From Bacteroidota bacterium (GTDB taxonomy: Bacteria > Bacteroidota > Bacteroidia > Chitinophagales > Chitinophagaceae): a stretch of 64,000 nucleotides of DNA. The translations under genes and the position numbers were made by a program. How positions within the stretch are numbered: the first letter of the stretch is position 1; each line of letters starts with the position of its first letter. Location: contig JAPLEH010000031.1 in assembly GCA_026391455.1 (NCBI GenBank), positions 62,001-126,000 on the forward strand. The letters are read 5' to 3'. A model generated the notes under the pieces. That model searched no databases and was not told the DNA's origin. It was given only the letters and a program-made list of their open reading frames with translations. Of this stretch, positions 1 through 64,000 are shown in pieces.

Positions 1-2
1 GT

Positions 3-818
3 ACAGTTTTGATCACGATAGCAGCATGGATAACCGATTCCGAAAACTTTCTCCAGATATTTTCCTTTCACAGTCTGTATGCATGGATATGGCTGGGCTT
101 ATCCGGAATAATGGCATTGGTGGTGGGCGACTTTTTCAGTTTCCGCAGCTATGCTATACTAAGCCCTCAAAAGGGAAGCATACTCACAACACTCTCTCCT
201 ACTTCCGCACTTTTATTTGGCATACTGCTCGTGGATGAGCATATCAATTGGGTGGGCATAGCAGGTATGATCATTACCATTGCCGGCGTAATGAGCATCA
301 GTCTTGGTCGCTCCCAGCGCAATGCCATTCCCGATCATGGTCACGGATCTATTACCAAAGGTATCGTCTATGGTATCCTGGCTGCACTTTGCCATGGTGG
401 TGCCCTCGCCTTATCCAAAAAAGGATTTTTGGTACAGGCAGCAGCCGGTCATCCCGTGGGTTGGTCCGGTGCCACATTCATTCGTATCGCCTCGGCCTGC
501 GTATTGGTGTATGCTATTACGCTGGTAAGAGGACAATTCAAAGAGGTATGGTCACACCTGGGAGATAGTAAAGAAGGTATCCGAAATACCATTACCGGGA
601 GCATCTTCAACCCGGGGTTATCAGTGGCACTCTCCATGATCACGATACTGTATATCAATGTAGCCGTGGCTCAAACTATTTTCGCCATGGTACCTCTATT
701 TGCTTTGGTCATTGCATTTTTCATTTATCGTGAAAAAGTTACACTCCGCTCCCTGCTGGGAATATGTATTTCCCTGATTGGCGTGGCGTTGTTGATTTGG
801 AGAAACAGGTTGGGGTAG
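3..818 (+). CDS. EamA/DMT-family permease, 5' end outside window
   Basis: This is a very hydrophobic protein of about 270 visible residues in the drug/metabolite transporter superfamily. The second half holds a typical EamA repeat: an alternating hydrophobic stretch, then a short basic segment (YREKVTLRS) and a final helix ending VALLIWR. The first EamA repeat is visible around the segment ILSPQKGSILTTLSPTSALL. The reading frame is open to the left edge with no stop, so the true start is probably outside the window and the TTG at 9 should not be taken as the start. Substrate cannot be told from sequence. The gene is followed directly by a 9-bp-period repeat array and a terminator shared with the convergent nfu gene. 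Confidence 0.85.
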   Translation, partial: TVLITIAAWITDSENFLQIFSFHSLYAWIWLGLSGIMALVVGDFFSFRSYAILSPQKGSILTTLSPTSALLFGILLVDEHINWVGIAGMIITIAGVMSISLGRSQRNAIPDHGHGSITKGIVYGILAALCHGGALALSKKGFLVQAAAGHPVGWSGATFIRIASACVLVYAITLVRGQFKEVWSHLGDSKEGIRNTITGSIFNPGLSVALSMITILYINVAVAQTIFAMVPLFALVIAFFIYREKVTLRSLLGICISLIGVALLIWRNRLG

Positions 819-826
819 GGGGTGTA

Positions 827-906
827 AAAGTTCAAGAGGCCGCCTGCCGGTAGGCAGGTTCAATAAGTTCAAGAGGTTCCATAGGTTTAAGAAGTTCAAG
901 AGGTTG
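827..906. repeat. 9-bp-period array (family A), short copy
   Basis: Degenerate 9-bp units of the type AGGTTCAAG, AAGTTCAAG and AGGTTCCAT run through the gap after the permease. They are interrupted by a CCTGCCGGTAGGCAGG palindrome near 844. This is the smallest copy of the family A array found elsewhere in the window. The strand reading AACCT points back into the permease gene. Confidence 0.85.
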
Positions 907-916
907 GTGATACAAC

Positions 917-941
917 AAAAAAGCGGCCATAGCCGCTTTTT
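917..941. terminator. Bidirectional intrinsic terminator
   Basis: The stem GCGGC/GCCGC with loop CATA is flanked by A6 on the left and T5 on the right, so it works as a Rho-independent terminator on either strand. It sits between the convergent permease and nfu genes. Confidence 0.85.
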
Positions 942-965
942 AATAGTGTATATCGTATAAAAATA

Positions 966-1562
966 TTATTCTGCTTCTGCCACCACTTCTTTTACTTCAG
1001 GTATCATCCGCTTCATCATTCCTTCAATACCGGCCTTTAATGTGATCATGGAAGAAGGGCAACCACTGCAGCTTCCCTGCATGGCCAGGCTTACGGTGCC
1101 TGCTTCATAGCTTTTAAACTGAATGGCACCGCCATCCATCTCTACGGCAGGCCGTACATAGTTATCCAGCAATTCCTTGATGCGCTTCACCACATCATCA
1201 TCGTCTGCACCCACTTCATTAGTGCTGGTTTGTTTTACCGCAGCCAGTTCTTCTTCATTAATTACCGCTTTTCCTTCCTCGAGGTATTCTTTTAAAAACT
1301 GACGAATGGAAGGGATCACATCCTGCCAGTCGGTCTCGGAGGTTTTGGTAAGCGTAACAAAATTGCTGGCAATGAACACAGCCTTAATAAAAGGGAAACC
1401 GAACAACTCAGTGGCCAGCGGCGAAGGCTTGGCGCTTTCTGCATCGGGAAAATCAATGCTCTTACCGGGATAAAGCAGCTTATTGGCCACAAATTTCATG
1501 GTCTCCGGATTGGGAGTCATCTCCGTATAAATGCTGATAATGGGGTTACCTGTTTTGATCAT
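966..1562 (-). CDS. nfuA-like: NifU/Nfu-type Fe-S cluster scaffold protein
   Basis: A 198-residue two-domain protein. Residues 1-90 resemble the Nfu N-terminal domain (TPNPETMKFVANK, FPFIKAVFIASNFVTLTK). Residues about 115-195 are the NifU-like C-terminal domain, with the cluster-binding CxxC in GSCSGCPSS and the usual VRPAVEMDGGAI segment. The family carries a [4Fe-4S] cluster bridged by a homodimer and passes it to apo-proteins. Length and domain order fit the standard bacterial or mitochondrial Nfu layout. It is transcribed alone, and its 3' end meets the shared terminator. Confidence 0.93.
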   Translation of the reverse strand: MIKTGNPIISIYTEMTPNPETMKFVANKLLYPGKSIDFPDAESAKPSPLATELFGFPFIKAVFIASNFVTLTKTSETDWQDVIPSIRQFLKEYLEEGKAVINEEELAAVKQTSTNEVGADDDDVVKRIKELLDNYVRPAVEMDGGAIQFKSYEAGTVSLAMQGSCSGCPSSMITLKAGIEGMMKRMIPEVKEVVAEAE

Positions 1563-1673
1563 ATCTCACTGTTTTTTGACACCAGCTTAGCGGGTAAGAC
1601 TGGAACGGCTGTAAAGTTAACAACTATTCCGGGCTGTTGTTTACGAAGGTGGGAAAGAGGCAGTGCAACGCTT

Positions 1674-2396
1674 CTACTCTTTGAATTTGCCGCTTTTTTT
1701 GCCATACCGCACCCCTGCATACACCAGCGCCAATATGCCTAAAATGATGGCCAGTAGCAGGTTCCGGCAGTTTTCATTGTGCCCCGTAAGCTGGGGATAA
1801 TAAAAAAGGAGAATCAGTGTAATGCCGATGAGCCAGATGAATTGGGTGGTATGCTCTTTTAATATCCAGCGTTTCCAGTTAAAATGCATACTGCGCAGTG
1901 TACGGCCCAAACCGCTGAGCCGGGGAAACCACCGGTTCACTTTGGAGCAGTACACATCAAAATCATTTCCGTATTTGCCCCGGAGAAAATGCTCTTCGGC
2001 CAGTACGATGGCCTGGTATATGAACAGAAACAAAGGGATCATCACCCCCACATACAACAATGAATTGGCCAGGATTCCCACACCCAGCAACATCAGGATA
2101 TTTCCCACATAGAGCGGATTGCGGCAATGATTGAATATCCCTTCAGTGACCAGCCCCTCTGCATAAGGCTTGCCATCCTTGCCACCGCGTACGATATAGG
2201 CCAGCCCGATCGTCAACCCACGGATGAGCTGCCCCAGGCAGGTAACAAATAATCCCGTAGCGATTGGCCACCAATAGTAATGATCACCAAATACTGCCGG
2301 TGAAAACAAGGGCCAGGAAGGAATGAAAATCGCACCATAAAAGAAAATGAATAACCAGTTGCGGTGCTTGAAAAAGAAATTACCAATTTGTACCAT
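1674..2396 (-). CDS. Membrane methyltransferase of the PEMT/ICMT type
   Basis: A 240-residue integral membrane protein with about six hydrophobic segments. The segment EGLVTEGIFNHCRNPLYVGN followed by a glycine/leucine helix is the SAM-contacting signature of isoprenylcysteine carboxyl methyltransferase and phospholipid N-methyltransferase relatives. A later EEHFLRGKYGNDFDVYCSKVNRWFP segment (read here in two parts) matches the conserved E..L...FG..Y..Y...V.R..P region. The substrate is unknown. The start lies 3 nt after the cmoA stop, so the two genes are probably co-transcribed and translationally coupled. Confidence 0.82.
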   Translation of the reverse strand: MVQIGNFFFKHRNWLFIFFYGAIFIPSWPLFSPAVFGDHYYWWPIATGLFVTCLGQLIRGLTIGLAYIVRGGKDGKPYAEGLVTEGIFNHCRNPLYVGNILMLLGVGILANSLLYVGVMIPLFLFIYQAIVLAEEHFLRGKYGNDFDVYCSKVNRWFPRLSGLGRTLRSMHFNWKRWILKEHTTQFIWLIGITLILLFYYPQLTGHNENCRNLLLAIILGILALVYAGVRYGKKSGKFKE

Positions 2397-2399
2397 GCC

Positions 2400-3128
2400 T
2401 TAACTTTTTACAGCGATCAATCCGGCAAAATTATACCAGGTGAAAAAAACTTCGTGATGACGGAACCCCCTTTGTTTGAGCATTTCAATATTCTCACTGA
2501 GTTTATAAGGCACCAGCACATTCTCGAGGGCTTCCCTTTTCTGAGAGATCTCCAGTTCGCTGTAATTATTACGGCGTTTGTAATTATAATAGTATTTGAT
2601 AAAGTCGCGGTTGAACATACTGTCTTCTGCCAGTACTTTTTCCACCAGTATCAGTACACCACCAGAAATAAGACCATCATAAATATTTTTCAGCAGTCTG
2701 TCGCGGTGTATGGGGCGTACAAACTGAAGGGTGAGGCAAAGCACCACTACAGATGCATTGGTAATGGTTACCTCATCATTCAGGTCCGTACAGCGAAGTT
2801 CATACGGACGGTCAAAGCCAAGTTCGGTTAATTTGGACCGGCATTGGTCCAGCATCTCGGGCGAATCGTCAAGCCCGATGAACCTGATTTTTTTGTCCAC
2901 CAGGGTATCCATCCCCATCATGGTGGTACCCGTAGAGCAACCCAGATCATATACATCACTGCCTTCGCGGGCATGTTCGGCAGCCAGTTCGGCCATCATG
3001 CGTTGAATTTCTCCATAATACGGAACCGATCGGTTTACCATATCATCAAAAACCACAGCGACATTTTTCCCGAATTTGAAGTCGCTGACCTTATCATTTT
3101 CCGATTTGAATACTTCGTCTTTTTGCAT
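2400..3128 (-). CDS. cmoA: Carboxy-SAM synthase CmoA-like methyltransferase
   Basis: A 242-residue class I SAM-dependent enzyme. The motif I region is SDVYDLGCSTGTTMMGMD. Landmarks of CmoA are present in order: FDDMVNRSVPYYGEI near the start, VVLCLTLQFVRP, GGVLILVEK, YSELEISQKREALENVL and TWYNFAGLIAVKS at the C terminus. CmoA makes carboxy-S-adenosylmethionine for tRNA wobble uridine modification. The start at 3128 (MQKDEVF) is preferred over an in-frame ATG at 3176 because the added 16 residues are not family-like. No cmoB is seen nearby, so the product could also act as a plain methyltransferase. Confidence 0.85.
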   Translation of the reverse strand: MQKDEVFKSENDKVSDFKFGKNVAVVFDDMVNRSVPYYGEIQRMMAELAAEHAREGSDVYDLGCSTGTTMMGMDTLVDKKIRFIGLDDSPEMLDQCRSKLTELGFDRPYELRCTDLNDEVTITNASVVVLCLTLQFVRPIHRDRLLKNIYDGLISGGVLILVEKVLAEDSMFNRDFIKYYYNYKRRNNYSELEISQKREALENVLVPYKLSENIEMLKQRGFRHHEVFFTWYNFAGLIAVKS

Positions 3129-3204
3129 GTGTAAATGGCATGTTGGTTTGATACAATAACATTTCTGTAGCGGCACAGTTTATATAGACGTAATTTATTA
3201 TTTG

Positions 3205-3212
3205 TACTTTTG
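3205..3212 (+). promoter_or_regulatory. Candidate Bacteroidota -7 box TACTTTTG
   Basis: An exact TAnnTTTG match on the plus strand, about 63 bp before the small 3275 gene and upstream of the ArsC-like gene. No strong TTTG -33 element is visible at standard spacing. Confidence 0.45.
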
Positions 3213-3274
3213 CAATGCTCAAATGTAACCGGAAAATATTATATCAATACTGATTGCAGTAAATTTATTTTAAT

Positions 3275-3418
3275 ATGTATTCACTGCCTCAGAAGCGAAA
3301 ATCAACCACAACAGTAAAGAAATCAACAGCAGTCCAATCTAGGATTGGTAAAACCACCAATGCCTTCGCACAGGATCTCAGGCGCAGGTCTGGAACCGAT
3401 AATCAACTAAAAGGATAA
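3275..3418 (+). CDS. Small basic hypothetical protein, 47 aa
   Basis: An ATG-started frame encodes a 47-residue Lys/Arg/Thr/Ser-rich peptide (starts MYSLPQKRKSTTT, ends DNQLKG). It fills the gap between the divergent cmoA and ArsC-like genes and is preceded by a -7-like box at 3205. It has no recognisable domain and could be a nucleic-acid-binding micro-protein. It may also be a chance frame, since there is no ribosome-binding signal to rely on in this phylum. Confidence 0.45.
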   Translation: MYSLPQKRKSTTTVKKSTAVQSRIGKTTNAFAQDLRRRSGTDNQLKG

Positions 3419-3463
3419 AATTTATAAAGCAACGGCTATAAACTGAATTAAACAATTATCACC

Positions 3464-3814
3464 ATGAAGAAAATATATCATCTCGGTACCTGCACCACCT
3501 GCCAGGCAATCATCAAAGAAACAGGCATTGATAAAAAAGGATTTGAAATGCAGGATATCAAAACAGAAAAAATAACACCGGCACAGCTCGATGAAATGAA
3601 AAAAATGACGGGTAGCTATGAATCGCTGTTCAGCCGGAGGGCCTTGAAATACAAAGAGCTCGGATTGAAAGATAAAAAGCTGGAAGAAAAAGATTACCGC
3701 AATTATATACTGCAGGAATATACTTTTCTCAAAAGACCGGTAGTGATCGTGGGTAACAAACTGTTTTCGGGGAGCGAGAAAAAAACGGTAGCCGCACTCA
3801 AAGAAGCACTCTAA
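3464..3814 (+). CDS. ArsC/Spx-family thioredoxin-fold protein
   Basis: A 116-residue protein. The N terminus KIYHLGTCTTCQAIIKE carries a CxxC in the position used by Spx and ArsC-like proteins. The C-terminal part has the family segment FLKRPVVIVGNKLFSG. Known members are glutathione- or thioredoxin-linked arsenate reductases or RNA-polymerase-binding redox sensors; the sequence does not decide between them. No arsenic genes lie nearby. The next genes, msrB-msrA, deal with oxidative damage, which leans towards a redox role. Confidence 0.85.
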   Translation: MKKIYHLGTCTTCQAIIKETGIDKKGFEMQDIKTEKITPAQLDEMKKMTGSYESLFSRRALKYKELGLKDKKLEEKDYRNYILQEYTFLKRPVVIVGNKLFSGSEKKTVAALKEAL

Positions 3815-3954
3815 CAGGAAATGTTAAATGTCTCTCTTGCATGCTTTACTGTCTGATACGCGACAAAGCACAGCCTGTTCCGCATTGTAACTTGCGGGTG
3901 CATTAAAACCAGGTAGCTTTACATTACGTATCTGATAACAGTAAAACAATCTAT

Positions 3955-4512
3955 ATGAGAATCAAATTATTTTCAGTACTGCTCATAGCGGCCACCATAC
4001 ATAGCGGCTGCGGACAGGCACAAACGAACCGCACCAGCGAAGGAAATAAATATCCCAATCCTCCGGTAGCCACCCATAAGACGGTATATCCGATGCAGTT
4101 CTCCGATGCAGAGTGGAAAGCAAGGCTTACACCGGAACAATACTACATTCTCCGGCAGGAGGGTACCGAACGGGCAGGTACCGGTAAATATGATCACTTT
4201 TATGAAAAAGGAACCTATTATTCAGCCGCATCCTTACAACCGCTGTTCAGTTCCGAAGCAAAATTCAACTCCGGTACCGGCTGGCCAAGTTTTTGGGCAC
4301 CCATCAATCCAGATGCAGTACGCCTGGTAAAAGATACCAGTTATGGTACGGTACGCTGGGCGGTGGTGGATAGTAAAAGTGGTTCACACCTGGGCCATGT
4401 ATTTGATGATGGTCCTGCTCCCACCGGTAAACGATATTGTATGAATTCCCTGGCTTTAATATTTGTACCTGCAGGTGGCAAGCCTCCCGTAAGTGCTAAA
4501 CCCTCAAATTGA
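3955..4512 (+). CDS. msrB: Peptide-methionine (R)-S-oxide reductase, lipoprotein form
   Basis: A 185-residue protein. An N-terminal signal with a lipobox-like end (ATIHSGCGQ) suggests a membrane-anchored lipoprotein acting outside the cytoplasm. The MsrB core is plain: FSSEAKFNSGTGWPSF, GSHLGHVFDDGPAPTGKRYC and the catalytic Cys in YCMNS. The two CxxC zinc pairs of zinc-type MsrB are missing; the first position reads YYSAASL. MsrB reduces the R isomer of methionine sulfoxide in proteins. msrA starts 6 nt after its stop, so the pair forms a tight operon. Confidence 0.95.
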   Translation: MRIKLFSVLLIAATIHSGCGQAQTNRTSEGNKYPNPPVATHKTVYPMQFSDAEWKARLTPEQYYILRQEGTERAGTGKYDHFYEKGTYYSAASLQPLFSSEAKFNSGTGWPSFWAPINPDAVRLVKDTSYGTVRWAVVDSKSGSHLGHVFDDGPAPTGKRYCMNSLALIFVPAGGKPPVSAKPSN

Positions 4513-4518
4513 TCAACA

Positions 4519-5163
4519 ATGAAAATTACTATTGTGGCAGCGGCTATATTTTTGCTGTCTGCCTGTGTACAATCGCAAAATAATAATATTAAGATACCAG
4601 CCGGCGATCCGAAGAAACCTGCCGGTAAAGAAGCTGTTGCTTATTTTTCAGAAGGATGTTTCTGGCATACAGAAATCGTGTTTCAAAGCATGGTGGGAGT
4701 AAGGGATGCTGTTTCAGGATACGCAGGTGGTACCGATACCAATCCCGATTATAAGAAAGTAAGTACCGGTAATACAGGCCATGCAGAAACGGTGCAGGTA
4801 TTTTACGATCCGGCGAAAATATCATTTGAAACATTGGTAAAAGCATTCTTTGCCAGTCACGATCCCACCCAACTGAACAGGCAGGGCAATGATGAGGGTA
4901 CCGAATACCGTTCCATCGCCTTTTACAGCAATGATGCAGAGAAAAAGATCATTGAAAAGGAAATACAGGCTCTTTCGGCAGCTAAGAAATACCAGCAGAA
5001 AATAGTAACTGAGGTGAAAGCGTTCAATCATTTTTATCCGGCAGAAGCGTATCACCAGGAATATATTCTGCATAATCCCGGCAACCGGTATGTGCAGGTC
5101 GTATCGATCCCGGACTGGTTGGCATTCAAAAAGACATTTAAAGGAGCAGCGTTTAAACCCTGA
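4519..5163 (+). CDS. msrA: Peptide-methionine (S)-S-oxide reductase, lipoprotein form
   Basis: A 214-residue protein with a lipoprotein signal ending LLSACVQS. The catalytic motif is EGCFWHTE near residue 48. Other MsrA landmarks are GVRDAVSGYAGG, TGHAETVQVFYDP, FFASHDPTQLNRQGND, GTEYRSIAFY and YHQEYI. It reduces the S isomer of methionine sulfoxide and complements the R-specific MsrB encoded just upstream. Both partners carry lipoprotein signals, so the pair probably repairs envelope proteins. Confidence 0.95.
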   Translation: MKITIVAAAIFLLSACVQSQNNNIKIPAGDPKKPAGKEAVAYFSEGCFWHTEIVFQSMVGVRDAVSGYAGGTDTNPDYKKVSTGNTGHAETVQVFYDPAKISFETLVKAFFASHDPTQLNRQGNDEGTEYRSIAFYSNDAEKKIIEKEIQALSAAKKYQQKIVTEVKAFNHFYPAEAYHQEYILHNPGNRYVQVVSIPDWLAFKKTFKGAAFKP

Positions 5164-5205
5164 GTAAGTTTGTTGGTGGTATGGTTTTTTAGCACTGGTG
5201 ATCGG

Positions 5206-6459
5206 TTAATGATCACCAGTTTTGTTTGCCACCGTACCGGCAGCATTTCGTTCTTTTCGCATTACACTGTAGGCAAAGAAAATACTCAGCAGCATGAAGA
5301 AGGCAGCGAGCAGGAAGAATATACCCGGAAAAATAAAGGGCGCTTTTGCAGAAGTAAAATACGTGAACAGGTTATTCATCATAGCCGGGCCAATGATCGT
5401 GGTAAGGCTCATCAGGCTGGTAAGCGCGCCCTGCAATTCGCCCTGCTGATTGGGTGCTACATGTTTGGCAATAGTGGCTTGCAATGCAGGCCCGGCAATT
5501 CCTCCGAGGCAATAAGGTACCAGAAAGGCAAACATCATCCATCCTTTGGTGGCAAAGGCAAATAAAACAAGTCCGGTAACGTATAACAATAATCCGGCGT
5601 AGATACTCTTTTCATTGCCAAGCCGGGGGTTCACCACGCGTGTCAAACCGCCCTGCACCAGGCCTACCAGCACGCCCACCACACCCAGCGAAATGCCCAC
5701 CATCCGCTCTGACCAATGAAACTGGTAGATAGTAAAAAAACTCCAGTTGCCCTGTACCGCCTGAGCAGCCAGGTAGATCAGGAAATAGGAGATAGCAAGA
5801 CCACCGATTCCTTTAGTTGTTCGTAAAAACTTTAATGAACCAAATGGATTGGCCCGTTTCCATTCAAAGGGTCGGCGGTTGGCTTTACTCAATGATTCGG
5901 GTAAGATAAAATAGCCATAGAGCCAGTTGAGCAGGCATAATATCGCGGCGGCATAAAAAGGAGCGCGCACGCCCAGCTCAGCCAGTAATCCGCCCAATAA
6001 AGGCCCGATGATAAAACCCAGTCCGAAGGCGGCACCAATGACTCCAAAATTTTTGGCTCTTGTATCCGGTGTACTGATATCAGCAATATAGGCGGCACCG
6101 GTAGTAAAGCTGGCACCGGTAATTCCTGCAATGATACGGCCCACAAAGAGCCAGCCATAAGTGGGCGCCAATGCCAGGAACAGATAATCGATTCCGAATC
6201 CGAGTAAGGAAGAAAGAAGCACGGGTCTGCGGCCGTATTTATCACTGAGATTGCCGATAACCGGGGCAAAGAGAAATTGCGTAACGGCATAGGCGGTAAG
6301 CAATAAAGCGCCATAGGAACTCGCTTCATTGACAGGTATACCTTTGAGCGAGGAAATGAGATCCGGCATTACCGGAATGATAAGGCCCCAGCCCATTACA
6401 TCGATGAGCAGGGTGATAAAAATAAAACGTATTGCAGCCTGACGGGAAGAAGTAGACAT
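5206..6459 (-). CDS. TCR/Tet-type MFS drug:proton antiporter
   Basis: A 417-residue MFS protein with about 12 hydrophobic segments. The loop 2-3 signature is [19 protein letters not shown], followed by [11 protein letters not shown] and [14 protein letters not shown]. The second half keeps [11 protein letters not shown] and [19 protein letters not shown]. These are the distinctive blocks of TetA-class tetracycline efflux pumps. Chromosomal Tet-like pumps often have other or unknown substrates, so resistance cannot be inferred from sequence alone. No TetR-type repressor is next to it. Confidence 0.88.
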
Positions 6460-6529
6460 ACCTTATCAATGATTCAGGGGCAAATGTCAGTGTTTTTTTT
6501 ATCGCCGCATACTATTTATTGTATTCAGC

Positions 6530-6568
6530 AAAAAAAATCAAAAGCCACCCGAACGGCAGCTTTTGATT
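6530..6568 (-). terminator. Intrinsic terminator of the redox gene set
   Basis: The 10-bp stem AATCAAAAGC/GCTTTTGATT is followed on the minus strand by a run of T, directly after the cytochrome c gene. Confidence 0.85.
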
Positions 6569-6590
6569 AATTCCAGTATGGTGGTACTGT

Positions 6591-7004
6591 TTATTTCAGT
6601 GTTCTCACAAAATTCACCACCGCCCAGATATCATTCGCATCGGGGATCTTTGTTTTGTAAGAAGGCATATCTTTTCTGCCCTGGTATATTTTGTAAAAAA
6701 TGGAACCATCTGTTTGGCCCTGAAATGCAGCTTTGCTGAAATCGCCACATTCGGTATCCAATTGGGAAGCTTTTGGTCCATCTCCTTTTCCTTTGGCACC
6801 ATGACATGATTTGCAATGCTGGTTGTACAATGTTTTACCCGTATTAATTGATTCAGCATTACCTTTTAGCGGGTTGACCTTGTTCTTGTATGCATCGGGA
6901 ACAGGCCAGGGCTCCTGATAGCTCACCTTCCGGGGCATAAAAGCCACCAGCCCGGCGATCAGTACGCAGGAGACAAGTAAGGTCAGATTTCTTTTCATTT
7001 TCAT
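6591..7004 (-). CDS. Monoheme c-type cytochrome
   Basis: A 137-residue exported protein. One N-terminal hydrophobic segment (about residues 8-23) acts as signal or anchor. The heme c site is CKSCH at residues 64-68. A likely distal ligand is Met113 in GRKDMPSYK, and the C-terminal helix NDIWAVVNFVRTL is typical of class I cytochrome c. It is the last gene of a leftward set with an NrfD membrane subunit and an Fe-S protein, so it probably passes electrons between that complex and a periplasmic partner. Confidence 0.92.
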   Translation of the reverse strand: MKMKRNLTLLVSCVLIAGLVAFMPRKVSYQEPWPVPDAYKNKVNPLKGNAESINTGKTLYNQHCKSCHGAKGKGDGPKASQLDTECGDFSKAAFQGQTDGSIFYKIYQGRKDMPSYKTKIPDANDIWAVVNFVRTLK

Positions 7005-7032
7005 TTGTTTTATAGTTTAAAGATGTATTGAA

Positions 7033-7968
7033 CTAAGTATTAGATGCATTGGCAGGCGGATGAGGCTCTTCTTTTCTTAACCGAAACAATTCATAGATAA
7101 TGACGATATAGTGTCCCCATACCGCGGTCACCAATATGGCAAAAGTGATGATCATCCACAATGGCGGGTGAGCACTCCAGAGTGACCGTGGCAATTCTTT
7201 CAACTGATCTGATACCGGCACACCCCATGCTTGCGTGGTGGATGCCTCCAGTTTGCCATACTTTTCATGTTCATCCAGTTTTGCCAACAGCGTGATATTG
7301 CCTTTGGCATCCCCGGGAAGTTTATCCGGAATTTCCACGGAGGCTTCTCCATTCTCAATGGTTCCTTCTCCCACTTTCATCGGATAAAACAGACGATGCA
7401 CAAATACGCCCACCGTAACAGAATCTACCGGCACGGCAGTACCGGAACCGAGGTCAAGCAGTTTGACGGTTACAGAATTAAGCGAATCTCCTTTTACCGG
7501 TGTTATTTCAAGCCTCGCCCGTTTAAAGGATACTTCTTCTTCTGCCGCTTCCATAGATTTATTGCCGGCAAACATTGCTTTAAAATGCACCGACCCGTCT
7601 TTACCTGGATTCGCATCAGCTTCTTTAATATTGAAAACAGCGGCTCCTTTTTTATCCGTAATAACAAAACCCAGTTCTTTTTCTGCAGAATCGGTTACCT
7701 GTACAAACGAGATCTTCATAAAAGGCAACCGTATGAGACCGCCTTTGAATTTTGTTTTCAGTAATGCTTTGAGATCAATGGTATTATCTCCTTTCTGTAC
7801 GCCGATAAACTCAATGGAGGGAGACAGCAAGGAAGGCTCTTCTTTCGCAGTGGTATCTGTTTGCGCTGCAATTTGCAGTGACGGTATACCGGCCAGCAAT
7901 AGCAGAATGATAAATATGCGCAGTTGCCGGCAGCGTAGAACAGCGAATGGATGGAATGCTTTTTTCAT
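7033..7968 (-). CDS. Periplasmic/membrane protein of unknown function in NrfD cluster
   Basis: A 311-residue protein. It has an N-terminal signal segment (LRIFIILLLLAGIPSLQIAAQ), then about 220 residues of beta-rich periplasmic sequence, then one C-terminal membrane helix near WMIITFAILVTAVWGHYIV and a short cytoplasmic tail. I do not recognise a named domain; the repeated beta-strand pattern is Ig-like. The start at 7968 (MKKAFHP) leaves 10 nt after the nrfD stop, whereas an upstream in-frame ATG at 8013 would overlap nrfD. Its fixed place between nrfD and the cytochrome gene suggests a structural subunit of the same complex. Confidence 0.72.
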   Translation of the reverse strand: MKKAFHPFAVLRCRQLRIFIILLLLAGIPSLQIAAQTDTTAKEEPSLLSPSIEFIGVQKGDNTIDLKALLKTKFKGGLIRLPFMKISFVQVTDSAEKELGFVITDKKGAAVFNIKEADANPGKDGSVHFKAMFAGNKSMEAAEEEVSFKRARLEITPVKGDSLNSVTVKLLDLGSGTAVPVDSVTVGVFVHRLFYPMKVGEGTIENGEASVEIPDKLPGDAKGNITLLAKLDEHEKYGKLEASTTQAWGVPVSDQLKELPRSLWSAHPPLWMIITFAILVTAVWGHYIVIIYELFRLRKEEPHPPANASNT

Positions 7969-7978
7969 ACAATAATTT

Positions 7979-9334
7979 TTAAACAGTAGCCAGTTCTTTT
8001 TCTTTATCAGCAACAGGTCCGGGTACTACCTGTTTTTCTTTATCACCGAATTCTGAAATGGGAATGATGGTCACAAATTTGGAAGCCAGTGTAAAGAACA
8101 GGAAGAAGGTGGCGATGCCTGCAAATGTTAGTGCCCATTCCACCCATGTGGCTGAATATTTTACATACTCCATGCGGGTATCCTGCATGGGGAGCAGGGG
8201 AGATTCCAATGTGGGCACAATGATGAGGTAACGCTTCACCCACAGTGCGAGCACCATAAAGAACGAAGCCAGTGCAATGAAATTAGGTTTACGCGTAGCA
8301 GGCAATGCCACGATCAGTACCGGAATGATAATACCGGCTACATTGGAGAACAGGAACCACCAGCCATATTTGGCAGGGTTAAATATTTTTTCGATCACTT
8401 CACTATCCCATTTTTGGGAACTGAACCAATCGGTCAGGTATTCGGAAAACGTAAAGTATCCATATGCAGCGCCGAGTACCATCATGATATAGCCCAGGTA
8501 GATAAAATGTTTATCCGTAAGATGACTGTTGAGTTTATACATTCTCCGGTATACCCACATCGACATGATCAGCACACCCGTACCGGAATAAATAGCGGCC
8601 AGTACGAAGTAAGGCCCAAAGATGGTACTGTGCCAGCCCGGGCGAAGCGTCATACCAAATATCCACGACAACACAGAGTGAACGATGATCGCCAGCGGAA
8701 TGATCATAATGGCCATCAGGTTGGTGGAAATACGGATATGCCGTTTTTGACTCGGCGTACCGCGATAACCAATGGCGAGTATCTTATACATTTTCTGTTT
8801 CCATTTGGGAATATTAAGTTTAGCATCCCGGTAGATTGCGAAGTCTTTGATCAATGCCAAATAGAGGAATATCACACTGCCGGTAAAATAAGTACTGATC
8901 GCCAGTACATCCCAGGTAATGGGCGACTGCAGACGCGGATACAATATCAGGTGGTGTAAACGATCCAGACGGCCCACACATAACAGAATATAAACAGGCC
9001 CGATGATGGTGGCAATAACGGTGATCATTTCTGCAATACGGATAATGGGTTTTCGCCACTCTACTTTCAATATATGCAGGATACCGGAGATCACCGCACC
9101 AGCATAACTGATACCAATAAAGAAAATAAAATTGGCGATATACAAACCCCACACCACATTGTCGCGCATACCCGTAATGCCATGTCCTTTGGATATTTGC
9201 AGATAAAGAGCATATCCGCCCAATAGTATCCAAAGCAGAAAGAAAATGCTCCAACCCCAGGTTCTCTTTCCAAATTTTTCGATAACAGGGCGTTGTTTTT
9301 CAAAAAGCTCCTGTTGATATTTATTCAGTTCCAT
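7979..9334 (-). CDS. nrfD-like: NrfD/PsrC-type quinol-linked membrane subunit
   Basis: A 451-residue protein with about ten membrane helices. The first helix region (WGWSIFFLLWILLGGYALYL), ISGILHILKVEWRKPI and the RLDRLHHLILYPRLQSPITWD segment match the NrfD/PsrC family. That family exchanges electrons between quinone and a partner Fe-S subunit. Here it follows a four-cluster Fe-S protein, but no molybdopterin catalytic subunit is encoded in the set. The complex may therefore deliver quinol electrons to cytochrome c or to a catalytic subunit encoded elsewhere. Confidence 0.9.
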   Translation of the reverse strand: MELNKYQQELFEKQRPVIEKFGKRTWGWSIFFLLWILLGGYALYLQISKGHGITGMRDNVVWGLYIANFIFFIGISYAGAVISGILHILKVEWRKPIIRIAEMITVIATIIGPVYILLCVGRLDRLHHLILYPRLQSPITWDVLAISTYFTGSVIFLYLALIKDFAIYRDAKLNIPKWKQKMYKILAIGYRGTPSQKRHIRISTNLMAIMIIPLAIIVHSVLSWIFGMTLRPGWHSTIFGPYFVLAAIYSGTGVLIMSMWVYRRMYKLNSHLTDKHFIYLGYIMMVLGAAYGYFTFSEYLTDWFSSQKWDSEVIEKIFNPAKYGWWFLFSNVAGIIIPVLIVALPATRKPNFIALASFFMVLALWVKRYLIIVPTLESPLLPMQDTRMEYVKYSATWVEWALTFAGIATFFLFFTLASKFVTIIPISEFGDKEKQVVPGPVADKEKELATV

Positions 9335-9371
9335 ACTAACATATTATTCGTTACTGAATACAAGCCTTGGC

Positions 9372-10343
9372 TTATTCTTCAGAATGGGTTTTATTTTCCA
9401 TTACATCCCTAAAGCGATCTTTCAGCTTGTCGGGAAGATTTTCGTAACCTCTTTCCACAGGGAATTGCCGGTCTTTCGGTGGCAGGTAATACACACGGGG
9501 TTTGGTGCCCAGCTCTTCCATAAAGCGATAGGCCGCGCGATCTTTGATCAGTTGGGTAAAGCTGAGCGTCTCATCGCCATTGGAAACAGTATCCTCATTT
9601 TCATCACCGAAATAAAATACACCATTGGGGCAGGCTTCCACACAGGGAGGAAGCAGACCTTCGCGGGTGCGGTCGGGACAGAAATCGCATTTCTCCACCG
9701 TACCTACTTTGGCAGGCACCCCCGTTTCAGCAGAATAGGATTGGCCTTGTATCACGTCCGGTATTTCCGGTTCATTCCAGTTGAACACACGCGTGGAATA
9801 AGGGCAGGCGGCCATACAAAACTTACAACCGATACAGCGCTCATTATCGATCAGTACCAATCCGTCCTGTCTTTTAAACGTAGCATCTACCGGACATACT
9901 TTTACACAAGGAGGATTATCGCAGTGAAAACATTGTTTGGGAAACCAATAAGGAGCCGATTTGTCGCTGTCCTGCATCAGCTTTACCGTAAGCCATTCTG
10001 TTTCTTCGGGGCGATAGTGCCATTTCTGACAGGCCGATACACATTTACGTGCATTCTTGCAGCGGGACAGATCTACCACCATTACAAATTTTTTACCCGC
10101 AATACCCTGACGTGCTTCCAGTTTGGATACGATAGCCATATGCTCCTGGTAATTGAGATAAGCGGAATCAATTTCCACCAGCTCCCCATCCGGAGAAAGC
10201 AGTTTTACTTTTTGCCCTGCCGACGCATTTTTCGAAGAGCAGGAGCATGCGAGGCTGCCACAGGCGGCAGTGGCGATAGTGGCTACCGCGGCGGTCTTTA
10301 AAAAATCGCGACGGCCTTTATCTGTTATTTGATCTTCTTTCAT
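9372..10343 (-). CDS. Four-cluster ferredoxin-type electron-transfer subunit with Tat-like signal
   Basis: A 323-residue protein. The N terminus has a twin-arginine-like signal (GRRDFLKTAAVATIATAACG). Four cysteine groups typical of the DmsB/NrfC/PsrB class follow: CKNARKCVSAC, CFHCDNPPCVKVCP, CIGCKFCMAACPY and CDFCPDRTREGLLPPCVEACP (given with its first and last Cys). This subunit wires electrons between an NrfD membrane partner and a periplasmic site. The start at 10343 (MKEDQIT) puts the RR motif at the expected distance; an upstream in-frame ATG adds residues overlapping the previous gene. The segment VKLLSPDGELVEID is shared with the 70-aa protein encoded just upstream. Confidence 0.92.
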   Translation of the reverse strand: MKEDQITDKGRRDFLKTAAVATIATAACGSLACSCSSKNASAGQKVKLLSPDGELVEIDSAYLNYQEHMAIVSKLEARQGIAGKKFVMVVDLSRCKNARKCVSACQKWHYRPEETEWLTVKLMQDSDKSAPYWFPKQCFHCDNPPCVKVCPVDATFKRQDGLVLIDNERCIGCKFCMAACPYSTRVFNWNEPEIPDVIQGQSYSAETGVPAKVGTVEKCDFCPDRTREGLLPPCVEACPNGVFYFGDENEDTVSNGDETLSFTQLIKDRAAYRFMEELGTKPRVYYLPPKDRQFPVERGYENLPDKLKDRFRDVMENKTHSEE

Positions 10344-10372
10344 TGCAACTGAATAAGGAGGGTTAAATAATA

Positions 10373-10585
10373 TCAGGACTCTTTCGATGGATTCTTCATC
10401 CAATCGTAGATGTCTTTATTACTGGCTTTTTTGTTTTTAGCGGCCGCTTCAAATACTGCACGGTCAATTTCCACGAGTTTACCATCTGCGGTCAGCATTT
10501 TTACCGTGCCGGCAGAAGCTTGTTTTTTATTGGTAAGCAGGGAGAAAAAATCACGGCGGGAAGCGGCCTTTTTATTATGTCCCAT
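10373..10585 (-). CDS. Small twin-Arg peptide sharing a motif with the Fe-S subunit
   Basis: A 70-residue protein with an SRRDFFSLL twin-arginine-like start but no long hydrophobic core. It then has the segment ASAGTVKMLTADGKLVEID and a charged tail. The same block (ASAG, then VKLLSPDGELVEID) follows the Tat signal of the Fe-S protein 30 nt downstream, so the two look like paralogous N termini. It is the first gene of the leftward redox set. It may be an assembly or targeting factor, or a remnant of a larger subunit; its function is unknown. Confidence 0.7.
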   Translation of the reverse strand: MGHNKKAASRRDFFSLLTNKKQASAGTVKMLTADGKLVEIDRAVFEAAAKNKKASNKDIYDWMKNPSKES

Positions 10586-10678
10586 ATCTAATAACTGGTT
10601 TGATAAATGATTTTCAGAAAAAGCACTGCAACTTATTCACCGGTGCCAGACTATTGCATGACAGCCATCAAGGAACAG

Positions 10679-10694
10679 CGTGATAAATGTCACA
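10679..10694. promoter_or_regulatory. CRP/FNR-like palindrome 1
   Basis: CGTGA-N6-TCACA, close to the TGTGA-N6-TCACA pattern of the CRP/FNR superfamily. It lies between the divergent redox gene sets. Confidence 0.5.
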
Positions 10695-10727
10695 ACATCA
10701 ACCCGCCTGATAAAGGTTATGGTCTTG

Positions 10728-10743
10728 TGTGACTAAAGTCATA
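10728..10743. promoter_or_regulatory. CRP/FNR-like palindrome 2
   Basis: TGTGA-N6-TCATA, with a perfect 12-bp core TGACTAAAGTCA apart from one central mismatch pair. It lies 49 bp centre-to-centre from the first site. The two may control the leftward and rightward gene sets together. Confidence 0.5.
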
Positions 10744-10866
10744 ACAGACCCATCTACTTGTCATATGACTGTCATGGTGAGGCAACTACTTTTGAAAGTG
10801 GTTTTTCAGGCATCCCTTCTCAGTCATATATATAATGCCTCGTGTTCATTTGTAAACTGACTTATT

Positions 10867-12057
10867 ATGAAAAAGATTTCATTCCTTCAAAAAGCAATCC
10901 TGTTTCTGAGTGTTCTGTTTATGTTTGCTTCTCTTTCCCAATGCCGGAAAGAAGGCAACCTGGCAAAGGATCTCGACAGGGCATTCAAAGGAGCACCCGA
11001 TACTACGGTGTACGCATCCTTTTATGAATCCAATAAAATAACTCCGGCAGATGCCAATGCGGATGTAAATGATGTGATCAAATTCAGGGGGGTACAAACC
11101 ATCCTGCATGAATATTGTGCTACATCCAATTGCCATGGGGGACCAATCTCTCCCAAGTTTGAAACCTATGCTGATGTAATGAAGTTTGTAATAGCCGGAC
11201 AGCCCGGTCAGAGCAAATTATGGGAGTTCCTTACCACCAATGACCTGGATAAAGCCATGCCGCCGGTAAACTCCAACCATGAAATGACCATTACCGACAA
11301 ATCCATTATTTATAACTGGATATTAAATGGTGCCAAAGAAAGGCCTGACCTGAACGATTTCAGACCTGCCGCTATACAGATGATCGTAAACGGATGCGGA
11401 TCTGCCAACTGTCACAATCAGGCTACTGCCACCGGTGGCTGGGCCCGTAAAGGACTGCTGGGTCCCCTCACTACTGCCGATACTACCCAATACACCTATA
11501 TCAATCCGGTAACTGGAGCTGCTACAGTATACTGTCAGCTTTCCAATCCCATACTGCGTAATCAGGTATGGACATCTTATAAAGACAGTGTAAAACGTTT
11601 TTATGCGGATACAGTTGCCAATGCCAGCTTCCGGCCATATAAAATATTTGGTACTCCTGTATCTGCACTCAGTACCCGTGGCCCGCTCAATACATATGAT
11701 GATATTCTGATGGATATCATGTATCCGAAAAGCATACGGAGCAACTCCTCTGTAGTATATACCGACCCAGTAACACTCAAACAGTATTATGTAAGAGGTA
11801 ACTACCTGAACGCAACCAGCTCTTTGGTAACCCGTATCGACTCCTCCCTGCTGCTGGCCAATCCGTTTACCGGGGTATATGCCACCGCACACCAGGGAGA
11901 TATGGCTTATGGAGATGGTGGACTGAAACCGCATGAAGTAGCCCTGATCAAAGCCTGGTATTTCGCTGATCCCAATATTCCGGAAGTATGGAAATACGGA
12001 ACTGCTAATGCCGGCATATTCAAATACAGGAAAACCGGTACAATCATCAAACGCTAA
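10867..12057 (+). CDS. Lipoprotein with two CX4CH heme-like motifs
   Basis: A 396-residue lipoprotein (signal ends FASLSQC, Cys26). Two candidate heme-attachment motifs are CATSNCH at residues 84-90 and CGSANCH at 177-183. Both have four residues between the cysteines instead of two. Each sits in a cytochrome-like context: a short helix before, then AMPP near residue 130 and a WILNGA helix. Many Bacteroidota lipoproteins of this sort are annotated as cytochrome-c-domain proteins with CX4CH. It begins the rightward set opposite the NrfD complex, so a role in periplasmic electron transfer is the best guess. Confidence 0.8.
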   Translation: MKKISFLQKAILFLSVLFMFASLSQCRKEGNLAKDLDRAFKGAPDTTVYASFYESNKITPADANADVNDVIKFRGVQTILHEYCATSNCHGGPISPKFETYADVMKFVIAGQPGQSKLWEFLTTNDLDKAMPPVNSNHEMTITDKSIIYNWILNGAKERPDLNDFRPAAIQMIVNGCGSANCHNQATATGGWARKGLLGPLTTADTTQYTYINPVTGAATVYCQLSNPILRNQVWTSYKDSVKRFYADTVANASFRPYKIFGTPVSALSTRGPLNTYDDILMDIMYPKSIRSNSSVVYTDPVTLKQYYVRGNYLNATSSLVTRIDSSLLLANPFTGVYATAHQGDMAYGDGGLKPHEVALIKAWYFADPNIPEVWKYGTANAGIFKYRKTGTIIKR

Positions 12058-12082
12058 TCAGATCACGCTAAAATTTCAGGAT

Positions 12083-12694
12083 ATGAAAAAGATAACTATA
12101 GCCGCAGCGATCACTTCAATGCTCATATACATACTCTCTTCCTGCTATAAAAACAAGGAAGATATACTTGCCCTTCCCAAAGTGTCTTTCCGCAACGATG
12201 TGGTACCCCTGGTAACAGCAGGCGCCTGCGGATGCCACAACAATGGAATTGGTACCCGGGCTGTACAATTTTCACATGCAGATACCATTTTCTATGATGC
12301 GATACTGGCCAGAACCGGCCTGTTCAAAACATGGGTCAATGGTGGTTTTCACCCTGGTGGTGGTGTCATCGACTTTAAAGCCAATGAAAAAGAACTGATC
12401 AAAAGATGGATTGATGAAGGTGCGCAGGACGATGGTGGTGGATGTACCGTGGCAGGTACCATTACCTACACCGCCAATATTCTTCCGCTGTACAGTACCA
12501 CCTGCAAAGGATCTACCTGCCATGGTGGAATAGCAGTAGGACTTACATTCACAAAAATGGTGGAGAAAAAATCTGTACTCACCGCCATGATGAACAGCGG
12601 TGGCGCAACCGGCCACCCCGGTGGTACCATCAGCCTGAGCTCCTGCACTGTAAAACTGTTCAACGAATGGATCGCGCAGGGACAACCGCAATGA
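12083..12694 (+). CDS. Cytochrome-like lipoprotein with CXCH and CX4CH motifs
   Basis: A 203-residue lipoprotein (signal ends YILSSC, Cys21). The segment VSFRNDVVPLVTAGACGCH resembles the start of planctomycete-type cytochrome domains, but the motif is a shortened CGCH (Cys49, Cys51, His52). A second motif, CKGSTCH at 141-147, is CX4CH. It starts 25 nt after the preceding gene and shares its architecture, so the two may be duplicates with distinct heme spacing. An upstream in-frame ATG at 12008 lies inside the previous gene and was not used. Whether both motifs bind heme is open. Confidence 0.78.
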   Translation: MKKITIAAAITSMLIYILSSCYKNKEDILALPKVSFRNDVVPLVTAGACGCHNNGIGTRAVQFSHADTIFYDAILARTGLFKTWVNGGFHPGGGVIDFKANEKELIKRWIDEGAQDDGGGCTVAGTITYTANILPLYSTTCKGSTCHGGIAVGLTFTKMVEKKSVLTAMMNSGGATGHPGGTISLSSCTVKLFNEWIAQGQPQ

Positions 12695-12746
12695 TCAACC
12701 GAACTAAACAACTATTCACGCATTCAGAAATATTAAAACAGGCGTT

Positions 12747-13700
12747 ATGAAAAAGATATTACTGCTCCTGGCTCTCAGTGTAAGTTACATGACAACTGCC
12801 TTTGCACAGGAAGGCACTGATTCAGTGGCTACTGAATCAGCCAAACCCAAACCCAAGTTTGCCAGAGCCACATTCAATTCCACCCGTATCATCAATATGC
12901 AGAGTGTGGAGATCGTAACCAAAGGCAATCTGCAGATACTCATCAATCACCACTTTGGTTATTTCTGGGATAAAGACCGCGGAGAAAAAACCGGCGAAGT
13001 GTTCAATCAGCGTTTTCGCCAGAATGCGGCCAATCTTTTTGGTCTCAATACAGGCGTGGCACATACCTATATCTCTCTGGATTATTCTCCCACCAGTTGG
13101 GCGAACCTGGGTATCGCTGCCACCGGAAGAACAGGTTATGAAGGATGGGCCAAATTCAAATTACTGCGACAGCAAACCGGCGTGAAGAATATACCCATAA
13201 GCATTGCCTGGTATTCTATGGCTAATATATATACACAGAAAAAAGAAGTAAATGAGTTTACCGACAACCGCTGGTCTTTTTTACACCAGTTGCTCATTGC
13301 CCGTAAATTCTCCAATAAATTTTCCCTGCAACTGATGCCTACCGTTATACACTTCAATATCGTACCGTATGGTATCAACAACAGCAATATGGTATGGTCT
13401 ATGGGTATGGCGGGTAAATACAAACTGACCTCCAAACTCAACCTCACCTTTGAGTATGCCCGTCAGCTCAACATGTATGAAAACCTGATCAGTAAAAATG
13501 GGGCCATCCTCAACTATAATCCCGACCTGCTGTCTGCCGGTCTGGAGATCAATACAGGCGGACACCTGTTCCAGTTCTTTATCGGAAATACCGTTGACGG
13601 GTCCAATATTGACCACCTGGCCCGGAATAACAGTGCCATCAAAGACGGAAAATTCGCTATGGGATTCACCCTCAACAGAAGCTTAAGTTTGAAGAAGTAG
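12747..13700 (+). CDS. DUF5777-type outer-membrane beta-barrel
   Basis: A 317-residue protein with a signal peptide ending TAFAQ. It then has many amphipathic beta-strands, with aromatic residues alternating, up to the end. The block FNSTRIINMQSVEIV is the start of the DUF5777 barrel family. It closes the rightward set after the two CX4CH lipoproteins, giving an envelope path of outer-membrane barrel plus cytochrome-like lipoproteins next to a quinol-linked complex. An intrinsic terminator follows. The exact role of DUF5777 proteins is not known to me. Confidence 0.85.
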   Translation: MKKILLLLALSVSYMTTAFAQEGTDSVATESAKPKPKFARATFNSTRIINMQSVEIVTKGNLQILINHHFGYFWDKDRGEKTGEVFNQRFRQNAANLFGLNTGVAHTYISLDYSPTSWANLGIAATGRTGYEGWAKFKLLRQQTGVKNIPISIAWYSMANIYTQKKEVNEFTDNRWSFLHQLLIARKFSNKFSLQLMPTVIHFNIVPYGINNSNMVWSMGMAGKYKLTSKLNLTFEYARQLNMYENLISKNGAILNYNPDLLSAGLEINTGGHLFQFFIGNTVDGSNIDHLARNNSAIKDGKFAMGFTLNRSLSLKK

Positions 13701-13722
13701 AAATTTAAAATCCAATATTCGG

Positions 13723-13751
13723 GGGTCGGCTGTATCAGCCGACCCTTTTTT
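13723..13751 (+). terminator. Intrinsic terminator after barrel gene
   Basis: A perfect 10-bp stem GGGTCGGCTG/CAGCCGACCC with loop TAT and a T6 tail ends the rightward redox operon. Confidence 0.95.
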
Positions 13752-13813
13752 GTGCCCCACCCCCTTTTTGCCGAAGGATTTTATTAGCTTGATGCGTCAA
13801 TACGCAAACCCGT

Positions 13814-14401
13814 TTGAGTGAACAGGAACTCATACAGCAATTGCAGCGCGGAAATGAGCCTGCATTCCGGTGGCTGGTAGACAACTACCGCAACCGGGTA
13901 TATCATACTGCCCTGAATATTTTGCAGGATACCAAAGAGGCAGAAGATGCTGCGCAGGAGACCTTTATACGGGTGTATGAATCCATCGGCAGCTTTAAAG
14001 GCGAATCATCGCTCAGCACCTGGATATACCGGATCGCGGTACACAAAGCCCTGGATAAAATACGCCGCAGGAAGAGCCGCGAAAAATTACATAAACTGCT
14101 CCCCTGGTGGATGCCGGAGGAAAAGAAAAGTGCGGAAGGACCATTTTACCATCCCGGAGTGGCTGCCGAGAATAAAGAGAAAGCAGCCGTTTTATTCCGC
14201 GCTATTGAATCCCTCCCTGAAAAACAACGCCTGGCCTTTACCCTCATTAAAGTACAGGGTATGAGCTATGAAGAAGCCTGCGAACTGATGCAGCAGAATA
14301 TCAAAGCGGTGGAATCACTCATTACCCGGGCCAGAGGCAACCTGCAGAAGATCCTGCAGGATTATTATGATAACATGAAAAAAGATAACGCTAACCACTA
14401 A
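13814..14401 (+). CDS. ECF-family RNA polymerase sigma factor
   Basis: A 195-residue sigma-70 family protein. Region 2 contains AAQETFIRVYESIGSFKG and STWIYRIAVHKALDKIRRRK. Region 4 contains SLPEKQRLAFTLIKVQGMSYEEAC and a final helix with LITRARGNLQK. The start is taken as TTG at 13814, because an in-frame stop lies at 13790 and there is no nearer ATG. The next gene is a single-TM protein placed like an anti-sigma factor, followed by Spy-like periplasmic proteins. This matches an envelope-stress unit. Confidence 0.93.
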   Translation: MSEQELIQQLQRGNEPAFRWLVDNYRNRVYHTALNILQDTKEAEDAAQETFIRVYESIGSFKGESSLSTWIYRIAVHKALDKIRRRKSREKLHKLLPWWMPEEKKSAEGPFYHPGVAAENKEKAAVLFRAIESLPEKQRLAFTLIKVQGMSYEEACELMQQNIKAVESLITRARGNLQKILQDYYDNMKKDNANH

Positions 14402-14412
14402 CCGAAAATACC

Positions 14413-14709
14413 ATGGATAAAAATTTTTCACCACTCGTTGATGAGCACCTGCAAAGCCTGCAGGGAATGCAGGAATCAGCCACCGACGATTTTTTCTATA
14501 CACGCCTCATGGCCCGTATGGAAAGAAAGGAGAGTAACCCCAACTGGAATTTTCCGCTAAAACCGGTTTGGCTGGCAGGAGCCCTTACGATATTATTAGT
14601 CATCAATGGACTGATACTGGTACAACAAAACCGCGGGGAGAAAAAAACATCCGCCTCTTCTATACAGGATGTGGCCAGCTCTTATGATCAATCGATATCT
14701 ACCTACTAA
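14413..14709 (+). CDS. Single-TM protein, anti-sigma-like
   Basis: A 98-residue protein with an acidic and amphipathic N-terminal half (MDKNFSPLVDEHLQSLQGM), one membrane helix at about residues 52-68 and a short polar tail outside. It starts 11 nt after the sigma gene. Size, topology and position fit a membrane anti-sigma factor that holds the ECF sigma. No zinc-binding HxxxCxxC motif is present. Confidence 0.72.
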   Translation: MDKNFSPLVDEHLQSLQGMQESATDDFFYTRLMARMERKESNPNWNFPLKPVWLAGALTILLVINGLILVQQNRGEKKTSASSIQDVASSYDQSISTY

Positions 14710-14711
14710 TT

Positions 14712-15290
14712 ATGCCTTACGCAATGAAAAATAAATTACTTACCTGGCTGGTCGTATTGTTGTTGGTCGCCAATGCTGCCACCATCGCTTTTTTCTGGCT
14801 GGGAAGAACGAAGCAACCTCCCGGCTTACAGGGATCTGCTGCCCGCGATTTTCTGGTGAAAGAACTGAACCTGGATGCAAAGCAACAGGAGCAATTCAGC
14901 GAAATGGTAAAAGAACACCGCAACTCGGCTGATCAGATAAGACCACAAATCCGTAAAGCCAAAGAAGCATTATTCGACCTCCTGAAACAACCCGGCGTTT
15001 CCGACAGCCTGAAACTGGCAGCCGCAAAACAGGTAAGCGTACAAACAGAAGCACTCGACCTGCTTACGTTTGATCATTTTCAAAAACTAAGATCTATTTG
15101 TAATCCTGCTCAGCAACAAAAATTTGACGCTGTCATACATGATATTATCCGAACAATGGGACAACCACGACCTCCCATGCGGCCAGGAGACAGACCCGGC
15201 CCACCATCCGGCGAAGGACCTGTTGAAAACAGGCCTCCACCATCCGGCGAAGGACCTGGTGAAAACCGACCCCCACCTCCTGGCGAATAA
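14712..15290 (+). CDS. Spy/CpxP-like periplasmic protein with repetitive Pro-rich tail
   Basis: A 192-residue protein with an N-terminal anchor (LLTWLVVLLLVANAATIAFFW). It then has a helical, charged region (ELNLDAKQQEQFSEMVKEHR) like the CpxP/Spy/ZraP heavy-metal-sensor family. The tail is proline-rich and repeats PPSGEGP-ENRP twice at DNA level in units of about 33 bp. The first ATG is 2 nt after the previous stop; the second Met (14724) is equally possible. It lies in the ECF sigma operon, so it may be the chaperone or sensor of the regulated pathway. Confidence 0.75.
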   Translation: MPYAMKNKLLTWLVVLLLVANAATIAFFWLGRTKQPPGLQGSAARDFLVKELNLDAKQQEQFSEMVKEHRNSADQIRPQIRKAKEALFDLLKQPGVSDSLKLAAAKQVSVQTEALDLLTFDHFQKLRSICNPAQQQKFDAVIHDIIRTMGQPRPPMRPGDRPGPPSGEGPVENRPPPSGEGPGENRPPPPGE

Positions 15291-15391
15291 TCATTTAATC
15301 ACCAAAGGATTTTGATGGGATCAAACATCTGAATAGAAACAAACGGTCCGGACTGCTTACATGAAAAAATCAATTAATTAAAACAAGACGT

Positions 15392-15805
15392 ATGAAAAAA
15401 ATATTGCTCACCACCCTGGTACTGGGTTTTGTGATCGTGGCAAAACCCCAACCTCCGGGCCAGCCCCCCAAACCCCCATCCGCAGAAGAAAGATTGAAAC
15501 ATACTTCTGAACTCTTGCAAAAAGAAGTAGTGCTTACCGCCGCACAAAAAGCAGCGGTGGAGGCGGCGTTCAAAAACTTTTTTACTGCAGCAGATAAAGT
15601 ACGAAAAGATAATCCGCCCCCACCCCCACCGCCACCGGATCCTAAAGTAAAAGAAGCCATGGATAAACTGGTGGCAGAAAGGGATGAAAGTATAAAGAAA
15701 ATCCTCAGCGCAGCCCAGTATGAAAAGTATAAGGAAGCGATGAAGAAAATGCACCCGCAGGGCGGCCCCGGCGGTAAGAACGGACCACCACCGCCCCGCC
15801 AATAA
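15392..15805 (+). CDS. Secreted Spy-like helical protein with polyproline runs
   Basis: A 137-residue protein with a signal peptide (LLTTLVLGFVIVAKPQ). It has two helical charged segments separated by an eight-proline run and a Pro/Gly-rich end. The spacing of LTAAQKAAV and LSAAQYEKYKEAM resembles the LTxxQ repeats of Spy-type chaperones. A similar 137-residue protein is encoded at 54740. It is probably the last gene of the ECF unit, and a terminator follows it. Confidence 0.72.
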   Translation: MKKILLTTLVLGFVIVAKPQPPGQPPKPPSAEERLKHTSELLQKEVVLTAAQKAAVEAAFKNFFTAADKVRKDNPPPPPPPPDPKVKEAMDKLVAERDESIKKILSAAQYEKYKEAMKKMHPQGGPGGKNGPPPPRQ

Positions 15806-15841
15806 ACAGAAACCACAGTTTTTAATATACAGTACATACAT

Positions 15842-15871
15842 AAAGCACAACCATCGTTGTGCTTTATTTTT
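15842..15871 (+). terminator. Intrinsic terminator of ECF operon
   Basis: A perfect 10-bp stem AAAGCACAAC/GTTGTGCTTT with loop CATC and an ATTTTT tail. Confidence 0.93.
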
Positions 15872-16007
15872 ACATACCAATCGCTGAGCGGAAAAACGGT
15901 TCTTTCATTTACTCCTTATCCATCTGGTATAAACAATAGCCGTTTTCAGTTGTTGAAAAAATTGATTTCCAGGTATAGTACTTATCTTGAGTAATATTAA
16001 CCCGCCC

Positions 16008-17270
16008 ATGTATTTCGAATTTAACCGGTATAGCGCATTATTATTTGTTTTCTTCCTGCATGGATTGGTCTATTCGATTCTCCTCTTGCGCAAAGGCATG
16101 GTAAACGAAAGCCGTTCTGATAAATGGCTGGCAGCTTTTCTCCTGCTTTGTGTTTTATATATTACACCCTGGATGGTGGGCTTCGGTGGCTGGTATGATA
16201 CCCAGCCCTTCAGGGATCTCTTGTTTTATATCCCCTTTCAGCATCTTTTCTGGATGGGTCCTGTCATATTTTTTTATGTACAAAGCCTGCTCAACCCCTC
16301 CTTCCGCTTTCGCAAAAAAGATGTATGGCACCTGTTGCCGGGATTGCTTTATTTCGTATTCAGCGTAGTAATGGTGATCACGGATAAACTGGTATTGAAA
16401 AAATATTTCTTTCTGGCCAATGGCGAAGACCCGGATTTCGATACCTGGTACCAGCTTGCCGGTTTTATCTCCATGCTGGTTTATTTTATTTTTTCACTCC
16501 GCTATTATAACCTATACCGGCGAATGATCGTACAAGTGGTAAGCTATGCCGAACTGGTATTGTTTAAATGGGTCAGGAATTTTTTACTGGCTTTTTTATC
16601 CATGCTTATCCTTCGCCTGTTGTTTTTCATTGCCACTTTAATACCAGCATTTCATCAACTGAGTTATGTGGGACCCTGGTGGGAGTTTTTATTTTTTGCT
16701 GTCATCTTTTATTATATCGCCATCAATGGCTATTCCAATTCGGTGGAAACAAAAGTTTCTTTTCGCCTTAATCTGCTTACCTACAAAACACCCCAATTAC
16801 TTCAATACCACGGACCCTTTGTAAATGACCAGGAAGAAATAACAGAGGCAGAAGTGGTGGAACTGGATAATGATAATGCGAAAGCCGAACAGAATGAGGA
16901 GCAGGACTTAAGTGAATGGAAAAACCGGCTGCTGCAACAAATGAAAGACAAAAAGATGTACGAAGACCCTGAACTGTCACTTACCCAATTATCACGGGCT
17001 TTGGAGACGAATCCTTCTTTCATCTCTATGCTGATCAATAAAGGCTTTGGAGTAAACTTCAATGATTTTGTAAACCAATTTCGCATTGAAGCCATAAAAG
17101 AAATGATGGCAAAGGGGGAGCACAAACGACAAACCTTATTAGGGATCGCCTATGAATGCGGATTCAATTCGAAAGCCACATTTAACCGTGCCTTCAAAAA
17201 GATAACCGGGCAGAGTCCCAAAGAATGGCTGCAGAAGAATACGGGTACGGTTGGCAGCACCCTATCTTAA
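16008..17270 (+). CDS. Membrane-anchored AraC-family regulator
   Basis: A 420-residue protein. About seven hydrophobic helices cover residues 10-240. An acidic linker rich in Glu, Asp and Asn follows (about 265-300). The C-terminal 110 residues are an AraC double HTH: LSLTQLSRALETNPSFISML, then LLGIAYECGFNSKATFNRAF and a closing ITGQSPKEWLQ. The ATG at 16008 is used; the frame extends 7 codons upstream to a TTG. Such proteins sense a membrane or external signal and act on DNA directly. Its target is not evident. Confidence 0.9.
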   Translation: MYFEFNRYSALLFVFFLHGLVYSILLLRKGMVNESRSDKWLAAFLLLCVLYITPWMVGFGGWYDTQPFRDLLFYIPFQHLFWMGPVIFFYVQSLLNPSFRFRKKDVWHLLPGLLYFVFSVVMVITDKLVLKKYFFLANGEDPDFDTWYQLAGFISMLVYFIFSLRYYNLYRRMIVQVVSYAELVLFKWVRNFLLAFLSMLILRLLFFIATLIPAFHQLSYVGPWWEFLFFAVIFYYIAINGYSNSVETKVSFRLNLLTYKTPQLLQYHGPFVNDQEEITEAEVVELDNDNAKAEQNEEQDLSEWKNRLLQQMKDKKMYEDPELSLTQLSRALETNPSFISMLINKGFGVNFNDFVNQFRIEAIKEMMAKGEHKRQTLLGIAYECGFNSKATFNRAFKKITGQSPKEWLQKNTGTVGSTLS

Positions 17271-17340
17271 CGAAATGAACATTGAACGAACATTTTCTTT
17301 TCAACCATTGACCAACGCCGTTGAAAAATTGTAATAAACG

Positions 17341-17823
17341 ATGGCAGTTAAACAATATTTCATCCTAAAATCAGGCGGTACGCACCAGCTCCAATTGGAT
17401 GCAGCCACCGTTACAAAAATGACCCGCAACGGGAACAAACGGGTAATATGTAAGATCAATGATCAGGTAACCCTCCATGCAGCCATCCAGCGCACGAAGG
17501 AAGGAATACACTACATAATGGTGGGGGCCAAATACCTGAAGCAACTGAAATGGAAAACCGGCCAACCGGTAAAGGCCCTTATCGCTGTTGATACCAGCGA
17601 ACTGCAGTTTCATATACCCGAAGAGTTTGCCGAAGTAATGGCCACCGACCCCGAAGCCGAGGCCTTGTTCAACAGCCTGACTGATGGGAATAAAAGAGGC
17701 CTCATCGCCCTGGTGAATATGCTCAAATCGACCGATAAAAAGATCGAACGGGCATTACTGATCGCTCAGAAACTAAAAGCCGGCATCCGCTCCCCGGCTG
17801 CCATGCTGAAAAAAAACTACTGA
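17341..17823 (+). CDS. DUF1905/YdeI-OmpD-associated family protein
   Basis: A 160-residue protein. The first 90 residues have the beta pattern of DUF1905 (VTLHAAIQRTKEGIHYIMVG, then LKWKTGQPVKALI). The C-terminal part (EALFNSLTDGNKRGLIALVN, then KKIERALLIAQKLKAG) is the short helical OmdA-type domain of YdeI/OmpD-associated proteins. Some family members affect sensitivity to peptides or bacteriocins. No partner genes are evident; it stands alone between a regulator and a TonB receptor. Confidence 0.8.
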   Translation: MAVKQYFILKSGGTHQLQLDAATVTKMTRNGNKRVICKINDQVTLHAAIQRTKEGIHYIMVGAKYLKQLKWKTGQPVKALIAVDTSELQFHIPEEFAEVMATDPEAEALFNSLTDGNKRGLIALVNMLKSTDKKIERALLIAQKLKAGIRSPAAMLKKNY

Positions 17824-17861
17824 TCGTCAACCATTTAGACATTTTGATACCCGCACCAGGG

Positions 17862-17890
17862 ATTTGAGACCTCTTTAGCTGGTCTCAAAT
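17862..17890. other. Perfect 10-bp inverted repeat before TonB receptor gene
   Basis: ATTTGAGACC and GGTCTCAAAT are separated by 9 nt. A short T-rich stretch follows, but no clean T tail, so it is either a weak terminator for 17341-17823 or an operator for the receptor gene about 60 bp downstream. Confidence 0.55.
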
Positions 17891-17951
17891 GATGTTTTGA
17901 AGCGACTACGCCTTTTTCATACCGCATTTTTGACTCACCAAACAAAAACGT

Positions 17952-20129
17952 ATGAAAAAAGCACTCCTCCTCCTCTTCCTGTTCGCCACCGCATTGTTGC
18001 AGGCACAGACCAAAGACACCACCCGAACATTCAATAAAGTAAAGCAACTGGCGAATGTGGTGGTAACCAATAAAAAGCCTTTTGTGGAAATGCAGGCCGA
18101 TAAAGTGGTGCTGAACGTGCAAAACGATATCATCGCTACCGGGGGTACGTTATTCGAGATCTTGCAACGGGCACCCGGCGTTTCCATTACCAATGATGAG
18201 ATCATTAATCTGGCAGGTAAAGACGGGGTGAATTTACTGATCGATGGCAGGCCCACCCAACTCAGTGCTAAAGACCTGGCCGATTATTTAAAATCTACTC
18301 CTGGTGCCGTGGTGGATAAAATCGAGATCATTATGAACCCCTCTGCCAAATATGATGCACAGGGGAATGCGGGCATCATTAATATACGACTCAAGAAAAA
18401 TATGATCAAAGGAACCAACGGAAATCTCAGTACTGCGTATACGCAAAGCATTCACCCCAACTTCAATATCTCTTCCAACCTCAATCATCGCCGGGGAAAA
18501 TGGAATTGGTACGCCAATATCGCTGGCCGCCAGTCACGGCAAAATACTACCGGTGCCATCAAACGGTTTGTGAACAGCAATGGCGTGCAAAAAATATTTG
18601 AAAACAGAACGGTGGATCAGGACCGCTCCCGCAATATGAGCTTTCAGGCCGGGGCTGATTTTTTTGTAAACAACAAAAGCACCTTTGGTCTCATGATAAA
18701 GGGAAATGAATACCGCAGCAAATTGTATACACCCGGCACCACAATGATCAAAACCAATAACACCACCGATTCATCGCTGGCTACGATCAATGATAATCGT
18801 CAGCAAAACAGCCGCTACAATTTCAACCTGAATTATAAATACGAAGATACCACCGGTACAGAACTGAATCTTGATGCCGATTATACTACTTTCAAAAACA
18901 ACAGCGAGGGTTTGGTTACCACCGACCTGCTCAATAGTCAGCAGATTAAATATGGGTATACGGCCAACGACCAGGATGTGGCTACTACCATACAGATCGC
19001 AAGTATGAAAGCAGACCTGAACAGATCCATAAAAAAATGGAAGGCAAAGATCCAAACCGGATTGAAATGGAATACGATCCAAACCAATAATGATCTCGCT
19101 GCTTTTAACTGGCAGATCAACCAACTGATCGCCGATACAGGACGCACCAACCGCTTTGATTATACCGAAACCACCTATGCGGGCTATGCCAGCTTTACAC
19201 AATCAGTAAAAAAATGGGAATACCAGCTTGGACTGCGGGCCGAACATTCTGTATTGAAAGGAAATAGCACCGATTTGAAAAAGAATACATTAAATTATCC
19301 GGACACGAATTATCTCAGCCTCTTTCCTTCTGCATTTATCCGGTATAACCCAAATGATAAGAACACTGTTGGGTTCTCGTATGGCCGCCGGATCAACCGG
19401 CCCACCTACCAGGACCTGAATCCCTTTGAATATATTTATGATAATTATAGCCGGGAACGGGGCAATCCTTATCTGCTGCCGGAATTCAGCCATAATGTTG
19501 AGTTGAGCTATTCGTACCGCGGCGCACTCAATGCCGGTATCGGGTACAGCCATACCACCAATTCCTTTCAAAGCATCAGTTCACAAAATGGAGAGATAAC
19601 AGAAGCCACCAATTACAATATTGGAAAAGAGAAACGATATTACCTCAACCTCGGACTCGGTATGCCCATTACAAAATGGTGGGACAGCTATACCAACCTG
19701 AATCCCAATTACCGGATATATGAAGGAGAGATACCGGCAGGAAAACTGAATACCCGTGCATGGGGAATGAGCTGGTACACCAGTCATACATTCTCTGCTT
19801 CGCATAAATGGAAATTTCAACTGAGCAGTTGGGGCAATATTGCCACCCAGGAAGCCATGGCCAGCACCGCCTGGTTGGGCAGTGTGAATGCCGGTGCAAG
19901 CAAAACCATATTGAACGATAAAATAAATCTTCGGTTATCCATCACCGATATATTCAATACCCAGCGCTGGAAGCAGGAAGTGAATGTGGGCAATGTGAAC
20001 TATAACTATATCCGCAAATGGGAGAGCCGGAATATCCGCCTGCAACTGACCTGGAAATTTGGAAAGACCACCTATCAGGCCCGCGACCGCGAGCTGGGCG
20101 CACAGGAAGAAAACAACCGTATTAAATAA
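17952..20129 (+). CDS. TonB-dependent-receptor-like outer-membrane barrel (OMP_b-brl_3 type)
   Basis: A 725-residue protein with a signal peptide ending LLQAQ. A plug-like domain (about residues 35-140) has TGGTLFEILQRAPGVSIT and NLLIDGRPTQLSAKDLADYL, then VDKIEIIMNPSAKYDAQGNA and GIINIRLKK. The rest is barrel, with aromatic beta strands to the C terminus. The usual N-terminal carboxypeptidase-like regulatory domain of this family is absent. It probably imports or binds a large ligand in a TonB-linked way, but no TonB box, SusD or anti-sigma partner is adjacent. The DUF2807 gene follows 24 nt later. Confidence 0.88.
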   Translation: MKKALLLLFLFATALLQAQTKDTTRTFNKVKQLANVVVTNKKPFVEMQADKVVLNVQNDIIATGGTLFEILQRAPGVSITNDEIINLAGKDGVNLLIDGRPTQLSAKDLADYLKSTPGAVVDKIEIIMNPSAKYDAQGNAGIINIRLKKNMIKGTNGNLSTAYTQSIHPNFNISSNLNHRRGKWNWYANIAGRQSRQNTTGAIKRFVNSNGVQKIFENRTVDQDRSRNMSFQAGADFFVNNKSTFGLMIKGNEYRSKLYTPGTTMIKTNNTTDSSLATINDNRQQNSRYNFNLNYKYEDTTGTELNLDADYTTFKNNSEGLVTTDLLNSQQIKYGYTANDQDVATTIQIASMKADLNRSIKKWKAKIQTGLKWNTIQTNNDLAAFNWQINQLIADTGRTNRFDYTETTYAGYASFTQSVKKWEYQLGLRAEHSVLKGNSTDLKKNTLNYPDTNYLSLFPSAFIRYNPNDKNTVGFSYGRRINRPTYQDLNPFEYIYDNYSRERGNPYLLPEFSHNVELSYSYRGALNAGIGYSHTTNSFQSISSQNGEITEATNYNIGKEKRYYLNLGLGMPITKWWDSYTNLNPNYRIYEGEIPAGKLNTRAWGMSWYTSHTFSASHKWKFQLSSWGNIATQEAMASTAWLGSVNAGASKTILNDKINLRLSITDIFNTQRWKQEVNVGNVNYNYIRKWESRNIRLQLTWKFGKTTYQARDRELGAQEENNRIK

Positions 20130-20153
20130 TCAGCCAAATCAAAAAACGATAGT

Positions 20154-21086
20154 ATGAAACAAATCATCACCACTATTTTGATAGTATTACCTGTTATGAT
20201 GGTATCCGCACAAAGGGGGCCGCTTACCGGTTCCGGAAAACTGATGAGCAATACCTATGATGTAAAGCCATTTAATAAAATAAAACTCATAGACCTGGCA
20301 GGTAAAGCAGACGTGGAAGTGGGAAAACCATTTGCAGTAGCAGTGGATATCGATGATAACCTGGCGTACCTGCTCTCCGTATCCTGCGAAGAGGGGGTGT
20401 TGAAAATTGCATTCAACGACAATCAAAACAACAGGCTATATATCGAGAATACGAATATCCGGATTAAGATTGCTTTGCCTGCACTAAATACACTGGAGCA
20501 CCGCGGCAATAACAGGGTGGAGGTAACCGGTCTTTCAGCTAAACAACTAACAATCGAAAAATCCGGAAACGGCAATCTGCAATTGAATGGCCAAATAGAA
20601 GAACTCATCATCAACAAGAGCGGAAATGGAGAGGTGGATGCCGGCCAATTGATAGCGCGTATCGCTAAAGTGCATGCGTCGGGTAATGGCAATGTAAATG
20701 TGAATGCTTCGGATTCATTTGAAGCAAACGGATCGGGTAATGGTGATATTCAAAATATTGGCACAGCACTGGCCACGTCTGGTTCCGGCAAATCCGGAAA
20801 CGGGAGAATCATCGATGCGGGTTCGAAAAAGGCGGAAGCAATGAATAAGGAAATTGAAAAAGCACCGGCAATATCGGTACGCCTCAGCAATGACTCCGAA
20901 AAAAGAATGGACCTGAAAATCGTGTATCCCGTAAAAGGTTCCTATGGCATATCATTGAATGCAGGAGAAACACGCAAAGAAAAATTTCCAGCAGGCACCA
21001 AGGTTTACCGCGATGGCAATGGAGGCGGTTTATTATTTGAGATCACGGCTGAGGATGAAGGTAAGCGGTTGGCGGTTGGCGGTTAG
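20154..21086 (+). CDS. Secreted DUF2807 (GIN-domain) adhesin-like protein
   Basis: A 310-residue secreted protein with a signal peptide ending MMVSAQ. The central part is a beta-helix-like stretch rich in S-G-N-G turns (EKSGNGNLQLNG, NKSGNGEVDAG, SGNGNVNVNA), typical of DUF2807 head-GIN proteins. It probably sits at or outside the envelope. It appears co-transcribed with the barrel gene upstream. The last residues (KRLAVGG) and the TAG stop are encoded by a 7-bp-period repeat (GGCGGTT type) that continues past the gene, so the C-terminal end looks rewritten by repeat sequence. Confidence 0.85.
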   Translation: MKQIITTILIVLPVMMVSAQRGPLTGSGKLMSNTYDVKPFNKIKLIDLAGKADVEVGKPFAVAVDIDDNLAYLLSVSCEEGVLKIAFNDNQNNRLYIENTNIRIKIALPALNTLEHRGNNRVEVTGLSAKQLTIEKSGNGNLQLNGQIEELIINKSGNGEVDAGQLIARIAKVHASGNGNVNVNASDSFEANGSGNGDIQNIGTALATSGSGKSGNGRIIDAGSKKAEAMNKEIEKAPAISVRLSNDSEKRMDLKIVYPVKGSYGISLNAGETRKEKFPAGTKVYRDGNGGGLLFEITAEDEGKRLAVGG

Positions 21087-21112
21087 CAGTTAACAGTTTG
21101 TAGTTGGCAGTT
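21064..21112. repeat. 7-bp-period array, GGCGGTT/AGCAGTT type
   Basis: Seven consecutive units (AGCGGTT, GGCGGTT twice, AGCAGTT, AACAGTT, TGTAGTT, GGCAGTT) run in phase across the 3' end of the DUF2807 gene. They include its stop codon. Confidence 0.85.
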
Positions 21113-21139
21113 GCGGCGTGCTGCTCTTTATGGCTTACT

Positions 21140-21198
21140 GACTACCGGTCTTCCCGACTCTCGGTCTTTCCGACTTCCCGTCTTTCCGACTTCTCTCC
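21140..21198. repeat. 8-bp-period array (family C), GACTTCCC/GTCTTTCC type
   Basis: Seven in-phase 8-bp units alternate between GACTNCCN and GTCTTTCC types. They end directly at the stop codon of the asparaginase-like gene. A second array of the same family lies at 51726. Confidence 0.88.
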
Positions 21199-21687
21199 TC
21201 ACTTCTCTTCCTCAAACACCCCCGTCTGCCGGTTCTTCCGCACATTGTCCCAATTGAAGAAGCGGCCATTCATAGCTACATATACACCATGCGGAAGGGT
21301 TTGCGCAAAGGCGAGGGCGCTGCCCAGATTGAAGAGTCCATCAGAGCTACCAAATTTAATGGGGATCATAGCACCGGTAAGAACGATGGTTTTGTCCTTT
21401 ACTTTTTGCGCCAGCACTTTAGCGGTATCGCTCATAGTATCGGTACCATGGGTGATTACGATCTTTTCTTCTTCGCAATTATTGCATTGATGTACGATCA
21501 GATCGCGATCCTGGTCGGTCATTTCGAGACTGTCCACCATCATCAGCGTGCGGATCTCTACGGATACACGCGAACGACCCATCTCCAGTAGGTCGGATAA
21601 ATGCGTGTCTTTGAAATACAGTTCACCTTTCAGTTCGTTGTATTCCTTATCAAAAGTGCCACCAGTAATAAAAATGCGAATCGCCAT
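21199..21687 (-). CDS. Short single-domain asparaginase-like protein
   Basis: A 162-residue protein that covers only the N-terminal domain of type I/II L-asparaginases, which usually run to about 330 residues. It keeps the catalytic-type segment IFITGGTFDKEY and the second signature KIVITHGTDTM with its Thr-Asp pair, then TIVLTGAMIPI. Short stand-alone asparaginase-domain proteins are known in several phyla, so this is likely a complete form and not a truncation. No C-terminal domain frame is seen downstream. The substrate is uncertain, since residues from the second domain normally complete the active site. Confidence 0.82.
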   Translation of the reverse strand: MAIRIFITGGTFDKEYNELKGELYFKDTHLSDLLEMGRSRVSVEIRTLMMVDSLEMTDQDRDLIVHQCNNCEEEKIVITHGTDTMSDTAKVLAQKVKDKTIVLTGAMIPIKFGSSDGLFNLGSALAFAQTLPHGVYVAMNGRFFNWDNVRKNRQTGVFEEEK

Positions 21688-21910
21688 AATGCTGAATTAG
21701 GCCGTGAAGATAATATTTCAGGTGTACCCGGGAAGGAGACCGGATTATAAGTTATTCAAAAGAACAGTCGTTAGTCTGGATTTTATAAAAAAATGCAGCT
21801 TTTGTTCGTTCAATATTAATAAACTGTTACTTTAGTGTTTCAAAGCCCCTAAATTTTCTATCTCCGGGGTTCTAATGATTGCCTGCTGTTGTTTTCTCAG
21901 GAATGGACAC

Positions 21911-21942
21911 AAAAAAGGTCCTTCCGTAGAAACGGACTGACC
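21911..21942 (-). terminator. Terminator-like hairpin with TAGAAA loop
   Basis: Left arm GGTC-CT-TCCG, loop TAGAAA, right arm CGGA-CT-GACC. On the minus strand it is followed by T6, so it would terminate leftward transcription. No leftward gene is recognised just upstream. The terminator at 51807 uses the same loop. Confidence 0.5.
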
Positions 21943-22074
21943 TCTAACGATTGCTTGCCATATGAAATTCTTAATAAGTGCGGTTTCCTGTTGCTGATTA
22001 CAATTGCCGGATTCCCGAAAATCAGCTTTTGGCTTTATCTTTGACCTCTGACGCTTGCTCCTCTGACGATTGTA
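21941..22074. repeat. 15-bp unit CCTCTGACGATTGCT, three copies
   Basis: One copy lies at 21941-21955 and two adjacent copies at 22045-22059 and 22060-22074, differing at 1-3 positions. Their function is unknown. Confidence 0.6.
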
Positions 22075-22242
22075 GCCCGGAAGAAGAAATTTGACCGGGC
22101 AGCCATATGATCAATCATCTGACACGAAAGTAGTACGCAGCGCCTTGTCCTTCAAAACAAATACGGCATCTTTTCAGTATGCCTAACGGCCCGGACAAAT
22201 TGCAGAATGCTTGCTGGCAGGGGATTTCAGCCAAAAACCTTT

Positions 22243-23793
22243 ATGATGCCCAACCGCACCACCGACATATTATTTCAACTCATAAAATCGCTTGAGAAGG
22301 CGGAAAAAAGGCATTTTAAGCTCTATATCAAGCGCAGTTCGGGCAATGAAGACCTCAAAATCGTCCGCCTTTTTGATGCCATGGATAAGCTGAAGGACTA
22401 CGAGGAGAAGGCGCTGCTCAAAAAACTGGAAGATGTGACCAAGCCGCAGTTGGCCAATCTCAAAACACATTTGTACAAACAGATCATGGCCAGTTTGCGC
22501 CTGCTGAAAAGTGCCGATAGCATAGACCTGCAGCTCAACGAACAATTCGACTATGCCCACATCCTCTATAAAAAAGGGTTATTCATGCAAAGCCTGCGGA
22601 TCATCGACCGGGCAAAGGAAATAGCACGGGCTAACCAGAAAATCAATTTTTTGCCCCAGCTCATTGCATTGGAAAAACGTATCGAAGGATTGCACATTAC
22701 CCGCAATGTACAGTTCCGGGCAGATGAACTGTCTGCAGAGGCCAATGAAGTAAGCCTGCATATCGACAGGGTGGCAAGGCTTTCCAACCTGGCGCTGAAA
22801 CTTTTCAGTTGGTTTGTACAGCATGGTCATGCACGCAATGAAGAAGATGAGAAGGATATCAAAGCCTTTATGAAAGAGAGCCTGCCGCAGGGGGCGGGGG
22901 AACTGACGGGTTTCTATGAACGATTATACCTCTACCAGAGTTATTGCTGGTATGCATTCATCCGTCAGGATTTTTTACAATACTACCGCTATGCCGATAA
23001 GCAGGTGCGCCTGTTTGAATCCAATCCGCTGATGAAGCGGGTGGAGACCAGCCACTATATCAAAGCCATACATTATTTGCTCAATGCCAATTTCGACTTA
23101 CGCAATCACCGCGGGCTTGCACAGGCTTTGCAGTTATTGCAGGAAGTATCGCAAACGGATCGGGTAAAGGATCACGACAACTTTCGCATACAGGCTTTTA
23201 TTTACCTGAGCCAGGCTAAGATCAACCGGCATTTTATACAGGGCAGCTTTGCCGAAGGGCTGGCATTGGTGCCGGGCATAGAAAAGGAATTGCAGGAGTA
23301 TGATATTTTTCTCGATAGCCACCGGGTACTGGTGTTGAATTATAAATTTGCGATGCTATGTTTTGGCAGCGGCGATTACAATCGTTGTATCGACTACCTG
23401 CAATTCATCATCAACGATAAGACCAATCTGCGGTACGATCTGCAATGCTATGCACGGGTATTACACCTGATGGCGCATTATGAATTGAACAACGATATGC
23501 TGATGGAATCCCTCAGTAAGTCGGTGTATCGCTTTATGGCCAAAATGAAAAACCTCACCAAAGTGGAAGAAGCCATGTTTAAGTTTCTCCGTCAATCGCT
23601 GCCCTTATCGCCCCGTCAGTTACGCCCTGAATTTGAAAAGCTCCTGCACACCATCAAGCACCTCGAGCAAAACCGCTTTGAAACCCGCGCCTTTGCCTAT
23701 CTCGACATCATATCCTGGGTGGAAGGGAAAGTGTATAATAAACCCATGAGTGAGGTGATAAGGGAGAAATATTTGAAGAGTAAACGAAGGTGA
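22243..23793 (+). CDS. Large helical TPR-like protein of unknown function
   Basis: A soluble, all-helical protein of about 516 residues without signal peptide or membrane segments. Helix pairs with alternating aromatic and leucine spacing (FDYAHILYKKGLFMQSL, FAMLCFGSGDYNRCIDYL, CYARVLHLMAHYEL) suggest TPR-like repeats from about residue 100 to the end. The N terminus (TTDILFQLIKSLEKAEKRHF) is a charged helical segment. I do not recognise a named family beyond conserved Bacteroidota hypotheticals of this layout. The start at 22243 is preferred; an ATG at 22207 would add 12 residues with no helix pattern. It probably acts as a protein-interaction scaffold. Confidence 0.75.
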   Translation: MMPNRTTDILFQLIKSLEKAEKRHFKLYIKRSSGNEDLKIVRLFDAMDKLKDYEEKALLKKLEDVTKPQLANLKTHLYKQIMASLRLLKSADSIDLQLNEQFDYAHILYKKGLFMQSLRIIDRAKEIARANQKINFLPQLIALEKRIEGLHITRNVQFRADELSAEANEVSLHIDRVARLSNLALKLFSWFVQHGHARNEEDEKDIKAFMKESLPQGAGELTGFYERLYLYQSYCWYAFIRQDFLQYYRYADKQVRLFESNPLMKRVETSHYIKAIHYLLNANFDLRNHRGLAQALQLLQEVSQTDRVKDHDNFRIQAFIYLSQAKINRHFIQGSFAEGLALVPGIEKELQEYDIFLDSHRVLVLNYKFAMLCFGSGDYNRCIDYLQFIINDKTNLRYDLQCYARVLHLMAHYELNNDMLMESLSKSVYRFMAKMKNLTKVEEAMFKFLRQSLPLSPRQLRPEFEKLLHTIKHLEQNRFETRAFAYLDIISWVEGKVYNKPMSEVIREKYLKSKRR

Positions 23794-23796
23794 ATT

Positions 23797-24212
23797 AAAC
23801 AGCCAGATTTGAGCTGCAAGCTATCAGCCGCAAGCTACAAGCAAACAGCCAGCAATCAACAGCCAGCTATGAGCCGCGAGCTATCAGCTTTGAGCTTTCA
23901 ACAGCCAGTTTCAAGCTGTTAGCTACAAGCTGCAAGTAAACAGCCAGCTATGAGCTGCAAGCTATCAGCTACAAGCTACAAGCAAACAGCCAGCTACGCG
24001 CTGCTAAATGTATTCAACCCTCCTACGCTTCGCTAAGGCGGGCAAGCTTATGGAACTCGCCACGGTTTACCTGCCGTAATGAAATGCAGGCAGGCGGGCA
24101 CGCCAACCGAAAGCCGCGAACTGTATTCAACCTCTTAAACCTCTTGAACTTTTTGAACGTCTTGAACCTTTTAAACTTATGCAACCTATGCAACCTCTTC
24201 AACCTAACTTAA
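23797..24212. repeat. Composite intergenic element 1 (B array - junction - A array)
   Basis: From left to right: a 7-bp-period array (AGCTGCA, AGCTATC, AGCTACA units broken by AAACAGCC) to about 24012; a junction GCTAAATGTATTCAACC; a GC-rich palindromic block with CCTGCCGTAATG and GGCAGGCGGGC; a second junction GAACTGTATTCAACC; and a 9-bp-period array of AACCTCTTG-type units to 24212. The A array abuts the start of the penicillin acylase gene. A TATCTTTA box lies right at its end (about 24214-24221). Confidence 0.9.
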
Positions 24213-24243
24213 ACTATCTTTACCCCTCACAGACCCCCGCCAC

Positions 24244-26283
24244 ATGAAATACATCATCACCCTGCTAATGCTCATCAGCACCGCATCCGCGCAGATCAAC
24301 CCTGCCAACATTACCATTGCCCGCGACAGCTTTGGGGTGCCGCATATATTCGCGCCCACTGATCCCGAAGTGGCCTATGGACTGGCCTGGGCTCATGCCG
24401 AAGATGATTTTGAAACCCTGCAGCTGGTGGTCATGAGTGGTAAGGCAAGACTGGGCTCTGCCATGGGAAAAAAAGGGGCGGAGGCGGATTATGTAGTGGC
24501 CCTGCTACGTATCCGGCAAACAGTGGAAGAACAATGGAATACGCTCAGTCCCGATTTTGTGGCGTTGATAAAAGGATATGTAGAAGGATTGAATGCCTAT
24601 GCCAAAACGCATCCGGATGAAGTGAAGTACAAGCAGGCCTTTCCCTTCGATGAAAAAGATTATATGACGGCCGTGGTATTTTCTATTGGTTTGTTTTGCG
24701 GCGTGGATAATATGTTGCCACAGATCATTGATGGAAAAATACCCACGCTCCCGGAGATGAACCCGAAGGGATCCAATGCCTTTGCGATGAATTCAACCAA
24801 AACCACTACGGGAGAAAGTTATCTCGCTATCAATGCACACCAGCCGCTCGAAGGGCCGGTGGCTTTTTACGAAGCGCATTTACAAAGCGAACAGGGTTGG
24901 AATATGCTGGGGGGATTATTTCCAGGTGGTTGCCTCATCTTTCATGGTACCAATGAAAATTTAGGATGGGCGCATACCGTAAACTTTCCCGATAAGATCG
25001 ATGTATACCAATTGGAAATGAATCCGGAGAATAATGATCAATACAAATTCGACGGACAGTGGGTGAACCTCGAAGAAGATAAAGTAAGCCTGCATGTAAA
25101 GGGCGTACCCATTGCCATTGGTAAAAAAATATACTGGAGTAAATACGGGGCTACCATGAAAACCGATAAAGGTGTTTTCTCCATACGGGTACCGGCTACC
25201 ATGGACATCAAAGCATTGGAAGAATGGTACCGGATGAACAAGGCCCGCAACTTCACGGAGTTTTACAAGGCACTGAGCATGACGAGCCTGCCCATGTTCA
25301 ACATCATGTATGCAGACCGCTACGATACCATCTTTTATATCAGCAATGCAAAAATGCCGAGAAGAAACCCCGATCCAAAATACCATTGGAACAGTACGCT
25401 GCCCGGCAATACATCCGCTACCTTATGGACAGAATTCAAACCGGTGCAGGAATTACCACAATACATCAACCCCGGTTCGGGCTATTTGTATAATACCAAT
25501 CATTCGCCCTTTCTGGCAACAGAAAAAGCATTTAACCTCGACCGAACCAAATACGATGTTAATGATGGCTTCGAAACCTATCATAATAACCGCAGCCAGC
25601 GCGTAACGGAGCTGATCAATGGAGATAAAGTGGATTATGCCACCTTCAAAAAAATAAAATTCGATCAGCAGTTGCCGAAAGAATTAAAATATATCTACAG
25701 TATCGATACCATGCTGAATATGAAAGCGGCTGACTATCCAGAGCTGGCTTCGGTCATTACTAACTTTCAGCAATGGGACCGCAAAGCCATTACGCCGAGC
25801 AAAGGCGCTGCGGTATTTGTACTGGTATATGATTATGTAAGTAAAAAACTTAAGGGTGAGGCACCGCGACAATTAACCAAAGCCGAATCCATCGAAACAT
25901 ATCAGTATGTAAAAGATTACCTGATCAAAAATTTCAAAACAACGGATATTACTCTCGGGGATATTCAAAAACTCGTACGCGGCGATGATGCCCGTGCGGC
26001 CTGGGGATTACCCGATGTACTTACCGCGGCCTATACCGAACCCTATAAAGACGGCCTGCGAAAAGTGATCTCCGGCGATGCCTATATCTGCTTTGTACGT
26101 TACCCCAAAAACGGTGGCCTGCCACTCATCGAATCCGTGAATACCTTCGGTGCCTCCATGCACCCGGACTCGCCGCATTACAAAGACCAGATGGAAATGT
26201 TTCAGAAACAGCAAACGAAAAAAATGACGCTGGATAAGAAAGAAGTGCTGGCGAAGGCGGAAAGGGTGTATTCGCCAATGTAG
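24244..26283 (+). CDS. Penicillin-acylase-family Ntn hydrolase
   Basis: A 679-residue exported enzyme with a signal peptide ending STASA. The alpha-chain part has ARDSFGVPHIFA and GLAWAHAEDDFETLQ. The nucleophile is Ser177 in KGSNAFAMN, where autocatalytic cleavage would create the beta chain. Further family blocks are SYLAINAHQP, GGLFPGGCLIFHGTNENLGW and LGWAHTVNFPDKIDVYQL. Members hydrolyse amide bonds of beta-lactams, acyl-homoserine lactones or other acylated amines; the substrate is not clear here. It is expressed from the edge of composite repeat element 1, and a short family B array follows its stop. Confidence 0.92.
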   Translation: MKYIITLLMLISTASAQINPANITIARDSFGVPHIFAPTDPEVAYGLAWAHAEDDFETLQLVVMSGKARLGSAMGKKGAEADYVVALLRIRQTVEEQWNTLSPDFVALIKGYVEGLNAYAKTHPDEVKYKQAFPFDEKDYMTAVVFSIGLFCGVDNMLPQIIDGKIPTLPEMNPKGSNAFAMNSTKTTTGESYLAINAHQPLEGPVAFYEAHLQSEQGWNMLGGLFPGGCLIFHGTNENLGWAHTVNFPDKIDVYQLEMNPENNDQYKFDGQWVNLEEDKVSLHVKGVPIAIGKKIYWSKYGATMKTDKGVFSIRVPATMDIKALEEWYRMNKARNFTEFYKALSMTSLPMFNIMYADRYDTIFYISNAKMPRRNPDPKYHWNSTLPGNTSATLWTEFKPVQELPQYINPGSGYLYNTNHSPFLATEKAFNLDRTKYDVNDGFETYHNNRSQRVTELINGDKVDYATFKKIKFDQQLPKELKYIYSIDTMLNMKAADYPELASVITNFQQWDRKAITPSKGAAVFVLVYDYVSKKLKGEAPRQLTKAESIETYQYVKDYLIKNFKTTDITLGDIQKLVRGDDARAAWGLPDVLTAAYTEPYKDGLRKVISGDAYICFVRYPKNGGLPLIESVNTFGASMHPDSPHYKDQMEMFQKQQTKKMTLDKKEVLAKAERVYSPM

Positions 26284-26326
26284 AAAGCTGCGAGCTGTCA
26301 GCCGTGAGCCGCAAGCTACAAGCCAA
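26284..26326. repeat. Short 7-bp-period (family B) array after acylase gene
   Basis: Five or six AGCTGCG/AGCCGCA/AGCTACA units start at the acylase stop codon. No A array is attached; the ~157-bp tandem repeats follow instead. Confidence 0.75.
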
Positions 26327-26340
26327 GTAATTTAAACGGT

Positions 26341-27250
26341 TTCCCTCTTAAAAGCGACAGGATATATTCGTTTGATAGAAACGCTGAGTACAAGAAACCT
26401 CTCCTTTGTGTTCTTTGTGCCCTTTGTGGGAAAACTGTATTTCTCCCTTAGTCCCAATATTAGTGTACTACTAGCCAATTGCTGTAATGCGTACCCTTAA
26501 CCAGTCAAAAGCGACAGGATTTATTCGTTTAATAGAAACGTTGTGTACATAAAACATCTTCTTTGTGTTCTTTGTGCCCTTTGTGGGAAAACTGTATTTC
26601 TCCCTTAGTCCCAATATTAGTGTACTACTTGCCAATTGCTGTAATCAGTACCCTTAACCAGTCAAAAGTGACGGTATATATTTGTTTGATATAAACGTTG
26701 TGTACATAAAACCTCTCCTTTGTGTTCTTTGTGCCCTTTGTGGGAAAACTGTATTTCTCCATTAGCTCCCAACTTTAATGTGCTACGAGCCAATTACTGT
26801 AATCAGTACCCTTAACCAGTCAAAAGTGACAAGATTTATTCGTTTAATAGAAACGTTGTGTACATAAAACCTCTCCTTTGTGTTCTTTGTGCCCTTTGTG
26901 GGAAAACTGTATTTCACCATTAGCCCCAACCTTATCGTACAAGGTGCAGTAAGCTGTGAGTCAAGTACCATAAACAGTGCCCTCAACCTCTAAAAAAGCG
27001 ATGATATATATTTGTTTAATAGAAACGTTGTGTACATAAAACATCTCCTTTGTGTTCTTTGTGCCCTTTGTGGGAAAACTGTATTTCTCCATTAGCTCCC
27101 AACTTTAATGTGCTACGAGCCAATTACTGTAATCAGTACCCTTAACCACTCAAAAGCGACAGGATTTATTCGTTTAATAGAAACGCTGAGTACATAAAAC
27201 ATCTCCTTTGTGTTCTTTGTGCCCTTTGTGGGAAAACTGTATTTATCCCC
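26341..27250. repeat. Six-copy tandem repeat of ~157 bp
   Basis: Six copies of a unit containing CTTTGTGTTCTTTGTG plus CCCTTTGTGGGAAAACTG start at 26405, 26562, 26719, 26877, 27049 and 27207. Spacing is 157-158 bp, with one 172-bp interval. Each copy also has GACAGGATTTATTCG-like and AATCAGTACCCTTAACC blocks. The core is itself three 9-bp steps (CTTTGTGTT, CTTTGTGCC, CTTTGTGGG). Copy 5 follows a diverged spacer. The array ends about 110 bp before the secreted-protein gene and holds no credible reading frame. Confidence 0.93.
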
Positions 27251-27359
27251 TGGCCTTGCGATAACAAGAAAAATGAGATAACTTTAAAAACACCAATACC
27301 TCTTTTTACAAATGCAACCAGCTAACCCGTTTGCATCGACTAGCATAAACAACCCGACC

Positions 27360-29270
27360 ATGAGAATTCCCTTCCTCCTTGCCCTATTACTAATAGCAGC
27401 CGCCCTGCCTGCACAGGTGATTCGTAATACCCAACCTGTAAACAAATCAGTGAATATTAATAATGCGAATAATATTAAAAAAGACACCACACCCGCACGC
27501 ACCACCACAAAACCCACCACTACCACCGGTATGCGGCCAGTTCGCACCGCTAATGCTCCGACCTATCTGAAAGATATCGCCATACTACCAAACCTTAAAT
27601 GGTTCACAACTTATATCGCCACCGACCCGGATGTAAAACCACCGGTATGGACGGCGACCTATTCTTCTGGCGAGTTGAAGTACATCACCAATAAAGGGCA
27701 AACCCCACAATGGAAAGCAGACTTTATCTGGCATACCATTCCCGCAGACGCCACATCGGCCCGGGTGGAAATCAGCGCACTCCCTTTTTCCGCTGATAAT
27801 AACGCCGCAGTTATAGAAACAAAACAAATACCCCGTACCCAACCAGACAGTATAAAATTTATAATCGACTTCAAAGAAAAGCTGAATGTACCGGATAATA
27901 TCCCCCGACGTACCAATCCAACCGTATTGCCTGTAAAGCGGATCAACAATAACTCTCCGAAGGGTCTTTCCAATATGATCGTTCCGGGTTCGTATTATGT
28001 AAGGTTGACCCCGCTCAATGCAAAAGGAGAAGTTGTGGGAAAACCGGGTAATACCATTAAAATAATACCGGATACCATCAACTTTCCGGCGCCACCAATA
28101 CCCACCAGCGAAGATTCCCTGCAATCTGATTATGAGATCACATCGGTAAAATACATTCCCATGCATTATCCGGAGCAGCAGTTTGCACAATGTATTGTCG
28201 TTACCGGTTACAACGAGGGATTTATTGCAGGACCGCTCGGCAATACATGGGGCGAGCAGATGATCAACAGTTTTAAACAAGCCTTTCCGGTAGGAAAGAT
28301 CATATGCCCTTCACCACCCAAAGAAAAATCCTGGTATGAAGAAGCATTCGACAATATCACTAATGCGGCAGCCATAGCAGTAAACGGAGCATCCAAAGTA
28401 TATAATGAAACGAAATCTTACCTCAAGAAAAAGTTCAGTGAATACATGTGCAATTATGATCCGGCAGTAAGCATGAATAAAAAAATGGTGGAGCAGACCG
28501 GCCTGAGCAAAGAAAAAATTGATTCAGGGTGTAATACTGCTACAGGCATTGCATTTGAAACGGCCATGACCTATGCCGGTATGCCACCCAGCATTCCCAA
28601 TTTCGATGAAATGTGCAAAATGGCGAAAGGGCAACTGGTGGAATTATTGGTGCAAACCGCCATTGATAAAACAGGAATGCCCTGTGAAGAGATTTGCCGG
28701 CAACAGATCATGGCCGGTCTTAACCAAATGATTGAAGAAAGCGCGAAGAAAAATATTCAAAACGGAGGATTCTTCAATTACAAACCAGACCCGCGCGGAC
28801 AATACAGGCCTGCATATGTGGAAATAGAGATCACCCGTAAACGAAATTCGCAAAAAGGACAAACCATAATTACCAATCTCAACTTTACCCCTATCGTTAA
28901 TAAAACCGTTTCGCAAAAGGATATCAATGGTAAACCGTATTCCTTGTACATCAGCAGTGCTGCTTTATATGAACGTATTCAGTTGCCTGTACCCTATTTA
29001 ACCAATGCCGGAGATAAGATCAAACTGGTGGCCGTGCTTACACCCAAAATGACATTTATAGTGAACAATTGCAGCGATAAAAAAATATCGGGAATAGATT
29101 CCCGTCAGCATCTTTGCCTGGGTTGGAATACGATTGAACAAAACAGTGACGATGCAAAGAAAAGCAGCGGATACAGCCTCATGCTCGACAATGCCGTGAT
29201 ACAGGTAAACCCGGCCGGAAAAATAAAACTCGCACCGGGTGTGAATACGCAATTTGTACACCATCAATAA
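27360..29270 (+). CDS. Large secreted protein of unknown function
   Basis: A 636-residue protein with a clear signal peptide (RIPFLLALLLIAAALPAQ). A Thr/Pro/Asn-rich low-complexity stretch (about residues 25-60) follows. A beta-rich region comes next, then a helical region with several cysteines (KIICPS, YMCNYDP, SGCNTATG, EMCKMAKG, GMPCEEICR), and a beta-rich C-terminal domain. The phrase GMPPSIPNFDEMCKMAKGQL, followed later by TAIDKTGMPCEE, looks like a repeated helical motif. I recognise no named domain. The start at 27360 is chosen because it begins the signal peptide; an ATG 48 nt upstream adds non-signal residues. Confidence 0.72.
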   Translation: MRIPFLLALLLIAAALPAQVIRNTQPVNKSVNINNANNIKKDTTPARTTTKPTTTTGMRPVRTANAPTYLKDIAILPNLKWFTTYIATDPDVKPPVWTATYSSGELKYITNKGQTPQWKADFIWHTIPADATSARVEISALPFSADNNAAVIETKQIPRTQPDSIKFIIDFKEKLNVPDNIPRRTNPTVLPVKRINNNSPKGLSNMIVPGSYYVRLTPLNAKGEVVGKPGNTIKIIPDTINFPAPPIPTSEDSLQSDYEITSVKYIPMHYPEQQFAQCIVVTGYNEGFIAGPLGNTWGEQMINSFKQAFPVGKIICPSPPKEKSWYEEAFDNITNAAAIAVNGASKVYNETKSYLKKKFSEYMCNYDPAVSMNKKMVEQTGLSKEKIDSGCNTATGIAFETAMTYAGMPPSIPNFDEMCKMAKGQLVELLVQTAIDKTGMPCEEICRQQIMAGLNQMIEESAKKNIQNGGFFNYKPDPRGQYRPAYVEIEITRKRNSQKGQTIITNLNFTPIVNKTVSQKDINGKPYSLYISSAALYERIQLPVPYLTNAGDKIKLVAVLTPKMTFIVNNCSDKKISGIDSRQHLCLGWNTIEQNSDDAKKSSGYSLMLDNAVIQVNPAGKIKLAPGVNTQFVHHQ

Positions 29271-29327
29271 AAAATATAATCGTTGATACTCCGTACCAGC
29301 GGGTATCAATAATCACCATTCCATATT

Positions 29328-29335
29328 TATCTTTG
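29328..29335 (+). promoter_or_regulatory. Candidate -7 box TATCTTTG
   Basis: An exact TAnnTTTG match 21 bp before the ATG of the DUF4476 gene. Confidence 0.6.
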
Positions 29336-29356
29336 AACCCATAAAAACGACCACAT

Positions 29357-30106
29357 ATGAAAAAATGGATCACCCTTTTCACTGTTCTTTGTTTTTCCCT
29401 TTCTGTATTCGCACAGTTCGGGCCCAATACCAGTAATCTTACCATCAGTACCACCGGTGCCAGTAACCTGAAGATTCGTCTCGCCGGAAAAAAATACAGC
29501 TTGCAGGATCGCAGCCTTACCTTTCAGGGACTCGCCCCCGGCAATTATACCCTCAGTATATTTCAACTCCAGCCGAAAGCATTCGGCGGCGGTACTGAAT
29601 ATGTAACCGTATTTGATCGTACCATCACCCTTACTTCGCAAAAACATATGGAAGTATGTGTACTGCGTTTTGGTAAAGTGGCCTGGGATGAAAAATTCAT
29701 CGAGCGCGACAACTGGAACGAGAATTTCCAAAACCCCGAACCCGACCGCGACCGCTGGAATAGTGGCGGTGGTGGCAATGGCGGCAATGGTGGCAACTGG
29801 GGAAACAACAACTACCGCGAACCCGTAGATCCCAATCAGTTTGCCCGCATCAGGGATATGATCAAAAAAGAAGCGTTCGACGATAATAAGAACAGTACGG
29901 CCAGAGCTATTATGAAGAACAATTGGTTCACTGCCGAACAATTAAAAACCATCGCCGGCTTCTTCACCTTCGATAATGGCCGCCTGCAATTCGCCAAATT
30001 CGCTTACGATTATTGCACCGACCCCGGCAACTTTTTCATTCTTGGCGATACGTTTGTGTTTGATAGCAATAAACAGGAGTTGATGAAGTTCATCGCGGGA
30101 AAGTAG
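29357..30106 (+). CDS. Secreted DUF4476-domain protein
   Basis: A 249-residue protein with a signal peptide ending SVFAQ. Residues 20-110 form a beta-rich domain with a PEGA-like phrase (TFQGLAPGNYTLSIFQ). A Gly/Asn/Trp-rich linker follows (about 133-155). The C-terminal 95 residues are a DUF4476 domain: FARIRDMIKKEAFDDNKNS, NWFTAEQLKTIAGFFTFDN, FAKFAYDYCTDP. The family is common in Bacteroidota and its function is unknown. It has its own -7 box. The family A repeat array begins 3 nt after the stop. Confidence 0.85.
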   Translation: MKKWITLFTVLCFSLSVFAQFGPNTSNLTISTTGASNLKIRLAGKKYSLQDRSLTFQGLAPGNYTLSIFQLQPKAFGGGTEYVTVFDRTITLTSQKHMEVCVLRFGKVAWDEKFIERDNWNENFQNPEPDRDRWNSGGGGNGGNGGNWGNNNYREPVDPNQFARIRDMIKKEAFDDNKNSTARAIMKNNWFTAEQLKTIAGFFTFDNGRLQFAKFAYDYCTDPGNFFILGDTFVFDSNKQELMKFIAGK

Positions 30107-30108
30107 GG

Positions 30109-30799
30109 CAGGTTGCATAAGTTCCATAGGTTGAAGAGGTTGCATAAGTTCCATAGGTTGAAGAGGTTGCATAGGTTCAAGACGTTCAAAAAGTTCAAGA
30201 GGTTTAAGAGGCGTGCCCGGCTACCTCCACTTTGTTTCGGCAGGTAAACCGTGGTGGGTTTAAGAGGTGACATAAGTTGAATACAGTTCGCGGTTGCGGG
30301 TTGCTGGTTTCTTGCCTGCCTGCCTACCTTCATTTCATTACGGTAGGTAGGTTGCATAAGTTCCATAGGTTGCATAGGTTCAAGACGTTTAAGACGTTCA
30401 AGAGGCGTGCCCGCCTGCCTGCATTTTATTACGGCAGGTAAACCGTGGCGGGTTCCATAGGTTGAATACATTTAGCAGCACGTAGCTGGCTGTTTTCTTG
30501 CCCCAAAGGGGTAAACAGCTTGTAGCTAACAACCATTATTGTCCGGGGAAAGTTTTTGCAAAGCCCTGAAACATTGCCCCAGAGCGGGTTCTAGCCCCTC
30601 TCCTTTGGGGAGGGGTTGGGGAGGGGTCTGAATTGATTTTCAAACTAATAAATAGTTTTACCGGACAACACGGACAACAATGGCTAACAACTTGAAACTA
30701 GCTGTTGAAAGCTCAAAGCTGATAGCTCGCCCCAAAGGGGTAAACAGCTCATATCTGGCTGTTTACTTGCAGCTTGTGGCTAACAGCTTACAGCTTCTC
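30109..30799. repeat. Composite intergenic element 2 (A array - junctions - B array, inverted orientation)
   Basis: From 30110 eleven perfectly phased 9-bp units (AGGTTGCAT, AAGTTCCAT, AGGTTGAAG and so on) run to about 30208. Blocks with CCTGCC palindromes, GTTGAATACAGTTCGCGG, more A units and GTTGAATACATTTAGCAGC follow. The 7-bp-period B array then runs (TAGCTGGCTGTTTTC, GCCCCAAAGGGG, AGCTTGTAGC) up to the protease stop at 30800. A REP-like palindrome is embedded at 30592. No gene is seen in these 690 bp. Confidence 0.92.
30592..30630. repeat. REP-like palindrome, copy 1
   Basis: AGCCCCTCTCC pairs with GGGGAGGGG, followed by a second TTGGGGAGGGG arm. Two more copies lie at 49512 and 49602. 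Confidence 0.8.
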
Positions 30800-33223
30800 T
30801 CACTCCTCGCATCCAATCGGCGCTCCCGGAGGCATTACCGCATGCATCGTCGGTTTTGCTTTTTCGGGAGCGCTTATGCGTTCAAGCGCTAATAACAAAT
30901 GACCGGCATAGGTTACATCCTTCGCCGTTTTACTTTTGGTATCAATGAATAGTTTCAGCTCCTGCAATTTTTTCCGGATTACGGATTTGGTAATGAAGGA
31001 GGCATTATCATCTATACTGGCAGCTAATAAATACGTGAGTAATACCTGTTCCGTTTGCAGTTGTATCAATCCTTCCATGCCCGTGCGGCGCGGTGCTTTC
31101 CAGGTGGCTTGCAGTAAAGTGTCGATCATTTCGTCGAGACCAAGTCCTTTATATTGTACCTGATATTCCACCAGGCGATTGAGGCGTTCACTGTTGAACA
31201 ATAACGATAGCGGAAGATCGGCAGCGGTTTCTGCCGGACTCAATACATCAAAACCCAAACCCGTACGTTTTTTAAATAATTCACGATTGTATTCATAGCC
31301 TGCCGGGCGGGGCGGAATGATTGCCGCAATTTTTTCAGGCAATACCAGCGCAGCGGGATGTAACGTAGAGATTACTCCCTGCAAAGCCTTCAGTTGTTCG
31401 TCACGGGTCATGGCTTTGGTAATGGGCTGACCATCGCCGCGAAGCGCATAAGAATAGTACATGCCGCCAACCTGCTTCACCACGGCTTCCACCTGGTAAC
31501 GATGCAACAAGTATACCGGTACCAATACATCTTCGAGCTGCGCCAAAGGCATACCGGTGCGAATATTTTTTTCACCAAATTGTGACAAGGCTTTCGCTCT
31601 CACTTTCATGATATGTGATAACTCCTCCACGGGGCTCTGTCCATTATCCCACAAATGCGCAGTGGGATGCAAGCCACCGGGCGCACGGGCATCACGATCG
31701 CTGATGTATTGCAGCCCTTTAGTGAATGCATTGGAGAGCAGTTGATCGAGTTGTGCTTTTTCATTTGTTCCTTTTGGAAAATCCTGATAGCCCCAGGTAA
31801 TGCTTACCTTATCCCATTCACCAATACCATCGGCATAGGCATTGCCCAGATCGATCTCACCGTTTGCATTCAATTGAATGGTGGGATGCGGATAATCCAT
31901 CACACTGCTGCGGTTTACCACGCTGGCGGCATAGTTGTGCATCAGCCCGAGTGTATGGCCCACTTCATGCGCCGATAATTGTTTTAATCTATTCAATGCC
32001 ATCTGCAGCATTTTATTATTCTTCGGATCAGGCATCGTATTATTTTCAAAAGGGGCTAACAATCCCTGTGCGATCAGATAATCCTGTCTTACCCGAAGGG
32101 AACCCAGTGATACATGCCCTTTAATGATCTCACCGGTACGCGGATCGGTTACGGAAGCACCGTACGACCAGCCCCGGGTGGAGCGGTGTACCCAGTTGAT
32201 CACGTTAAACCTTACATCCATCGGATCGGCATCGGCCGGCAATATTTTTACCTGAAAGGCATTGATATATCCTGCTGCTTCAAAAGCCTGATTCCACCAT
32301 TGTGCGCCTTCGAGCAGGGCACTGCGGATGGGTTCGGGAGTACCATTGTCGATATAATATACGATCGGTTTTACGGCTTCACTACGTGCGGCAGTGGGAT
32401 CTTTTTTCTGCAGCCGGTGACGCATAATGTAAAATTTATCGATCGGCTCAGATACCGGAGTGCTGTAATCAAAAAAAGAAATGGGTATATAACTGCTGCG
32501 CGGGTCGAATACTCGGGGTGTATAGTTGCCATCGGGCAGTTGTACAAAGGAATGATGCATCCGTAAGGTGATGGCTTCGGAAGAAGGGGTTACTGAATTC
32601 ACATAGTTGCCCGTTTCGCCATCACTGTTTACGAGGGTAATGCTGGCTTCGAGTTCGGTATTCTGCGGAAAGTTTTTACTCATGGGCAGATAGATCGCAG
32701 AGCGTGATTTATCCAGTGCATAATTGCCCTGCCGCATACTGCGGATACGGTTGCCGGCCCGCATGGCATCACGCAATAAAAAATCGGTAAGGTCAACCAG
32801 CAGGTGTCCGTTGCTTTCTGCTTCAATAGTAAATCCCCAGAGGGTGGATTGGGCAAAGGATTGCTCCACGGCCTTTTTTTCATTTGCATCATTGGTAATA
32901 GCGCGGTAATCATAATTCGGTTGTACCATCATCAGTTTACGGCCAGAGCGAATGAATTTGATGATACGGGTATCACCTAGCAGGCCGCGGTCGAGCCCGA
33001 TATCGTTGGAGCCGAGTGCTGCGGGAAGCGACGTGATATAGAGCAGTTCGCTATCGGTTTGATTCACTTCCAGCCAGATCTTACCTGTGCTTTCATCCCA
33101 ATAGAAATGCATATACCCTTCATACTTCTTCAGCCCTTTTGTTTTATCCTCAATCGTGGGCAGTGCCTGCGAAAAAGATGGGAGGGAAATCAGCAAACAA
33201 AGCAAACCGGTAAGCCATCGCAT
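30800..33223 (-). CDS. Exported zinc metalloprotease, DUF5117/DUF5118 type
   Basis: An 807-residue protein with a signal peptide (LLCLLISLPSFSQA). The N-terminal region (TKGLKKYEGYMHFYWDE, then ELLYITSLPAALGSNDIGLD) matches the domain preceding the catalytic part in Bacteroidota zinc-dependent metalloproteases. The active site is HEVGHTLGLMHN, with a later SSVMDYPHP Met-turn, as in metzincins. The start at 33223 (MRWLTG) is used. The frame stays open upstream to 33340, but those codons are the 9-bp repeat and would read Glu-Pro-Leu triplets. Family B repeats reach its stop codon. Confidence 0.9.
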   Translation of the reverse strand: MRWLTGLLCLLISLPSFSQALPTIEDKTKGLKKYEGYMHFYWDESTGKIWLEVNQTDSELLYITSLPAALGSNDIGLDRGLLGDTRIIKFIRSGRKLMMVQPNYDYRAITNDANEKKAVEQSFAQSTLWGFTIEAESNGHLLVDLTDFLLRDAMRAGNRIRSMRQGNYALDKSRSAIYLPMSKNFPQNTELEASITLVNSDGETGNYVNSVTPSSEAITLRMHHSFVQLPDGNYTPRVFDPRSSYIPISFFDYSTPVSEPIDKFYIMRHRLQKKDPTAARSEAVKPIVYYIDNGTPEPIRSALLEGAQWWNQAFEAAGYINAFQVKILPADADPMDVRFNVINWVHRSTRGWSYGASVTDPRTGEIIKGHVSLGSLRVRQDYLIAQGLLAPFENNTMPDPKNNKMLQMALNRLKQLSAHEVGHTLGLMHNYAASVVNRSSVMDYPHPTIQLNANGEIDLGNAYADGIGEWDKVSITWGYQDFPKGTNEKAQLDQLLSNAFTKGLQYISDRDARAPGGLHPTAHLWDNGQSPVEELSHIMKVRAKALSQFGEKNIRTGMPLAQLEDVLVPVYLLHRYQVEAVVKQVGGMYYSYALRGDGQPITKAMTRDEQLKALQGVISTLHPAALVLPEKIAAIIPPRPAGYEYNRELFKKRTGLGFDVLSPAETAADLPLSLLFNSERLNRLVEYQVQYKGLGLDEMIDTLLQATWKAPRRTGMEGLIQLQTEQVLLTYLLAASIDDNASFITKSVIRKKLQELKLFIDTKSKTAKDVTYAGHLLLALERISAPEKAKPTMHAVMPPGAPIGCEE

Positions 33224-33276
33224 AGGAAGTGTTTTTGTTCTGTACAAGATAAAGTAGTGCGCGGAGTTGGGCAAAA

Positions 33277-33745
33277 AAGTTTCAGGAGGTTGCATAGGTT
33301 CAAGAGGTTCCAGATGTTCAAGAAGTTCAAGAGGTTCCATAGGTTACATAAGTTGCATAAGTTTCATAGGTTTCATAGGTTGCATAGGCTTGCCTGCCTA
33401 CCTTCATTTCATTACGGCAGGTAAACCGTAGCTTTTGCGTAGGTAGGTTCAAGAGGCGTGCCCGCCGTGGCGGGTTCCATAGGTTACATAAGTTGAATAG
33501 GTTGCATAAGCCTGCCTGCCGGCAGGCAGGTTGAATACAGTTCGCGGTTAGTTGTTCACCCAAAAGAGGCTTGCCTTCTTTTGGGCTGGCTGTTTGCTCG
33601 AAGCTCGCCCCAAAGGGGCAGGCAACTTGCAGCTAGAGGCTGTTAGCTTGTATCTGGCTGTTCAAGGCTCACAGCTCGAAGCTGACAGCTCGCTTCTGGC
33701 TGTTTTCTTGTAGCTTGCAGCTCACAGCTTGTAGCTCTTTTCCGT
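33277..33745. repeat. Composite intergenic element 3 (A array - junction - B array, inverted orientation)
   Basis: Nine-bp units (AGGTTCAAG, AGGTTACAT, AAGTTGCAT and so on) run from 33277, with a CCTACCTTCATTTCATTACGG block and a GCCTGCCGGCAGGC palindrome. The junction GTTGAATACAGTTCGCGG lies near 33530. A 7-bp-period B array (AGCTCGA, AGCTGAC, AGCTTGT types, one GCCCCAAAGGGG) then runs to within about 12 bp of the PcrA start. The A side abuts the start of the zinc protease gene. Confidence 0.92.
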
Positions 33746-33756
33746 ACCTTGCACCC

Positions 33757-36132
33757 ATGATGGATTATTTACAGGGGCTCAATGAGCGGCAGCGGGAAGC
33801 AGTGTTGCATAAAGACGGGCCGATCATGATCGTAGCCGGGGCCGGCAGTGGCAAAACCAAAGTTCTTACTACCCGTATCACGCACCTGATGGCCCACCAT
33901 AAGGTGGATTCCTTTAATATACTCGCCCTCACCTTTACCAATAAGGCCGCCAAAGAAATGAAAGAGCGGGTGGAAAGAATACTGGGCAACGGCGAAGCCC
34001 GTAATTTATATATCGGTACGTTTCACTCCGTTTTTGCACGCATATTACGCTTCGAAGCAGATAAGATCGGCTATCCGCGCGACTTTACCATTTATGATAC
34101 CGACGATGCCAAAAGCGTGGTAAAAGGCGTGATCAATGAAATGGATCTGGATGATAAGCATTACAAACCCAATGTCGTTTACAACCGGATATCTGCAGCC
34201 AAGAATGCCCTGGTCAATCCGTCGGAATATATTAATGATTATGGGCTGCAACAGGAAGATATGCGGGCCAACCGCCCCGCTATCGGACAGATATACCAGG
34301 CCTATGTAAAGAAATGTTTCAAGAACGGGGCTATGGACTTCGACGACCTGCTGCTCAAATTTTATGAACTGCTGAAGAATGTACCCGAAGCATTGTCCAA
34401 ATACCAGCATAAGTTTAAATATATACTCATCGATGAGTACCAGGATACCAACCCTGCCCAGTATGAAGTAATCAAACTGCTCGGGGCCATGCATGAAAAT
34501 GTATGTGTGGTGGGCGATGATGCGCAAAGTATATACAGTTTTCGCGGAGCAACCATTGAGAATATTTTGCAGTTTCAGCGGGATTACGATGAAGTGAAAC
34601 TGGTGAAGCTGGAACAAAACTACCGCAGCACCAAGAGCATTTTGCATGTGGCCAATGAAGTGATTAAGAACAACAAAGGCCAGATCGAAAAAGTACTGTT
34701 TACGGATAACGGCGAAGGGGAGAAAATCAAACTGGTCCGTACCATGACGGACAACGATGAAGGAAAATTCGTGGCCGACAGTATTCAGGAACAAAAACTG
34801 CGCAATCACTACAGCAATAAAGATTTTGCCATTCTCTACCGAACCAATGCGCAGAGCCGTGCCTTTGAAGAATCGCTTCGCCGTATGGGCATTGCCTATA
34901 CTATTTATGGAGGCATCAGCTTTTACCAGCGAAAAGAGATCAAAGACCTGGTGGGTTATCTGCGCCTCATTGTAAACCCCAAAGATGAAGAAGCACTGAA
35001 GCGGATTATCAATTATCCGGCCCGGGGTATTGGAAAAACTACGATTGATAAATTGGTGCTCATTGCCAATGAAAATAATATCTCCATGTGGGATGCGGCC
35101 TGCAATGCGGCCATGTATGGATTCAAATCGGGAACATTGTCAGCGCTCGATGAGTTTGTGATCATGATCAAAAGTTTTGCCAGTATGCTGGGCAAACAGA
35201 ATGCCTATGAAGTGGCCTTTCATGTGGGCAAGCAAACCAATTTGGTAAAAGAACTCTTCAACGATAAAAGTGCAGAAGGGGTACAGCGGTATGAGAACAT
35301 ACAGGAATTATTGAACTCCATAAAGGAATGGACCGAAAGCCCCGACAATGAAGACGGGGAACTGGTGGATAAGGGACTTGCATCCTACCTGCAGCAGATC
35401 ACCCTGCTTACGGATGCGGATGAAAAAGATCCCGATGCGGATACAGTAAAACTGATGACGATACATGCGGCCAAGGGATTGGAGTTCAGTTGTGTTTTTG
35501 CGGCGGGTTTGGAAGAAATGCTATTTCCCAATGCGATGGCCATTAACACGCGGGAAGAATTGGAAGAAGAGCGGCGATTATTCTATGTGGTAATTACCAG
35601 GGCCAAAAGCAGGCTTTGGATATCCTATGCCAATACGCGGTATCGCTTCGGGCAATTGGTACAGAATGAACCCAGCCGGTTTATCGAAGAGATACCGGAG
35701 CAGTATATGGATCGCAGTTTTGCCGGAGGCGGTGCATCGCACCAGTCGGGTGGAAGCAAATGGAGCAAGGGCTCTGCCTTCGACCGCATGCGGGGCAAAC
35801 AAACCGAAGACGGTGAATCCGGCAAAGCCACCAAGCAGAGCGGTACCTATTTCAACAGTAATTCCACTGCGGCACAATCATCTGCCCCTTCTTATTTACC
35901 ACCCAAAGGAGTACCGGCCAAAGTAAAGGAGCATGTGCCCTCGGCCGATTTTGAAGCCAGTGATACATCGAGCCTGCAGGCCGGGCAGAAAGTAGAGCAC
36001 CAGAAATTCGGTTTTGGCGAAGTAATGAAAATGGAAGGCGCTGCGCACAATCCCATTGCTACCGTAAAGTTTGAGCACAATGGCGAAAAGAAGATCATGC
36101 TGAATTATGCGAAGCTGAGAATAGTTGAGTAA
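33757..36132 (+). CDS. pcrA: PcrA/UvrD-type superfamily 1A DNA helicase
   Basis: A 791-residue helicase. In order: LNERQREAVLHKDGPIMIVA, the Walker A GAGSGKT, LTFTNKAAKEMKERV, the Walker B region ILIDEYQDTNPAQYE, GDDAQSIYSFRGA, QNYRSTKSI, LMTIHAAKGLEF and FYVVITRAK. The tail has the PcrA C-terminal Tudor-like block GQKVEHQKFGFGEVMKMEG. It unwinds DNA 3'-5' in repair and plasmid replication. The ATG at 33757 is followed by a second ATG codon and either may be used. An upstream in-frame ATG at 33715 lies inside the repeat array. A terminator follows the stop. Confidence 0.96.
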   Translation: MMDYLQGLNERQREAVLHKDGPIMIVAGAGSGKTKVLTTRITHLMAHHKVDSFNILALTFTNKAAKEMKERVERILGNGEARNLYIGTFHSVFARILRFEADKIGYPRDFTIYDTDDAKSVVKGVINEMDLDDKHYKPNVVYNRISAAKNALVNPSEYINDYGLQQEDMRANRPAIGQIYQAYVKKCFKNGAMDFDDLLLKFYELLKNVPEALSKYQHKFKYILIDEYQDTNPAQYEVIKLLGAMHENVCVVGDDAQSIYSFRGATIENILQFQRDYDEVKLVKLEQNYRSTKSILHVANEVIKNNKGQIEKVLFTDNGEGEKIKLVRTMTDNDEGKFVADSIQEQKLRNHYSNKDFAILYRTNAQSRAFEESLRRMGIAYTIYGGISFYQRKEIKDLVGYLRLIVNPKDEEALKRIINYPARGIGKTTIDKLVLIANENNISMWDAACNAAMYGFKSGTLSALDEFVIMIKSFASMLGKQNAYEVAFHVGKQTNLVKELFNDKSAEGVQRYENIQELLNSIKEWTESPDNEDGELVDKGLASYLQQITLLTDADEKDPDADTVKLMTIHAAKGLEFSCVFAAGLEEMLFPNAMAINTREELEEERRLFYVVITRAKSRLWISYANTRYRFGQLVQNEPSRFIEEIPEQYMDRSFAGGGASHQSGGSKWSKGSAFDRMRGKQTEDGESGKATKQSGTYFNSNSTAAQSSAPSYLPPKGVPAKVKEHVPSADFEASDTSSLQAGQKVEHQKFGFGEVMKMEGAAHNPIATVKFEHNGEKKIMLNYAKLRIVE

Positions 36133-36162
36133 CGGATAGATGATAGTGAAAAGATAATAATG

Positions 36163-36186
36163 GCCTGCGGAAGCGGGCTTTTTTCA
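36163..36186 (+). terminator. Intrinsic terminator after pcrA
   Basis: The stem GCCTGC/GCGGGC (one G-U pair) with loop GGAA is followed by T6. Confidence 0.88.
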
Positions 36187-36252
36187 TTGAACAAGTATCC
36201 GAATCCATCAGGATGGCAGGATTGGTTATCTCTTGGTGCAAATAAAAAGTGA

Positions 36253-36711
36253 CTAACGGGTATGGCATTGTTTGCGGATTGCCTGGTGCCTGCTAAGGCA
36301 GGGAACCGGTGGTGGCACCATGTTTGGACCGTCTTCTCCCTCGGCGACACCGCGAATGGTGACGGTTTCCGGGTCGCCCTCATCCAATGCATATACAAAA
36401 ATAAAGCGGGTGGAATCAATGCCTTTTGCGCGCAGGTATTGGATAACGAAATAGACTTTGTCCCACGAAAATTGCTGGCATTTAATGCAACTGGATCCAT
36501 ACCCATTCACAACAAGACGGCAATCCGGATTTTTTTTCATGAATGCGGCAGTACTGTCGAGTTTCTTTCTGCTTGCCGCAGGCATTAAAAGTGTATTGTG
36601 CGAAAAGAGGATTGTTTTTTCCGGAAAGGCAGCGATGCAGCCGGAAGATTGTGCCTGACTTGCCTGGGCAAAAGCGCAGATGAAAAGGGAAAAGAGGAAT
36701 GGCTTAATCAA
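36253..36711 (-). CDS. Small secreted protein with OmpA-like fold
   Basis: A 152-residue exported protein (signal ends FAQASQAQ). The region LDSTAAFMKKNPDCRLVVNG, then the helix KVYFVIQYLRAKGIDSTRFIF, follows the beta-alpha-beta layout of OmpA/MotB C-terminal domains. The peptidoglycan-binding Asp and Arg signature is not well kept. Several cysteines (SGC, PDC, SCIKC, PPVPC) suggest disulfides. It is convergent with pcrA and is probably an envelope protein of unknown role. Confidence 0.65.
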   Translation of the reverse strand: MIKPFLFSLFICAFAQASQAQSSGCIAAFPEKTILFSHNTLLMPAASRKKLDSTAAFMKKNPDCRLVVNGYGSSCIKCQQFSWDKVYFVIQYLRAKGIDSTRFIFVYALDEGDPETVTIRGVAEGEDGPNMVPPPVPCLSRHQAIRKQCHTR

Positions 36712-36736
36712 ATGGTGGGTAATTTCGGGTGTACAA

Positions 36737-37279
36737 TCATTGTTTAATTACGGCAGTTTTTAAAGCTGCCCGTATGGCCAGTCCTGCATCGTAATCCTTT
36801 TCATCAAAATTGGCGACCACCATTTCATTGCTTACCGGATCTGTAAACACGAGGTAGTATTGCATAAAGGCGGCTGTCTGGTACCGGCAAATGGCGAATT
36901 TGATTTTTCCACTGGTGATTTCTTCGCGTTGCCAGCCAACCGGGAAGTTTTTTTCACAATCGGCTTGCAGTTCTTTCAGGTAGGTTTCAGGGGTATAGCC
37001 GCTCACCATTTTCATCATCATAAAATTGGACGCTCCATTACTGAGCTGCATGGTCGTATTGTTTACAGCATAGCCCGCTGGTGGAATGATATAGATACTG
37101 CTACCGGGAATGGCCACGTGCTTATCTGTAATAGTATTGACCGGAGGCCTGTCGGCGGCTTTTTCTTCCACCACCACTTTTTTCTGACCGGCAGAATCAT
37201 TGTTATTACAGGAATAAAAAACGATACAGGCGGCAAGCAAACGAAGGGAGGGCTTACATACAGAATAGAAACGGCTCAT
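36737..37279 (-). CDS. Lipoprotein of unknown function
   Basis: A 180-residue protein beginning MSRFYSVCKPSL, with a signal segment and lipobox-like end (CIVFYSCNNND). The mature part starts with a Lys/Glu-rich linker, then a compact alpha-beta domain (SIYIIPPAGYAVNNTTMQL, SGYTPETYLKELQADCEKNF). The frame extends upstream to 37405, but the added Ser/Thr/His-rich sequence is not signal-like. No named family is recognised. Confidence 0.68.
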   Translation of the reverse strand: MSRFYSVCKPSLRLLAACIVFYSCNNNDSAGQKKVVVEEKAADRPPVNTITDKHVAIPGSSIYIIPPAGYAVNNTTMQLSNGASNFMMMKMVSGYTPETYLKELQADCEKNFPVGWQREEITSGKIKFAICRYQTAAFMQYYLVFTDPVSNEMVVANFDEKDYDAGLAIRAALKTAVIKQ

Positions 37280-37425
37280 GGCAGGTGTGGTTGATGAGTG
37301 GTTTTGGATGGTATAAGAGTAAGATAAGGTAAATTTTTGAGATGAAGTGTGTGTGGAGGGATGCTGCGATGATTTAAAATTTTTATGAACTGCTTTGTTC
37401 CCCACTTTGGCATTTTTCAGGCTAC

Positions 37426-37448
37426 TAAAAAAGCCACCTCCTGGTGGC
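37426..37448 (-). terminator. Intrinsic terminator of XRE gene
   Basis: The stem GCCACC/GGTGGC with loop TCCT; on the minus strand a T6 run follows. Confidence 0.92.
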
Positions 37449-37460
37449 TCCCAATTTCTT

Positions 37461-37871
37461 TTATTTTTTTGAATCCAGCAGCTTCTCCATCAGTGCCAGC
37501 TTTTCATCCTTCTCTTTCAACAGCGCCTCATATAGCCTTTTATTCTCTTCCATGGCTTCGAGCCACTTTTCGATTGGGTTGATGTTTTGCACTTCCACTC
37601 TGTTATTCAGCATGGCATTATCAGAGAAACTACAGGAAATATTATAAATCGCCTGCTCCTCATCGAAATTCCTGATTGCATCTACTGGAATTTTCAAAGC
37701 CTTTGCAACATCCTCTAATAACCCTTTCTCAATCTCTTCCTTGGCTTCCAGTCTGGAAACCTTTATCTGTGTCCAATCATCGCCGAGGGCAGAGGCAAGG
37801 GCCTCCTGCTTCAGGCCTAAGAGCTGGCGAAAACGGGTAATATTCCGGCCCTGGTGTATTTTCTTTTCCAT
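37461..37871 (-). CDS. XRE-family HTH regulator with coiled-coil tail
   Basis: A 136-residue protein. Residues 8-66 are an XRE helix-turn-helix (NITRFRQLLGLKQEALASAL, then KVSRLEAKEEIEKGLLEDVA). The C-terminal 40 residues are heptad-like and strongly charged (EKWLEAMEENKRLYEALLKE). The start at 37871 (MEKKIHQGRN) is preferred over 37913. A -7 box lies only 6 nt before this ATG, so the transcript may be nearly leaderless. It stands at the border of the accessory island and could regulate it, but no operator was found. Confidence 0.85.
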   Translation of the reverse strand: MEKKIHQGRNITRFRQLLGLKQEALASALGDDWTQIKVSRLEAKEEIEKGLLEDVAKALKIPVDAIRNFDEEQAIYNISCSFSDNAMLNNRVEVQNINPIEKWLEAMEENKRLYEALLKEKDEKLALMEKLLDSKK

Positions 37872-37876
37872 AGAGT

Positions 37877-37884
37877 CAAATTTA
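37877..37884 (-). promoter_or_regulatory. -7 box TAAATTTG almost touching an ATG
   Basis: An exact TAnnTTTG match on the minus strand, 6 nt before the ATG of the XRE regulator. This spacing predicts a leaderless or very short-leader mRNA. Confidence 0.5.
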
Positions 37885-37913
37885 CAGTTTACGGGAATGA
37901 ATAAAAAATTCAA

Positions 37914-38211
37914 TGTGTTGGTTGGAAAATACGTAGATCGTGAGGGGGGGCAACCGTGGGTGTGAGATGTTTTCGGTATTTCAGCAAATCCTTAAAATAT
38001 GTAAACACTACATGCCTGGAGTACGCCGGATAAAGTAAAGGATGTATACTTAAGCGCCGGTATTTCAGTTAAATATCCCGTTGCGAGGTAGTAATTGGAA
38101 AATTAGCAGAAAACTTCAGAGGTGTTCGTGTGAAAAAATCAGGAAAAAATGGTTTTTGGAGCCACTTTGAGGATTTACTGAGAGAGAAGGGGAATTGTTT
38201 CTCCTTGTTTT
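37914..38211. other. Gap of ~300 bp at the left edge of the accessory island
   Basis: No gene or repeat was recognised. AT-rich sequence lies between the XRE gene and the 3' end of the restriction gene. Confidence 0.5.
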
Positions 38212-39531
38212 TTAGAGATTGTCAAGGTCTATCACACTACTTTTATGGTATAGCTTTATCAAATCTTTTGAACGTATTCTAAATTGACTCCTGCGTTTGT
38301 CTCTTTCTTTACCATCTTCATAGAAAACTTTAACAGCTGGATCGTAGTAAATATTTCCGGAACAAAGTTGTGAAAGGAATAAATTAAAATCTGTTCCTTC
38401 ACCTAAAATTACATTGTTACCAAACAAATATTTCCTAACAGGTTCTTTTTCAGTTTTACAAGGAACATAACTTGCTTTTGCATGCTTTTTATTCCAATGC
38501 CCTAATATAGAAGCGAAGGACCAGGAGGCAGCATTATTTTCTTTAGAGTCCAAAAGATATATACCTCCTGCAGCGTTTACAATTTTTTGACTATCAATAT
38601 CAAATCCGTCAACTATCAACCGAAGATTTGTTTTAGTATTTAGTATGCCGCTTTTATAAATTCCACCAAAATTTTTCCTGTTGTCTATTTGCCTGTCAGG
38701 GTATCCATATGTATGAACAAAAGGCCTAACTCCTTTAGATACATATAAACCACCATCAGGCTCCGGGGTCATTAAAGTTAGTACACTACTGTTTAGCCTT
38801 TCAAAATTTGTTACCCCAAACTGTTTTATTTCCCACCCTAGATAATCAGGTTCAGCAAATCCATTGGGAATAATGCCAAGCTCAGCTTCTAAAGTGTAAC
38901 CACCACATTGGGGAGCATTACAATCTTGAATTTCCCCTGCCTTGTTTAGCCTTTTTGAATCGATCCATCCTTTGTTTCTAATACGCTTCAGCTCATCTAA
39001 TAAGACTGTTTTAGGATCTTTTATTACTTTATTTCCAACAATTGTTATTGTAAACAAAACCCCTTGCTTTTCCAGGCCCTGCATATGCTTAAACTCTTGG
39101 GAAATTTCATCTTCAGGATTAACTGCATAACCATAAACAGCTCCGTTATCGGATATACCAAAAAATAAAAAACGTCCTTGTACTTTATTATTAAGAATCT
39201 CAGAAGGAGCTTTTTTGCAACCCGCGAGGAATCCAGAAAACCGAACTTCCGGGTAGTCGGGATATAGAATAAATTTAGAATGTGGTGCAGGATATGAATT
39301 ACCTTCTTGATCAAGCCAAGAAAAATCCAAAAGCGAATGAAAACTGATTGTTTTTCTCACGCCACTTTCAATAGCAAGAAAATTCTTAGCAGGAAATAAA
39401 TTCAAAACCTGCGTATCACCAGATGCAATATATATCTGCTGCTTTGAGTTATTGTTTTTTTGTAACTCTTTCACATAGATTTTTGAGCACCCTAAGTCAC
39501 TAAATAGTTTTATTAAATTTTTTAAATTCAT
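38212..39531 (-). CDS. MvaI/BcnI-type restriction endonuclease
   Basis: A 439-residue protein. The C-terminal two thirds match the MvaI/BcnI family: GGYTLEAELGIIPNGFAEPD, YLGWEIKQFGV (catalytic Asp and Glu-x-Lys), LTLMTPEPDGGLYVSKGV, and FGGIYKSGILNTKTNLRLIV (read in part). Such enzymes are monomeric and cut CCWGG or CCSGG. The N-terminal 170 residues are an additional domain seen in larger members. The start overlaps the stop of the methyltransferase gene by 4 nt (ATGA), so the two are coupled. The adjacent Vsr gene favours CCWGG as the site. Confidence 0.88.
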   Translation of the reverse strand: MNLKNLIKLFSDLGCSKIYVKELQKNNNSKQQIYIASGDTQVLNLFPAKNFLAIESGVRKTISFHSLLDFSWLDQEGNSYPAPHSKFILYPDYPEVRFSGFLAGCKKAPSEILNNKVQGRFLFFGISDNGAVYGYAVNPEDEISQEFKHMQGLEKQGVLFTITIVGNKVIKDPKTVLLDELKRIRNKGWIDSKRLNKAGEIQDCNAPQCGGYTLEAELGIIPNGFAEPDYLGWEIKQFGVTNFERLNSSVLTLMTPEPDGGLYVSKGVRPFVHTYGYPDRQIDNRKNFGGIYKSGILNTKTNLRLIVDGFDIDSQKIVNAAGGIYLLDSKENNAASWSFASILGHWNKKHAKASYVPCKTEKEPVRKYLFGNNVILGEGTDFNLFLSQLCSGNIYYDPAVKVFYEDGKERDKRRSQFRIRSKDLIKLYHKSSVIDLDNL

Positions 39532-40778
39532 TTAATTTTCATTTCTAATGCACCCACAAGTTTTTCTCCAATTGCTTCTATTAAAGGAACAACTACAGAA
39601 TTGCCAAATTGCTTATACCCTTGATTCATTGACACAGCATTAATCTCAAAATGCTCTGGGTATCCTTGAAGTCTTGCGGCTTCACGTATTGTAAGCCTTC
39701 GTGGATTTTTATTGTTTTGTGGTATTAATATTTCTGATCCATCCTTATAGTATCTGGCACTCATTGTTCTTGAGATACCATTTTTATCAACTAACCCAAA
39801 TCCAAAACCATTTCCTTTTTCTTTGTGTTTTTTTGCATAATCCTGCAGATATTTCCACAAATGATCGGTCAAAGTATATTTTGTTTCAACTTTAGGTTCA
39901 AGTATATCTTTGATTTTTCTAGTTGGCTCGGGGAGCGCTGGGAATTCGAAGCTTTCTTTGTTTTTGAAGACCCTTTTGTCAAAGCCAACCATAAAAGTTC
40001 GTTCTCTGTGTTGTGGTACAAAGTGTTTTCCATTCAGTACTTTATGGTGAAATGAATAGTCAAGGCTGACTAGTGTTTCTTTAATTACCTTAAACGTATT
40101 TCCTTTATCATGCGACATCAGGTTTTTTACATTTTCCAAAAAGAAAGCCTTTGGTCTGTGCTTCTCAATTATTTCGGCAATATGGAAAAATAAATTACCC
40201 TGCTTTTCATCCTCAAAACCATGTTTTCTGCCGAGGCTATTTTTTTTTGATACCCCAGCTATGGAAAACGGTTGGCAGGGGAATCCACCGCATAAAACAT
40301 CGAATCGATTTGGAATCCATTTTTTAGTTTCATCCTTTGTGATATCACCAAATGGAATTTCTCCAAAATTTGCATAGTAAGTTCGTTGGGCCATTTTATC
40401 CCATTCAGAAGAAAACACGCATTCGCCTTGCAATCTTTGCATTGCTATTCTGAATCCACCTATACCCGCAAATAAATCTATGAATGTAAATTTGGGATTT
40501 GCTGGTGTTGGGAAAAGTACATCATCGTCGAACTTTAACAGATACTGTAGGGACTCTTCAGCTACTTTGCTTGTCAGATCACCATTTAAATAGCCCTTTA
40601 GAAAATCTGTTGCATATTCAATTGCTGCTTTTTTCAGCTTTTTATTTTTTGTTCTTAAATAATGACTTATTACAGCAGATTTATAATTGTCCGGACCGAA
40701 TAGTGATATTTTCCAAATTTTATCTGCAGCTGCCTGAATCTTTGAACTAATTAACACTGCCTGTCCCTCGTTTTTCAT
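39528..40778 (-). CDS. DNA (cytosine-5) methyltransferase
   Basis: A 416-residue enzyme. The N-terminal 95 residues are a helical extension. The catalytic domain follows: FTFIDLFAGIGGFRIAMQ (SAM motif), SSEWDKMAQRTYYANFG, the catalytic Cys168 in GGFPCQPFS, FFLENVKNL (motif VI), PQHRERTFMVGF (motif VIII), and QFGNSVVVPLIEAIG at the end. It protects the host from the linked endonuclease. The ATG at 40778 is preferred; it overlaps the controller gene by about 30 nt. Gene order C-M-R on one strand is typical of controlled type II systems. Confidence 0.95.
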   Translation of the reverse strand: MKNEGQAVLISSKIQAAADKIWKISLFGPDNYKSAVISHYLRTKNKKLKKAAIEYATDFLKGYLNGDLTSKVAEESLQYLLKFDDDVLFPTPANPKFTFIDLFAGIGGFRIAMQRLQGECVFSSEWDKMAQRTYYANFGEIPFGDITKDETKKWIPNRFDVLCGGFPCQPFSIAGVSKKNSLGRKHGFEDEKQGNLFFHIAEIIEKHRPKAFFLENVKNLMSHDKGNTFKVIKETLVSLDYSFHHKVLNGKHFVPQHRERTFMVGFDKRVFKNKESFEFPALPEPTRKIKDILEPKVETKYTLTDHLWKYLQDYAKKHKEKGNGFGFGLVDKNGISRTMSARYYKDGSEILIPQNNKNPRRLTIREAARLQGYPEHFEINAVSMNQGYKQFGNSVVVPLIEAIGEKLVGALEMKIK

Positions 40779-41013
40779 TTTGTCTTTTTTTTCCGTTAAA
40801 CAAATCATTATTAAAAAAATCCTTGAAACTTACCTCCAATCCATTGCATATGATCTTAGAAAGTGTTTCAACTGAAGCATTCCTCTTTCCATTTTCAACA
40901 TGGTTCATAAAAGTTCTGTCCACATCTGCTTTCCATGCTACTGCCTCTTGTGTAAGATTTTTATCGTTCCGGATTTCTTTGATCCGAATGCCGATTTTGA
41001 CTTTCATATCCAT
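40747..41013 (-). CDS. Controller (C) protein of the R-M system
   Basis: An 88-residue XRE-family protein with GIRIKEIRNDKNLTQEAVAW, then RTFMNHVENGKRNASVETLS and a helical end GLEVSFKDFF. Size and fold fit C proteins that time restriction expression. Its gene is first in the C-M-R operon, and a strong palindromic C-box lies 19 bp before its start. The last ~30 nt overlap the methyltransferase start. Confidence 0.9.
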   Translation of the reverse strand: MDMKVKIGIRIKEIRNDKNLTQEAVAWKADVDRTFMNHVENGKRNASVETLSKIICNGLEVSFKDFFNNDLFNGKKRQNEKRGTGSVN

Positions 41014-41031
41014 ATGGCAATACTATTTTAT

Positions 41032-41062
41032 GTGACTTAAAGTATATTGGTGTTTAAGTCAC
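41032..41062 (-). promoter_or_regulatory. C-box operator: perfect 10-bp inverted repeat
   Basis: GTGACTTAAA and TTTAAGTCAC are separated by 11 nt, 19 bp before the controller ATG. The GTGACTTA half resembles operators known for C proteins such as C.Esp1396I. It would let the controller protein regulate its own operon, and perhaps the vsr gene whose stop is 24 bp away. Confidence 0.8.
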
Positions 41063-41075
41063 GTTTAATAACTTG

Positions 41076-41093
41076 TCATTTGATTTCAAATGA
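41076..41093. other. Perfect 8-bp inverted repeat over the vsr stop
   Basis: TCATTTGA-TT-TCAAATGA covers the vsr stop codon. It could form a small hairpin at the end of vsr, or serve as a second operator half for the C-M-R promoter. Confidence 0.5.
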
Positions 41094-41499
41094 ATTTTCG
41101 AAGAAGAGTTGAGAGGGATTTGTCGATTTTCTGTGGTTTTAACGCGCATTCCCATACGGTAATCACTTTCCATCCGTTTTTCCGCAGTGCTTTTATAGCC
41201 TTAGCATCATTCGCCTTATTCGTATTGATCTTATTCAACCACCATTCCGTCCGGGTCTTCGGTATTTTAAAGTAGTTGCAGTTGGTATGCCCGTGCCAGA
41301 AGCATCCATGTATAAAAATGACAGTTTTGTATTTGGGGAGTACTATATCGGGCTTTCCAGGCATGTTCTTTACGTGCAGCCGGTACCTGAAACCCTGGGC
41401 ATGCAGAAACTTCCGCACCACCATTTCCGGTTTTGTATCCGTACTCCGTATGCGGCTCATATTATAACTTCTTACTTTTTTGCTGTGTACATCAGCCAT
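41086..41499 (-). CDS. vsr: Very short patch repair endonuclease
   Basis: A 137-residue protein. Vsr blocks are clear: NMSRIRSTDTKPEMVVRKFL, FRYRLHVKNMPGKPDIVLPK, TVIFIHGCFWHGHTNC, and WKVITVWECAL. It nicks T:G mismatches made by deamination of 5-methylcytosine within the methylase site, usually CT(A/T)GG. It shares the strand of, and lies just upstream of, the C5 methyltransferase operon, which fits a CCWGG-specific system. Confidence 0.95.
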   Translation of the reverse strand: MADVHSKKVRSYNMSRIRSTDTKPEMVVRKFLHAQGFRYRLHVKNMPGKPDIVLPKYKTVIFIHGCFWHGHTNCNYFKIPKTRTEWWLNKINTNKANDAKAIKALRKNGWKVITVWECALKPQKIDKSLSTLLRKFI

Positions 41500-41662
41500 T
41501 AAAGGAAGTTACCTGTTTTAGCAATAAAAGGGATAATAAGCGCGGTATAATTTTCCGGAAAAGCCCAATGAAAAGGGAAACCTGCGGGCGCTGTTTTAGT
41601 TATTTTGCAGAAGCAATTCTTTAATAACCGGTCAGCGCTGACCTAAATTATTTTATACATCG

Positions 41663-43126
41663 TTATGCCTCATCATACACTACCAGCACATCAAAACTGA
41701 ATTGAGCGGAAGAGCCCATCAACTCAACTACTACCTGCAGCGGATAATCAGTCAAATTAACCCCGTCTGTCCACAGATCGTTAGGAATATGAATTGGTTG
41801 TGGAAGAGTGAACACCGGTTGATATAAATAGGGGTTGTTGAATGAAGAAAGAACATAAGGTTGGCGTACCAATCCGGCTTTGCTGTTTGTGGATGTAATC
41901 TGCATATATAATCCTTCACTGATGAGCTTTGCAACCCACTCATCAGGCCCTACCCACTCAAATTTGGGTGTTAGAATGATTTTTTTTATTTCAATGAATG
42001 CGCCATCATACTGCAGCAAAAATTCCTTTCTTCTCGCAGCATTGGTGAAGCGCATCAGCAGGTCCCTTCTTGCATTAATGACAGGTTGAATGGAATAATG
42101 GGTTCCGGGCCCCGTTCCATGCTTTTGTAAAAGGTTTGTGTTTGCCATTTCTGCCAGTATTCTTTTTATGGTAGGTAATGGGATGTCCAGCTTTTCAGCT
42201 ATCTGACCGGATTTAGCTCCGGGATGGTTTTCGATGAACTGATAAATTTTCTTTTCTTTTACCGACATGCGGGATGCATAATTTTTGGTGTCCAGCTTCT
42301 GCATCAACTGGCCCTGAATATTCATCAGGCAATTCAGAAAGAAAAGCACCCAGTCGTGAATATCCTCCCCGGGTCTTTGCCGCTGGCAATCCATCAATAC
42401 CCGGTAGTATTCTGATTTACGGCTTTCTATTTCATGTTCAAAACTGACATACTGAATCCAGGAATAACCCTGGCGGAGTAAAAGCAAGGTGGTCAGTAAA
42501 CGACTGAGCCGCCCGTTACCATCCTGAAAGGGGTGAATGCTCAGGAAGTCATAAATGAATACAGCGGTCTTTACCAATGAATGTACTTCCGTATCTGACC
42601 TGTACCATGCTATCAGGTTTCGCATCGCATCTTCGGTGGCGAACCCCGGTTCGGTGGTTTTGAAAACTGTATGTTTGCTTCCATCCGGGTTAGTGGCTTC
42701 CACCTCATTGCTTGCCTGCTTATATTTGCCCTTATGCCAGGCATCCTTTCCGCTGTATTTCATCAGCAGGCTATGCAGGTTTTTCACATTGCCTTCAGTT
42801 ATATCAATATCCCGAAAGGATTCGGAGATCAGATCAAGCACCTCAAAATAGCCCGCAACTTCCTGCTGATCTCTTTCCTGGAGCTTTTCCACCCGCAGGT
42901 TGCTGATTAAAGCTCTCACCTCATCATCTGTCATCCTGGAGCCTTCAATACGGGTGGATGCACCTATGCTTCGAACCGTGGCGATGGATTTAAGCTGCTT
43001 GAGTGTCTGGCCTTCCCGGCGCTCAATGGCAGTCCAGGAACCTCCAAAACGGTCCACATTACTTAACTGGTTGATTAGCTGCCAGTCAGGAAATAATTGG
43101 AATGTGTAAATTTTGTGATCCGTCAT
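41663..43126 (-). CDS. Fic-family protein with intramolecular inhibitory motif and winged-helix tail
   Basis: A 487-residue protein. The inhibitory helix motif (S/T)xxxE(G/N) is at residues 57-62 (STRIEG). The active-site Fic motif HPFQDGNGR is at 198-206. A winged-helix domain at about 295-345 contains KSGQIAEKLDIPLPTIKRIL, and a C-terminal domain of about 130 residues has no name that I know. Fic enzymes transfer AMP (or other groups) from nucleotides onto proteins; the inhibitory motif keeps them off until relieved. The winged helix suggests DNA binding and autoregulation through the direct repeats just upstream. Confidence 0.93.
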   Translation of the reverse strand: MTDHKIYTFQLFPDWQLINQLSNVDRFGGSWTAIERREGQTLKQLKSIATVRSIGASTRIEGSRMTDDEVRALISNLRVEKLQERDQQEVAGYFEVLDLISESFRDIDITEGNVKNLHSLLMKYSGKDAWHKGKYKQASNEVEATNPDGSKHTVFKTTEPGFATEDAMRNLIAWYRSDTEVHSLVKTAVFIYDFLSIHPFQDGNGRLSRLLTTLLLLRQGYSWIQYVSFEHEIESRKSEYYRVLMDCQRQRPGEDIHDWVLFFLNCLMNIQGQLMQKLDTKNYASRMSVKEKKIYQFIENHPGAKSGQIAEKLDIPLPTIKRILAEMANTNLLQKHGTGPGTHYSIQPVINARRDLLMRFTNAARRKEFLLQYDGAFIEIKKIILTPKFEWVGPDEWVAKLISEGLYMQITSTNSKAGLVRQPYVLSSFNNPYLYQPVFTLPQPIHIPNDLWTDGVNLTDYPLQVVVELMGSSAQFSFDVLVVYDEA

Positions 43127-43129
43127 TTT

Positions 43130-43212
43130 TGATACGATATGATACGTAAATATCCGATATTAGTTCGAATAAATCAAATAAAACTGATACGATATGGTAC
43201 GAAAATATTCGA
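43130..43212. repeat. Two 28-bp direct repeats upstream of fic
   Basis: TGATACGATATGATACG at 43130 and its 28-bp partner at 43185 differ at 3 of 28 positions and are spaced 55 bp apart. The first copy begins 4 bp before the fic ATG. They look like operator sites, plausibly for the Fic protein's own winged helix. Confidence 0.7.
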
Positions 43213-43370
43213 AAAATAACACTAATCCCATCCTGCAGCCTCAGACGGATAAAGATTTTTTAATGATAGTGATATCAGTACCAGAGCAAATCTCAAAAAT
43301 TGTTTTTTCCGGGATGTCGTAAAGGCGGGATGTAATAATGCTTGAATATCAGATTTTACAACTTACCGCC

Positions 43371-43469
43371 TTACCGGCAATAGTAGTTCTGGCAATTTTG
43401 AAACAAGTTCTGATTAAGTTTTTCCGGTTTACTTCTCTGGCATATTTTTTTGCTGTGTATATCCGCCAT
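43371..43469 (-). pseudogene. Decayed vsr 5' fragment, copy A
   Basis: The minus strand reads MADIHSKKI and then loses similarity, with a stop after 32 codons. The first codons and their DNA (TTTTGCTGTGTA, then TCCGCCAT on the plus strand) match the start of the intact vsr gene at 41499. It is probably the remains of a second vsr gene. Confidence 0.55.
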
Positions 43470-43489
43470 ACACGAATATTACAAATTTT

Positions 43490-43529
43490 AAAAAAACGCC
43501 CGGCCAGCATTCAACCTATGCTGGCCGGG
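43490..43529 (-). terminator. Strong intrinsic terminator
   Basis: A 12-bp perfect stem CCCGGCCAGCAT/ATGCTGGCCGGG with a 7-nt loop. On the minus strand a T run follows, so it ends the 43557-43895 gene. Confidence 0.92.
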
Positions 43530-43556
43530 CCTTTCATCTGCAAATAAACAGCCTTT

Positions 43557-43895
43557 CTATTCCCGTTTGAAATAATAAAGCAAATCCGGAGCGAGAGCAT
43601 TACGCCCCCCTTGTTTATCTGTTTGCAGAACAAACAATAACTGCCATCCCTCAGTTGCCAGCAGATTAATTACTTTAAGTGACCTGCCGCCTTTATTGAT
43701 TAGCTGATTGATTTTTTTGTTATTCAGTGTAGTGTCAGCCCCGTGTTTGATACTTTCCGGCAATGTCTCCATTACGATATTTCCAACAGCATCAAAACGG
43801 GCGGATACCTCCAGGTACTTTCTGCTTACCTGCTGAGAAAAGCAAAAGGAACATGAAATAAAAAAAACAACAATAAAAAGTAAATACTTTTTCAT
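43557..43895 (-). CDS. Small secreted protein, DUF4177-like ending
   Basis: A 112-residue protein with a signal peptide (YLLFIVVFFISCSFCFSQ). The C-terminal half (INLLATEGWQLLFVLQTD, then YYFKRE) resembles the short beta-alpha-beta layout of DUF4177-type proteins. It has its own strong terminator and lies inside the accessory island. Its function is unknown. Confidence 0.65.
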   Translation of the reverse strand: MKKYLLFIVVFFISCSFCFSQQVSRKYLEVSARFDAVGNIVMETLPESIKHGADTTLNNKKINQLINKGGRSLKVINLLATEGWQLLFVLQTDKQGGRNALAPDLLYYFKRE

Positions 43896-44129
43896 ACGAT
43901 TTATTTTTTAACGTAACGAATGAATACACCACATGTACGTACATGCGATACTGTTGCAGGATTAATTTTCACCTGCCCGTTTTGCTAAGTTGTAAAAAAG
44001 GAAATGTGTGGTTAAGCGAATGAATAGCTAAATAATAGAAATTAATTCAACCTTTAAATAGTTGAATATTTTTTAAGAAAATTATAGGAAAGGCAACCGG
44101 AAAGTAATGTGAATCAGAAAATAAATTAC
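43896..44129. other. AT-rich gap
   Basis: No gene or repeat was recognised. It probably carries the promoter of 43557-43895. Confidence 0.5.
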
Positions 44130-44294
44130 TTACTTCCCCTTTATCGCAGGCAAGCCGGTGGTTTTCAGCAATGCCTTTGCTTCCCGCGCCTTTTTCACAA
44201 AAAAAGGGTGCTTCTCGTAATTGCCTACACGTTCATCAATTACCGGCGTTACTTTTCTTTTTGAAGTTTTTTTCTTTTTTAAGGTTACTGGCAT
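44130..44294 (-). CDS. 54-aa basic protein, partner of the DUF6934-like gene
   Basis: An ATG-started 54-residue frame with a Lys-rich start (MPVTLKKKKTSKRK). A conserved-looking core follows (DERVGNYEKHPFFVKKAREA), and the end is TTGLPAIKGK. It begins 17 nt after the stop of the 44312 gene on the same strand, so the two should be one transcript. Its size, charge and pairing suggest a small partner, perhaps the antitoxin-like or DNA-binding half of a two-gene module; no function is proven. Confidence 0.68.
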   Translation of the reverse strand: MPVTLKKKKTSKRKVTPVIDERVGNYEKHPFFVKKAREAKALLKTTGLPAIKGK

Positions 44295-44311
44295 ACAACA
44301 AATTTAAAAAA

Positions 44312-44755
44312 TTATTTGCGGCGAAACAAAAATGCTTCATAATTATGGTCTCTTTCAAAAAGTACCCATTTATCATGATACAACCCATATATCTCAAAAT
44401 CTTTCTTTATATATTCCAGATAATTAGTAATGCCGATTCGGTACAGTCTTGTTCTTGACCTTGAACTTCCCTTTGCAAAAATCCAGTGATCAGGATAATG
44501 ATCTGAAAAGGAAATGATAGCCGCAGCCACAGTGATCAATACTTTCCGGCTGTCATTGTTATTACTTACTGTTGAATCATATATCTCACCCGTTTCGTTG
44601 TCAAGGTCGCCAAAGCCAACATTAAAAACTTGTCCGGAAATGCGGGTAAAGCGTATCACCTTCCTGATCTGACCCTTTGGGCCAATGCTGTTAAATTCAA
44701 AATCGAGAAAGCTGCTGTTTGTTTTAAATGGGTACGGAGAAAAATGCATCCGCAA
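44312..44755 (-). CDS. DUF6934-like protein of unknown function
   Basis: A 147-residue soluble protein. The blocks VFNVGFGDLDNETGEIYDST, VSNNNDSRKVLITVAAAI, and GSSRSRTRLYRIGITNYL fit a Bacteroidota family I would call DUF6934. It is followed by the 54-residue basic protein. Homologues often lie in defence or mobile neighbourhoods paired with a small gene, so a toxin-antitoxin-like or defence role is possible but unproven. Confidence 0.72.
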   Translation of the reverse strand: MRMHFSPYPFKTNSSFLDFEFNSIGPKGQIRKVIRFTRISGQVFNVGFGDLDNETGEIYDSTVSNNNDSRKVLITVAAAIISFSDHYPDHWIFAKGSSRSRTRLYRIGITNYLEYIKKDFEIYGLYHDKWVLFERDHNYEAFLFRRK

Positions 44756-44854
44756 AACTATATAACATCTTTTTTCTGTATGCCTTTATCACTCACGTAA
44801 AACGGTTAAAAAGATTTTTTAGAAATTGCAACCTCAGGTTTATAAAGGGTTTTT

Positions 44855-44971
44855 TTAACTGATTTTTTCTGAATGAAATTTATCTTTTTCAACGGTTGCA
44901 GGCTTCACTTTTCTACTCCGGATGCGGCTCATATTATAACTCCGTACCTGTTTGCTGTGTACGTCTGCCAT
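44855..44971 (-). pseudogene. Decayed vsr 5' fragment, copy B
   Basis: The minus strand reads MADVHSKQVRSYNMSRIRS, 18 of 19 residues identical to the intact vsr start. It then switches to unrelated sequence (RKVKPATVEK) and stops after 38 codons. The DNA match includes GCGGCTCATATTATAACT. The breakpoint after RIRS marks a deletion or recombination junction. Confidence 0.82.
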
Positions 44972-45219
44972 TACTGTAAAGTAATGAATTGTTGCGAAAC
45001 TCAAAGTAGCAGAGTAAGCGCGACACACGGGTGACCTGGCGTATGATCGATTGCTGGCAGCATGCAAATGTTTTAACCGAAAAAATGCTATAATAATACC
45101 GGTTCAGTAAATAGTATTTTCAAAAAAGAGTATATTTTTGTTCCTGTAAAGCCGGCAAGCGCGTTACAATTATCCCAACATGAGCACTTTCCATTTTATA
45201 TGAAATAAAAATATTAAAA

Positions 45220-45378
45220 ATGGCGAAGCCTATTAAAGAAACACCGATTCTCAAAGGGAAGGATGCAAGGAAATTTATCCGGGAGCAGCAGGCTCCAAAG
45301 GATATTTTAACTAAGCGAAAAGAAAGAGAAGAAATTTTGAAAACCTATCACCTCTTTAAAGCTGCTGAAAAGTTTTGA
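45220..45378 (+). CDS. 52-aa protein preceding a GNAT acetyltransferase
   Basis: A small basic protein (MAKPIKETPILKGKDARKF, then EREEILKTYHLFKAAEKF). Its stop overlaps the TTG start of the acetyltransferase frame by 4 nt, so the two were translated together. In Bacteroidota such short proteins commonly sit before GNAT proteins and may act as an antitoxin-like partner. It seems intact although its partner is broken. Confidence 0.72.
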   Translation: MAKPIKETPILKGKDARKFIREQQAPKDILTKRKEREEILKTYHLFKAAEKF

Positions 45379-45911
45379 TACAGATTTCCGATCTTCAAAT
45401 AATCCGTCTTAACCCCTCACACCCATTTTTACCATTCGACTGTCAGGATGAGGATCTGAATAGTTTTTTGCTGAATGACGCAAAGGCTTATCTTGGCAAA
45501 CTGCTGTCAGTTACCTATCTTTTTTAGTATAACAGAAAAACCATCGCATTCTTCAGCGTAAGCAATGATAAAATCACTGTGTCAGATTTTGAATCAAAGA
45601 GACGGTTCAGGCGGTTGTTTGCCGATACAATGCCCGCCGGGAAACAATATAAAAGCTATCCCGCTGTAAAAATCGGCCGGCTGGGTGTGCATACTGATTT
45701 TCAAAGTACGGGCTTTGGCGGTCAACTGTTAAACTATATCAAAGGAATGTTTATTTATAATAACAGAACGGGCTGCCAATATATTACCGTGGATGCTTAT
45801 AGCAGATCATTACGTTTTTATGAAAAAAATGGGTTCCGCTATTTTACTGATAGCGATAGCCAGTCTGATACACGTCAGATGTATTTCAGCCTCGTTGATC
45901 TCGTGAACTGA
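45375..45911 (+). pseudogene. GNAT-family acetyltransferase broken by an amber codon
   Basis: From the TTG at 45375 the frame reads a typical GNAT start (PFDCQDEDLNSFLLNDAKAY, then KLLSVTYLF). A TAG stop at 45525-45527 interrupts it. In the same frame it goes on through TIAFFSVSND, the acetyl-CoA motif KIGRLGVHTDFQSTGFGGQL, and FYEKNGFRYF to 45911. Only the single nonsense codon separates two otherwise good halves of about 178 residues. It is a recent pseudogene, or is read through. GNAT proteins of this type can be toxins that acetylate aminoacyl-tRNA. Confidence 0.85.
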
Positions 45912-46019
45912 TCCTGGCTATAACACAATGAATAGTTTTTTTGAATAGCGAAAATCGAAAGCAAAAAGTTCATAAGAGTCTTAACGTAATACTAATCCGC
46001 CCGTCCAATCTTTTCCACC

Positions 46020-46027
46020 TAATTTTG
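46020..46027 (+). promoter_or_regulatory. Candidate -7 box TAATTTTG
   Basis: An exact TAnnTTTG match 31 bp before the alcohol dehydrogenase ATG. Confidence 0.6.
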
Positions 46028-46058
46028 CTGATTCATTACAAAACCCCAAAACACTCCC

Positions 46059-47102
46059 ATGCCCACAACACAAGCATTTGGCACCACCAGTGCCACCGCA
46101 CCCGTTGCATCCTTAACTATCGAACGGAGAGACCCCCGCCCCCATGATGTACAGATCGAGATCCTGTATTGCGGCATCTGCCATAGCGACCTGCATACCG
46201 CACGTGGTGAATGGCCCGGTACCGTTTACCCCTGTGTGCCCGGTCATGAGATCGTGGGCCGTATAACTGCCGTTGGTGATCATGTAAAAAAATTCAAAGT
46301 GGGCGACATCGCCGGTGTGGGCTGCCTGGTTGACAGTTGCCGCGAATGTGATAACTGTAAAGAAGGACTCGAACAGTTTTGCAGCCAGGGCGGTACGTTT
46401 ACCTACAACAGTGCCGATAAGATCAGCGGCGGCCATACGTTTGGCGGCTACAGCAAAAGCATTGTGGTACCCGAAGATTTTGCGCTGCATATATCTGATA
46501 AGCTTCCCCTCGATGCAGTAGCACCCCTGCTCTGCGCGGGCATTACCACCTACTCACCCCTTCGCCACTGGAAAGTGGGCAAAGGCACCCGCGTAGGTGT
46601 GCTGGGCCTCGGTGGCCTGGGACATATGGGCGTGAAACTCGCCGTAGCCATGGGAGCTGAAGTAACCATGCTGAGCCATTCCCCCTCGAAAGAACAGGAT
46701 GCTAAACGCCTCGGCGCCCATCGCTTTGTCCTTACCAGCGATGCGGAACAGGTAAAGACCGTGAGCGGCTATTTCGATTTTATACTCGATACCGTATCCG
46801 CCGAACATGACTATAATTTTTATCTCGGATTGCTGCGGGTAAACGGGGTAATGGTATGTGTGGGCGTACCCCCGCAACCCATAACCGTACCGGCGCTCAA
46901 CCTCATCTTTGGCCGTAAATCCGTAGCGGGATCACTCATCGGCGGATTGCCTGAAACCCAGGAGATGCTCGACTTCTGCGCCGAACATAATATCGTTTCC
47001 GATATCGAACTCATCAAACCCGACCAGATCAATGAAGCCTATGAAAGAATGCTGAAGGGGGATGTGCGGTATCGGTTTGTGATCGACTTTAAGAGTGAAT
47101 AG
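46059..47102 (+). CDS. Zinc-dependent NAD(P) alcohol dehydrogenase (YahK/CAD type)
   Basis: A 347-residue MDR-family enzyme. Catalytic zinc ligands lie in ILYCGICHSDLHTARGEW and PGHEIVGRI. The structural zinc cysteines are in CLVDSCRECDNCKEGLEQFC (Cys spacing typical). The Rossmann motif is GVLGLGGLGHMGVKLA. These features match the cinnamyl/aryl alcohol dehydrogenase group, which reduces aldehydes with NADPH. The last codons and the TAG stop are formed by a 7-bp-period repeat (AGTGAAT) that continues downstream. Confidence 0.94.
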   Translation: MPTTQAFGTTSATAPVASLTIERRDPRPHDVQIEILYCGICHSDLHTARGEWPGTVYPCVPGHEIVGRITAVGDHVKKFKVGDIAGVGCLVDSCRECDNCKEGLEQFCSQGGTFTYNSADKISGGHTFGGYSKSIVVPEDFALHISDKLPLDAVAPLLCAGITTYSPLRHWKVGKGTRVGVLGLGGLGHMGVKLAVAMGAEVTMLSHSPSKEQDAKRLGAHRFVLTSDAEQVKTVSGYFDFILDTVSAEHDYNFYLGLLRVNGVMVCVGVPPQPITVPALNLIFGRKSVAGSLIGGLPETQEMLDFCAEHNIVSDIELIKPDQINEAYERMLKGDVRYRFVIDFKSE

Positions 47103-47205
47103 TGAATAGTGAAAAGTGAATAGTTGGGGTCGTTGAAGGCAGTTATTACCTTTCTGTTAGCGGAGAACCCAACTATTCACTCTTAACTTTTATCTATTAA
47201 CTGAG
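47094..47205. repeat. AGTGAAT 7-bp array and 14-bp inverted repeat between convergent genes
   Basis: Four 7-bp units (AGTGAAT three times, AGTGAAA once) run over the ADH stop. The complementary array (ACTATTC, ACTCTTA, ACTTTTA) covers the MazG-like stop. Within them AGTGAATAGTTGGG (47115-47128) and CCCAACTATTCACT (47168-47181) form a perfect 14-bp inverted repeat with a 39-nt loop. Confidence 0.88.
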
Positions 47206-47542
47206 AAAACCCGTACTTTAAAGATTTTCCATTAAACGTCTCCACGATTGCCTCTTCGAGGGAGATATCGAGTAAAGAGGCGAGCAGATCGAGATAGATG
47301 GCAATACCACCGATCTCTTCTTTGAGCATGTCTTTTGTAATATCTTTCGCGGTATAGCTGCTGCCGCCATCCACACCGCCGCGCTCCACGCGCTGCATTT
47401 TCTTGATCATATTACAGAGTTCACCCACTTCACCGGCAAGCGCCGTGGTCCAGTAGGTGAGTGGTTGGTTGTCGTAACATTTAAAACCCTCCCGGGCACG
47501 TTCTACATTGATGGGGCGGAGAGAAGCGAGATCGAGTTTCAT
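47183..47542 (-). CDS. MazG-like nucleotide pyrophosphohydrolase
   Basis: A 119-residue protein. The motif ALAGEVGELCNMIKKMQRVE, then MLKEEIGGIAIYLDLLAS, gives the paired acidic residues (ExxE, then ExxD) of the all-alpha NTP pyrophosphatase fold. Such enzymes remove non-canonical nucleotides. The start at 47542 (MKLDLASLRP) is preferred; the frame runs upstream into the family B repeat array. Its final residues (QLIDKS) and stop lie in the 7-bp repeat shared with the ADH gene end. Confidence 0.85.
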   Translation of the reverse strand: MKLDLASLRPINVERAREGFKCYDNQPLTYWTTALAGEVGELCNMIKKMQRVERGGVDGGSSYTAKDITKDMLKEEIGGIAIYLDLLASLLDISLEEAIVETFNGKSLKYGFSQLIDKS

Positions 47543-47580
47543 GTGCAATTGTTTTAGCTGCGAAAGATACGAGGAATACA

Positions 47581-47826
47581 AGCCTTGAACAGCCAGCTGC
47601 AAGCTATGAGCTACAAGCTGCAAGAAAACAGCCTGCTATCAGCCTCGAGCTACCAGCTTTGAGCTTGAAACAGCCAGCAGCAAGCTACAAGCAAACAGCC
47701 AGTAACAACCGAAAGCCGCGCTCTGTATTCAACTTCTTAAACCTTTTGAACGTCTTAAACGTCTTGAACCTATGGAACCTATGTAACCTATGAAACCTAT
47801 GCAACCTATGGAACCTTTTGAACCTA
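47581..47826. repeat. Composite intergenic element 4 (B array - junction - A array)
   Basis: A 7-bp-period B array (AGCTGCA, AGCTATG, AGCTACA units with AAACAGCC) runs to about 47715. The junction GCGCTCTGTATTCAAC follows, then 9-bp units (CTTGAACCT, ATGGAACCT, ATGCAACCT) to 47826. It runs directly into a TATCTTTG promoter box and the GH25 gene. Confidence 0.92.
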
Positions 47827-47832
47827 TCTTTG
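47825..47832 (+). promoter_or_regulatory. -7 box TATCTTTG at the end of an A array
   Basis: An exact TAnnTTTG match that overlaps the last family A unit, 28 bp before the GH25 ATG. The repeat therefore supplies the spacer and upstream promoter region. Confidence 0.65.
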
Positions 47833-47859
47833 CCCCTTCAAATCACCTTTCTCCACCGG

Positions 47860-48651
47860 ATGCTAAACCGAAAACAAAAAAAATACATACGTCGCGTACT
47901 CTTTATCACCCTCGGGGTATCCTTATTGGCCCTCGGCTTGTGGATGTTCAACAACTGGATGCAATACAACAAGGCTGCATCCACCCGCTATACCGAGTTC
48001 GGAATAGATATTCCTAATGGGTATGAGATACATGGTATCGATGTGTCCAAATACCAATCCACCATTGCCTGGGAGGAAGTGAAGAAAATGAAGGTGGACT
48101 TTATCCAAATGGGATTTGCCTTTATCAAAGCCACGCAAAATACCGGCAGTACCGATCCGATGTATACCCGCAACTGGAAGAATGCCCGCAAAGCCGGAGT
48201 TCCGCGCGGCGCCTATCATTTTTTTATAGCTTCCTCCGATGGGGTGGCGCAGGCCAATCATTTCATTGATGTGGTGGACCTGGAGCCCGGCGACCTGCCG
48301 CCCGTACTGGATGTGGAACAAATGAATGGTGTATCGCCCGAACGACTGCGCACAGAAATAAAAGACTGGCTTCGCATTGTGGAAGAACATTACAGCGTAA
48401 AGCCGATCATATATACCAATGTGGATTTTTATATACGCAACCTCGGCTCCGAATTTGATGACTATCCCCTCTGGGCAGCACATTACTATCAGCCCGGTCA
48501 GCCCCGCATCGGCCGCTCCTGGACCTTCTGGCAACACAGCGACCAGGGACATGTAAACGGCATCACCCACAAAGTAGATTTCAATGTATTCAACGGCGAC
48601 TCCATCGCATTTAAGAAATTGCTCATTCGGGAGGAAGCTTTTAGCTACTAG
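47860..48651 (+). CDS. GH25-family lysozyme (muramidase), membrane-anchored
   Basis: A 263-residue protein with one N-terminal helix (VLFITLGVSLLALGLWMF) as anchor or signal. The GH25 domain starts at HGIDVSKYQSTIAWEEV (catalytic Asp region). It continues with FIQMGFAFIKATQ, GVPRGAYHFF, LPPVLDVEQMNG (catalytic Asp/Glu region), PIIYTNVDFY, and WTFWQHSDQG. It cleaves the MurNAc-GlcNAc bond in peptidoglycan. The last codons (AFSY, stop) are written in family B repeat units that open composite element 5. Confidence 0.93.
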   Translation: MLNRKQKKYIRRVLFITLGVSLLALGLWMFNNWMQYNKAASTRYTEFGIDIPNGYEIHGIDVSKYQSTIAWEEVKKMKVDFIQMGFAFIKATQNTGSTDPMYTRNWKNARKAGVPRGAYHFFIASSDGVAQANHFIDVVDLEPGDLPPVLDVEQMNGVSPERLRTEIKDWLRIVEEHYSVKPIIYTNVDFYIRNLGSEFDDYPLWAAHYYQPGQPRIGRSWTFWQHSDQGHVNGITHKVDFNVFNGDSIAFKKLLIREEAFSY

Positions 48652-48946
48652 CCACAAGCAAACAGCCAGCAGCAAGCTGTGAGCTGCAAGCTACAAGCTG
48701 TTTACCCCTTTGGGGCAAGCCTTGAACAACCAGAAGACAGCTTCTAGCTACAAGCTGCAAGAAAACAACCAGCCCAAAAGAAAGCAAGCCTTGAACAGCC
48801 AGCAACCAACTGTATTCAACTTATGCAACTTCTTGAACTTTTTGAACCCGCCACGGCGGGCACGCCTCTTAAACCTTTTGAACCTCTTGAACGTCTTAAA
48901 CCTCTTCAACCTATGGAACCTATGCAACCTATGTAACCTCTTCACC
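48636..48946. repeat. Composite intergenic element 5 (B array - junction - A array)
   Basis: B units (AGCTTTT, AGCTACT, AGCCACA) start inside the GH25 gene and include its TAG stop. They run with GCCCCAAAGGGG-type and AAACAACC interruptions to about 48805. Then come CAACTGTATTCAAC and 9-bp A units with an inserted CCGCCACGGCGGGC palindrome to 48946, before the DUF4440 gene. Confidence 0.92.
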
Positions 48947-48997
48947 CCCATCTCCCCTGAGTAACCGAAATCAACTAACTTCCGGAAAACTCCCAAC

Positions 48998-49420
48998 ATG
49001 AAAAAAACACTCGTAATAATAACGGTACTCCTCTCCCTCCGCGCTGCCGCACAATCCTCCGATGAAAAGGAAATACGCAACCTGCTGGCCACCCAAACAG
49101 CCGCCTGGAACCGCGGCGATATTGATGCGTTTATGAATGGCTATTGGGAAAATGATTCGCTGATGTTTATCGGCAAAAGCGGTGTTACCTATGGTTGGGG
49201 AAACACCCTCCGCAATTATAAAAAAGGATATCCCGATACCGCATCCATGGGTAAACTCACTTTTACACTCATACAGGTTAAAAAATTATCAAAGCAATAT
49301 TATCATGTCACCGGTAAATGGTTTTTACAACGCAGCATTGGCAACGTAGGCGGACATTATACCTTACTTTTTCAAAAGATCAGAAGGAAATGGGTGATTG
49401 TGGCAGATCATAGCAGTTGA
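48998..49420 (+). CDS. Secreted SnoaL/DUF4440-like protein
   Basis: A 140-residue protein with a signal peptide ending LRAAAQ. The cone-fold (NTF2-like) pattern is visible: EIRNLLATQTAAWNRGDIDA, FMNGYWENDSLMFIG, and HYTLLFQKIRRKWVIVADHS. No catalytic residues are decisive. A 7-bp-period array (GAGAATT, AATAGTT, ATGAGTT) starts at the stop codon. Confidence 0.88.
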   Translation: MKKTLVIITVLLSLRAAAQSSDEKEIRNLLATQTAAWNRGDIDAFMNGYWENDSLMFIGKSGVTYGWGNTLRNYKKGYPDTASMGKLTFTLIQVKKLSKQYYHVTGKWFLQRSIGNVGGHYTLLFQKIRRKWVIVADHSS

Positions 49421-49453
49421 GAATTAATAGTTATGAGTTAAGAATTTAGAATG
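49419..49453. repeat. 7-bp-period array AATAGTT type
   Basis: Five in-phase 7-bp units (GAGAATT, AATAGTT, ATGAGTT, AAGAATT, TAGAATG) follow directly on the DUF4440 stop. Confidence 0.75.
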
Positions 49454-49511
49454 GCAATTGTTGGACAAAAGTTTATTAATTAAAAGAGTAACTATTATTC
49501 CTTAGGGTTCT

Positions 49512-49547
49512 TAGCCCCTCTCCCTTGGAGAGGGGTTGGGGAGAGGT
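49512..49547. repeat. REP-like palindrome, copy 2
   Basis: AGCCCCTCTCC, then GGAGAGGGG and TTGGGGAGAGGT. Same design as copy 1 at 30592. Confidence 0.82.
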
Positions 49548-49601
49548 TGTATAAACCAATGTTCGTTCAATAATATAACACCCGTTCAATCCCGGTGTCA
49601 A

Positions 49602-49637
49602 TAGCCCCTCTCTTTAGAGAGGGGTTGAAGAGAGGTC
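49602..49637. repeat. REP-like palindrome, copy 3
   Basis: AGCCCCTCTCT, then AGAGAGGGG and TTGAAGAGAGGT. Same orientation as copy 2, about 90 bp away. Confidence 0.8.
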
Positions 49638-49654
49638 TCAATCCATAAAGAATA

Positions 49655-49882
49655 TTATCTCCATTTCTTAATGAGGTATCTTATCAGCAATACAAGCGTT
49701 AAAATAGCGAACGCATAAAACAGGATGGTATAGATAATGGGTTTACCATTGGGATAGGCCAGTTCATGATACAAACCCGCAGTAAGACAAGCCAACAGCC
49801 ATATAAGACCAAGGGCAATAGAATTGAGAATCTTTACAAAAAAATGTTTAACCTCCGGATCCCAGTTGGGTTGTGCTGACAT
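49655..49882 (-). CDS. Small two-helix membrane protein
   Basis: A 75-residue protein with two membrane helices (ALGLIWLLACLTAGLYHELA and IYTILFYAFAILTLVLLIRY) and a basic C terminus. No named family is recognised. A composite repeat element lies upstream of its start. Confidence 0.72.
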   Translation of the reverse strand: MSAQPNWDPEVKHFFVKILNSIALGLIWLLACLTAGLYHELAYPNGKPIIYTILFYAFAILTLVLLIRYLIKKWR

Positions 49883-49910
49883 AGTACAGCAAAGTACAAA
49901 TTAAGGGGTA

Positions 49911-50103
49911 AAAAGTTCAAGAGTTTCAAAAGGTTTAAGAGGTTCCATAAGTTCCATAGGTTACATAAGTTGAATACAGTTGGCAGTAGACAGTTACCAG
50001 TTGGCAATTGCTTTCAGCTCGTAGCTCAAAGCTGGCTGTTTTCTTGCCCCAAAGGGGTAAACAGCTTGTAGCTAGTAGCTTGCAGCTGATACCTTGCAGC
50101 TTC
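49911..50103. repeat. Composite intergenic element 6 (A array - junction - B array, inverted orientation)
   Basis: Nine-bp units AAGTTCAAG, AGGTTTAAG and AGGTTCCAT run from 49913. The junction GTTGAATACAGTTGG follows. A 7-bp stretch (GGCAGTA, GACAGTT, ACCAGTT) then passes into the B array (AGCTCGT, AGCTCAA, GCCCCAAAGGGG, AGCTTGT), which ends at the MerC stop. The A side abuts the start of the small membrane protein. Confidence 0.9.
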
Positions 50104-50105
50104 TC

Positions 50106-50492
50106 TCAATGTTCACAATCTTCCGCATGTGCATGATTATGTACCCGGCAACTGCGGAAATTGAGAATATGAGCAGCAATGATGAGCAATACGGCCGGAA
50201 TAAGCAGCCAGGCATGAAAATGCACGAAGAATTCTTTCACCACGAGAAATACAAAACCAGCGAGAAACAGAGAGAGCGGTACCAGGCTGTGATGGTGTTT
50301 TTTATAACCATGATAAAGGGAGTAGGCACCGATACAAAAAGCCAGCCCGATCATACCCCCTTCGAAGAGGATATTATCAATGATATTGATGCCAAACAAC
50401 GGCAGACTGCTGAGAAACAAGGGCAGCAGGGCACAATGAATGGCACAGGCCAAAGAGGCCCCAATTCCTAACGCATCCCAGTTGACTTTCAT
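50106..50492 (-). CDS. MerC-domain membrane protein
   Basis: A 128-residue protein with four helices. The first carries GIGASLACAIHCALLPLFLS with paired cysteines, as in MerC mercury transporters. The end is His-rich (VHNHAHAEDCEH), which suggests metal binding. The start at 50492 (MKVNWDALG) is preferred over 50540. It is divergent from an SCO gene and close to a Fur-family gene, so zinc, copper or iron handling is more likely than mercury resistance. Confidence 0.87.
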   Translation of the reverse strand: MKVNWDALGIGASLACAIHCALLPLFLSSLPLFGINIIDNILFEGGMIGLAFCIGAYSLYHGYKKHHHSLVPLSLFLAGFVFLVVKEFFVHFHAWLLIPAVLLIIAAHILNFRSCRVHNHAHAEDCEH

Positions 50493-50514
50493 GAGCCTGT
50501 AAAAATACAGAATA

Positions 50515-50527
50515 GCAACATAGTTGC
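50515..50527. promoter_or_regulatory. Palindrome GCAAC-ATA-GTTGC between merC-like and SCO genes
   Basis: A perfect 5-bp inverted repeat with 3-nt centre in an AT-rich region (neighbouring TTGCAAAATAATG). It is placed to control both divergent genes. The Fur-family protein encoded at 51267 is a candidate ligand. Confidence 0.45.
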
Positions 50528-50567
50528 AAAATAATGTCAAATATATTTCGGGTGACCGTCCCTGCCC

Positions 50568-50575
50568 TAACTTTG
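50568..50575 (+). promoter_or_regulatory. -7 box TAACTTTG of the SCO gene
   Basis: An exact TAnnTTTG match 18 bp before the SCO ATG, with a TTTC element 18 nt upstream as a possible -33. Confidence 0.65.
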
Positions 50576-50593
50576 CATTCTCAAACTACCGGT

Positions 50594-51205
50594 ATGTCGA
50601 AGAAAAGGCTTTTTTACCTCGGATTTTTTGTGTTGCTGGCCATTGGTTTTTATATCGCACTCACGCAGTTGATTCCCGATTATAATAAGAAAGGTGTGGC
50701 TCCCATCAGTTTTATCCGCCCCTTTGCCTTTACCAGCCAGGAAGGAAAAACAATAACCGAAAAGGATGTGGCCGGCAAAGTGTATGTGGCGGAATATTTT
50801 TTCACCACCTGCAAAACGATCTGTCCCACCATGAACAATTACATGAAAATGGTGGAGGAAGAACTGAGAGATCAGCCTGATTTTCTGATCCTCTCTCATA
50901 CCAGCGATCCGGACAATGATTCGGTGGCGCGGATGAAACGCTATGCCGATTCCATAGGCGCTAACCCCAAACGCTGGATCTTTCTTACAGGGCGCAAAGA
51001 CAGCCTGTACAATATGGCCCGGGTAAGTTATACCATCGACGATCCCAAAAATAACCTCACCCGAATCGAAGACCAGTTTTTACATACCCAGTTCTGGGCG
51101 TTGGTAGACCGCAATGGCGATGTGCGAAAAATATACGACGGCATTAAAGAATCGGAAGTAAAGGAACTGATCAAAGACGCGAAGAAACTGCTGAATGAAA
51201 AATGA
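50594..51205 (+). CDS. SCO1/SenC-family copper-binding protein
   Basis: A 203-residue protein with an N-terminal anchor (LFYLGFFVLLAIGFYIAL) and a thioredoxin fold outside. The copper site is the CxxxC in FFTTCKTICPTMNNYM plus the His in QFLHTQFW. SCO proteins help load copper into cytochrome c oxidase. The start at 50594 follows a good -7 box. The Fur-family gene lies 61 bp downstream on the same strand and may be in the same operon. Confidence 0.93.
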   Translation: MSKKRLFYLGFFVLLAIGFYIALTQLIPDYNKKGVAPISFIRPFAFTSQEGKTITEKDVAGKVYVAEYFFTTCKTICPTMNNYMKMVEEELRDQPDFLILSHTSDPDNDSVARMKRYADSIGANPKRWIFLTGRKDSLYNMARVSYTIDDPKNNLTRIEDQFLHTQFWALVDRNGDVRKIYDGIKESEVKELIKDAKKLLNEK

Positions 51206-51266
51206 GTTTTACAGAACGGTTTTTTTTGAGAACTTTACCTGAACAACATCAGCAAAGGACCCATCC

Positions 51267-51716
51267 ATGACAGCGAAATCAACCCTATCCACCGGAGAGC
51301 ACGCAGATAACCTGCTGAAGCGGAACAACCTTAGTGTGACCGGCAGCCGGAAAAAGATATTACAACTGTTTTTCGAACAGACCGGTGCCTTGTCGCATGG
51401 AGATATAGAAAAAAAAGCGGGTGAAAAATTTGACCGTGTAACGGTATACCGAACCCTGCAGACTTTTGTAGATAAAGGCATCATTCATACCATACCTACC
51501 TCGGATAATTCCATCCGTTATGCCCTTTGCCGCGATGAATGTTCAGAAGGCCATCACCACGATCACCATATCCATTTTGTATGCACCCGTTGTGACAACA
51601 CCTACTGCCTGGATGATGTGGTAACCCCCGATATCAAAATGCCCAAAGGCTATCAGGCCAGTCATGTGGAAGTAGTAGTGGAAGGATTATGCAAAAACTG
51701 CAGCACCCATATCTAA
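51267..51716 (+). CDS. Fur-family metal-sensing repressor
   Basis: A 149-residue protein. The winged-helix part has LSVTGSRKKILQLFFEQTGA and KFDRVTVYRTLQTFVDKGII. The metal part has a His cluster (EGHHHDHHIHFVC) and two CxxC pairs (CTRCDNTYC, CKNC). The order is Fur/Zur/PerR-like; zinc or iron sensing is likely. Neighbouring SCO and MerC genes suggest it controls local metal homeostasis. Confidence 0.92.
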   Translation: MTAKSTLSTGEHADNLLKRNNLSVTGSRKKILQLFFEQTGALSHGDIEKKAGEKFDRVTVYRTLQTFVDKGIIHTIPTSDNSIRYALCRDECSEGHHHDHHIHFVCTRCDNTYCLDDVVTPDIKMPKGYQASHVEVVVEGLCKNCSTHI

Positions 51717-51725
51717 TAACTTTCT

Positions 51726-51797
51726 GACTATTGGCCTCACCGCCTTCCCGACTCACCGTCTTTCGGACTTCCGGTCTTTCCGTCTTCCGGACTTCCC
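51726..51797. repeat. 8-bp-period array (family C), second copy
   Basis: Nine in-phase units (GACTATTG, GCCTCACC, GCCTTCCC, GACTCACC, GTCTTTCG and so on) start 10 bp after the Fur gene. They match the array at 21140. Confidence 0.9.
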
Positions 51798-51806
51798 AAA
51801 AAAAAC

Positions 51807-51838
51807 AAAGCCCCGGTGTAGAAACATCGGGACTTTTT
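51807..51838 (+). terminator. Terminator with TAGAAA loop
   Basis: AAAG-CCCCGGTG, loop TAGAAA, CATCGGGA-CTTT with a T5 tail. The loop is identical to that of the hairpin at 21911. Confidence 0.85.
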
Positions 51839-51986
51839 GGTTAAGGCTCTGATTAGTAGCTATTTTAAAATGCGCTGCTGCGGATAAGTGCAATGGCGCA
51901 TAAGGAAAATCGCTTAGATTCGAAAGTCAAAAATAAGTGCTGGTCTTCAAATTTCCGAATTTACTGCATACCACTTTCAGGGTATT

Positions 51987-53702
51987 TTAAAGGGTATCCA
52001 TTTCGGCCTTTACAAACTGCATCAGGGTGCTGATATGCGGGGGCGAAAAATCGAAGCGCAGCCCTGCCGCTTCAAACAGCGCCGGAAGCGTTTGGGTGCC
52101 ACCCAGTTCCAGGGCATGCATATAATTCTGAACTGCTTTTCCGGGATCCTGCTTGTATTGCTGCCAGAGGCCAATGGCACCTAATTGCGCAATGCCATAT
52201 TCGATATAATAAAAAGGCACTTCAAACAGGTGCAATTGCCGCTGCCATCCATACCGGCGGTATTCTTCCAGTCCGCTGAAATCAATGACCGGAGAGGAAA
52301 ACTCTTCGACGATCTGCATCCAGTTGGCAGCCCGTTCTTCTTCCGTATGGGTGGGGTGTTCATATACCCAGTGCTGAAATTTATCGATGGTGGCGATCCA
52401 GGGGAAAATGGTGATCACCCGTTCCAGTTGTTGTTCTTTGGCCCGTTTCAGTTCTTCAGCATTTGTAAAAAACACATCCCAATGGCTCATACTGAATAGT
52501 TCCATAGACATACTGGCCACTTCAGCGATCTCAGTGGGATATTCTTTGAATCCGTTCAGCTCCAGCTCATGTGCCAGAAAAGAATGAATGGCATGTCCGC
52601 CTTCATGAACCATCGTCGTCACATCATCCAGTTGGCCGGCCGCATTCATAAAAATAAAGGGAGCACCGCTTTCAGCCAGGGGGCAATTATATCCACCCGG
52701 GGCTTTTCCTTTCCTGCTTTCCAGGTCCAGGTGTCCCATTTCCTTCATTTTTTTCAGGCAATCGCCAAAGAAGGGCATCATTTGATGAAAGCAGGCAATG
52801 GTCTTTTCGGTCAGTTCTTCCCCGTTTTGGAAAGGACGGAGGGGTTGTATACCCGCCGGCTCTGCTTCCACATCCCAGGGACGCAGTTCCGTGAGTCCCA
52901 GGTTTTGTTTTTTCGCTTCGTACAGTTTATTCACGAGCGGCATCACATGCAGTTTTACCGCTTCATGAAATTGGAAGCAATGTTCTTTGGTATAATCAAA
53001 GCGTCCGAGCTCTGCAAACCGGAAATCGCGGTAGTTTTCAAAGCCGGCATTGAGTGCCACCTGGTGTCTTTTTTCCAGCAGGGAACTAAAGAGCTGATTC
53101 AGTTCTGCTTTATCCTGACCCCGGCGCGTATTGATCTTATGATATACTTCTTCGCGAACAGCACGGTTGGGATCTTCTAAAAAACGGGCTGCTTGTTGTA
53201 AGGTATATTCCTGTCCGTTCACTTCTACTGTCATCTTGCCGGAGATCACACCAAATTGCTGTTGCATCACATTCAGTTCGGCATTGATGGGAATATTCAC
53301 TTCCCGGAAAAGCTCAATATTCTTCTTCACATTGCGCAGATAGGTGAAATATTTCTGCTGATCCAGTTGTGCCGTAAATGGACAGTCCACCAGTTTTTTA
53401 TTCAGGGTATCGGCCCAGGGCTGAACCTTTGGTTGAATCTCCATCATAAAAAAGTTGAAGGCTTCTTCCAGTGTTTTATTCTCTGTATCGCAGGTCATTT
53501 TGATCTGGCGCCAGCAGGCATCTTCGCTGATCACCGCTTCAAGTTCGCTCGAATCACGCAGCCATTGTTCCAATTCTTCCAGTGAATTAATCGGTCTTTC
53601 ACCCAGTTGAATAAAATAAGGCTCCAGGTCTTCCCAACGGGTAAGCGTAAAACCGGCAGGTAAAAAATGGCGGGGTAGTTTTTGTATATCGGCAGAATAC
53701 AT
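51987..53702 (-). CDS. M3-family oligoendopeptidase (PepF type)
   Basis: A 571-residue cytosolic zinc peptidase. The active site is MVHEGGHAIHSFL, and upstream PGGYNCPLAESGAPFIFMN matches the family. The all-helical N-terminal half (residues 60-300) is typical of thimet-like/PepF enzymes. It degrades short peptides. It is transcribed alone; AT-rich sequence and the family D array lie upstream. Confidence 0.94.
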   Translation of the reverse strand: MYSADIQKLPRHFLPAGFTLTRWEDLEPYFIQLGERPINSLEELEQWLRDSSELEAVISEDACWRQIKMTCDTENKTLEEAFNFFMMEIQPKVQPWADTLNKKLVDCPFTAQLDQQKYFTYLRNVKKNIELFREVNIPINAELNVMQQQFGVISGKMTVEVNGQEYTLQQAARFLEDPNRAVREEVYHKINTRRGQDKAELNQLFSSLLEKRHQVALNAGFENYRDFRFAELGRFDYTKEHCFQFHEAVKLHVMPLVNKLYEAKKQNLGLTELRPWDVEAEPAGIQPLRPFQNGEELTEKTIACFHQMMPFFGDCLKKMKEMGHLDLESRKGKAPGGYNCPLAESGAPFIFMNAAGQLDDVTTMVHEGGHAIHSFLAHELELNGFKEYPTEIAEVASMSMELFSMSHWDVFFTNAEELKRAKEQQLERVITIFPWIATIDKFQHWVYEHPTHTEEERAANWMQIVEEFSSPVIDFSGLEEYRRYGWQRQLHLFEVPFYYIEYGIAQLGAIGLWQQYKQDPGKAVQNYMHALELGGTQTLPALFEAAGLRFDFSPPHISTLMQFVKAEMDTL

Positions 53703-53833
53703 ATTTAATTAATTAGATAATTTAATAATGTTATAATACGATAATGTAAGAGCGAGATGTTGCACGCATCGAATAATTATTGATGTACCACTTTCAATAG
53801 GACTTCACACAAAAATGTGCTAACGGCTGTTTC

Positions 53834-53897
53834 ATTATCACATCAGCACATTAGCAAAATATCACATTATCACATCAGCACATTAGCATATTATCAC
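53834..53897. repeat. 8-bp-period array (family D), ATTATCAC/ATCAGCAC type
   Basis: Eight in-phase units (ATTATCAC, ATCAGCAC, ATTAGCAA, AATATCAC and so on) end 7 bp before the stop of the DUF5606 gene. Confidence 0.9.
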
Positions 53898-53904
53898 ATT
53901 TGTA

Positions 53905-54465
53905 TTACTCGGCTTTCTTCTTCCTCGCTGTCTTCTTCGGCGTTTCTGCTTTTTCTTCAGCGGGTGCTTCTTCTTTCTTTTTCGCAGGGGCTTTTTTGGC
54001 TTTAGCAGGTTTGGCCGGAGCTTCTTCCACTACAGGCGCAGCAACGGGTTCTGCTGCCACTTCTTCTTCCTCTTCCACCACTTCGGTGATCTTCAATTCA
54101 ACATTATTCTTTTTAAGCTGGCTGAACCATTTCACCATTTTCTTCATATCGCTGGCATATACCCTTTCAAAATCCATATCGGGATATACGGTCTCAAAAT
54201 ATTTTTTGATGGCAGCCGCATCTTTATCGGAGGGCAGTTCGGCACCGGCAGCATCCATGGCTTTCAGTACATCTACCAGGTTCACATTATCGCGGATGGT
54301 ATATACTTCAATACTCTCCAGGTGGGAAAAATTGTGTATGCGGCTCGACACAAAACGGGAGCTTTTATCATCCAGAGAGCGTACGATGGCCCCGTCTGTT
54401 TTACTGCTGATCAGTTCAAATAATCCCGGCAATCCGGTCACGGCAACAAGTTTACTGTATTCCAT
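53905..54465 (-). CDS. DUF5606 protein with histone-H1-like tail
   Basis: A 186-residue protein. The first 125 residues (KLVAVTGLPGLFELISSKTD, VRSLDDKSSRFVSSRIHNFS) match the DUF5606 family, common in Bacteroidota. The last 55 residues are Ala/Lys/Glu/Pro-rich (PAKPAKAKKAPAKKKEEAP) like histone-H1-type tails. This suggests nucleic-acid binding. The biological role is unknown. Confidence 0.85.
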   Translation of the reverse strand: MEYSKLVAVTGLPGLFELISSKTDGAIVRSLDDKSSRFVSSRIHNFSHLESIEVYTIRDNVNLVDVLKAMDAAGAELPSDKDAAAIKKYFETVYPDMDFERVYASDMKKMVKWFSQLKKNNVELKITEVVEEEEEVAAEPVAAPVVEEAPAKPAKAKKAPAKKKEEAPAEEKAETPKKTARKKKAE

Positions 54466-54739
54466 ATAAATATTAATAATTAAGAACCCGCAAGATACTT
54501 GAGTTCCGCCAAAAGAAAGGAACTCCGTTTAAAATTTCACCCGGAATGGGCGACATGCATTTTCACACGCAAAACCCATATAAATCGGCTATCGGGGTGT
54601 TAGGGTTGTGCCCGGAATCGGGTTATTTGCCGGAAATGCCCTGTTTTTTTATTTTTAATGCCTTTCGGCGAACGGTTTGAAGGGATTGTCCGTCCTATTA
54701 ACCGGCTATTCGCCCTTTTACTTATAAAAATCAAACGGA
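54466..54739. other. Gap of ~270 bp between divergent genes
   Basis: No gene is seen. It contains a GAGTTCC/GGAACTC inverted repeat near 54500 and probably both promoters. Confidence 0.5.
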
Positions 54740-55153
54740 ATGAAAAAAATTGTTGCTTTAACTACGGCCTTTTTTGCCCTGACGGCTGTTGCATTTGCCC
54801 AAGGCGGTGGAATGAACCGCATGACTCCCGAAGAGAGAGCGGCCCGCATTCATCAGAAATTGGACAGTGCCTTTAAATTGCCTGCGGCCGACATGGCTAA
54901 AATTGATACGGCCATAACGGCTCTTTACAAAGCACAGGATGCTAAAAGACAGGAACTGATGGCTGGTGGTATGCCAGACCGGGAGACCTTTATGGCGGAA
55001 ATGAAAAAATTCACCGATGCACAGGATGAGATCCTGAAAGCCATGCTGACCAAAGAACAATTTGATATCTGGAAAGAAAAGATTCAGCCATCCATGCGTC
55101 CGCAGCGTCCTCAGGGCGGTGGAGGACCCGGCGGTGGCGGCGGCAGACGATAA
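54740..55153 (+). CDS. Secreted Spy-like protein with Gly-rich end
   Basis: A 137-residue protein with a signal peptide ending AVAFAQ. It has a helical charged core with LTxxQ-like spacing (RMTPEERAARIHQKLDSAF and MLTKEQFDIWKEKI). The tail is Pro/Arg/Gly-rich. It resembles the Spy-like protein at 15392 in size and plan. It may act as a periplasmic chaperone. Confidence 0.75.
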   Translation: MKKIVALTTAFFALTAVAFAQGGGMNRMTPEERAARIHQKLDSAFKLPAADMAKIDTAITALYKAQDAKRQELMAGGMPDRETFMAEMKKFTDAQDEILKAMLTKEQFDIWKEKIQPSMRPQRPQGGGGPGGGGGRR

Positions 55154-55172
55154 ACACACTTATTCGAAAACA

Positions 55173-55204
55173 AAAAGGCTGGCTTATCAATAAGCCAGCC
55201 TTTT
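55173..55204. terminator. Strong bidirectional terminator
   Basis: A perfect 14-bp stem AAAAGGCTGGCTTA/TAAGCCAGCCTTTT with loop TCAA. Confidence 0.93.
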
Positions 55205-55242
55205 GTATTTGTAAAGACGTCAAGAGCCGCGTGGTCTACCCA

Positions 55243-55277
55243 CTATCATCTATCATCTGTTTATCTATAAACTATCC
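55243..55277. repeat. 7-bp-period array CTATCAT type over a stop codon
   Basis: Units CTATCAT twice, CTGTTTA, TCTATAA and ACTATCC run into, and include, the TAG stop (read on the minus strand) of the RnfD-DUF2330 gene. Confidence 0.65.
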
Positions 55278-57614
55278 ATGTTTCATGCGCGCACTCACTC
55301 CCGCCAGCGTAATCACCCCCATTATCCCCAATGTCGCATACAGGAGACCGTTATGTCTTCCGCTTTCTTTATTCATTAAGGGTACCACGGCTGCATAAGA
55401 AGTTTCTGCAGGCAGGTATTTTTCTTCGGGCTCTTCCACGACTACATCCCAGTCACGGTATGTTTTGCCGGTGAGGTAAGCCAGCATTTCCATTTCATCC
55501 GCACGGCGCTGTTTGAGTTCTTTCAGGTATTTTTTACCTGCTTCACAACTGAAATCACCAGTGGCAGGATGTGTGATCACATAACGGGCCTGGTAGCTTT
55601 CCGTATTCGGCGTTACTTGAAACATCAGATCCTGCGGAAACTTATCCCGGTTATATCGTACATGCAAACGGGTGAAATATACATTGTCGGAATAATCTTC
55701 TTCCTCCGCATCGTTTTCATAATTTTCCCAATCTCGGTTGATCCACCATACACCTGCCTGTACCAGGTCTTGCGTGGAAGGAGCGGTGGCCACACAGGGA
55801 TCGCATTTCACATAGTTTTTCGGGCTTACATCCCAGGCGTATTCCAGCATAGCGATCGACTTACCCTCTTTCATCCACTGATGCTGAAACAGGTTTGCAT
55901 AAAAACTACCAAAGTTGTTTTTTACAAACAGCGGGATATTATTACCGGTGGGCAATGTTTGCGTACGGTAATTCGTGCATTCTATTCTGCCTTTCTTGCT
56001 GAATGCATATACGATCATATCCTGATCACCATCTGCATTGGCCATGCCGAGGCGGATGGGCAGCATGAATTTGGGTGAACTGAAACTGATCTGCAAGGGG
56101 CGCAAAAAATTTCCAGGCAATTTCTTTTTCTCTGCCTCATTTACTTTTACCACAAAGAATTTGAGATTACTTTTGATATAAGGCTCCAGTACTTCATCCG
56201 CACCTGCAGGAATTTTATATCCATTCTCATCGAGCCAGGTCTTCAGTCCGGATGATTCCTTTGCAGATAAGATGAGAATATCATATTCACCCACCAGGTA
56301 TTGGGCTTCTATTTTTACACCCAGATCTTTCTCCTTTATATTTTCTGCAGATGACTTTTGTACCTGCATACCAGGTACCACGCCGCTCATTTTATCTTCC
56401 ACCATCTCATATTTGTTGCAGGGATTCTGATCATAATACTCCACCAGGCGGGGCTTGCTGTAATCATTCAGCGTATTGAAAATGGCCTGGTCCACCACTT
56501 TGATGTCGGCTTTATTCAATACCACGGGTACCGGCACCACCATGGCAAAATCTTTGAAATTGCCTTTGAAATCATTGTACATGGTGATCACATTCCGGTT
56601 GCCATCGCGTACAAGTATCACCTGCGACGTTTTGTTTTTGAGCGTGCCGTCGGCTTTGCTTACATAAAATCCACAGAAGGCCGCAGCTTCATGGCTCAGC
56701 ATGGCTGCCAGTAGTATTACGGCAGCACCTTTTTTCATAATCGGGTTCATGACTAATCGTTTTATTGTTGATAAAAATGAAAAATGCAGAATAGTATTCT
56801 TCCAGCCGAAAGCGTTGGCTTTGAATATCCGGTCGAGCAATGGCACCAACGGGCCCGCTGCCACCAGCACCCATATCAGGGTATTATATTTCCATTTGAA
56901 AGCAGCCAGGTAAAAGGCTACAGCCGCAATGAGTACGGCCCAGAGTATACGCGCAAACGGATGATTGGGCGCGGTACGCGGATCACTGATCATAAAGAAC
57001 GTAAACAATAACAGGCTGCCCGTACTCACCGAATGCATGAAATGATCCAGCGGCCATCCCAATACATATACCTGCCGCCACCAGAGCAATCCAACAAACG
57101 TAAACAGGAAGGCCAGCGATACATCCAGTTTTTGAACGCGGGTAACCACGATCGTACCCAATGTAATGGCGCCAAACAGGATAACGGTGTTGCTGCCCCA
57201 TTGACCCGGGCTGAGCCAGGCATCACCGGTAGCATACAGGGCGGCCACAATACCGAATGCCGAAGGATTGAAAAAATGTTTTCCTTTATAGCGGAATATA
57301 TATTTAGAAGCCACTGTTGCAAACGCTGCAAATAAACTGGTGTACCAGTAATTCACTTTCAGCAATAAACAAAGACTCATAGCACTGATGAGTACACTAA
57401 ACCCCCATTGATTAAAATTTCGTAAACTGGCGAATCGTTTTTCTTTGATGGATTCTGCCACATATTGGAAAAAGATACATCCGCTTATTGACAGGAAATA
57501 ATGCTGCCAGTCTGCCGGCCATTCCAGATACAAAATGCCATAGCTTAAAAATATAGCCTGAAACATTACCTGGAAAAAGCGGGGGTCGAGTGAAATGAAG
57601 CGTTGTTGTTGCAT
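55272..57614 (-). CDS. RnfD-like membrane domain fused to DUF2330 domain
   Basis: A 780-residue protein with two parts. Residues 1-285 have about ten helices and the RnfD/NqrB-like blocks KGKHFFNPSAFGIVAALYAT and FTFFMISDPRTAPNHPFARI. After a signal-like stretch (MKKGAAVILLAAMLSHEAAA), residues about 310-730 match DUF2330 (FCGFYVSKADGTL, then YNDFKGNFKDFAMVVPVPVV). A final helix anchors the end. In other genomes these two parts are, as far as I know, usually separate genes, so this is either a true fusion or a lost stop codon. The internal signal could also start a second product. Confidence 0.8.
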   Translation of the reverse strand: MQQQRFISLDPRFFQVMFQAIFLSYGILYLEWPADWQHYFLSISGCIFFQYVAESIKEKRFASLRNFNQWGFSVLISAMSLCLLLKVNYWYTSLFAAFATVASKYIFRYKGKHFFNPSAFGIVAALYATGDAWLSPGQWGSNTVILFGAITLGTIVVTRVQKLDVSLAFLFTFVGLLWWRQVYVLGWPLDHFMHSVSTGSLLLFTFFMISDPRTAPNHPFARILWAVLIAAVAFYLAAFKWKYNTLIWVLVAAGPLVPLLDRIFKANAFGWKNTILHFSFLSTIKRLVMNPIMKKGAAVILLAAMLSHEAAAFCGFYVSKADGTLKNKTSQVILVRDGNRNVITMYNDFKGNFKDFAMVVPVPVVLNKADIKVVDQAIFNTLNDYSKPRLVEYYDQNPCNKYEMVEDKMSGVVPGMQVQKSSAENIKEKDLGVKIEAQYLVGEYDILILSAKESSGLKTWLDENGYKIPAGADEVLEPYIKSNLKFFVVKVNEAEKKKLPGNFLRPLQISFSSPKFMLPIRLGMANADGDQDMIVYAFSKKGRIECTNYRTQTLPTGNNIPLFVKNNFGSFYANLFQHQWMKEGKSIAMLEYAWDVSPKNYVKCDPCVATAPSTQDLVQAGVWWINRDWENYENDAEEEDYSDNVYFTRLHVRYNRDKFPQDLMFQVTPNTESYQARYVITHPATGDFSCEAGKKYLKELKQRRADEMEMLAYLTGKTYRDWDVVVEEPEEKYLPAETSYAAVVPLMNKESGRHNGLLYATLGIMGVITLAGVSARMKHG

Positions 57615-57790
57615 GGGAACAGGTTTGATGCCTGTTCAGGATGAAGGCCTCTGGCGGATTACACAGGGCTGACTGACTTTTTTTAAAAAATAAATAGTTC
57701 AATTTTCTTTATGGAATCGGACCCCTGCAGCATCGTTCGCACTTAAATTACACTGACGAAATAGGAGTGCTCCTGTCAACTAGTGTTAAG

Positions 57791-58468
57791 TTAATCTAAA
57801 ATTGACGGATATAACTTCTTGAGCTTAATCCTTGCTTCACTATTGGTGAACTGCCAGTTAATCTTACTTATTTTATTATTTCTGCAATTTGTCCACGCCA
57901 TCACTTCCTCTTTGATTTTTTCGATAGTGGGTAAGTGCCGGTTTAGACATTGGCCGTTCAATACATGCAATTCAATTTCGGCCATATTTAGCCAGCTTCC
58001 ATGTTTTGGTGTGTAAACAAATTCAAAGCGGTCAGCTAATCTTTTGGCCTCTTTCGGTTCAAAGGTTTCATATAATGACGAGGTATTGTGAGTGGACAGG
58101 TTATCCATAACTAATGTGATTTTTGCAGCTTTTGGATAGTGTTTATCAGCCAGTCCCTTAATAAATAATGCCCAATCTTTCTTTTTCTTGAATTCTGTAA
58201 CCTCCGTTATCCGTTTACCCCTTAATGGTTCGTTTGCCATAAACAGGTTGACTACCCCTTTTCTGATATATTCATAATCTACACGCCTGTCACGCCCGGG
58301 TTTCATTTCCAGGCTCGGCTGAACCTCTTCTATCAACTGTTTGGGGCATTCATCCATACAGACTACAGGGTACTTTTCATTATAAGGTCGTTTATATACA
58401 TCCAGTACTTTTTCCATATTTGCAACAAACTCCCCATTTTTTGCAGGGGCAATAACCCAGCCTCTCAC
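57791..58468 (-). CDS. IS630 transposase, second frame (DDE catalytic part)
   Basis: A 225-residue frame. The DDE residues are in YPVVCMDECPKQ, KITLVMDNLSTHNTSS and SWLNMAEIELHVL. It overlaps the first frame. Reading it back in its own phase gives KNELKPWKVRGWVIAP, a typical IS630 continuation, so the mature transposase is expected from ribosomal frameshifting at an A8 tract (58488-58495). An independent GTG start at 58468 is less likely. Confidence 0.9.
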   Translation of the reverse strand: MRGWVIAPAKNGEFVANMEKVLDVYKRPYNEKYPVVCMDECPKQLIEEVQPSLEMKPGRDRRVDYEYIRKGVVNLFMANEPLRGKRITEVTEFKKKKDWALFIKGLADKHYPKAAKITLVMDNLSTHNTSSLYETFEPKEAKRLADRFEFVYTPKHGSWLNMAEIELHVLNGQCLNRHLPTIEKIKEEVMAWTNCRNNKISKINWQFTNSEARIKLKKLYPSILD

Positions 58469-58923
58469 TTTCCAGGGCTTAAGTTCGTTTTTTTTAAAAG
58501 CGTCCTTACGGTAACATGAGAAATACTTTCAACATATTTTAATTCTACCAGTTTTTCAGCCAGCAATCTTAATGACCATTTTCCATATCCCTTGGGAGGA
58601 TCACTGCAGCACAAGGTTACCAGTTGAGCTTCCAACTCGCCATCTGCTTTTTTATCATATACCCGACTGGTAGGGCGTCGCTCCAACACTTCTTCCAGCC
58701 CCTCTTCAATAAAACGTTTCTTTACACGGTCAATCGTTCGCATTCCGACTTTGAGCACCTGACTAATCTGCTCATTTGTTATTTTCTCAGAATATTTCCC
58801 TTCATCACAATTCAAAAGAATGTACGCAACACGCATTGTTTGTGCACTATGAGTCCCTTTTGAAATAATTTCCCGCAGATGATTCACTTCCTCTTTCGTC
58901 AAATGGATAGTATAATATTTCAT
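58465..58923 (-). CDS. IS630 transposase, first frame (HTH part)
   Basis: A 152-residue frame with helix-turn-helix segments (KITNEQISQVLKVGMRTIDR, then HVTVRTLLKKTNLSPGK). It carries the DNA-binding part of an IS630 transposase. The A8 tract near its end allows a shift into the catalytic frame. Confidence 0.9.
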   Translation of the reverse strand: MKYYTIHLTKEEVNHLREIISKGTHSAQTMRVAYILLNCDEGKYSEKITNEQISQVLKVGMRTIDRVKKRFIEEGLEEVLERRPTSRVYDKKADGELEAQLVTLCCSDPPKGYGKWSLRLLAEKLVELKYVESISHVTVRTLLKKTNLSPGK

Positions 58924-58985
58924 GGTATTTGGTTTCCCAAATATAAAGAAATATTATACGTCATAATAAATTTAACTTAACACTA

Positions 58986-59257
58986 GCTTTCAGGACGGTA
59001 AACATCTTTGAGCTTCCATTTAATCATTTGTGGGGTCATCGCAACTGAAGTGGCCGTTGCGCTAATACTTGTCATTATAGCTATCCAGCACACTGTCTGT
59101 CAACAGTTTCACTGGGGAAACTGCTCTGTTTTATTACCAGGCACTGGAATCAGTTTAAATGACCGAATGAAGGGATGAACGGTAACCACAGCCCGATCTT
59201 TTTTCAGACCTTTAAAGAACGCAGAATCATTATTAATTACACCCCAAAACCTAATTT
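58986..59257. other. Gap after the IS element
   Basis: No supported gene is seen. A 30-codon minus-strand frame (MTSISATATSVAM at its start) runs into the IS end but is too short to call. The insertion therefore seems to lie in non-coding DNA. Confidence 0.45.
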
Positions 59258-59731
59258 ATGCGACTACTTATTACTGCGATCATCCTTTGCAGTGCAACTG
59301 CCTGTCAACATGCTGATAAAGAAAAGCCAGCCCCTTTTGATATCGGATCTGCGCAAAAATATATCGCTGAAATGAATAAGTCCTACAACCAGCGCTTTAC
59401 CACGAACGACACTGCGTATTACAATGGACGCTATTGCAAAGATGCGGCCGTGTATTCACCCGGTATGCCTGCCGTAGTGGGTAGGGATTCGATCATTCAG
59501 TTCTTTTATCAAAACGGTACCAACAAAGAAGCAAAGATCGAATTGCCAATAGGAAATATTTATGGCAACGAATCGCTGGTAGTGGAAGAAGGCACCTACA
59601 ATTTCCCCGATGGCAAAGGAGGTAGTTTTGATAAAGGCAAGTTTATTGCCCTTTGGAAACAGGAAGCCGGCAAGTGGAAGCTATACCGCGAAATGTGGAA
59701 TACCGATATGAACCCTGCAACAGGCAAGTAA
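59258..59731 (+). CDS. Lipoprotein with SnoaL/DUF4440-type fold
   Basis: A 157-residue lipoprotein (signal ends CSATAC). The NTF2-like pattern is clear: IAEMNKSYNQRFTTNDTAYY, AAVYSPGMPAVVGRDSIIQF, GKFIALWKQEAGKWKLYREM and WNTD at the end. It begins a rightward run of small genes. Confidence 0.87.
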   Translation: MRLLITAIILCSATACQHADKEKPAPFDIGSAQKYIAEMNKSYNQRFTTNDTAYYNGRYCKDAAVYSPGMPAVVGRDSIIQFFYQNGTNKEAKIELPIGNIYGNESLVVEEGTYNFPDGKGGSFDKGKFIALWKQEAGKWKLYREMWNTDMNPATGK

Positions 59732-59767
59732 ATCAATCATTTTTTGCGTACATACAAATAAAAAAAT

Positions 59768-60880
59768 ATGAATAAACTCTGCACACTGCTGATCGCTTTC
59801 ACCGTATCTGGTTTTGCTCATGCTCAGCTCGACCTGCCACCCAGTGCAAATAACCCCAGGGCCACCATCACCGAAGAAGTAGGCATTACTTCCATTACCA
59901 TCAAATACTCCCGCCCTGATGTAAACAAACGCGAAGGCAAAATATGGGGCGATGGCAACCTCGTGACTTATGGATTCAGCACTTCGAATTTTATTACCAA
60001 TCAGAATACCTCTCCCTGGCGCGCAGGTGCCAATGAATGTACCGTCATTTCATTTGAACATGATGTGAAAGTAGAAGGACAACCGCTGAAAGCCGGAAAC
60101 TATGGATTGTTCATGGCGATGGGTGCCGATCAGGTAACGCTTATTTTTTCCAAACAAACAGAAGCCTGGGGAGCATTCTATTACAAACCCGAAGATGATG
60201 TGCTGCGGGTGAATGTAAAACCGGTGGCGCTGGATAAGAGTGTGGAATACCTCAAGTATGAATTTATCGAACACAAGGAAAAATATTGTGTGATCGCCAT
60301 GCAATGGGAAAAACTGTCTGTTCCGTTTAAAGTAGATGTGGATGTAGACAATATTGTATTGGCGAGACTTCGCGAAGAACTCTCCACCCGCAAAGGATTT
60401 ACTCCCGCCCTTACCCTGCAGGCAACGCAATATTGTTTTACGAAAAATATAAATCTGGAAGAGGCGCTACAATGGAGTATCTGGGCCATCAATGGAGTGG
60501 GCGGACAAAAAACATTTATTACCCTTCGCAACCTGGCTACGGCCTATGAAAAACTGAACCGCATACCCGAAGCAGACTCAACCATGAATGAGGCATTACT
60601 TATCGCCACGGCCAATCAATACACCGCCTATGGTCGTCAGCTCATTTCACAAAAAAGAGCAGACAAAGCCATGGAAGTATTTAAAGCAAGTGAAAAAAGA
60701 TACGGGGATGTATATGGAGTTAATAACGGACTCATGAGCGGATATTCAGCCAAAGGCGATTTCAAAAACGCCATTAAGTATGCCGAAAAAGCAATGGCAC
60801 AAGCTCCCAATGATGCCACCAAAAAACAATTCGAAGGATTGATCACCAAACTCAAAGAAGGGAAAGATATTAATCAATAG
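59768..60880 (+). CDS. Secreted DUF2911 protein with TPR-like tail
   Basis: A 370-residue protein with a signal peptide ending FAHAQ. Residues 22-190 match DUF2911: ITSITIKYSRPDVNKREGKI, PWRAGANECTVISFEHDV, LKAGNYGLFM, and EAWGAFYYKPEDDVLRV. Residues 225-365 are helical repeats of the TPR kind (LATAYEKLNRIPEADSTMNE, KGDFKNAIKYAEKAMAQAPN). Function is unknown; the family is frequent in Bacteroidota. Confidence 0.88.
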   Translation: MNKLCTLLIAFTVSGFAHAQLDLPPSANNPRATITEEVGITSITIKYSRPDVNKREGKIWGDGNLVTYGFSTSNFITNQNTSPWRAGANECTVISFEHDVKVEGQPLKAGNYGLFMAMGADQVTLIFSKQTEAWGAFYYKPEDDVLRVNVKPVALDKSVEYLKYEFIEHKEKYCVIAMQWEKLSVPFKVDVDVDNIVLARLREELSTRKGFTPALTLQATQYCFTKNINLEEALQWSIWAINGVGGQKTFITLRNLATAYEKLNRIPEADSTMNEALLIATANQYTAYGRQLISQKRADKAMEVFKASEKRYGDVYGVNNGLMSGYSAKGDFKNAIKYAEKAMAQAPNDATKKQFEGLITKLKEGKDINQ

Positions 60881-60915
60881 GTAAATCGTTTTTGTAAACG
60901 CCTAAATGAATATAC

Positions 60916-61296
60916 ATGAATAATGCAATCAGTTGGTTTGAAATACCGGCCACCGATCTGGCCCGCGCCACCACATTTTATGAAACCATAATGGGGATCA
61001 CCTTCATACCCATGGATCTGCCGAATATAAAGATGCGTATGTTTCCTATAGATGATAATATGGGTGTAGGCGGCGCTATTGTAGACAGCGGCGGTTTTCA
61101 CCGGCCTTCCGCAACAGATGGCCCGCTGGTATACCTCAATGCCAACCCCGATGTACAACAAGTACTCGATAAAGTAGAAGCAGCCGGCGGAAAGATCCTG
61201 GTACCTAAAACGGAGATTAGCCCCGAATACGGAAATATGGCAGTAATACTTGACACAGAAGGAAACCGTATCGCCTTTCACAGTGTGCCTCAATAA
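60916..61296 (+). CDS. VOC-superfamily (glyoxalase-like) protein
   Basis: A 126-residue protein with two beta-alpha-beta-beta-beta modules: AISWFEIPATDLARATTFYE and LVYLNANPDVQQVLDKVEAA, then MAVILDTEGNRIAFHSV. It may be a metal-dependent enzyme or an antibiotic-binding protein; substrates in this superfamily vary. It lies 8 nt before the TfoX-like gene, so the two are probably co-transcribed. Confidence 0.88.
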   Translation: MNNAISWFEIPATDLARATTFYETIMGITFIPMDLPNIKMRMFPIDDNMGVGGAIVDSGGFHRPSATDGPLVYLNANPDVQQVLDKVEAAGGKILVPKTEISPEYGNMAVILDTEGNRIAFHSVPQ

Positions 61297-61304
61297 TCAT
61301 TGTA

Positions 61305-61655
61305 ATGGCCTATAATGAAAAACTAGCAGATCGTGTCCGTGAAATGCTTTCAGAAGCCCAAACCAGGATCGAAGAGAAAAAGATGTTTGGCGGATTGTGC
61401 TTTATGGTGAATGATAAAATGTGCGTGGGCGTGGAAAGCGAACGCCTGATGGTGCGGCTCGATCCCGCCCTGCAGGAACAGGTGTTGGAAAAAGAGGGAG
61501 CCAAACCCATGGATTTTACGGGCAAAATAATGAAGGGATATGTGTTTGTGGATATTGAAGCGCTCAACACACAGAAAAAGCTGTCTTATTGGATAACGCT
61601 CGCATTGGACTATAATAAAGTAGCAAAGGCCGCGAAGAAGAAAAATAAGAAATGA
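61305..61655 (+). CDS. TfoX/Sxy N-terminal-domain protein
   Basis: A 116-residue protein with EKKMFGGLCFMVNDKMCVGV and MDFTGKIMKGYVFVDIEAL, the core of the TfoX N-terminal domain, and a Lys-rich end. Full-length TfoX regulates competence in gamma-proteobacteria; short forms like this have no proven role. Confidence 0.88.
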   Translation: MAYNEKLADRVREMLSEAQTRIEEKKMFGGLCFMVNDKMCVGVESERLMVRLDPALQEQVLEKEGAKPMDFTGKIMKGYVFVDIEALNTQKKLSYWITLALDYNKVAKAAKKKNKK

Positions 61656-61752
61656 ATGAATTCGGAAATTGTTTTTCGCCTTTACACCGTTATTCAGTGC
61701 AATATTTTTTATTAGCTGTTTTGCAAATGAAAAGCAGCTCAACCTATACTAT

Positions 61753-62139
61753 ATGAGATACATTATTTTGATTCTTACTTTCTGTTATGCTATGCAGGCC
61801 GGCGCACAAGACAGCCTGCTGGCAAAACGCCAAACATACCTGGGCGTACTCTCCCTCCCTGAAAAATACAAAGATGAAAAAAACTGGGGGCCCGAAGAAC
61901 AACGAATCGTGGGCGAACATTTTCAACGCCTTGTAAAACTTAAAAATGAAGGAGTGGTAGTACTGGCCGGACGCACACAACTGGAAACGAATGATCCCGC
62001 TATGATGGGACTCGTGATTTTCTATGCCAAAGATGAAAAGGAGGCAGAAACATTCATGATGAATGACCCCGCCGTAAAAAATAAAATCATGCTGGCAAAA
62101 GTATACCCATATGGAATTGCAGTAAGTTCGTGTAAGTAG
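61753..62139 (+). CDS. Secreted YciI-like protein
   Basis: A 128-residue protein with a signal peptide ending MQAGAQ. The dimeric alpha-beta-barrel pattern of YciI is visible (VGEHFQRLVKLKNEGVVVLA, then LVIFYAKDEKEAETFMMNDP). The catalytic-type His-Asp pair is only partly kept. The start at 61753 is chosen for its signal peptide. Confidence 0.82.
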   Translation: MRYIILILTFCYAMQAGAQDSLLAKRQTYLGVLSLPEKYKDEKNWGPEEQRIVGEHFQRLVKLKNEGVVVLAGRTQLETNDPAMMGLVIFYAKDEKEAETFMMNDPAVKNKIMLAKVYPYGIAVSSCK

Positions 62140-62181
62140 TACTGTATGCTATAATTGCTATACAGATATAAATCACAAGCA

Positions 62182-62997
62182 ATGAACTATGCTCAATACG
62201 AGGTATTTGAAGACCTGCAACCTTTTGTAAAATGCTATTGGAGTTTGGATGCGCCGCCAGCACCAGGACCGGAACGTCAGCGCATAGTACCGGATGGGTG
62301 TATGGAAATGATTTTTCATTATGGCGATTTGTACCAGCAATATGCTCTTGAAGGAATTGCACACTTGCAGCCACGTTCCTTTGTATTCGGACAAATTACC
62401 GTTCCGCTGGAAATCGCCCCCACTGGGATTACGGGTATTATCGCAGCACGCTTTCAACCCGATGGCTTCTGTCCATTTTCTGCTATACCATTAACTTCCA
62501 TGAATGACAGAGCGGTTGCCCTCACCGAATTGTTTGCAGAAGAAGGCAGCCAGCTCGAAGAAAAAGTAATGCAAGCGCAGGATAATGAAGAACGGATTCA
62601 GCATATCGAGTCATTTTTATGTAAGAAACTGCAAACAGAAGATAGTATGAATCGGGTGGCTCGTTCTGCAGTACAGGCACTGCTGGAATCAGGAGGACAG
62701 CATCCGATACAGGAACTGGCCACACAACTGCAGATAAACCGCAGACAGTTGGAACGAAAGTTTTCAAAAGCTACGGGCATGAGTCCCAAACAATATTCCA
62801 AAGTACTGCGATTACAAACTGCATGTAAACTCATCGGGAAGGGCACTTTTCAGCATCTTACCGCACTGGCCCTCGAAGCCGGTTACTATGACCAGGCACA
62901 TTTTATAAAAGATTTCCGTGAGTTCACAGGAGTAACCCCCCGCCAGTTTTACGCACACAGCCTTCAGATGTCTGCGTTATTTACTCATGCAGGCTAA
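62182..62997 (+). CDS. AraC-family regulator with DUF6597-like sensor domain
   Basis: A 271-residue protein. The N-terminal domain (residues 1-140; VKCYWSLDAPPAPG, RIVPDGCMEMIFHYGD) fits the DUF6597 sensor-type domain. The C-terminal AraC HTH has IQELATQLQINRRQLERKFS, ALALEAGYYDQAHFIKDFRE and FTGVTPRQFY. It may regulate the small enzyme genes upstream. The start at 62182 is preferred over 62155. Confidence 0.9.
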   Translation: MNYAQYEVFEDLQPFVKCYWSLDAPPAPGPERQRIVPDGCMEMIFHYGDLYQQYALEGIAHLQPRSFVFGQITVPLEIAPTGITGIIAARFQPDGFCPFSAIPLTSMNDRAVALTELFAEEGSQLEEKVMQAQDNEERIQHIESFLCKKLQTEDSMNRVARSAVQALLESGGQHPIQELATQLQINRRQLERKFSKATGMSPKQYSKVLRLQTACKLIGKGTFQHLTALALEAGYYDQAHFIKDFREFTGVTPRQFYAHSLQMSALFTHAG

Positions 62998-63150
62998 ACT
63001 GTCGCATTTTTACAATTTGGTTTACTAAATCAAATGCATTTTTACACCGGCTCCGAACTAATCATTGTACCCATTTTGCATTTATTAGTTTTTGCCAACC
63101 GGGCAGCCTGTTGCTTACCGGTATCAGATTTCAAAAACAAAAGCAGACCA

Positions 63151-63615
63151 ATGAGAAAAAATAGTTTGTTACTATACATACTGATTATTTCCTGTACACT
63201 GGTGAACGCACAACCTGCGGCCACGTTCAACTGGCTGGAAGGCACCTGGATCATACAAACAGGCAAAGGCACGATCGTTGAAAAGTGGCAAAAAGCCAAT
63301 GACAGTACATGGAACGGGCAGAGTTTTTTTGTGAAAGACGGAAAAGACACGATACCCCAGGAGAAAATTGAATTGTCTTATCGCAATGGCAACTGGGCGT
63401 ATATACCCACAGCGCTGGGACAGAATAATAACCAGCCTGTAACATTCAGCATTGTATTTTTCAAAGGAACAGAGTTTGTAGCTGAAAATCCGGCCCATGA
63501 TTTTCCGCAACGGATTGCGTACCGGCGTATAAAGGAAAAGTTATGTGCCAGTATCGAGGGAAAAAGGAACGGAAAGTATGGGAAACAGAATTTTGATTTT
63601 ATACGCGTACAATAA
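63151..63615 (+). CDS. Secreted DUF6265-like protein
   Basis: A 154-residue protein with a signal peptide ending TLVNAQ. The mature part has FNWLEGTWIIQTGKGTIVEK, GNWAYIPTALGQNNNQPVTF and FVAENPAHDFPQRIAYRR, which match DUF6265. It is probably a lipocalin-like envelope protein. The start at 63151 begins the signal peptide. Confidence 0.83.
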   Translation: MRKNSLLLYILIISCTLVNAQPAATFNWLEGTWIIQTGKGTIVEKWQKANDSTWNGQSFFVKDGKDTIPQEKIELSYRNGNWAYIPTALGQNNNQPVTFSIVFFKGTEFVAENPAHDFPQRIAYRRIKEKLCASIEGKRNGKYGKQNFDFIRVQ

Positions 63616-63665
63616 CCCGGACTAGGAAGCATTGAAAATGAAGATGCTTATTGTGAATGGCAAAA

Positions 63666-63695
63666 AATAAGCCCGGAATGCTCCGGGCTTATTTT
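63666..63695. terminator. Bidirectional intrinsic terminator
   Basis: A perfect 12-bp stem AATAAGCCCGGA/TCCGGGCTTATT with loop ATGC, A-rich before and T-rich after. It serves the two convergent genes. Confidence 0.93.
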
Positions 63696-63711
63696 ACAAT
63701 ATCAGTAGATA

Positions 63712-64000
63712 TTATTTTTTTCTCTTCAACATCACATCCATCACTTTCATTTCTTTACCATCCGGCCCGGTATTGTACATATTCATCGTATAGTTATCAT
63801 CGTCCGTAAAGATCGTCTCCTGCCGCATGTCGGTTTGTGTACCATAGGTTGGGTCTGTTTGTTTTCCTTTCATGTTCAATGTTTTGGTAGCTGCATCGTA
63901 GGTGCCTTCCATCAAAATAATACCGGAGCCCATATTGTCAATCCAGGTGGAGACAAATACATTGCGGATATTATCATATCCCATGGTGCTCCGTCCCATA
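63712..64000 (-). CDS. DUF1579-like protein, start outside window
   Basis: About 95 residues of a beta-rich protein are visible. GIILMEGTYDAATKTLNMKG, then DMRQETIFTDDDNYTMNMY and VMDVMLKRK at the end, match the C-terminal part of DUF1579 proteins. The frame is open to the right edge, so the N terminus lies beyond the window. Confidence 0.75.
   Translation of the reverse strand, partial: MGRSTMGYDNIRNVFVSTWIDNMGSGIILMEGTYDAATKTLNMKGKQTDPTYGTQTDMRQETIFTDDDNYTMNMYNTGPDGKEMKVMDVMLKRKK

Follow-up and report, generated by a model that had tools for sequence, protein, structure and literature searches.

Composite intergenic arrays of degenerate heptamers and nonamers with a fixed junction in a Chitinophagaceae genome

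Introduction

The closest known counterparts of the repeats described here are the degenerate heptanucleotide repeats of cyanobacteria, as far as the cited passages portray them. In P6b of the Nostoc tRNA-Leu intron two classes occur, Class I (TDNGATT) and Class II (NNTGAGT) (PMC4476775, PMC3488679). In these accounts they share with the present arrays a period of 7 with fixed and N positions, insertions and deletions of whole 7-nt units, the replacement of one repeat class by another between relatives, and arrays that serve as hairpin arms, here at some G001, G012 and G065 loci (PMC4476775, PMC3488679). In contrast, the cyanobacterial repeats are portrayed there for one intron and with RNA pairing, while the present family occupies dozens of gaps with composites that combine two periods across a fixed junction and exhibit no excess of sense-strand folding.

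Two further systems are similar in part. The GGGNATC/GGGGAYT arrays of Xanthomonas and Nostoc are also heterogeneous intergenic heptamers near stop codons, with lengths that vary between related species, but they are G-rich and quadruplex-forming, and the cited passages describe neither a second array nor a junction (PMC4692102). The TAACTGA direct repeats of Beggiatoaceae, Cyanobacteria and five Bacteroidetes are likewise intergenic heptamers of patchy distribution; however, their units are uniform, they lie upstream of start codons in Beggiatoaceae, and no composite is described in the passages cited (PMC4679880). Thus, degenerate, strictly phased short arrays have already been described in cyanobacteria and Xanthomonas, and how phase and anchors outlast sequence change is not settled in the cited parts of that literature. 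The family described here combines many copies, two adjacent periods, a fixed junction, orthologous arrays in sister species and an inversion bounded by copies.

Results and Discussion

Six composite elements in the window

The analyzed window was a stretch of 64 kb. The first-pass annotation had claimed six composite elements of one design and constant module order, including an uninterrupted series of 11 nonamers. All six were recovered by base-by-base reading and with a run finder, and in every one of them heptamers of the form AGCYNNN (B) are followed by a junction and by nonamers of the form AACYTNTNN (A), with B invariably located 5′ to A when the AACC strand is read. The 11 nonamers are located at 30106-30204. 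The run finder detected B runs in each of the six elements, and the A arrays of the elements are given as its runs:

852-905, minus strand: solo A array with neither B nor junction
23797-24212, plus strand: composite element 1, with B arrays at 23802-23994, junctions at 24009-24018 (a GCTGCTAAATGTATTCAACC variant) and 24122-24131, and an A array at 24129-24209
26283-26327, plus strand: solo B array immediately 3′ of the stop codon of a penicillin-amidase-like gene
30106-30799, minus strand: composite element 2, with A arrays at 30106-30204 and 30345-30398, junctions at 30276-30285 and 30461-30470, and B modules at 30489-30527 and 30707-30798
30538-30680, no strand assigned: MITE-like insert nested in the B part of element 2, with the ends TTGTCCGG and CCGGACAA
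33274-33745, minus strand: composite element 3, with A arrays at 33274-33390 and 33477-33503, a junction at 33530-33539, and B arrays at 33614-33739
47581-47829, plus strand: composite element 4, with B arrays at 47592-47668, a junction at 47724-47733, and an A array at 47731-47829
48636-48946, plus strand: composite element 5, with B arrays at 48636-48759, a junction at 48811-48820, and A arrays at 48818-48844 and 48872-48943; one end of the inversion
48947-49908, no strand assigned: segment between elements 5 and 6, inverted relative to same-genus genomes
49909-50104, minus strand: composite element 6, with an A array at 49909-49971, a junction at 49969-49978, and B arrays at 50006-50104; other end of the inversion

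Within the composites TGTATTCAAC is present at 24009, 24122, 30276, 30461, 33530, 47724, 48811 and 49969, and a ninth copy, at 48585, lies within a gene. Absent from the first-pass annotation were the two junctions apiece in elements 1 and 2, which are separated by a palindromic insert in element 1, and a third, heptamer-like module, (AACCAGC)n, which is often found between B and the junction, as well as the MITE-like insert of element 2 and the solo A and B arrays. The MITE-like insert matched stretches elsewhere in the genome, in C25 (94% identity), C23 (94%), C58 (100%) and C9 (82%).

Genome-wide occurrence and module order

The junction 13-mer has 39 exact copies in the 5.5-Mb genome. After removal of two double-counted rows, nonamers were present downstream of 38 of the 39, and heptamers or AACAGCC upstream of 34, while the background at 2000 random positions was 1.35% for A, 2.65% for B and 4.45% for AACAGCC. 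A 464-kb sample of the genome contained 40 runs of A and 73 of B, versus 0 and 0 in one order-2 Markov sequence and 0 and 1 in another; since AGCT is a palindrome, the B count covers both strands. Seventeen clusters of this sample contain both A and B, and the order, counted from the listing, is B-then-A in all 17. Solo A arrays, solo B arrays and two inverted A pairs are also present. The genome-wide scan thus supports the proposed modular intergenic family of fixed order. The opposite outcome, independent A and B arrays in random order, was observed only with respect to the first part: separate arrays do occur, but no cluster of reverse order was seen among those examined.

Of 39 clusters, 29 have their B side towards the 3′ end of a gene (gene-flank bias test, p = 0.003), and convergent gaps are favored by arrays (9/69 versus 15/286, p = 0.03). 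The location at 3′ ends would fit an alternative that we regard as possible but doubtful, namely that the arrays are sites kept by the host, in which selection of the anchors of each unit by a DNA- or RNA-binding protein of high abundance, or by a 3′-end or insulator role, leaves the other bases partly free. However, sense-strand RNA folding was no better than that of shuffled sequences (median z +0.46, 0/31 below -2). For the antisense strand the median z was -0.02, yet 7/31 were below -2. A structured RNA element was rejected, since the window had no Rfam match at the gathering score and the sense strand no folding excess. The -7 promoter box of Bacteroidota is TAnnTTTG, and it seemed frequent by eye at A ends. 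The count of 3/50 was below the 20/155 found upstream of ORF starts, and a role as promoter carrier was dismissed. Furthermore, ten genes of the window were scanned without a common theme, which also speaks against a host function.

Unit vocabulary and unit order

Both A and B keep an exact period, and each of their units combines fixed with variable positions; the table of interior B units mixes both strands. Neither AGCYNNN nor AACYTNTNN contains a fixed G-tract, as quadruplex-forming repeats would. In 106 interior A units the anchor bases are 99-100% intact. The non-anchor positions of A are restricted to words, namely ATG, CTT, TTT or ATT together with one more base, and positions 6 and 8 are coupled (0.476 bits). 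The earlier statement that the period is kept while the bases drift therefore holds for phase and anchors but not for the other positions, which follow a small vocabulary and are not free. Both the intact anchors and the coupled vocabulary would fit host-selected sites.

Units follow one another almost at random, and local excesses are weak. The fraction of adjacent identical A units was 0.117, compared to 0.079 ± 0.011 in global shuffles, and different A arrays have 4 four-unit runs in common, compared to 1.6 (maximum 4) in shuffles, and no five-unit run. For B the adjacent fraction was 0.054 versus 0.059 ± 0.013, and an excess was found at lag 3 (0.135 versus 0.057 ± 0.023). Any array equal to, or forming part of, another had been removed from the A statistics in order to exclude repeatedly fetched loci; within the 464 kb a single genuine case, a pair in C57, was lost in this way. 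There, two identical four-unit arrays lie 233 bp apart, and thus local copying does occur. Two C57 copies carry the rare junction TGTATTTAAC and have a 56-bp flank that is identical between them. Counted by eye over four units, these same-flank copies differ at 9 of 12 variable positions and at 0 of 20 anchor positions. Recombination could itself have moved the flank in.

An all-against-all alignment of 50 clusters yielded six pairs over 90 bp and 85%, one of which came from a locus that had been retrieved twice. The remaining five had 96-143 columns in common, and no end-to-end similarity between different loci was found. This led us to reject the composite as a copied unit and, together with the absence of constant ends by eye, a MITE class. 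It also bears on the unlikely scenario that the composite moves as a unit via a transposase, like MITEs or REP/RAYT pairs, with subsequent decay of the arrays. Constant order and a conserved junction would agree with transposition, as would four Y1_Tnp matches in the genome. In contrast, array content is for the most part not copied from one locus to another, no constant terminal repeats were seen by eye at the printed boundaries, and decay would strike anchors and other positions alike. REP/BIME elements with their RAYT transposases resemble the family in being intergenic, numerous and situated near the 3′ ends of genes, and Y1_Tnp genes are present here as well. However, the arrays have no single conserved palindrome, and none of the four Y1_Tnp genes is flanked by arrays, so that a REP/RAYT class with a Y1 transposase partner was rejected. 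A phage origin was likewise discarded, as the combination of junction and nonamers had 0 matches in viral contigs.

An array-free gap and an inversion

The comparison of syntenic loci, proposed together with the element family, revealed that in seven relatives the gap of element 1 is array-free and only 25-51 bp long. The absence of arrays from this orthologous gap argues against a host function, and insertion into a short gap would be in accord with transposition, as would TTAAAC at element 1, a putative duplication of 6 bp; neither a target-site duplication nor an insertion enzyme was established. The segment 48947-49908 is inverted relative to 22 of 22 same-genus genomes, among the genomes listed, that have the segment and the next gene on one contig; all 22 have the ancestral arrangement. 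Its two borders are elements 5 and 6, which point in opposite directions, and recombination between them presumably caused the inversion. Arrays of this family may flip segments.

Comparison with relatives

In 116 relatives, the window's own genome excluded, no composite junction was found. Six matches in five relatives (G015, G040 twice, G043, G060 and G104) are of coding type and on by-eye reading look like chance in coding DNA, and G012 has a junction look-alike, TTGTATTAACC. Hence, the exact junction is conserved beyond the window across its own genome, but the composite form is not found in the relatives searched. One match to a genome contig (a Chitinophagaceae MAG) was an inverted nonamer hairpin and not a composite. 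Heptamer arrays match in 43 of the 116 relatives (19 with ten or more matches), with different variable bases, and the sister species G012 and G004 have the layout partly in common, with other heptamers.

At four orthologous array loci of G004 and G012 the nonamer indels are 18, 9 and 9 bp and the heptamer indels 28, 7 and 7 bp, so that these six are whole-unit length changes between close relatives; an additional 8-bp indel at an array edge is not. Only 2 of 100 anchor positions changed (script count), versus 8.7% of the flanks (p = 0.006), while 8 of 61 variable positions did (p = 0.16 against the same flanks). The variable positions are thus no faster than the flanks, and no rapid turnover was seen between the two species. 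As the anchors are slower, they are the special part, which would fit host selection. The same is true for inverted pairs of like units in relatives, for which unbroken helices of 9-23 bp were predicted in the 12 loci folded. Hairpin arms of the P6b form are not present in the sense strand of the composites; they are found in other arrays of G001, G012 and G065 and in two G000 loci.

The whole-unit indels in inherited arrays also argue against fresh writing. An irregular product is known from telomerase, which writes irregular telomeres. By analogy, one RNA template comprising B part, junction and A part could be read iteratively with loose positions, which would give random unit order, fixed positions and fixed module order. 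This is extremely unlikely: the RVT_1 reverse transcriptase had 0 matches in the genome (completeness given as 100), while it was present in 10 of 48 genomes searched. DNA-level writing other than by a known reverse transcriptase, which would polymerize degenerate phased units at gene ends with a fixed module order and a species-specific vocabulary, is very unlikely.

A tentative model

Tentatively, we favor self-propagating repeat DNA, altered by slippage and by recombination between copies, that forms a lineage-specific non-coding family in short gene gaps and is probably mostly self-driven. Arrays would grow and shrink in whole units by slippage or unequal exchange, and array content would be exchanged among genomic copies by recombination, which presumably does the shuffling. 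The short anchors (AGC per 7 bases, AAC per 9) would align two arrays, so that phase and anchors would be kept while the bases between vary and unit order becomes near random; the anchors may persist because they serve pairing. The observations in favor of this model are the module order around the 39 junctions, the near-random succession of units, the all-against-all alignment, the whole-unit indels of the sister species, the C57 copies, the array-free orthologous gap of element 1 and the inversion. A host function would not be needed, and gene ends would be places that tolerate such DNA. Several results do not fit easily. Slippage predicts alike neighbors, but at lag 1 the excess is small for A and absent for B (which has one at lag 3). 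Neutral change leaves the coupled variable positions and the slow anchors of inherited arrays unexplained, and the B side at gene 3′ ends and the preference for convergent gaps are what function or targeted insertion might predict. The variable positions, which change no faster than flanks between the sister species, and the 8-bp indel at an array edge likewise count against the model.

With its combination of features, the family should allow slippage, recombination, selection and templated writing to be separated with further genomes and a cultured relative. Arrays were also observed near several contig ends, and as they may flip segments, draft genomes of the group can be misjoined there.

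Reversed-pattern controls gave matches as well. In one search 40 were obtained for G028, 27 for G012, 22 for G004, 17 for G070 and between 1 and 8 for each of twelve more; another search gave 11 for G024, 8 for G037 and one each for G100, G104 and G108. These may be other array families.

Six Composite Elements With a Conserved Junction

In the window six intergenic composites of a heptamer array, a fixed junction and a nonamer array had been described from the sequence. All six were found again, both by reading base by base and with a run finder:

23797-24212, strand +, composite element 1
30106-30799, strand -, composite element 2
33274-33745, strand -, composite element 3
47581-47829, strand +, composite element 4
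48636-48946, strand +, composite element 5
49909-50104, strand -, composite element 6

On the AACC strand, the one on which the heptamers are 5′ of the nonamers, heptamer arrays (B, AGCYNNN) are often followed by a short (AACCAGC)n, then by the junction, which has the 3′ end TGTATTCAAC, and by nonamers (A, AACYTNTNN). The heptamer arrays are interrupted by AAACAGCC and sometimes also by the hairpin GCTGTTTACCCCTTTGGGGCAAG.

The assembly holding the window consists of 74 contigs (5,515,762 bp). A 464-kb sample (C19:1-200000, C63:1-180000, C57:1-20000 and the window) contained 40 runs of A and 73 of B, compared with 0 and 0 A runs and 0 and 1 B runs in two order-2 Markov sequences. The order B then A, proposed to be constant, was retained in 17/17 clusters having both, as tallied from the run listing. 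The junction was verified to be conserved outside the window: in the whole genome AACTGTATTCAAC occurred 39 times exactly and 60 times with at most one mismatch, versus 6 times for the reversed control (the pattern written backwards). After two double-counted rows had been taken out, A units were present downstream at 38/39 exact junctions, and B pairs or AACAGCC upstream at 34/39; the junction L038 was rejected as a chance match in coding DNA. A search of the same rows for the reverse order gave A upstream in 1/41 (element 2, with its two A arrays) and AACAGCC downstream in 1/41. Across 40 aligned junctions, TGTATT was invariant, as was the AA after it, and the base separating them was C (90%) or T (10%). 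Three consecutive nonamers were found in at least 443 and five consecutive heptamers in at least 337 overlapping windows of the genome, with 0 for both reversed controls.

Several arrays or junctions are no more than about 350 bp from a contig end, both in the home genome (C3, C7, C14, C16, C25, C54, C63) and in the relative G012 (C14, C129, C196), which suggests that they break short-read assemblies.

Genomic Placement

Element 1 is flanked by the genes for an unassigned 528-aa protein and a penicillin amidase, which are adjacent in relatives (about 65-80% DNA identity). The stop-to-start gap is 450 bp here, and, as judged by eye, 25-51 bp and array-free in seven relatives (L204-L209, L212); L210 and L211 have other sequence between the genes. 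Transposition of the composite as a unit is a rival explanation, against which it speaks that the Y1_Tnp genes of the genome are not flanked by arrays.

Where no array was present, the median gap length was 62 bp between tandem, 78 bp between convergent and 183 bp between divergent genes, and array-bearing gaps had medians of 284-374 bp; with these lengths, flush array ends at stop codons need no targeting. For 39 of 50 clusters (one counted twice) both neighbours were called with a simple ORF method, and the orientations were ++ 13, +- 16, -- 5 and -+ 5. A gene-flank bias was seen, with B toward the gene 3′ end in 29/39 cases (p = 0.003; tandem gaps only, 13/18, p = 0.10), and arrays occupied 9/69 convergent, 8/218 tandem and 7/68 divergent gaps (convergent versus rest, p = 0.03); both biases are provisional because the ORF calls are crude.

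Composition and Order of the Units

In 533 units from 70 distinct A arrays, positions 1, 2, 3 and 5 were 99% fixed, position 4 was C (79%) or T (19%), and position 7 was T (93%). Positions 6, 8 and 9 were variable, with a vocabulary of ATG, CTT, TTT or ATT plus a further base, and positions 6 and 8 were coupled by 0.476 bits. In 106 interior units, chosen irrespective of their own sequence, 99-100% were intact at positions 1, 2, 3, 5 and 7.

The order of A units is near random. Adjacent units were identical at a frequency of 0.117 (shuffles, 0.079±0.011), and identity was slightly above shuffles at lags 2 and 3 and below at lags 4-6. Different A arrays had 80 three-unit runs in common (36.6 shuffled, maximum 53), 4 four-unit runs (1.6, maximum 4) and no five-unit run among the 70 arrays. 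For B (73 arrays, 315 units selected with intact anchors), identity was 0.054 at lag 1 (0.059±0.013 shuffled) and 0.135 at lag 3 (0.057±0.023), and 158 two-unit runs were common to arrays (92.8, maximum 126). Period-8 TAATNNNN arrays (25) and AACNNNN arrays (24) had no strong lag-1 excess and an excess of common two-unit runs similar to that of B. Some copying can thus be seen across stretches of two or three units, but not much across longer ones. On contig C57 two identical four-unit arrays are separated by 233 bp, and an all-against-all alignment of the clusters yielded no end-to-end copying between composites. Templated writing of the arrays would be another explanation; against writing by reverse transcription, an RVT_1 search of the assembly gave no match.

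Changes Between Sister Species and Between Copies

Four orthologous array loci were compared between the sister species G004 and G012 (flanks 4290/4701 identical). Indels in nonamers were 18, 9 and 9 bp long and those in heptamers 28, 7 and 7 bp; one 8-bp indel was at an array edge next to a start codon, and other gaps in aligned stretches were 1, 1 and 9 bp. Anchors had 2/100 substitutions versus 8.7% in the flanks (p = 0.006), position 4 had 1/20, and variable positions had 8/61 (p = 0.16 versus flanks). Two copies on C57 agree throughout a 56-bp flank and both have the rare junction TGTATTTAAC, yet in four units they differ at 9/12 variable and 0/20 anchor positions; the flank itself may have been moved by recombination.

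The low substitution rate of the anchors would fit selection on them, for which the evidence is mixed: one orthologous gap has no element, no promoter box exceeds background in the composites, and sense-strand RNA folding (median z +0.46, 31 composites) was no stronger than in shuffles, with none below -2. Antisense folding had a median z of -0.02, with 7/31 below -2.

Spread Among Relatives

The home genome and 116 relatives were searched with the junction, nonamer and heptamer patterns. The junction pattern had 6 matches in 5/116 relatives; when read, these matches resembled coding DNA, and they were rejected as composites. One named record, a Chitinophagaceae MAG, matched junction and nonamers. 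Nonamer arrays were found in 6/116 relatives, related ones being present in genomes labelled as same genus and same family; together with the MAG record, this makes Chitinophagaceae the probable family of the window. Heptamer arrays were found in 43/116, 19 of them with at least 10 matches each (reversed control, 4 genomes). The variable bases change from genome to genome, e.g., AGCCCAT in G069 and AGCTNNT in G001. The reversed control had 17-40 matches in G028, G012, G004 and G070, so further heptamer families may exist.

In the sister species a period-7 array with different bases (AGTCNNT, AGTCGGG, GTGAGTG) lies 5′ of nonamers in 6/16 G012 and, at the cut-off used, 0/7 G004 rows, and 3′ in 1/16 G012 rows (L145, array on both sides); AACAGCC is 5′ in 5/23 rows and 3′ in 1 (L146 and L254 represent the same array, counted twice). 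On this sequence comparison, the composite layout seems to predate the species of the window, though the exact junction was not found elsewhere. In place of composites, inverted nonamer pairs with hairpin stems occur in G001, G012, G065 and two loci of the home genome (longest unbroken predicted helix 9-23 bp, 12 loci). The locus L156 (G060:C12:2500-4400) has five tandem copies of an about 100-bp unit with closely similar flanks; by eye, the copies have heptamer arrays of 2-5 units with altered variable bases, and a short stretch after CCAGT is unlike from copy to copy.

An Inversion Between Elements 5 and 6

The segment 48947-49908 lies between element 5 (+) and element 6 (-), and its orientation is opposite in 22/22 same-genus genomes (28 searched) whose listed matches put the segment on the same contig as the next gene. 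Among nine fetched relatives, five have all four pieces in ancestral order (L270, L272, L273, L276, L277) and L271 has three; L269 and L274 agree for the visible pieces, and L275 is without the segment. The end points coincide with the opposed elements, and the simplest reading is that the inversion arose by recombination between them.

A model in which slippage would re-phase the arrays and recombination would reshuffle them, the anchors acting as pairing points, fits the whole-unit indels, the near-random unit order and the inversion; selection on the anchors is among its rivals.

Comparison With Known Repeats

No heptamer-junction-nonamer composite was described in the titles and abstracts listed for the literature searched, which covered few subscription papers. 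Judged from parts of the sources, the closest matches are Nostoc degenerate heptanucleotide repeats (PMC4476775, PMC3488679), GGGNATC arrays (PMC4692102, which puts forward that heptamers slip owing to the DNA segment held by polymerase), TAACTGA repeats (PMC4679880) and a general survey (PMC4060949). In its behaviour the family most resembles the Nostoc repeats, relative to which the joining of two periods in fixed order through a fixed junction, at dozens of loci, is new.

Associated Repeats

A MITE-like element (30538-30680, ends TTGTCCGG/CCGGACAA) is nested in element 2, and a similar end (CGGACA..AATGGC) lies immediately 5′ of the B arrays in the composites L003, L006 and L034. Small palindromic inserts (CGCCACGG...CCGTGGCG; CCTGCC...GGCAGG; CCTACC...GGTAGG) occur at 24035-24110, 30210-30260, 30405-30460 and 33400-33470, some within A arrays and some separating modules. 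They look like a family of short palindromes in its own right, and the AAC phase is frequently still readable across them. A 157-bp tandem repeat (26350-27248, 5.6 copies) with a CTTTGTG triple of period 9 lies immediately 3′ of a solo B array. The period-8 array CATTAKCA at 53833-53900 is of the type represented by the TAATNNNN arrays that open several composites at a stop codon.
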